A DNA stretch of 20,625 nucleotides, taken from assembly GCF_000485595.1 (NCBI RefSeq), contig NW_014577111.1, positions 138,173-158,797 on the forward strand, read 5' to 3'. The position numbers and the translations under genes were made by a program. This document shows, piece after piece, positions 1-20,625 of this stretch. Origin of the DNA: Priapulus caudatus. Its lineage: Eukaryota > Priapulida > Priapulimorpha > Priapulimorphida > Priapulidae. Within the stretch, counting starts at the first letter, position 1. Every line of letters starts with the position of its first letter. The notes beneath the pieces are model-generated. The model was not told the origin of the DNA and ran no database searches. It saw nothing but the letters and a program-made list of their open reading frames with translations.

Positions 1-207
1 TGTATGTACGTGGTAATGTATGTATGTACGTGGTATTGTATGTATGTACGTGGTAATGTATGTACGTGGTAATGTATGTATGTACTTGGAATTGTATGTA
101 TGTACGTGGTAATGTATGTATGTACGTGGTATTGTATGTATGCACGTGGTAATGTATGTAATGGTAATGTATTTAATGTAATGTATGTATGGACTAGGTA
201 ATGTATG
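1..207. repeat. 20-bp minisatellite (TGTATGTACGTGGTAATGTA)
   Basis: About nine imperfect copies of a 20-bp unit run from the window edge. Units alternate between TGGTAATGTA and TGGTATTGTA endings, and some are shortened to 16 bp by losing one TGTA. The array decays after about 160 into shorter ATGGTAATGTA pieces. It probably continues to the left of the window. No coding role is seen. Confidence 0.9.
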
Positions 208-369
208 TGTCTTGGGTATAACTAATTATGACGGGTGAACCACCGATGTCCGCAGGCATCATAGCTAGATCTAAAACACAAGATCCTACCATCTATAATG
301 TCGACAATTAAAAGTAATCGATGATGAAGTAAGTACAGTAGTATCTATCTATGTACATATAGATAATTT

Positions 370-408
370 CAAGAGTGCATAATAGAGATCTATAGATATG
401 CACTCTTG
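370..408. mobile_element. micro-palindrome insertion 1 (39 bp, 7-bp TSD)
   Basis: The element starts CAAGAGTGCATA and ends TATGCACTCTTG, giving 12 perfectly paired bases and a 15-bp centre that can pair further with a bulge. It is flanked by an exact 7-bp direct repeat, ATAATTT, at 363-369 and 409-415, as expected for a target-site duplication. It belongs to the same family as the copies at 1046, 6128, 8001, 8811, 13321 and 17922. It is far too short to encode anything, so any movement must be driven in trans. Superfamily is unknown. Confidence 0.8.
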
Positions 409-415
409 ATAATTT

Positions 416-1038
416 TAACCTGTAACAAATACGCCTTATCGCGGGGAATTTTGCGTTTTTCAGGGGCTGTATTGATTTTTCCCGTCGTTATTATTAGAGA
501 AGATGTAGGTAATAGATTGTGTCTCGCTCGTGAAAAGCGAGTTGCTGTATAGACGCGTGACAAAGCTCTGCTTTGACAAAGCCGATCGAAAAAGAAGCCA
601 CTTCTATATTATCACACTGATACTTTCATCTGCAAACTATTGTTTGCATGTGTTTAATCTTATTTGACGTACCGCTAGTTGCAGGAACACGGTATGGGAA
701 CCATTCCATTCATATTTTTGATTCAAGTTGAAGTGAATTCTATACAATTAATAACCAGCGGATTAAAGAACATTATAAGAAATATTAGAAAGAAATTTCT
801 CATTTCCTTCTTCCTTCATTTCTATTGACAGGATTATATTACTTATTAGTAAGCTTAGGAAAAGAAACCGAAAGAACAGGCAAATTTGTGTAGCGGTGCG
901 CAATTTTTATCTGACACGTAGTGCCATCTGTTGGGTGAATCCGCAGTAAGATAATGTATGCAGGACTAAGGCAATTTTCGTTTTTTTCCACTGTAGGTGG
1001 CAGCACATGTATAGATCTGTAATTCCCACTGAGATAAC
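416..1038. other. unique-looking AT-rich DNA, no gene seen
   Basis: I see no ORF, splice-bounded exon or tandem repeat that I can support here. The only notable signals are two CTCF-like cores near the right end, listed separately. Confidence 0.5.
920..1006. promoter_or_regulatory. pair of oppositely oriented CTCF-like motifs
   Basis: AGTGCCATCTGTTGG at 920-934 matches the reverse form of the CTCF core (RGYGCCMYCTRSTGG) at 14 of 15 positions. Sixty bases on, CCACTGTAGGTGGCAGC at 988-1004 holds a forward core, GTAGGTGGCA, with an imperfect upstream CCA spacing. The core is well known in bilaterians. Function here is inferred from the motif alone. Confidence 0.35.
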
Positions 1039-1045
1039 ATAATAT

Positions 1046-1087
1046 CAGGAGTAAGATAATATAGGAGCCTATATTATCTTACTCTTG
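1046..1087. mobile_element. micro-palindrome insertion 2 (42 bp, 7-bp TSD)
   Basis: The element is two 20-base arms around a 2-base AG centre. The left arm starts CAGGAGTAAGATAATATAGG and the right arm ends CTTACTCTTG. Nineteen of 20 positions pair; the mismatch is at position 3 (G on the left against A-type on the right). Exact 7-bp direct repeats ATAATAT lie at 1039-1045 and 1088-1094. It is nearly all stem, so cruciform extrusion should be easy. Family membership comes from the CARRAGTNN...ATAATA arm. Confidence 0.8.
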
Positions 1088-1094
1088 ATAATAT

Positions 1095-1433
1095 GACATA
1101 AAAAGATAAGCATGGTTTCATAGTTGCATCCTTTAGCTTCATGTTTTAGACTTAACAAAATTGAGCGGTGACTTAATTTTATTTAGCAGTGATCACCTGT
1201 GTTTCAAATTGTCTTCTTGCTCGCAGATAACGATATAATGACTATATATATATAGGCTAGGCTCCAACATGTCTACGTATACTCAGTGCGCCAGTGTTCC
1301 TAGTGCTGACGATACATATCTACACATAAGTATAATAAGTATATATACAACCTGATAAGTGTGTGACTGACTGGTAATATCAGGGTGAAAATAACATATG
1401 TGCGTGCATTGTTTTATTTTATCGTGACTGCAG
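1095..1433. other. AT-rich DNA, no gene seen
   Basis: Mostly AT-rich sequence with a short TATATATATA run near 1242. Its right end (about 1400-1433) is pyrimidine-rich and ends in CAG, which could serve as the acceptor of the exon candidate that follows. Confidence 0.4.
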
Positions 1434-1705
1434 TAAGAGATCTAGAAGAACATCAGGGTGAAGGCCGTCGTAAAAACGTAATTATAAGACATGAAGTTAG
1501 CTTTACTTACGATTCGCTGGTGAGGGAAGAATTGCGTGAATTCGACTTTGGCGACAGATCGAAATCGCTGTCCGACCGGTAGAGGAAGGATTCCCGACGC
1601 GTCGGTGGGAAGTTAGACAGAACCAATCCGGACCCGGGGCTGGATCCATCCAGGGGACTCCTGCCTGGCGATGCGCCATTCTCAACGTCAAAACTGAAAC
1701 AGCAG
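1434..1705 (+). pseudogene. exon-like island, possibly frameshifted; product unknown
   Basis: This stretch is richer in GC than its surroundings and is bounded by a good acceptor (T-rich tract then GACTGCAG, ending 1433) and a strong donor (GCAG|GTTAGT, GT at 1706-1707). No single frame spans it. One frame is open to a TAG at 1580-1582 and reads charged sequence such as LEEHQGEGRRKN and [18 protein letters not shown] second frame opens at 1536 and stays open to the donor, with [19 protein letters not shown]. The two overlap by about 45 bases, which fits a frameshift in a decayed exon or two alternative readings. I recognise no family. It could also be chance in a GC-rich patch. Confidence 0.25.
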
Positions 1706-2879
1706 GTTAGTGCAAAGTTATTAAATGTGAACAGATGCCAAATAATTATCATCAACTTATTAAACATGAACAGGCATTAAGTATGATCTGGTATCAAATC
1801 ATTATCATCACGCAAATCACATTATAGATAGCAACTGTTTATAATTATACAATGAACACATTCGGACTAAATTGAACTAATCGAATGCAAATAATGGTAC
1901 ACGCAACATAAACTCTCAAAAGGTTTGAGAGAGATCAAGAGTCAAACGAATATAGTTTTCACGTGAATCACTGCTTCCACAGTAAATATCAATACCGACC
2001 GGTAGATGGCATGCACATAGTATCATAGTATTACACTCATCGTAACCTGAGAATGATTGTACACACTGATTGTACTCCGCTGTACGATCACGTTATAAAC
2101 AGCCTGCCGCTATTCTAATTATGATTTTTGTTTTGCTAAAACCCTTAAGCGCCAAATCAAGCCAATCTTTTCAAACTTTGCAGTGCGTTCTCCGCATTCA
2201 ATCAGCTTGCGATCAGAGCCACGACTGAATCACAATTCTGCACGTCAAATCTGAGTCAGACGTCATGCAGCGAGATTAATTGCAGTTGCCTACGTCTAAG
2301 AACTTTTGGGAACAATCAAGTGAACACTGACTGTTTATTGGTTAATAAAATCACTCGTTTATTTTTTATTAAAATCACCTTCACTTCACGAGAAGAAGTC
2401 GTGAACACCAATTACACGTTTTCCGCATATTAAAGCGACGTGCCAAGAATGTAAAATGCGCGATATAACGGCGTATGATTAAATTGCAACGCGAATGAAA
2501 CGGACACATGTAGGACGGATGTATTTTCGTTTACGTGACGTTTATGGAACATAAATATCATCTTGATAAGGAAACATCGATTCACCACACGCTGCGCTCA
2601 GTCAGGGACTTTAGAATCGTACTAGATAGAGTTACCGAGACCTTTCCTTGACCGGATTTTATTATCCACACGATATATCAAACGTAACATCGACGAAAGT
2701 AAACGCAACAGTTGCCGCCTTGCCGCACTCATTCGTCTTGCTTTGCTTACACGCCCCTCTCTTTGTTGTTTGCATATAGACATTCATATATCAAAAAGAA
2801 AGCGCTTGCAACGCACGCGCCGTGGGCGCTCTGTTGTTATACTGCCTTATCGAATAACCTCCAACAAACGCGGGCATAC
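1706..2879. other. unique-looking DNA, no gene seen
   Basis: No supported gene or tandem array. One CTCF-like half, GTAGATGGCATG, lies at 2002-2013. CTCAAAAGGTTTGAG at 1915-1929 is a short hairpin. Open frames near 2700-2930 are short, unbounded by splice signals and run into the MITE that follows. Confidence 0.45.
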
Positions 2880-2884
2880 ATTAT

Positions 2885-3396
2885 CAGGAGCGGATCCAGG
2901 GCTGAAGCTAGACAGTATTTTTCAAGATTTTAGGGGCACATCCCCCAAAAAGGGCACACCACCCCCCCAGTGGGCGCCGTAAGGCGCGGACGCACATGGC
3001 GGGGGGTCTGGGGGACCTCCCCGAGGAAATTTCAAATTTTCAAGGGTCCCTGGGCACAAAATTTGAGCACACATTTCAAGCAAGTCATAGTCAAGCAGCA
3101 ATAGCTAAAAACCATATGGAATTTTATTTCTGCTTCATTTTGTCTGCGCTTGCATACCAGCAATTAATGCAGAATGATTCAAGCACTCCCCTTCTTTTTC
3201 AGATATGAAAGCTAGTTTTGTTACCATGTAAAATTTTGATTCTCTTCAAGGAATCAGAAGAAAAAGAAAACAAATAAAGAATATAGCCAAATTCCATCAA
3301 TTTGTTTCTGTATATTTTAGCGCAAAATTTCGAAGGGCACTTTGAAATCTAGACCGTATTTCCCAATACGGCAAATACGGTCTGAATCCGCCCCTG
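2885..3396. mobile_element. hAT-like MITE (512 bp), TIR CAGGRGCGGATYCAG
   Basis: The left end reads CAGGAGCGGATCCAGG and the right end is the reverse complement of CAGGGGCGGATTCAGA, so 13 of the first 15 positions match. A 5-bp direct repeat ATTAT flanks it (2880-2884 and 3397-3401). If the ends are taken as TCAG/CTGA the duplication could instead be TTA, which would suggest PIF/Harbinger. The CAGGGGCGGATCCAG end and a 5-bp duplication fit hAT5-type elements best; this is from family knowledge. No transposase is encoded. Next to the right end, AGACCGTATTT at 3351 pairs with AAATACGGTCT to form a subterminal hairpin. Confidence 0.65.
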
Positions 3397-3401
3397 ATTA
3401 T

Positions 3402-3727
3402 AGCGCTGCAGTGCTTTCCTTAGCGGTAGAGGGAGAGAGTGTGGGATAGAGGATTGTGACTGTGATATATATTCACCCTAGCTCCCACATCCATGCATGG
3501 TTGATGCATGCAGGCGCGGGGATAGGGAAGGGTTGGAAGGGGAGCGAGAGGAGAGGGTAGACATTATCGGTAACCATGAACAAGAGCCGCAGAGCGACTG
3601 GGCTCATCTGAGGTCTGCTTCTACGGTTATAAACGTGACATTTAAGTCATGCGTAGTGACACCTTTGTTAGGCGCAGATATGCAGATACGCAGTTGCGTA
3701 CACATCATTTCAGCAAACATTTATTGC
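3402..3727. other. no gene seen; purine-rich to the right
   Basis: The sequence shifts from mixed composition to a GA-rich stretch (GGGAAGGGTTGGAAGGGG near 3523). An open frame from 3497 runs straight into the GA microsatellite, so it is treated as chance. Confidence 0.45.
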
Positions 3728-3838
3728 AGAGAGAGAGAGAGCGAGAGAGAGGAAGAGAGAGAGAGGGGGGTGAAAGAGAAAACGAGAGAGAGAGAGAGAG
3801 AGAGAGAGTGCGGGCGAGAGGAGAGAGATGGAGAGAGT
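3728..3838. repeat. (GA)n microsatellite, interrupted
   Basis: Interrupted GA dinucleotides, with the longest pure stretch near 3784-3809. The arginine/glutamate open frames across it are simple-repeat translations. Confidence 0.9.
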
Positions 3839-4000
3839 CAGTCAGACTAAATTGTTTATAAACAAATAACACCCACGCGGCGCGCTACTGTATCAGTTAC
3901 GTTATCGATTGAAATGTACATTCCGATTTCGCCGCGCGGCGTCCAAACTTTCGACGAAGATGGCCGGCAGAGATAAGGCAGACGCACGTATAATGTACAG

Positions 4001-4169
4001 ATTTCTTCAATCTCGTGGAGGATCAACACATTTCGACTGACAGTCAACCATCGGGCTCTGCAGCGTCCACAAGCCAGCATGCTCCACCATATCCCGACAT
4101 TGCACACTACTGTAACGTCGACGGAGATAGCCATGCCAAGGACAGTACAAAACTGGCAAGTTTTCATTG
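4001..4169 (+). CDS. candidate internal exon, product unknown
   Basis: A 169-bp stretch sits between an AG (GTACAG, ending 4000) and a good donor (CATTG|GTAGGT, GT at 4170). One frame is open throughout and has coding-like composition: FFNLVEDQHISTDSQPSGSA, then polar sequence ending STKLASFH. The upstream tract is a poor polypyrimidine tract, which weakens the call. The 155-residue open frame on the opposite strand over the same DNA has no recognisable domain. A TISU-like GAAGATGGCCGGC (ATG at 3960) precedes it, but that ATG frame stops after 26 codons. This may be a decayed exon or chance. Confidence 0.2.
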
Positions 4170-4518
4170 GTAGGTTTGACGATTCATTTATGCAATTACT
4201 TATCTCAAGATTGGTTAAACTGAAGTTAAGAAAGTAATTATTTCTGCACTTTTGAGCGCAATATACATTTGACCTATCCTGCCGGGACATTCTTCTCACT
4301 CTGTTCCGATAGATGGCGTGCATACTGACTAGGTGCAGGGATTAGATAATCCGAACTAGTTGCTATCTCCGTTTAGCCCATGCTGTGATAGGCGTGTACA
4401 GTAGTACGCTCGCCTAACCTGTATGATACAGGCGGTTCCGGTTTCACTTCACTACACTAACCGCCTGTACCCCTCAATGCTTCTTCAGCCCGCTTTGCGA
4501 ACGAAGAAATCATCGCGC
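4170..4518. other. no gene seen; one short inverted repeat
   Basis: TACAGGCGGTT at about 4428 and AACCGCCTGTA at about 4460 form an 11-bp inverted repeat with a 21-bp loop and no flanking direct repeat. AGATGGCGTG at 4311 is a CTCF/YY1-like core. Confidence 0.4.
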
Positions 4519-4610
4519 CCAATCAGAGAGCTGTAACAGGCCGATCAGCCAATCAGCGAGCAGGCTTTTGCCTGACGTCATTTCTCAAGTTATTCAAGTT
4601 GAATTTATAA
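4519..4610 (+). promoter_or_regulatory. promoter-like cluster: two CCAAT boxes, CRE, TATA-like box
   Basis: Two identical CCAATCAG boxes (4519-4526 and 4549-4556, 30 bp apart) precede a perfect palindromic CRE, TGACGTCA, at 4573-4580. TTTATAA lies at about 4603. The order and spacing resemble a CREB/NF-Y-type promoter firing rightward, with a start expected near 4635. NF-Y binds CCAAT and CREB/ATF binds the CRE; both are general metazoan knowledge. No clear first exon follows, so the target gene is unknown. Confidence 0.4.
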
Positions 4611-4857
4611 CTGCAATTAGTGCACGCTTCTGCCAAAGCCATTAACTAGATTGTTTCCATTCATCAGGTATTCGCCTGGTACGAAGTTTTGCCGTATTTA
4701 CTTCTGTACGCTCGATTGCTCGCCGCTAATCAGATTCCCCGCCATAACAACCGGTTGATCAATAACGAGGCTTGCGAACCGCCAGGGTTGAGCTCGCGTA
4801 CAGGTGGTTATATAGTGTAGCGAAGTGGAACATAAAGCGTGTATCATACAGGTTCAT

Positions 4858-4898
4858 GCTCGCCCGAAACTGGACGCTCCTAAGTGCGCATGCGCGCA
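4858..4898. repeat. left arm of a 41-bp perfect inverted repeat (partner 6261-6301)
   Basis: GCTCGCCCGAAACTGGACGC... at 4858-4898 is the exact reverse complement of 6261-6301, about 1.36 kb away, with weaker matching (CTCTTGTTT) beyond. The arm contains the perfect NRF1-type palindrome GCGCATGCGC at 4886-4895. The enclosed DNA holds a telomere-block element and an AT-rich satellite. It may be a composite transposon or an inverted duplication of a CpG-rich promoter fragment. Confidence 0.7.
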
Positions 4899-5130
4899 TG
4901 CTCTCTTGTTTTTCTCTTGTTTTTTTTTGTTTGAATTTTGTTTTGCAGGGTCGTAGGAAATAGTAGCCATGCTCTTTTGTTTTCTTTTTGTTTTGCCTTG
5001 TAACCTGACACACATAACACAGTCTTACTAACTTACTACATTGCAAATTGTTTCAATCAAATGTTTCCATGAGTGACCGGGTTGGCCGCCATGATTGTTT
5101 ATTGCGACCGTTTTCGATGGTTGAGGTTAT

Positions 5131-5421
5131 ATCACACCCCTCACAGCAGGTCCTATCCCAGAAACCCCCGCAGCCTACGCCCTACTCCCTAACCCTAACC
5201 CTAACCCTAACCCTAACCCTAATTAAATTTAATTAACACTAATAAATGTAATTAAATTTTAAAAAAACCACCTTCAGACGTAAGGTTCGCCGCCTTACCA
5301 GCTCGGCTATTCATCGATATTGTAATTATACATTATGGATGTGCCATGCATACATGGATGTGCGTGCATGTGATTGGTCGGTGCGGTGGTTTCTGGGATA
5401 GGCTGCTGTGAGGGGTGTGAT
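5131..5421. mobile_element. inverted-repeat element enclosing a telomeric block (A)
   Basis: The left arm, 5131-5172, starts ATCACACCCCTCACAGCAG and pairs with 5382-5421, which ends CTGCTGTGAGGGGTGTGAT. About 38 of 41 positions match. The 290-bp unit contains six CCCTAA copies followed by a TAATTAAATTTAATTAA-type AT-rich spacer. No target duplication is evident beyond the palindromic ends, so the exact termini are uncertain. The related end sequence GGGGTGTGATATTAC recurs at 5816-5830. Confidence 0.65.
5187..5222. repeat. interstitial telomeric repeat (CCCTAA)6
   Basis: Six perfect CCCTAA units. TTAGGG is the ancestral metazoan telomere repeat. It lies inside an inverted-repeat element rather than in bare flanking DNA. 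Confidence 0.95.
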
Positions 5422-5825
5422 CAAACTGCATGCAGTGCCCCTTCGCTCACTCAGGATACCACTGCCACAATGCTAGCACTATTTTTAAAGTGAGCGGAGC
5501 TCGGCGGAAATCGTAAACAGAATGGAATACAATCGAATGGAGATTCGTAAACAGCGTATGATTTGAACAAGGTAAATGGGCGCACAATCCGCGTACTATT
5601 TCGTATCACTATTTTATCAATTATTTTATGAAATAACGGTCGGATTTTTAATATCTTTGCAACTTTTATTAGTCCAAATCTTATTACATAGAATACGAGT
5701 AACGTGCCTGCTGTAAAACTTGTAGTTAAAAAGGCGTTACAAATTGTAACCGAAATCTAATTTTGGCAGTGGTAGATTTAGCCCATGAGCGAGAGCGCCA
5801 TCTGTCGTGGAGTTTGGGGTGTGAT
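5422..5825. other. no gene seen; one CTCF-like site
   Basis: Unique-looking DNA. AGCGCCATCTGTCGTGG at 5794-5810 is a good CTCF-like core. The rest shows no repeat or coding signal that I can support. Confidence 0.4.
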
Positions 5826-6120
5826 ATTACCATAGATATCATATAACAACCTGTATCATAATCATATGATCGTATAACACATAATCACATATATCATATA
5901 TCATAATCATTATATAATCATATAATATTAATAATGATATCATATAATCATATAATATATGATAATGATATCATTATCATATATAATCACATATAACACA
6001 TAATAACATATAATCACATAATCACATAATCACATAATCGTATTATAATCATTATGTTATCATTATGTTGATCATAGATCATACGCATAGATCATAGATG
6101 TTGTTATATGATATCAATGG
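5826..6120. repeat. AT-rich cryptic satellite (ATCATATA/ATAATCAC)
   Basis: Variable reiterations of ATCATATA, ATAATCAT and CACATAAT fill almost 300 bp with no fixed period. GATATTAC occurs at both edges (5823 and 6120), the right copy being the target duplication of the palindromic insertion that follows. Confidence 0.7.
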
Positions 6121-6127
6121 ATATTAC

Positions 6128-6173
6128 CAAGAGTAGATAATAACACATTATTATGTGTTATTATCTACTCTTG
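6128..6173. mobile_element. micro-palindrome insertion 3 (46 bp, 7-bp TSD)
   Basis: A 21-base arm (CAAGAGTAGATAATAACACA plus T), a TATT centre and the perfect reverse complement. The 7-bp direct repeat ATATTAC lies at 6121-6127 and 6174-6180. The arm shares CAAGAGTAGATAATA with the family and then diverges to ACACAT, yet both halves still pair without a mismatch. Confidence 0.85.
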
Positions 6174-6220
6174 ATATTACCCTAACCGTTTTCGATGGGA
6201 GAGATGCGCAGATGACTACT

Positions 6221-6301
6221 GCGCATGCTGCGCATGCGCCCTTGCAAAACAAGAGGCGCCTGCGCGCATGCGCACTTAGGAGCGTCCAGTTTCGGGCGAG
6301 C
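6221..6301. promoter_or_regulatory. NRF1-type palindrome cluster and right arm of the 41-bp inverted repeat
   Basis: GCGCATGCGC occurs at 6230-6239 and 6264-6273, with a partial GCGCATGC at 6221. Position 6261-6301 is the reverse complement of 4858-4898. Palindromic GCGCATGCGC is the NRF1 consensus and typically marks CpG promoters in animals. The CGTTTTCGATGG motif just upstream (6187) also occurs at 5108 in the same orientation. The role here is inferred. Confidence 0.4.
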
Positions 6302-6779
6302 GTCCAAATACTACGGTACAGGCTATCAGAATAATGATACTGTTGATTTATATGCTCTGCTATCAGCCACCCACCTGCGAGGTAGGCATATTTATAGTTG
6401 GCCTTAATCAAAAACAGACGTTTGCGTAAGTGCTATTGACATTGTATTCCTAACGTATAGAATCTCCAGAGAATGAAGTTCATATATGATTTAAGGCGCG
6501 TAAACGTTGTTCAAGTAAGTTTTGCATGCAGAATTTCACTGTGAAATTTAAGTCTTCCACGATCACACAATTACTATCAAACACAGTTCAGTCCTTTGTT
6601 AACAGTCAACAAATCCATGTTTAACCCTCCTCTTGAGGGTCAAAAGGTTATCAGACACTTACTCTTCGCACGTCAGTGGAAAGCACATTTCATGGTTCTT
6701 TCAATAAAGTGATAAAAATGGTAGGTCAGCTCTGAAACAAAAAAGTTTTTCACTCTGTCCATTAGGCCATGTCCTCAGA
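6302..6779. other. no gene seen
   Basis: Unique-looking sequence. A short self-complementary run, CCTCTTGAGG at about 6630, is the only local structure noted. Confidence 0.4.
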
Positions 6780-7199
6780 AAATGCCTGATATCTGACCTT
6801 TCCCTCACTGCCCTTTAACCTGTGACCTCAAATTTCGCACTGGTGATGGGTTTCCTGCCCTTCACACTATACACCGAATATTAAGAGCAAGGTATTTATA
6901 TGGTCAAGCCGTTTAGATTTGTGCCGCAATTCCGTATTTCCTCCTATACCTTAAGTTAAGGGGGAAATATTCCCCCTCCGTTGACACATCTTGACTGTTG
7001 ACCCTTGACCCCTCAAATTGGTCATCCCGAGTCCTTTTCACGATCCCCCCCCCGACGTCCCGAATATCGTAACCGTACGTCGAGCGGTTAAGATTTGTGC
7101 CCAACTGTTGATGAACGGACGCACGGACGCACGGACGCCCGGACGCACGCTCATGCGATTCTACAAGCTGCATCTGACTTCGACAGATGAGCTAAAAAT
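6780..7199 (+). repeat. probable interspersed repeat with 3' hairpin and A tail
   Basis: The region has features of a SINE or non-LTR 3' end: clusters of TGACC-type pentamers (TGACCTTT, TGTGACCTC, TTGACCCTTGACCCC), a short tandem (GGACGCAC)n at 7116-7150, and a terminal hairpin, AGCTGCATCTG / CAGATGAGCT (7166-7193), followed by AAAAA. The hairpin-plus-A tail is typical of LINE-mobilised elements. No A/B boxes or reverse transcriptase frame are visible. The left boundary is uncertain. Confidence 0.35.
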
Positions 7200-7862
7200 G
7201 CATACTAGGCTCATTGATTATGCAATGTTGACGAATGCTAGAGTAACTGGCACCTTGTGTAGTTAATAAGTACATAACCTTATAGCCAAACGCGTATTAG
7301 TTTGTCCAATATCACTGCTGGTTACACTACAAACAAGACTTGAAATCGGTTGTTGATATGTATCAACGTATCATTTACATGCCGTAAATGTCATCCAGGA
7401 GTCAAGCGATGACGTAAACATTTGTGCGGCCCGTATGTTTTGGACGCCAGATGAAATGGAGGTGTCAGCGGTGTAACCACGGCCATGGACTAAACATGAA
7501 AATGGAGTAAAACACACGTACTAATCACGGACGCACGTGGACAGCCCTGACAAAAAGTTATTTATCACGAGCGTACATGTTTACGAAATCACTGATGATA
7601 GCATTGCGTACGGCCGAGCATGCGTGCGAAAATGTCCTGTGCACTATAAATCTGTATCACACCCGCTTCGCCGGCAGCGGTTTGAAACTGTAAACAACTG
7701 ATTTTTGGACTGCGAATTTTAATTAGACATTTCTTAGTAACCAGCAGTGATGTTGGCCAAACTAATACGCGTTTGGATGTAAAGTTATGTACTTATTAAC
7801 TACACAAGGTGCCAGTTACTCTAGCATTCGTCAACATTGCATAATCAATGGACCTAGTATGC
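7200..7862. mobile_element. long-TIR element (arms about 125 bp)
   Basis: The left arm (7200-7325, starting GCATACTAGG) is the reverse complement of 7738-7862 (ending CCTAGTATGC) at roughly 93% identity with no large gap. The spacer of about 410 bp has no transposase and no long ORF. Weak pairing continues a few bases outward (GCTAAAAAT against a GCTTAAAG-type partner), so the ends and any target duplication are unclear. It fits a foldback or long-TIR MITE. The left arm abuts the A tail of the preceding repeat. Confidence 0.75.
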
Positions 7863-8000
7863 CTTTAAGCCGATACGATGCTTACGTCACGCCTTTGCCG
7901 TTATACGTCACGCCATTCACATCTCTGTGCAGGTGGTCGCCACGCAGCACTTGCCGACACAGATTGCAATGTATACAGAAATAACGTGCACGTATAATGT

Positions 8001-8072
8001 CAAGAGTACATAATAGAGACGCGATGGGACGCGATGACATAATCGAGACGAGATCACTATTATGTACTCTTG
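8001..8072. mobile_element. micro-palindrome insertion 4 (72 bp, 7-bp TSD)
   Basis: Sixteen-base arms, CAAGAGTACATAATAG and CTATTATGTACTCTTG, pair perfectly. A 40-bp unpaired centre contains a 9-bp direct repeat, GACGCGATG. Direct repeats ATAATGT lie at 7994-8000 and 8073-8079. The centre is unrelated to those of the other copies, showing that only the outer arm and the duplication are shared. Confidence 0.85.
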
Positions 8073-8141
8073 ATAATGTGTATAATATCGTTTATAAATA
8101 GCAGGCATATGTAGACGCGAGCATACGTAGGCAGCAATTAA

Positions 8142-8219
8142 CCATAGAAATACTATAGATAGACTAGGATCTAGGAACTATAGGACTAGATAGATAGGTT
8201 ATCTATATTATTTCTATGG
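8142..8219. repeat. 78-bp hairpin with CCATAGAAATA ends
   Basis: CCATAGAAATACTATAGATA at the left pairs with TATCTATATTATTTCTATGG at the right over about 19 bases with one mismatch. The flanks share GGCAGCAA (8130-8137 and 8218-8225), but the repeat is offset by TTAAC on the left, so it is not a clean target duplication. It differs from the CARRAGT family. It may be a second small hairpin family. Confidence 0.5.
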
Positions 8220-8269
8220 CAGCAACAATAGCCATGCAGCGACAACGATTTGTCACTGGCTATATATAG

Positions 8270-8335
8270 CACACACGCACGCACGCACATACATACGTAC
8301 ACACTCGCGCACGCACGCACGCAAGCACGAACGCA
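8270..8335. repeat. (CGCA)n/(CATA)n microsatellite
   Basis: Interrupted ACGC and ACAT tetramers. No other signal. Confidence 0.85.
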
Positions 8336-8365
8336 CTGTTTACGCTACTCTTTGTCAGTATCAGA

Positions 8366-8398
8366 TAGATAGATAGATAGATGGGAAGGGGGAGAGAA

Positions 8399-8431
<33 letters not shown>

Positions 8432-8719
8432 GATAGATAGATGGAGAGAGTGAAAGACAGAGATAGATAGATAGGTAGATATAGATAGATAGAGAGAGAG
8501 AGAGAGCGAGAGAGAGAGAGAGAGATAGAGAGAGAGATGAGAAGAGAGAGTGAGAGGAGCATGACCAGCTGAGACGAGAGAGATAGAATAGCATAAGTAG
8601 AATATAGAGTAGATAGAATAACTGAAGAGACGAGGAGAAGAAGAGAAGAGAGGAGAGAGAGAAGAGAGAGCGAGAGAAAGAGAGAAAGACGAAGGAGAGA
8701 GAGAGAGAGGGCGAGAGCG

Positions 8720-8767
<48 letters not shown>
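8366..8767. repeat. compound (GATA)n-(GA)n microsatellite
   Basis: GATA tetramers (mainly 8366-8485) grade into (GA)n with interruptions, ending in a long pure GA tract near 8725-8767. The serine/leucine-rich minus-strand frames here are repeat translations, not genes. Confidence 0.95.
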
Positions 8768-8769
<2 letters not shown>

Positions 8770-8810
8770 AACACGAAATTGTTTTTTAATTGACTCACGG
8801 TTGATATTAT

Positions 8811-8891
8811 CAGAAGTAGATAATAGGTACCCCCCCCCCTATCCCCTATATCCCCTATAGGATAGGTAGGATTCCCTATTATCTACTTCTG
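8811..8891. mobile_element. micro-palindrome insertion 5 (81 bp, 7-bp TSD)
   Basis: Seventeen-base arms, CAGAAGTAGATAATAGG and its exact reverse complement, enclose a C-rich centre (nine Cs, then CCTATCC...GGATAGG), which can fold further. Direct repeats ATATTAT lie at 8804-8810 and 8892-8898. The arm outer sequence, CAGAAGTAG, is shared with the copy at 17922. Confidence 0.85.
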
Positions 8892-8929
8892 ATATTATTT
8901 TAGCACCTGAACGTGTCGCTGGATGCAGC

Positions 8930-9640
8930 GCGCTATTGCGTGACTCGCATCGCATATGCGGTATGCTTAGGCGTGACGTGGAGATGACTTAATTGGCGCG
9001 GATGGGCCGTCTCCTGATCTGATTTAGCTTGATCGGTCGCAGTTTGCGTCGTCTGGGTACCTGAGCAGCTATTGCATTACGAGTAATCTGTATACACGGC
9101 GATGTGTGCCGACCGCCCGCTATACATTCCAACAAGCCTCGTGTGCCCTAGAGGCACATAGTGGTCACGATTGGAATTAATACGGGCGTGATACGACGCG
9201 CTGCAAATTACGAATGCTTGTGTCGCACGAGGCGGCGAGCGTCTGTCGTTGCCGTGGCGACGCGAGCGGCAGACGGGACACGCGACTACCCGACCGGCAT
9301 TCATAGCGCGATGGGATTAACGAGCGTGGCTAATTCTACGATGATAGTCGGGTCAGCGCGTCTCGTCTTCATTCTCGCGTACTTTCATACACGCGCACCG
9401 ACGCACAGGCAACAAACATATGAATAGCTAGCATAGCGTCCCGGTTGTTTACTCATGCTGCGATGCAAAACAGCGACAGTGCGAAAAAAGTGACTGTACA
9501 GCGCTGTATGGAATCTGCTGCGAAAGCGGCGCATCCGATACCCCAGTGCGCGCGCGTTTCTAGAATATTCCGATGACAGACAGACGCGCCACTTCGCAAA
9601 TCACCGTTAATAGAATCACGGGTTTCGCCCCGAAGCGTCC
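8930..9640. promoter_or_regulatory. CpG-rich region with RFX-like X-box
   Basis: CpG dinucleotides are much denser than in neighbouring AT-rich DNA. GTTGCCGTGGCGAC at 9248-9261 matches the RFX X-box (GTTGCC-N2-GGCAAC) with one mismatch. Overlapping open frames on both strands (9077-9427) are explained by low stop density in CpG-rich DNA and show no domain. An unmethylated promoter or enhancer is possible but is not shown by the sequence. Confidence 0.35.
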
Positions 9641-9693
9641 TAAGAGCTTTTCCCGCCTTCTGGCTCGCGGCATATCAAAGGTGAGCGGGCGTG

Positions 9694-9930
9694 CGCGGGC
9701 GGCGAAATTTTTTTTCCCACGAGAGTTCCGGACCCACCACAGATAGTGTTTTGTAATATATGGTGCGTATATAAGACGGACCTGGTTGTATTATAGTTAG
9801 TGTTAGGGTTAGGGTTAGGGTTAGGTTGTATAAATTTTGCATTGTTGCTTCGAGGTAGTCGAGTGAATGGAGTGCGCTGATTGGCTGGGGTCCGGAACTC
9901 TCGTTGGAAAAAACATTTCGCGCGCGGGCG
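9694..9930. mobile_element. inverted-repeat element enclosing a telomeric block (B)
   Basis: The left arm ends GAGAGTTCCGGACCC at 9735 and pairs with GGGGTCCGGAACTCTC starting at 9887. Pairing continues outward through GCGAAAT plus a T-run on each side and then a GCGCGGGC-type CpG-rich end. The 151-bp spacer holds the telomeric block. No clear target duplication was found. Arms are unrelated to those of element A (5131-5421), but the architecture is the same. Confidence 0.6.
9803..9825. repeat. interstitial telomeric repeat (TTAGGG)~4
   Basis: Three perfect TTAGGG copies, a fourth truncated to TTAGG, and a preceding degenerate TTAGTG. Orientation is opposite to the block at 5187. Confidence 0.9.
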
Positions 9931-10059
9931 CGTGTGAACACACACGGGAGTGCGAGCGTTACGTAACATGCCGTGCTGAGATGTAGCGCATGTCTGTCTG
10001 GCCCTGCAGAGCGTTCTACCTTATGTAACGAGAATGCATGGCAAGCAGACATGTGACGG

Positions 10060-10498
10060 TGTAAACAGGAATGACGATATAAAGTCAAACTTGTGTTGTA
10101 ACCGGAATCATCTTTAATATCTCATACAGTGTAGACACATCGCACAGAGAGACAAAGAACGCGCACACGCACATACGCGCGTGTGCCTCCTTCCGCGACC
10201 AGAACCAGAATCCTTCCTCCTCCTCTTACATCTCTCCTCTATATATTCCCCCCAAAACTCCTCCAAACATCTTGCACGTTCTCATTCATGTACCCGTTCT
10301 TTCAGACCGCGTCCTACCCCCATTTCACAATGACCCTAGAAACTGCCTAACCTAAAACCCGCTTATCCAACTCCCTGTAACATCAATGTAGCCGCCCAAT
10401 ATGCGCGACGCTGCGTCTACACAGACTAACTGGTCACCAAACAACCCTAGTCTAGCCTCCTGACTAATTCATGTAACACGTGCAAAACACATGTTACA
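10060..10498 (-). repeat. 3' LTR
   Basis: Positions 10187-10498 match 12201-12512 with no gap and about four differences (near 10299-10330), roughly 98.7% identity. Positions 10060-10180 match only loosely and with gaps. It is the downstream LTR in the element's own orientation. Confidence 0.8.
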
Positions 10499-10515
10499 TT
10501 ATCTCCCTTTTCCCC
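10499..10515 (-). other. polypurine tract
   Basis: On the minus strand this reads GGGGAAAAGGGAGATAA and abuts the 3' LTR exactly, the position of the plus-strand priming site in LTR elements. It fixes the element orientation. Confidence 0.75.
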
Positions 10516-11033
10516 AAAACGATGACTACCCTGTCATCGATTCAGCGTCCTCGCTGATCTACACTTCAACCTAAACCTAAACAATTCCAAAAAAATTACT
10601 ACCCTAATATCTTCCTAACTCAACCCAACGAGAGAAACGTCTTTCTGTCCGATTAAACAACCCACAATCAATACACAAACATAACAACAATCAAAATACA
10701 ATAAGAAAACACATATGAAGCGTAGAAAACAAGTAACGATAAAGTTCGATCACAATACAAGTCAGAATCTCCACACATTTGGCAGTAAACATTTTGATAT
10801 CGCTGCAATTACTCTCACTCTTGCGTCTTTTTTATGCTGTAACCATCGTGGCGTATGCGTGTACCGACACGCATTACCGAAACCACGTTTCCAACCATGT
10901 GCCCCATTATAGCAGGAGTCTGATTATATCCTCATAATCCCATTAACGCACACAGGGGCATTAATAAACACAGCACTGATGTGGTACTTTGTCACTTCCA
11001 CACATCATACAGCCAACAAAAATCATCATATAT

Positions 11034-11093
11034 CATCCATCATACATCATACATCATACATCATACATCATACATCATACATCATACATCATA
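11034..11093. repeat. (CATCATA)n heptamer array
   Basis: Seven or more near-perfect CATCATA units lie inside the LTR element interior. They are bracketed by AGCCAACAAAAAT on the left and AGCCAACAAAAATACGC on the right, a short direct repeat. Confidence 0.85.
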
Positions 11094-11745
11094 TACAGCC
11101 AACAAAAATACGCAAAACTGATTTCATATTTTCGATGAAATGTTTTTGGCCTATAATCAAACTCTAATTGAAGAATGTGTTTTAGCGGGCTGACAATATA
11201 GTGTAAACGTACCGTTACGACAACTTTAAAAAAAACGTACATACAAACAACCATAAACCTACATACATACATACATGCATACATACAATGTCAGGTAAGT
11301 TTCTGAAACAACTGTATCGGCCTTCATTATTATAAATATTGTTCCGCTCCTCAAGTAGTCAATAAGCATCTCAATAACATAACCTGCACCTTTTGGATAA
11401 GGGATAAGACACATGGTGCATGTGTATACAGGCAAAGTGCTTGAGTATTTCACTATCACCTTGTATATTATACGCTGTGGTTTAAAACTTTCGTTTTTAA
11501 CTTTACTTACGACTATATGCCGACACAGTTTGTTTCACTCACCCATTTTAAGTATTTCCGTCTCGTTCATCTCTTGCGTTCTTGTTCCGTTCGTGTGACT
11601 GCATCCTTCTCTTCCTTCGTCGGAATCTATTCTTCCTTTCTCGTCCTTCTCCTCTCCGTTGACAAGCCTTGGCGACGCGGCGGCAGCAACGGTCCTCCTT
11701 CTCCACGATCTCCAGCCGATCCTCGTCGCCATCGTCATTGTCGTC

Positions 11746-11983
11746 GGCGCTAGCGCAGTCTGGCTCCCATCTCATCATCATAACTCGCTCTTTCCGTCCC
11801 TTTCTCCCACTCTCGCTCTCCGTCATTCTTCCTCTGTTTCGTTGCTGGCCCGTAGATCGATATAGTGTTTCGGCTATACTCTCTCCTATCTCGTCATCGG
11901 AACTCGCTCTTTCCGTCCTTCTCTCCCTCTCTCGCTCTCCGTCATTCTTCCTCTGTTTCGTTACTGGCCCGTAGATCGATATA
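11746..11983 (-). repeat. 119-bp tandem duplication in the LTR element leader
   Basis: The block ending GGCCCGTAGATCGATATA near 11863 repeats 119 bp later, ending near 11982. The pyrimidine-rich CTCGCTCTTTCCGTCC and GTCATTCTTCCTCTGTTTCG pieces match with few changes. The minus-strand open frame over it (11548-11826) is basic low-complexity sequence without a recognisable capsid or zinc-knuckle motif. Confidence 0.8.
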
Positions 11984-12030
11984 ATAAAGTAACTTTCGTT
12001 GTGTTCGCAAAGGGATACCCAGGTTTTGGA

Positions 12031-12045
12031 CTGTCACGGCAACCA
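12031..12045 (-). other. primer-binding-like site
   Basis: On the minus strand TGGTTGCCGTGACAG begins three bases after the 5' LTR ends, matching the TGG complement of a tRNA CCA tail. The tRNA species is not assigned. Confidence 0.65.
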
Positions 12046-12048
12046 AAA

Positions 12049-12512
12049 TGTAAACAGGGATGAGCGTTCATGTAGAAATGATGAAGTAGATCCATTTCCA
12101 GAACTTGTGTGGTAAACTGTATAACCTTTAATATCTTACACACATCACATCTCCTTACACACAGACAAAGACCCGCGCACACGCGCGGTTGCGCGTGTGC
12201 CTCCTTCCGCGACCAGAACCAGAATCCTTCCTCCTCCTCTTACATCTCTCCTCTATATATTCCCCCCAAAACTCCTCCAAACATCTTGCACGTTCTCATT
12301 CATGTACCCGTTCTCCCAGACCGCATCCTACCCCCATTTCACAATTACCCTAGAAACTGCCTAACCTAAAACCCGCTTATCCAACTCCCTGTAACATCAA
12401 TGTAGCCGCCCAATATGCGCGACGCTGCGTCTACACAGACTAACTGGTCACCAAACAACCCTAGTCTAGCCTCCTGACTAATTCATGTAACACGTGCAAA
12501 ACACATGTTACA
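12049..12512 (-). repeat. 5' LTR
   Basis: Begins TGTAACATG at 12512 and ends TGTTTACA at 12049 on the minus strand. It contains a hairpin, CACGCGCGG / GCGCGTG-type, near 12180-12199, exactly where similarity to the other LTR changes from near-identity to weak. The right end, TGTAACACGTGC...CATGTTACA, is itself an inverted repeat. Confidence 0.8.
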
Positions 12513-13508
12513 ACAGTAAGACATGATAATAAGACATGACAATAAGACATGACAACAAGACATTACAATTCGACATGATAATAAGACATTACAACAAGAC
12601 ATTACAATTCGACATGATAATAAGACATTACAACAAGACATTATAATTCGATATGATAATAAGACATTACAACAAGACATTACAATTCGACATGATAATA
12701 AGACATTACAACAAGACATTACAATTCGACATGATAATAAGACATTATAACAAGACATTACAATTCGACATGATAATAAGACATTACAACAAGACATTAC
12801 GATTCGACATGATAATATGACATTACAACAAGAAATTACAATTCGACATGATAATAAGACATTACAACAATACATTACAATTCGACATGATAATAAGAAA
12901 TTACAACAAGAAATTACAATTCGACATGATAAGAAGACATTACAACAAGACATTACAATTCGACATGATAATAAGACATTACAACAAGACATTACAATTC
13001 GACATGATAATAAGACATTACAACAAAACATTACAATTCGACATGATAATAAGACATTACAACAAGACATTACAATTCGACATGATAATAAGACATTACA
13101 ACAATACATTACAATTCGACATGATAATAAGAAATTACAACAAGAAATTACAATTCGACATGATAATAAGACATTACAACATGACATTACAATTCGACAT
13201 GATAATAAGACATTACAACATGACATTACAATTCGACATGATAATAAGACATTACAACATGACATTACAATTCGACATGATAATAAGACATTACAACATG
13301 ACATTACAGTTCGATATGATCAAGAGTGCATAATAGATTATCTATTATGCACTCTTGATATGATAAGAAGACATTACAACAAGACATTACAATTCGACAT
13401 GATAATAAGACATTACAACAAGACATTACAATTCGACATGATAATAAGACATTACAACAAGACATTACAATTCGACATGATAATAAGACATTACAACATG
13501 ACATTACA
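12513..13508. repeat. 39-bp minisatellite with 234-bp higher-order repeat
   Basis: About 24 copies of ATTACAATTCGACATGATAA plus a 19-base second half (TAAGACATTACAACAAGAC). Units differ by a few variants: ACAACATGAC, AGAAATTACAACAAGAAATT, ACAATACATT. The ACAATACATT plus AGAAATT pair occurs at about 12871 and again exactly 234 bp later (six units), evidence of a block duplication. Because 39 is a multiple of three and neither strand holds a stop, long open frames exist on both strands (13-residue repeats MSCCNVLLSCRIV and TLQQDITIRHDNK). Coding is unlikely. The array starts one base after the LTR element. Confidence 0.95.
13321..13357. mobile_element. micro-palindrome insertion 6 (37 bp, 7-bp TSD) inside the minisatellite
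   Basis: Two 18-base arms, CAAGAGTGCATAATAGAT and its exact reverse complement, around one T: a perfect hairpin. Direct repeats ATATGAT lie at 13314-13320 and 13358-13364. Removing the element and one repeat restores an ordinary 39-bp unit (TTCGATATGATAAGAAGACA), so the ends and duplication length are defined by the host array rather than guessed. This is the strongest single copy. Confidence 0.92.
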
Positions 13509-13982
13509 ATACTATAATTCGTCGTGATAATTAATCGACATGGCAATAAGACAACTCACACGACGTGGTATTATTCCCTAACGCGTGTATTCTCCCGGTG
13601 CTATACACGCGGATGGTTATAGCCCATTAATTAGTACTTCCCATTAGCGACTAATCAAAATAAATACTGACATCTCCATTCATACCAGGCTCGTCGTTAT
13701 ATATACATGACGATTTGACGCCCGCTCACTCTCGGCAGCAACACCGACACTGCACATGCTATAGTCCGCATCACCCTCATGTGAATGAAATCGACCAGCG
13801 CTCCTGTATATCGCGCGCGGGGGACATGAAAAACAAGTAAATCTCGCACTAGCACGTGTGTAACGGTGTAGTGCTGTAAACAACATAGACAAGATGAAGT
13901 ATCACATCGTGTCACTGTGTATAATCACATTCTTATCACATCGTCACCGTGTCACGAGATATGAATATATACGTGATGCTGA
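13509..13982. other. no gene seen; one CpG hairpin
   Basis: CGCGTGTAT at 13582-13590 pairs perfectly with ATACACGCG at 13603-13611 over a 12-base loop. ATCACATCGT recurs around 13902 and 13935. Minus-strand frames (13680-13915) are short and unsupported. Confidence 0.45.
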
Positions 13983-14002
13983 GGAAGAGAGATAGAGAGA
14001 GC

Positions 14003-14080
<78 letters not shown>

Positions 14081-14371
14081 GAGAGGACGAGGACAGAAGA
14101 AGAAGAAGGAGGAGGAGCAGGAGGCGGAAGAGTAGGAGGCGGAGGAGGAGGGGAGGAAGAGTAGGAGCAGCAGCAACAACAAAGAGGAAGAAGAGGAAGA
14201 GGGAGGTGAAGAAGAAGAAGAAGACGAAGAAGAAGAAAAAGAAGAAAACGAAGAAGACGAAGAAAAAGTAGTAGCAGGAGCAAGAGAAGGAGTAGGAGGT
14301 AGGCGGGTATGTATGTATGTAGACAGGTGGGTAGGTATGTAGATAGGTAGGTATATAAAGTAGGCAGATAT
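13983..14371. repeat. (GA)n-(GAA/GAG)n-(GTAG/GTAT)n compound microsatellite
   Basis: Pure GA to about 14078, then AAG/GAG trinucleotides to about 14290, then GTAG/GTAT tetramers to 14371. The long leucine/serine-rich minus-strand frames and the lysine/arginine plus-strand frame are repeat translations. Confidence 0.95.
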
Positions 14372-14939
14372 ACCTGTAGTCTGTCTTCCTCAGTGAGGGC
14401 AGGCGCTGCAATCCCAGCCTACGATGACGCCGCTGCCACAGCGTACGTACCGCGTTGTCACCCAGAGCAGGTTGGTTCGGTGACGGTGACTCCCTGACCG
14501 CAGGCAACCACAGGCAACCATAAGCAACCGCAAGCAACCACAGGCAATATTACTACACTCAGCTACACAAACTCTGGTAGCGAAGCGGCCAGTGGTGGAG
14601 ATAGCGGCCCGTACTCCCCCACAGGCTAGGTCCCATTAGACTGGTTGGGATTTATGGGATTTGCTATCTGTTATGTTGAAGAAATTAAAAACTTCGAAAT
14701 TAGGGGGGGGGGACGTTGTCAAACGTTATTAGTCTTAAAATTAGTGTTAACATTAGCTTATTCTAGTAAACCGGACCTCCACACAATGCGTATGAGAAAC
14801 TCCGTAACTTCACCGCGTTTCTACCAACGGTCTATTAGAAAAAGTTTATGTTAAGACTAATTACGTTTCTGACAACGGTACCACTGGACTCGCTTGGGGG
14901 GGGGCTTAATTTCCAAAACTGGCAACGCACGCGTATCGA
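14372..14939. other. no supported gene; decamer tandem at 14501-14550
   Basis: Five copies of CAGGCAACCA and variants lie at 14501-14550. GTAGCGAAGCGGCCAGTGGTGG at 14578 faintly resembles a tRNA A box but no cloverleaf follows. G-runs at 14703 and 14897 are mononucleotide tracts. Confidence 0.45.
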
Positions 14940-15174
14940 ATCGATTACGTCATCGATCATTGATTATCATATCATATTATTTGAATTACGATTTATATCA
15001 TATGAAGCAGGTAGCCTTGTACATAGGTAAGCCGTCGGTGAATGAGACGTGATGTACGTGAGAGTTGACAATCATGAAAATTATAAATCTGTTGTGAATT
15101 TGTTATTGTTTTGCAGACAATCGTTACGTTTTAGTCGATTATCAGAGCTATTTCTGGGAGCGATTTCATGGTGG
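14940..15174 (+). CDS. candidate spliced exon pair, product unknown
   Basis: A donor, ACATAG|GTAAGC (GT at 15027), and an acceptor, TTGTTATTGTTTTGCAG (ending 15116), bound a 90-bp candidate intron. Joining them in phase gives a frame reading YHMKQVALYIDNRYVLVDYQ and continuing SYFWERFHGG, ending at a TAG at about 15175; a donor, GGTG|GTTAGT, also lies there. The composition is protein-like, especially in the second exon, but the first exon has no defined left end and I cannot assign a family. It may be chance. Confidence 0.22.
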
Positions 15175-15366
15175 TTAGTTATTGACTATTGATGATTGAT
15201 TATTGATTATTACTTATGAAGATATATACAGTTACTTGTGAAGGAACATCCATGTATCATGTGTTGAATAGAAAAATCAGGTCATGCACTCTTCTATACC
15301 AGACCGACAAAAAGACAACTCTCAACTGAATGTTCACTGCTGCCGCTGTCGCCACCGCTGCTGCTA

Positions 15367-15391
15367 CTGCTGCTGCTGCTGCTGCTGCTGC

Positions 15392-15440
<49 letters not shown>
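15367..15440. repeat. (CTG)9(TTG)15 trinucleotide repeat
   Basis: Nine CTG then fifteen TTG. On the minus strand this is (CAA)15(CAG)9, a potential polyglutamine run of 24, flanked by another CAG cluster (15453-15466). In that frame a TAA (15439-15441) and a TAG (about 15364) bracket the tract, each one transition from a glutamine codon. It is therefore not an intact polyQ gene as read here. Confidence 0.92.
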
Positions 15441-15576
15441 ACCGCTGCGGCGGCTGCTGCTGCTGCAACAATTTTTTTTTACTGTTAACGCAGCTGTTAT
15501 TGATGTTACTGATACTGCCATCGGCGCAACTTTAAATGCCCTCCCACATAGCGCTCATTCCCGTACAATACTGTAT

Positions 15577-15728
15577 GTTGTACTCTCTCTCTCTCTCACT
15601 ATCTCTTTCTCTATCTAACGACCCTCTCTCTCTCTTTCTCTCTCTCTCCCTCGTTCTCCCCTCTCTCTATCTCTATCTCTATCTAACGACCCACTCCCCC
15701 CCTCTCTCTCTCTCTCCCCTGACTCTCG

Positions 15729-15767
<39 letters not shown>
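15577..15767. repeat. (CT)n microsatellite, interrupted
   Basis: CT dinucleotides with two copies of the interruption ATCTAACGACCC (15614 and 15681), pointing to an internal duplication. Confidence 0.92.
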
Positions 15768-15769
<2 letters not shown>

Positions 15770-16294
15770 CTCGTGAGTCAACGATTAATCATTAATCGTA
15801 TAGCGGACATCTAACCTGCTGGTAATTACATTGTACATGACAACACACGGGCGGTGAGCAACAGGGTATGAAATAGCAAAATGCAGGCAAGAGCTTCAAT
15901 CGAGGATTAATGCTGAACAGTGAACCCGCGACCTGCATTCATCAAATAACATCGATTCCCGCAAACATAGGCAGGCATCCTATTATTAACACGTTTCCTT
16001 GCTCACATAGCTTGACTCTACGTTGACTGCACACATTTCCTTATTTCATTAAAAAGTCAGGAAATAGAAGTTAATCCTTTCTCCAGCGCGTGAAAGGGTC
16101 ACGCCCGTCAACTATTCTATACGTCTCAATATGAAGTGCATTTAGCTTAGCGTAATTGAAACTCAATAGGTTAACTGCGAAAGTAAAACGCTGGTCACGT
16201 GGGCTCGTGCCATTAGAGAAAACCTAAAAACATTATTGATCAAAAACAGTACAAAAGGCATCTAGATTCCAAACGTTCTGCGATCATCCCCTAG
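15768..16294. other. no gene seen; upstream of terminal-exon candidate
   Basis: Unique-looking DNA. GAACCCGCGACC at about 15920 resembles the complement of a tRNA T-arm but lacks a partner A box. The right end, TTCTGCGATCATCCCCTAG, is the acceptor of the next feature. Confidence 0.4.
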
Positions 16295-16543
16295 CTGCTT
16301 GCTGTCGCGGACATCCAAGCCAGCAAATCTCTATATTTAGCCTCAATCCGACGAAAAACTCTCCCACCAAACCGGAAAAAAAAACGGGAAAGTTTTGATA
16401 TTGATATCTCTGATGGCAGGCGATTTCTTAACATACACGAGTATGAACTCATTTCCGTGAATGAATCCGATTCCGCGAATGATGATGACGAAGTTGAAAC
16501 CGTATCGTCTATCAACAACGGACCAGAGAGTAGATTTAATTAG
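16295..16543 (+). CDS. candidate C-terminal exon, product unknown
   Basis: Starting right after a CCCCTAG acceptor, one frame is open for 82 codons to a TAG at 16541-16543. It reads LLAVADIQASKSLYLASIRR, then a basic stretch (PPNRKKKRES), FDIDISDGRRFLNIHEYELI, and an acidic serine-rich tail (NESDSANDDDEVETVSS). The basic-then-acidic organisation and polar C-terminus look like a real intracellular tail. It has no ATG, so it must be a downstream exon. AATAAA lies 170 bp after the stop. The two minus-strand open frames over the same bases are shadows. No family recognised. Confidence 0.45.
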   Translation: MLAVADIQASKSLYLASIRRKTLPPNRKKKRESFDIDISDGRRFLNIHEYELISVNESDSANDDDEVETVSSINNGPESRFN

Positions 16544-16712
16544 GTATGGCGGAAGTTTGAACATCACATAAAACAAACCGGCGGGAAAATATGATTGTAT
16601 TTTTGTTGTTTTTATCCTTATTCTTTTCTCTTTATCTTAGCCGATTTTTTTACACGACGTGCAAACGTATAAACGTTGAGCCACATGTCGCTTCACTTAA
16701 GTCATGTTAAAT

Positions 16713-16718
16713 AATAAA
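16713..16718 (+). terminator. poly(A) signal AATAAA
   Basis: Canonical hexamer 170 bp after the stop of the 16295-16543 candidate, in AT-rich 3'-UTR-like sequence. Confidence 0.4.
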
Positions 16719-16836
16719 GTTACTTATCAGTTCAGCGAGAAATCTTCAGAAAATATATACCAGAGTAAACTTGTGGATTAATTGTCATAGTTTTTGTGTG
16801 GACCGATTCGGTTACGAGTAGGCACAGGGCATTTAA

Positions 16837-17005
16837 CATAACATAACATAATATAACATATAAACACACGGCGCGCCGATTCCATCGTTACATTTGTGTG
16901 AGTACTCCGTGTTAAGTAACGTAGCAAAACTAGATCTGCCACACTGCCTATATATATTGTATATAATATATATTGTATATACTATATATATATATATAAT
17001 ATGTA
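16837..17005. repeat. (AACAT)n and TA-rich low-complexity DNA
   Basis: ACATA pentamers at 16837-16862 and TATATATTGTATATAATATA-type repeats at 16950-17002 flank about 90 bp of mixed sequence. Confidence 0.7.
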
Positions 17006-17019
17006 TTGTTTCATTACAG

Positions 17020-17254
17020 ACATGCACCGGCCTCTACAGCGAGAAAGGGCCCAGCGACATCTAACGGCGCTGCTATAATCACCATGGTAACCAGCCGGGT
17101 AAACAGCTTGTCTTCGGTACAGAAGCGTCCGCGCCACAAACACACGACGTACGGAATGTCATTCCACGCAAAAAAAATATCGGCCGTATCAGAAAGCGGC
17201 GGTACCTATCATAGATTATTACAAGGTTTTGTTGACACACAGAGTTTCACCTGA
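17020..17254 (+). CDS. candidate terminal exon, product unknown
   Basis: A good acceptor (TATTGTTTCATTACAG, ending 17019) opens a frame of 77 codons from the CAT at 17021 to a TGA at 17252-17254. It reads HAPASTARKGPATSNGAA, then VTSRVNSLSSVQKRPRHKH, and ends YHRLLQGFVDTQSFT. GC content is higher than in the AT-rich flanks. AATAAA follows at 17339-17344. Another frame after the same acceptor gives a short tail (CTGLYSEKGPSDI then stop), so the true phase is uncertain. It could be an alternative 3' end of the gene at 16295 or a separate gene. Confidence 0.38.
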
Positions 17255-17338
17255 TGAGAACACTACTGCCGCAAGATTAGAAATCATAGATATGCTGTCA
17301 GTGCTGTATACTTTGTAATTATCAGAGAACATCAAAGA

Positions 17339-17344
17339 ATAAAT
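17339..17344 (+). terminator. poly(A) signal AATAAA
   Basis: Hexamer 85 bp after the TGA of the 17020-17254 candidate. It abuts an (AT)n tract, so chance is possible. Confidence 0.35.
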
Positions 17345-17371
17345 AATATATATATATATATATATATATAT

Positions 17372-17421
17372 CAGGGGTTAACATTAACAAATTTGACATA
17401 TTTGTCATTATTAACCCCCTG
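17372..17421. mobile_element. palindromic insertion 7 in (AT)n (50 bp)
   Basis: CAGGGGTTAA at the left and TTAACCCCCTG at the right are inverted with a one-base length difference. The inner ACAAAT...ATTTGT also pairs. It splits an (AT)n tract, so ATATAT on both sides is consistent with a duplication whose length cannot be measured. It shares CA...TG ends with the CARRAGT family but not the arm, so it may be a different family. Confidence 0.55.
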
Positions 17422-17914
17422 ATATATATATATATAGGAATGATTAATAGCATGGAATATCAAAGAATATATAGAAAGAGATAGATATATAGCGCTGACA
17501 TCAGAGTATATCAGAGAATGTGTTGATACGGAAGTACGCTAGCAGGTGTAAGATAGTGAGCAGTACATCGTCGATATGCCGTGGCTTTGCCTCCCCCGCC
17601 ACACGTAGACACGCAGAGAGAGAGAGAGAGACGTGCAAAGACTCGTTAGCACAATAATAGCAGAGTTGTGAATTAGTCCTATTCCTAAATCTTTAGGATC
17701 TGCTAATGAGATGGTGAACGTTCTCATAGCAGCGTCGCTGGTGAGCGTACGCCAGCGCCATCTACCGTCAATGCACTAAGCCGTCTGTTTCGTGTAATTT
17801 GAGCCGAGTATCGGGTTGGGTTTGAAATCTGTTGGCATAATTCTCGGTAACGAATGTATGAGTCTAAAAGCGGAATATCGGTTCGCGGATAATAAGCCCG
17901 TGGTAAATAGGTCG
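17422..17914. other. no gene seen; short (GA)n and CTCF-like site
   Basis: (GA)n at 17616-17631. AGCGCCATCTACCGT at 17754-17768 resembles the CTCF core. No coding signal supported. Confidence 0.4.
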
Positions 17915-17921
17915 CTATTAT

Positions 17922-17946
17922 CAGAAGTAGCTATTATCTACTTCTG
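17922..17946. mobile_element. minimal micro-palindrome insertion 8 (25 bp, 7-bp TSD)
   Basis: CAGAAGTAG, then CTATTAT, then CTACTTCTG: nine-base perfect arms with a 7-base loop. Exact direct repeats CTATTAT lie at 17915-17921 and 17947-17953. Relative to the copy at 8811 it looks as if ATAATAG has been lost from the left arm only, leaving the right arm (CTATTATCTACTTCTG) whole. The loop therefore equals the target duplication. It is the smallest copy in the window. Confidence 0.85.
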
Positions 17947-17953
17947 CTATTAT

Positions 17954-18239
17954 GAAACCGGGTTATGACCACGACGGGAAAATCACGACGACGACGCATG
18001 CGTAGACGCATGGAATTCTAGGTCTTGGATAGAAATTTGCCCTTGCTTCATCATAGGTCGCACAAGCCACTCGATATTCTGCATGGTGGCATGCTCGCAG
18101 AGGCACGAAAAACAATGCGTCTTACATTCCAACGAGAGCTTAGATTCATTATCATTCCTTACGTGAATAGATCCACTACCTTCCCCATGGCAGGGCCGTA
18201 GTTACTTTGAATGTACTATGTACGTTAGCGAACTGAAAC
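17954..18239. other. no gene seen
   Basis: Unique-looking sequence with ACGACGACGACGCATGCGTAGACGCATG near 17987, a short CpG-rich palindromic patch. Confidence 0.4.
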
Positions 18240-18332
18240 TAGAGAGAGAGAGGAGGAAGGGGAGAGTGAGCGAGAGAGAGAGAGAGAAAAAAGAAAGAGA
18301 AAGAGAGAAAGTGTGAAAGAGAAAGAGAGAAA

Positions 18333-18363
<31 letters not shown>

Positions 18364-18470
18364 CAAGAGAGAGTGAGAGGGAGAAAAAGAGAGAGAGAAA
18401 GAGAAAAAGAGAGAGAGAGAGAAAGAGAGTGAGAGAGCGCGCGAGAGAGAGGGATAGAGAGCGAGGGAGC
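18240..18470. repeat. (GA)n microsatellite, interrupted
   Basis: GA/GAAA/GAGT purine tract with scattered interruptions. Serine/leucine minus-strand frames are its translation. Confidence 0.95.
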
Positions 18471-18685
18471 TAAGCGCACATCTGTGCTGTGCAGTCTTGT
18501 GGGACGTTTATCAGGGGTGCAACCCGTGGTTCGTGTTGCTACATACAGACGGGAGCATGGAGCAGAGCATACTGAATATTTGCAGCCCTACCACGCAGCC
18601 ATTAGCTCAATGAGCGCAATGACCGCAAATCTTGCCTCGATGCATGCGTCGCAAATATGCACGCACGAGACGAGAATGCAAAAGG

Positions 18686-18687
<2 letters not shown>

Positions 18688-18774
<87 letters not shown>

Positions 18775-19248
18775 ATATGCTCTCCCTCTTCTTTCCCTCT
18801 TACGCTCTCTCCCCGCTCTCTCTTTCTCTCGAACCCTCGTTCTACGCAGTTCCCCTCTCTTTACCGCGCTCTTTTCCTCGCTCACATGCGTGCTCTCTCT
18901 CAGCTCCTCTCTCTCGCTGTACCTCTCTCCTTGCCGAGCCTTCTCCCCTTCTCTCGCTCTCGCGCGCTGTCTCTCCCCTCCCCCTCTCGTTCTCGTGTTC
19001 TCTCTCTCCCTCCCCTCTCGCGCTCTCATCCATCCTACCCTAACCCTCTCGCACTCCTTCCCTCCCTCACTTCCCTCCCTCACTTCCCTCTGCTAGCGCT
19101 GCATCTCTCTCCCTCCGTTCCCTCCTCTAACTCTCTCTCTCTCCCGCCCTCCTTCACTTTCTCGTGCACTCTCTCTTCCCCCCTCCCGCGCTCTCTCTCA
19201 ATCCTTCCCTTCCCTCTCGTGCGCGCTCTCTCTCCTCTCTCCCATACA
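18688..19248. repeat. (CT)n microsatellite and long CT-rich tract
   Basis: A pure (CT)n of about 80 bp (18690-18770) grades into a 470-bp pyrimidine-rich tract with CTCTCGCGCTCTC and CTTCCCTCCCTCA repeats. The 263-residue plus-strand frame starting at 18484 is carried open by this tract and is not regarded as a gene. Confidence 0.93.
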
Positions 19249-19789
19249 GCGTGTAGCGCAGTTAGACTATACTAAGATATGTAAGCGAAAGATATGTGAT
19301 CTGCACCGCGTAGCACGTTTCACTCTCAATGCATCCTCTGCATTCACTCGACACCAGAGGGTGCAACTAAAATATTCTCTCTGAGAACAGGAGCGAGACG
19401 CGCATCAGTATATGACAAACAAGCACGCACGCCGATAGGCATATACCGCGATGCGACCCCCTATCCTGCGAAACACCACCATCACGTGTCGTTACGTAAC
19501 CATCGATATATGTCACAGCCCACAGGTCTATGGATTTTACTCGTGACTTATGGAGATTAACTCGGAACCTGTTAGAGGCGTGAATTAATACGCTAAACAC
19601 GCGTGTTGGTCGGCGTGGAATGCGTCTATGCGAGATTGTCGGTATGTTGCAACGTCGTCAGCTATTAAAAATTTGTGCTGCGTGATGAGTGAACTCTGGC
19701 TAACATCTCTCGAACATCCGCTGCCGAATGCTCAGTCACGTAACGTCGTCCATGTAGGACGTATTTCGAGCAATAAAGATGTTTCCTAT
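19249..19789. other. no gene seen
   Basis: Mixed sequence without supported exons, repeats or palindromic insertions. Open frames are short and lack splice support. Confidence 0.4.
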
Positions 19790-20155
19790 TGTCTGTATCC
19801 TGTTGCTTGTGTCTTGTTGCTCGTGTGTCGTGTTGCTTGTGTCTTGTTGCTCGTGTGTCGTGTTGCTTGTGTCTTGTTGCTCGTGTGTCGTGTTGCTTGT
19901 GTCGTGTTGCGTGTATCTTGTTGCTTGTATCTTGTTGCTTGTGTCTTGTTGCTTGTGTCTTGTTGCTTAATTGTGTCTTGTTGCTTGTGTCTTGTTGCTT
20001 AATTGTGTCTTGTTGTCTTATCTTGTTGCCTGTGTCTTGTTGCCTGTGTCGTGTTGCTCGTGTGTCTTGTTGCTTGTGTCTTGTGGCCTGTATCTTGTTG
20101 TCTGTATCTTGATGTCTGTATCTTGTTGGATTGTTGCCTGTATCTTGTTGCAGCA
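19790..20155. repeat. 14/30-bp minisatellite (CTTGTTGCTTGTGT)
   Basis: Three exact copies of a 30-bp unit, beginning TGTTGCTTGTGTCTTGTTGC and ending TCGTGTGTCG (19801-19890), are followed by variable 14-16-bp units to 20155. The 30-bp unit keeps all frames open on both strands, giving repeats such as RATRHKQHDT on the minus strand. The open frames are treated as repeat translation. Confidence 0.92.
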
Positions 20156-20446
20156 ATTAAACCGTGACACGCGACATATAACAGTAATAGTCAATGAAAT
20201 TGGCAGATATTTTTCGCAATTTCAAATGCAAACACTTCCATATTTGAAATCACTTTCAAGGTTACAGATTACAATAAGCAGTTTGGCTTTGTCCACTGCA
20301 CATGTACAGGACACACTCGATCAATGGGGTTAGCCGCTAGCTTTTCCGCCAGGTGGCGCAGCGGGAGTTAGAGGTGTTACAACGATTGCGCAACGAACGA
20401 GTCAGTTGTAAAGATACAGGAATCATAGCGATATAACCAAATTAAA
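20156..20446. promoter_or_regulatory. possible promoter region with CTCF-like site
   Basis: CCGCCAGGTGGCGCA at 20346-20360 matches the CTCF core at 13 of 15 positions and lies 87 bp before the ATG of the THAP-like frame. No TATA box or other clear element was found. Position 20156-20335 stays open in one plus frame continuing from the minisatellite, judged chance. Confidence 0.35.
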
Positions 20447-20617
20447 ATGCCTTCGTACTGTTGTGTTCCTGGTTGTAAGTCGGCTAAAGCTGGTCATAAG
20501 TTTCCAGCGAACCCGAATCTGAACCATGCCTGCAACTACAAATGGAGGGGTTGCTGTGGAGAAAGTGAGAAAACCAACAAAAAAATGTGGCCGGAAAGCG
20601 ATGAGGGCCAATATTAA
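20447..20617 (+). CDS. THAP-type zinc finger N-terminus, truncated or decayed
   Basis: The ATG at 20447 opens 56 codons starting MPSYCCVPGCKSAKAGHKFP, then NPNL, to a TAA at 20615-20617. The MPxxC...C spacing at the extreme N-terminus, followed by a basic stretch and an HKFP-type (H/x-F-P) core, is the signature of the first half of a C2CH THAP domain, a DNA-binding finger found in THAP proteins and P-element-like transposases. The second C-x2-H pair and the AVPTF box are absent before the stop. No convincing donor was found. Another frame from the ATG at 20526 stays open to the window edge. So this may be the start of a gene with an intron, or a frameshifted relic. Confidence 0.45.
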   Translation: MPSYCCVPGCKSAKAGHKFPANPNLNHACNYKWRGCCGESEKTNKKMWPESDEGQY

Positions 20618-20625
20618 AGAAGATG

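What the first reader, a model, noticed from the sequence alone, without database searches (positions are those of the whole stretch)
370..17946. A family of 25-81-bp palindromic insertions with exact 7-bp target duplications
Seven insertions (370-408, 1046-1087, 6128-6173, 8001-8072, 8811-8891, 13321-13357, 17922-17946) share CA...TG ends, a CARRAGTN outer arm, and perfect 7-bp flanking repeats: ATAATTT, ATAATAT, ATATTAC, ATAATGT, ATATTAT, ATATGAT, CTATTAT. Seven exact independent 7-bp duplications cannot be chance. The elements are almost pure hairpin and up to ten times smaller than typical MITEs. The ends do not fit the hAT YARNG rule (position 5 is A), and 7-bp duplications are uncommon among known superfamilies. 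One copy per about 3 kb implies a very large genome-wide population.
Basis: partly seen in the sequence, partly recalled or inferred. Interest (0 to 1): 0.88.

Follow-up and report, generated by a model that had tools for sequence, protein, structure and literature searches.

The report
Excision scars of P-like transposons
The tiny palindromes are probably not miniature jumping genes but healed wounds left where larger P-like jumping genes were cut out, each keeping up to the first 19-20 letters of both ends, so this genome holds well over a thousand natural records of DNA-break repair.

Summary
In detail: all seven elements and their exact 7-bp duplications are present. One lies inside a 39-bp tandem array whose other units show the empty site: removing the element plus exactly 7 bp restores the repeat. 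The reading as a family of miniature MITEs is probably wrong. Genome-wide, one strict pattern gives 1528 such palindromes in 385 Mb, against 0 for the reversed control. Longer elements (380-882 bp) carry the same ends; in the 11 read, 7- or 8-bp duplications flank them and the inverted repeats run on past nt 20. In most palindromes the shared end stops there: in one subfamily 787 ends match 20 nt, 291 match 22, 273 match 26. Paired ends are bimodal in size (38-104 bp versus 380-882 bp), with a peak at exactly two ends joined flush. Middles are short deletions or fillers that tend to copy the arms. This is the anatomy of P-element excision junctions in Drosophila, where transposase leaves 17 nt of each end (PMC2895639). 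Best explanation: end-joined excision scars of P-like transposons that cut 19-20 nt inside their ends. No transposase was tied to these ends.

The parts
370..408 (.). scar 1, 39 bp; subfamily end CAAGAGTGCATAATAGAGA; left arm keeps 19 nt, right arm 12
   Evidence: parental end of this subfamily read (nt 20 is A there, so the T that one search counted as a 20th kept base is not parental)
363..369 (.). 7-bp target duplication ATAATTT, left copy (right copy 409-415)
1046..1087 (.). scar 2, 42 bp; presumptive subfamily end CARGAGTAAGATAATATAGG kept 20/20 (one mismatch between the arms), middle AG; parent not read
1039..1045 (.). 7-bp target duplication ATAATAT, left copy (right copy 1088-1094)
6128..6173 (.). 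scar 3, 46 bp; end CAAGAGTAGATAATAACACA kept 20/20, middle TTATTA; long pairs with this end elsewhere (380 and 836-882 bp)
6121..6127 (.). 7-bp target duplication ATATTAC, left copy (right copy 6174-6180); it lies inside the right 8-bp repeat GATATTAC of the 5831-6119 element
8001..8072 (.). scar 4, 72 bp; presumptive end CAAGAGTACATAATAGAGA kept 19/16, filler of 37 nt containing an internal repeat (ACGCGATG twice, counting one arm base); parent not read
7994..8000 (.). 7-bp target duplication ATAATGT, left copy (right copy 8073-8079)
8811..8891 (.). scar 5, 81 bp; presumptive end CAGAAGTAGATAATAGGGAA kept 17/20, filler of 44 nt with CCCCTAT repeats; parent of this exact variant not read
8804..8810 (.). 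7-bp target duplication ATATTAT, left copy (right copy 8892-8898)
13321..13357 (.). scar 6, 37 bp; end CAAGAGTGCATAATAGAGA kept 17/17, middle TTA
13314..13320 (.). 7-bp target duplication ATATGAT, left copy (right copy 13358-13364)
12518..13510 (+). 39-bp tandem array whose other units give the empty site of scar 6
17922..17946 (.). scar 7, 25 bp; presumptive end CAGAAGTAGATAATAGGGAA kept 9/16, joined without filler; parent of this exact variant not read
17915..17921 (.). 7-bp target duplication CTATTAT, left copy (right copy 17947-17953)

Best explanation
Each palindrome is the healed site of a cut-and-paste DNA transposon of P-like type. A 380-900-bp non-autonomous element inserts into an AT-rich palindromic target (consensus ATAWTAT in the window) and duplicates 7, sometimes 8, bp. 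Later the transposase excises it: one strand is cut at the element's end, the other 19-20 nt inside the inverted repeat, just before a second RGAGT motif. Both chromosome ends therefore keep 19-20 nt of the repeat. End joining (flush, by microhomology, with trimming, or with filler copied from the arms) seals them into duplication + 20 nt + junction + 20 nt + duplication, a 40-bp palindrome in the simplest case. Shown: insertion with duplication, shared ends, sharp stop at nt 20, bimodal sizes, fillers that on the whole resemble the arms. Inferred: the cutting event, the P-superfamily identity of the enzyme, and the repair pathway.
For: Empty site in the tandem array. 1528 palindromes, control 0. 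In 63 hairpins of 25-81 bp the arm match (one early mismatch allowed) never exceeds 21 nt, and 4 of 63 reach 21; 0 of 100 ends of the 50 hairpins listed carry the motif RRAGYG at nt 21-26. End counts 787, 291, 273 at 20, 22, 26 nt for one subfamily. Facing pairs with both ends exact among the first 100 places listed for each of three subfamilies: 54 short (38-104 bp), 21 long (380-882 bp), none between 105 and 379; 22 of 54 are exactly two ends flush. Junctions of 11 of the 21 long pairs read: the repeat continues past nt 19/20 on both sides in 11 of 11, duplications exact in 10 of 11 (six 7-bp; four 8-bp, two of these in AT repeats), one 8-bp with one mismatch. The subfamily whose second motif starts one base earlier has its flush peak at 38 rather than 40 bp, with no pair of 40. 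Fillers match their arms more than shuffled fillers: summed longest match 123 versus 84.1, 8 of 19 with p at most 0.05. Drosophila P excision junctions have the same anatomy with 17 nt (PMC2895639, section 7 read). 64 matches to the P-transposase RNase H domain in this genome, one 827-aa frame with five P/THAP9 domains (solved P transposase matched at 2.8e-23).
Against: No autonomous element with these ends was shown. The transposase contig that was read (L036) shows no matching pair of ends, though the contig ends there. One parental end lies about 5.4 kb from a P-transposase fragment on C467, but about 0.15 such facing coincidences are expected for this subfamily alone and its other end was not found; by eye no other listed end lies within 10 kb of a match. 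The retained length is 19-20 nt, not the 17 of Drosophila P. 11 of 19 fillers do not exceed shuffles at p 0.05. Whether long fillers are unique in the genome was not tested. 60, 44 and 46 of the three sets of 100 listed ends are unpaired; they may be trimmed scars or parents with one altered end, and were not examined one by one. The parents of window scars 2, 4, 5 and 7 were not read.
Confidence: 0.83

Rival explanations
1. The 38-40-bp palindromes are themselves mobile, the smallest known transposons, moved by a transposase in trans; their tips later vary because palindrome centres are unstable.
For: Identical 40-bp copies exist at separate places (L001, L002, L007, L008), each with its own 7- or 8-bp duplication; unique fillers could also arise after insertion.
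Against: Arms end where the parental repeats read have their second motif, and the flush size shifts from 40 to 38 bp with that motif. A duplex this short can hardly bend to pair its ends (general knowledge). Fillers up to 44 nt with internal repeats fit break repair better.
Confidence: 0.08
2. They are ordinary MITEs made by extreme internal deletion of longer elements and then amplified as such.
For: They share ends and duplications with longer elements.
Against: Copies do not share interiors apart from flush joins; breakpoints cluster at nt 20 rather than anywhere in the element; no pairs between 105 and 379 bp among 75; each of the three subfamilies tested has a flush peak at twice 19 or 20 nt.
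Confidence: 0.05
3. Scars as in the best explanation, but of a transposase that is not of the P superfamily (a variant of the best explanation, so the odds overlap).
For: No transposase is tied to the ends; retained length differs from P; the ends resemble the Drosophila P terminus (PMC2895639 Table 1) only in the first CA.
Against: 7/8-bp duplication mix, CA ends, palindromic target and a long staggered cut are each recorded for P-superfamily members (PMC4168063, PMC3276498, PMC7776569, PMC2895639; passages or one section), and a P transposase with an intact long frame is present.
Confidence: 0.17

Closest known systems
Drosophila P-element excision junctions (P{wa} repair products, PMC2895639 Table 1, section read)
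   Same: Duplication, up to 17 nt of the left inverted repeat, microhomology or inserted (often templated) bases, up to 17 nt of the right repeat, duplication; short palindromes result.
   Different: There recovered in laboratory flies, with an 8-bp duplication; here natural, more than a thousand copies, mostly 7-bp, up to 19-20 nt kept.
Galileo and 1360 (P superfamily)
   Same: 7-bp duplications, in Galileo with rare 8 bp (PMC4168063, passages), and a palindromic target (Galileo GTANTAC; here ATAWTAT); long inverted repeats in Galileo (the 770-bp element L035:8554-9323 here has about 233 bp).
   Different: No sequence kinship of the ends was tested or shown; autonomous copy not identified here.
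Paramecium internal eliminated sequences
   Same: Very short inserts (recalled: from 26 bp) related to transposons.
   Different: TA-bounded, precisely excised, not palindromic scars (recalled; only a search listing seen).
Stowaway/mariner excision footprints
   Same: Small duplication plus short sequences from the element's end left after excision (PMC4561436, start of abstract in listings).
   Different: Only a few bases left (recalled); no palindromes of tens of bp.

Membership tests
P superfamily (the parental elements) | P/THAP9-type transposase encoded by an element with these ends | tested here: inconclusive
   64 PF21787 matches, one intact frame without these ends in reach, one parental end about 5.4 kb from a fragment on C467; no complete element shown
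P superfamily (the parental elements) | 7- or 8-bp target duplications | tested here: met
   parents: six 7-bp and four 8-bp exact of 11 read; scars: 7 of 7 seven-bp in window, 10 seven-bp and 3 eight-bp of 15 elsewhere
P superfamily (the parental elements) | terminal inverted repeats starting CA | tested here: met
   the 11 parents read start CARGAG on both sides, chosen by that end; Drosophila P starts CATGATG (PMC2895639 Table 1)
P superfamily (the parental elements) | palindromic target motif | tested here: met
   the seven window duplications on the + strand alone give ATAWTAT, itself a palindrome (letters; one search counts both strands, which is symmetric by construction); n = 7 only
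P superfamily (the parental elements) | long staggered cut leaving terminal repeat at the donor site | tested here: met
   stop at nt 19-20; inferred from scars, no biochemistry; P itself has 17
hAT superfamily | 8-bp duplication and YARNG ends | tested here: not met
Dada superfamily | insertion into small RNA genes, no terminal inverted repeats | tested here: not met
   terminal repeats here; no Rfam match in the window; Dada-U6 and Dada-U1 lack terminal repeats (PMC3706591, passages)
MITE (the hairpins as mobile families) | copies share their whole sequence, interior included (definition recalled) | tested here: not met
   63 hairpins share their ends; interiors differ except for flush or nearly flush joins

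The most novel reading that the evidence does not exclude
The scars record a transposase lineage outside the known P families whose inner-strand cut is placed by a second internal motif, 19-20 nt from the end. It excises so often without homologous repair that scars (496 ends stopping at nt 20/21 against 291 reading on, in one subfamily) outnumber the surviving elements, making excision scars a major class of dispersed repeat.
Probability: 0.17. Interest if true: 0.75.

Novelty: new variant of a known kind. Interest (0 to 1): 0.62.

Why it matters
Repeat annotation would file these palindromes as tiny MITEs. Read as scars they are more than a thousand natural, sequence-anchored double-strand-break repair junctions in one genome, with known starting ends. 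They would allow the cut position, trimming, microhomology use and templated filler of germline end joining to be measured in a non-model species, and excision to be dated separately from insertion. They also suggest that P-like excision can leave more copies behind than the elements themselves.

Tried and rejected
Autonomous element: the P transposase on C1414 (L036) shows no matching ends in the 5.4 kb read; the contig ends there. A 9.45-kb pair of parental ends on C96 was rejected because its flanks are inverted copies of one another, a duplication and not an element. The hairpin pattern with CAAGAGT ends had 0 matches in viral contigs and 0 in prokaryotic genome contigs; these are controls only, since those collections are not eukaryotic. 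The idea that the loop of 17922-17946 equals its duplication (CTATTAT) for a mechanistic reason was dropped: the right arm keeps 16 nt and the left 9, which gives that loop. RNA families: no Rfam match above the gathering scores; no tRNA. Papers: the searches listed no title or abstract start that describes genome-wide P-like scars as a repeat class; for most papers only the listing was seen, so this is weak evidence of absence. Not obtained: exact uniqueness of long fillers (never sent), duplication-pattern counts with a swapped control (not completed), the far end of the C467 candidate (not completed).
Full report
OBSERVATION. Every CARRAGT...ACTYYTG pair within 120 bp in the window (7 of 7) has such a repeat; 200 Markov shuffles gave none. 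The + strand consensus of the seven duplications is ATAWTAT, a palindrome (letters; both strands counted). The copy at 13321-13357 lies in a 39-bp tandem array. Taking out the element plus exactly 7 bp gives a unit 2 mismatches away from a neighbour; any other number of bases from 0 to 14 gives at least 8. So it is an insertion that duplicated 7 bp.

GENOME-WIDE. The window belongs to a 385-Mb assembly without a name, by its content eukaryotic. A strict pattern for 30-60-bp hairpins has 1528 places, the reversed control 0. In 20 stretches of 10 kb, taken at a fixed place on 20 large contigs, a scan without regard to subfamily (exact 7- or 8-bp repeat, 9-bp arms with at most one mismatch) finds 6 CA...TG hairpins; 5 rows have other ends, one of them a shifted reading of a CA...TG hairpin. 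In the window the same scan finds the 7 and 9 further rows, all in AT-rich repeats. Six in 200 kb is about 11,600 per genome, range about 4,200-25,000. The window, with 7 in 20.6 kb, is about eleven times richer, which is why it was noticed. Of the first 15 genome hairpins listed, 10 have exact 7-bp repeats, 2 one mismatch, and 3 exact 8-bp repeats, read by eye from the printed flanks.

ANATOMY. In 63 hairpins (50 listed, 7 from the window, 6 from fetched loci) the two arms agree for at most 20 nt, or 21 in 4 of 63, one early mismatch being allowed, although total sizes run from 25 to 81 bp. Seven of the 9 hairpins of 40 bp in this set agree over 19-20 nt per arm, six of them being perfect 20 + 20 palindromes. 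Longer ones have a middle, shorter ones have lost arm tips. The middles (from nt 19 on) of 19 hairpins of 44 bp or more match their own arms better than shuffled middles do (summed longest match 123 versus 84.1; 8 of 19 with p at most 0.05, 11 of 19 not).

PARENTS. One of the 10-kb stretches held a 770-bp element with the same kind of ends, the repeat ATAATAT, and inverted repeats of about 233 bp at 90% identity; its six-frame translations show no long frame. The end CAGGAGTAGATAATAGGGAA occurs 787 times, CAAGAGTAGATAATAACACA (subfamily of window 6128-6173) 436 times, CAAGAGTGCATAATAGAGA (window 370-408 and 13321-13357) 151 times; controls 0 in each. From the first 100 places listed for each I paired facing ends: 54 short pairs of 38-104 bp and 21 long pairs of 380-882 bp, none between 105 and 379 bp. 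One further pair at 4548 bp in the first list was left out as a chance pairing with a hairpin. 22 of the 54 short pairs are exactly two ends set flush. Both ends had to be exact and complete for this count, so pairs below the flush size could hardly be seen, and 60, 44 and 46 of the three sets of 100 ends stay unpaired. I read the junctions of 11 of the 21 long pairs (5 of 9, 4 of 6, 2 of 6). In 11 of 11 the repeat continues past nt 19/20, with the same or nearly the same sequence on both sides, in most beginning with a second RGAGT-like motif; the duplication is exact in 10 of 11, six of 7 bp and four of 8 bp, two of the latter in AT repeats.

THE CLIFF. For the first subfamily the counts fall from 787 ends at 20 nt to 291 at 22 nt and 273 at 26 nt: 496 ends stop matching at nt 21 or 22, whereas only 18 are lost over the next four bases. 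In the third subfamily the second motif begins one base earlier and the flush size is 38, not 40 (9 pairs of 38, none of 39 or 40). A search for the two motifs at parental spacing found none in the window (that pattern would miss the third subfamily's GAGTAT form, which by eye is also absent from the printed window arms). The end point is thus set by the parental sequence and not by palindrome formation. The cliff was counted in one subfamily only.

MECHANISM. P transposase of Drosophila cuts the 3' end of the element at its boundary and the other strand 17 bp inside the inverted repeat (PMC7776569, passages). Sequenced repair junctions include: 8-bp duplication, up to 17 nt of repeat, microhomology or insertion, up to 17 nt of repeat, duplication; other isolates lost nearly all of the repeat (PMC2895639, section 7 read in full; other passages). 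The hairpins here have the same anatomy with 19-20 nt. I therefore read them as end-joined excision scars of P-like transposons. The cutting, the enzyme and the repair pathway are inferred.

MEMBERSHIP. 7-bp duplications are recorded for Galileo (three copies with 8 bp in one study) and 1360, and palindromic targets for P-superfamily members (PMC4168063, PMC3276498; passages). The genome has 64 matches to the P-transposase RNase H domain; one 827-aa frame carries HTH, both RNase H parts, the GTP-binding insertion and the THAP9 C-terminal domain and resembles the solved P transposase. But no element joining such a gene to these ends was shown. On C467 a parental end lies about 5.4 kb from a P-transposase fragment, a coincidence expected about 0.15 times for this subfamily. 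hAT and Dada fail tested features. So: works like P excision (likely), member of the P superfamily (probable, not shown).

VERDICT. A confirmed observation with a different and more informative meaning: natural excision scars, in large numbers, in a genome that still holds their parents.

Noticed in passing
window 5831-6119: A 289-bp element with ends CATAGATATCATATAACA / CATTGATATCATATAACA and an 8-bp repeat GATATTAC; scar 6128-6173 sits in its right repeat, so ATATTAC occurs three times.
   Followed up: partly
window 17372-17421: Another hairpin, CAGGGGTTAACATTAACAAA..., inside an AT repeat with 8-bp ATATATAT-like sequence on both sides; possibly a scar or mini-element of another family.
   Followed up: no
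window 20447-20614: A short open frame resembling a THAP domain (PF05485, E 0.013, below the cut-off) that ends in a stop.
   Followed up: partly
window 7196-7866: Inverted repeat with 130-nt arms, 94% complementary, 411 nt apart: probably another foldback-type element.
   Followed up: no
G000 C51:56014-56712: A 699-bp parent of the 370/13321 subfamily (8-bp repeat ATATATAT) about 82 kb upstream of the window on the same contig; P elements are known to hop locally (PMC7776569, passage), which may bear on the cluster of scars.
   Followed up: partly
L008 1554-1607 and L009 2123-2161: Hairpins with further end variants (CAAGAGCTAATAATA, CAATAGCAAATAATAC): the set of subfamilies is wider than CARRAGT.
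   Followed up: no
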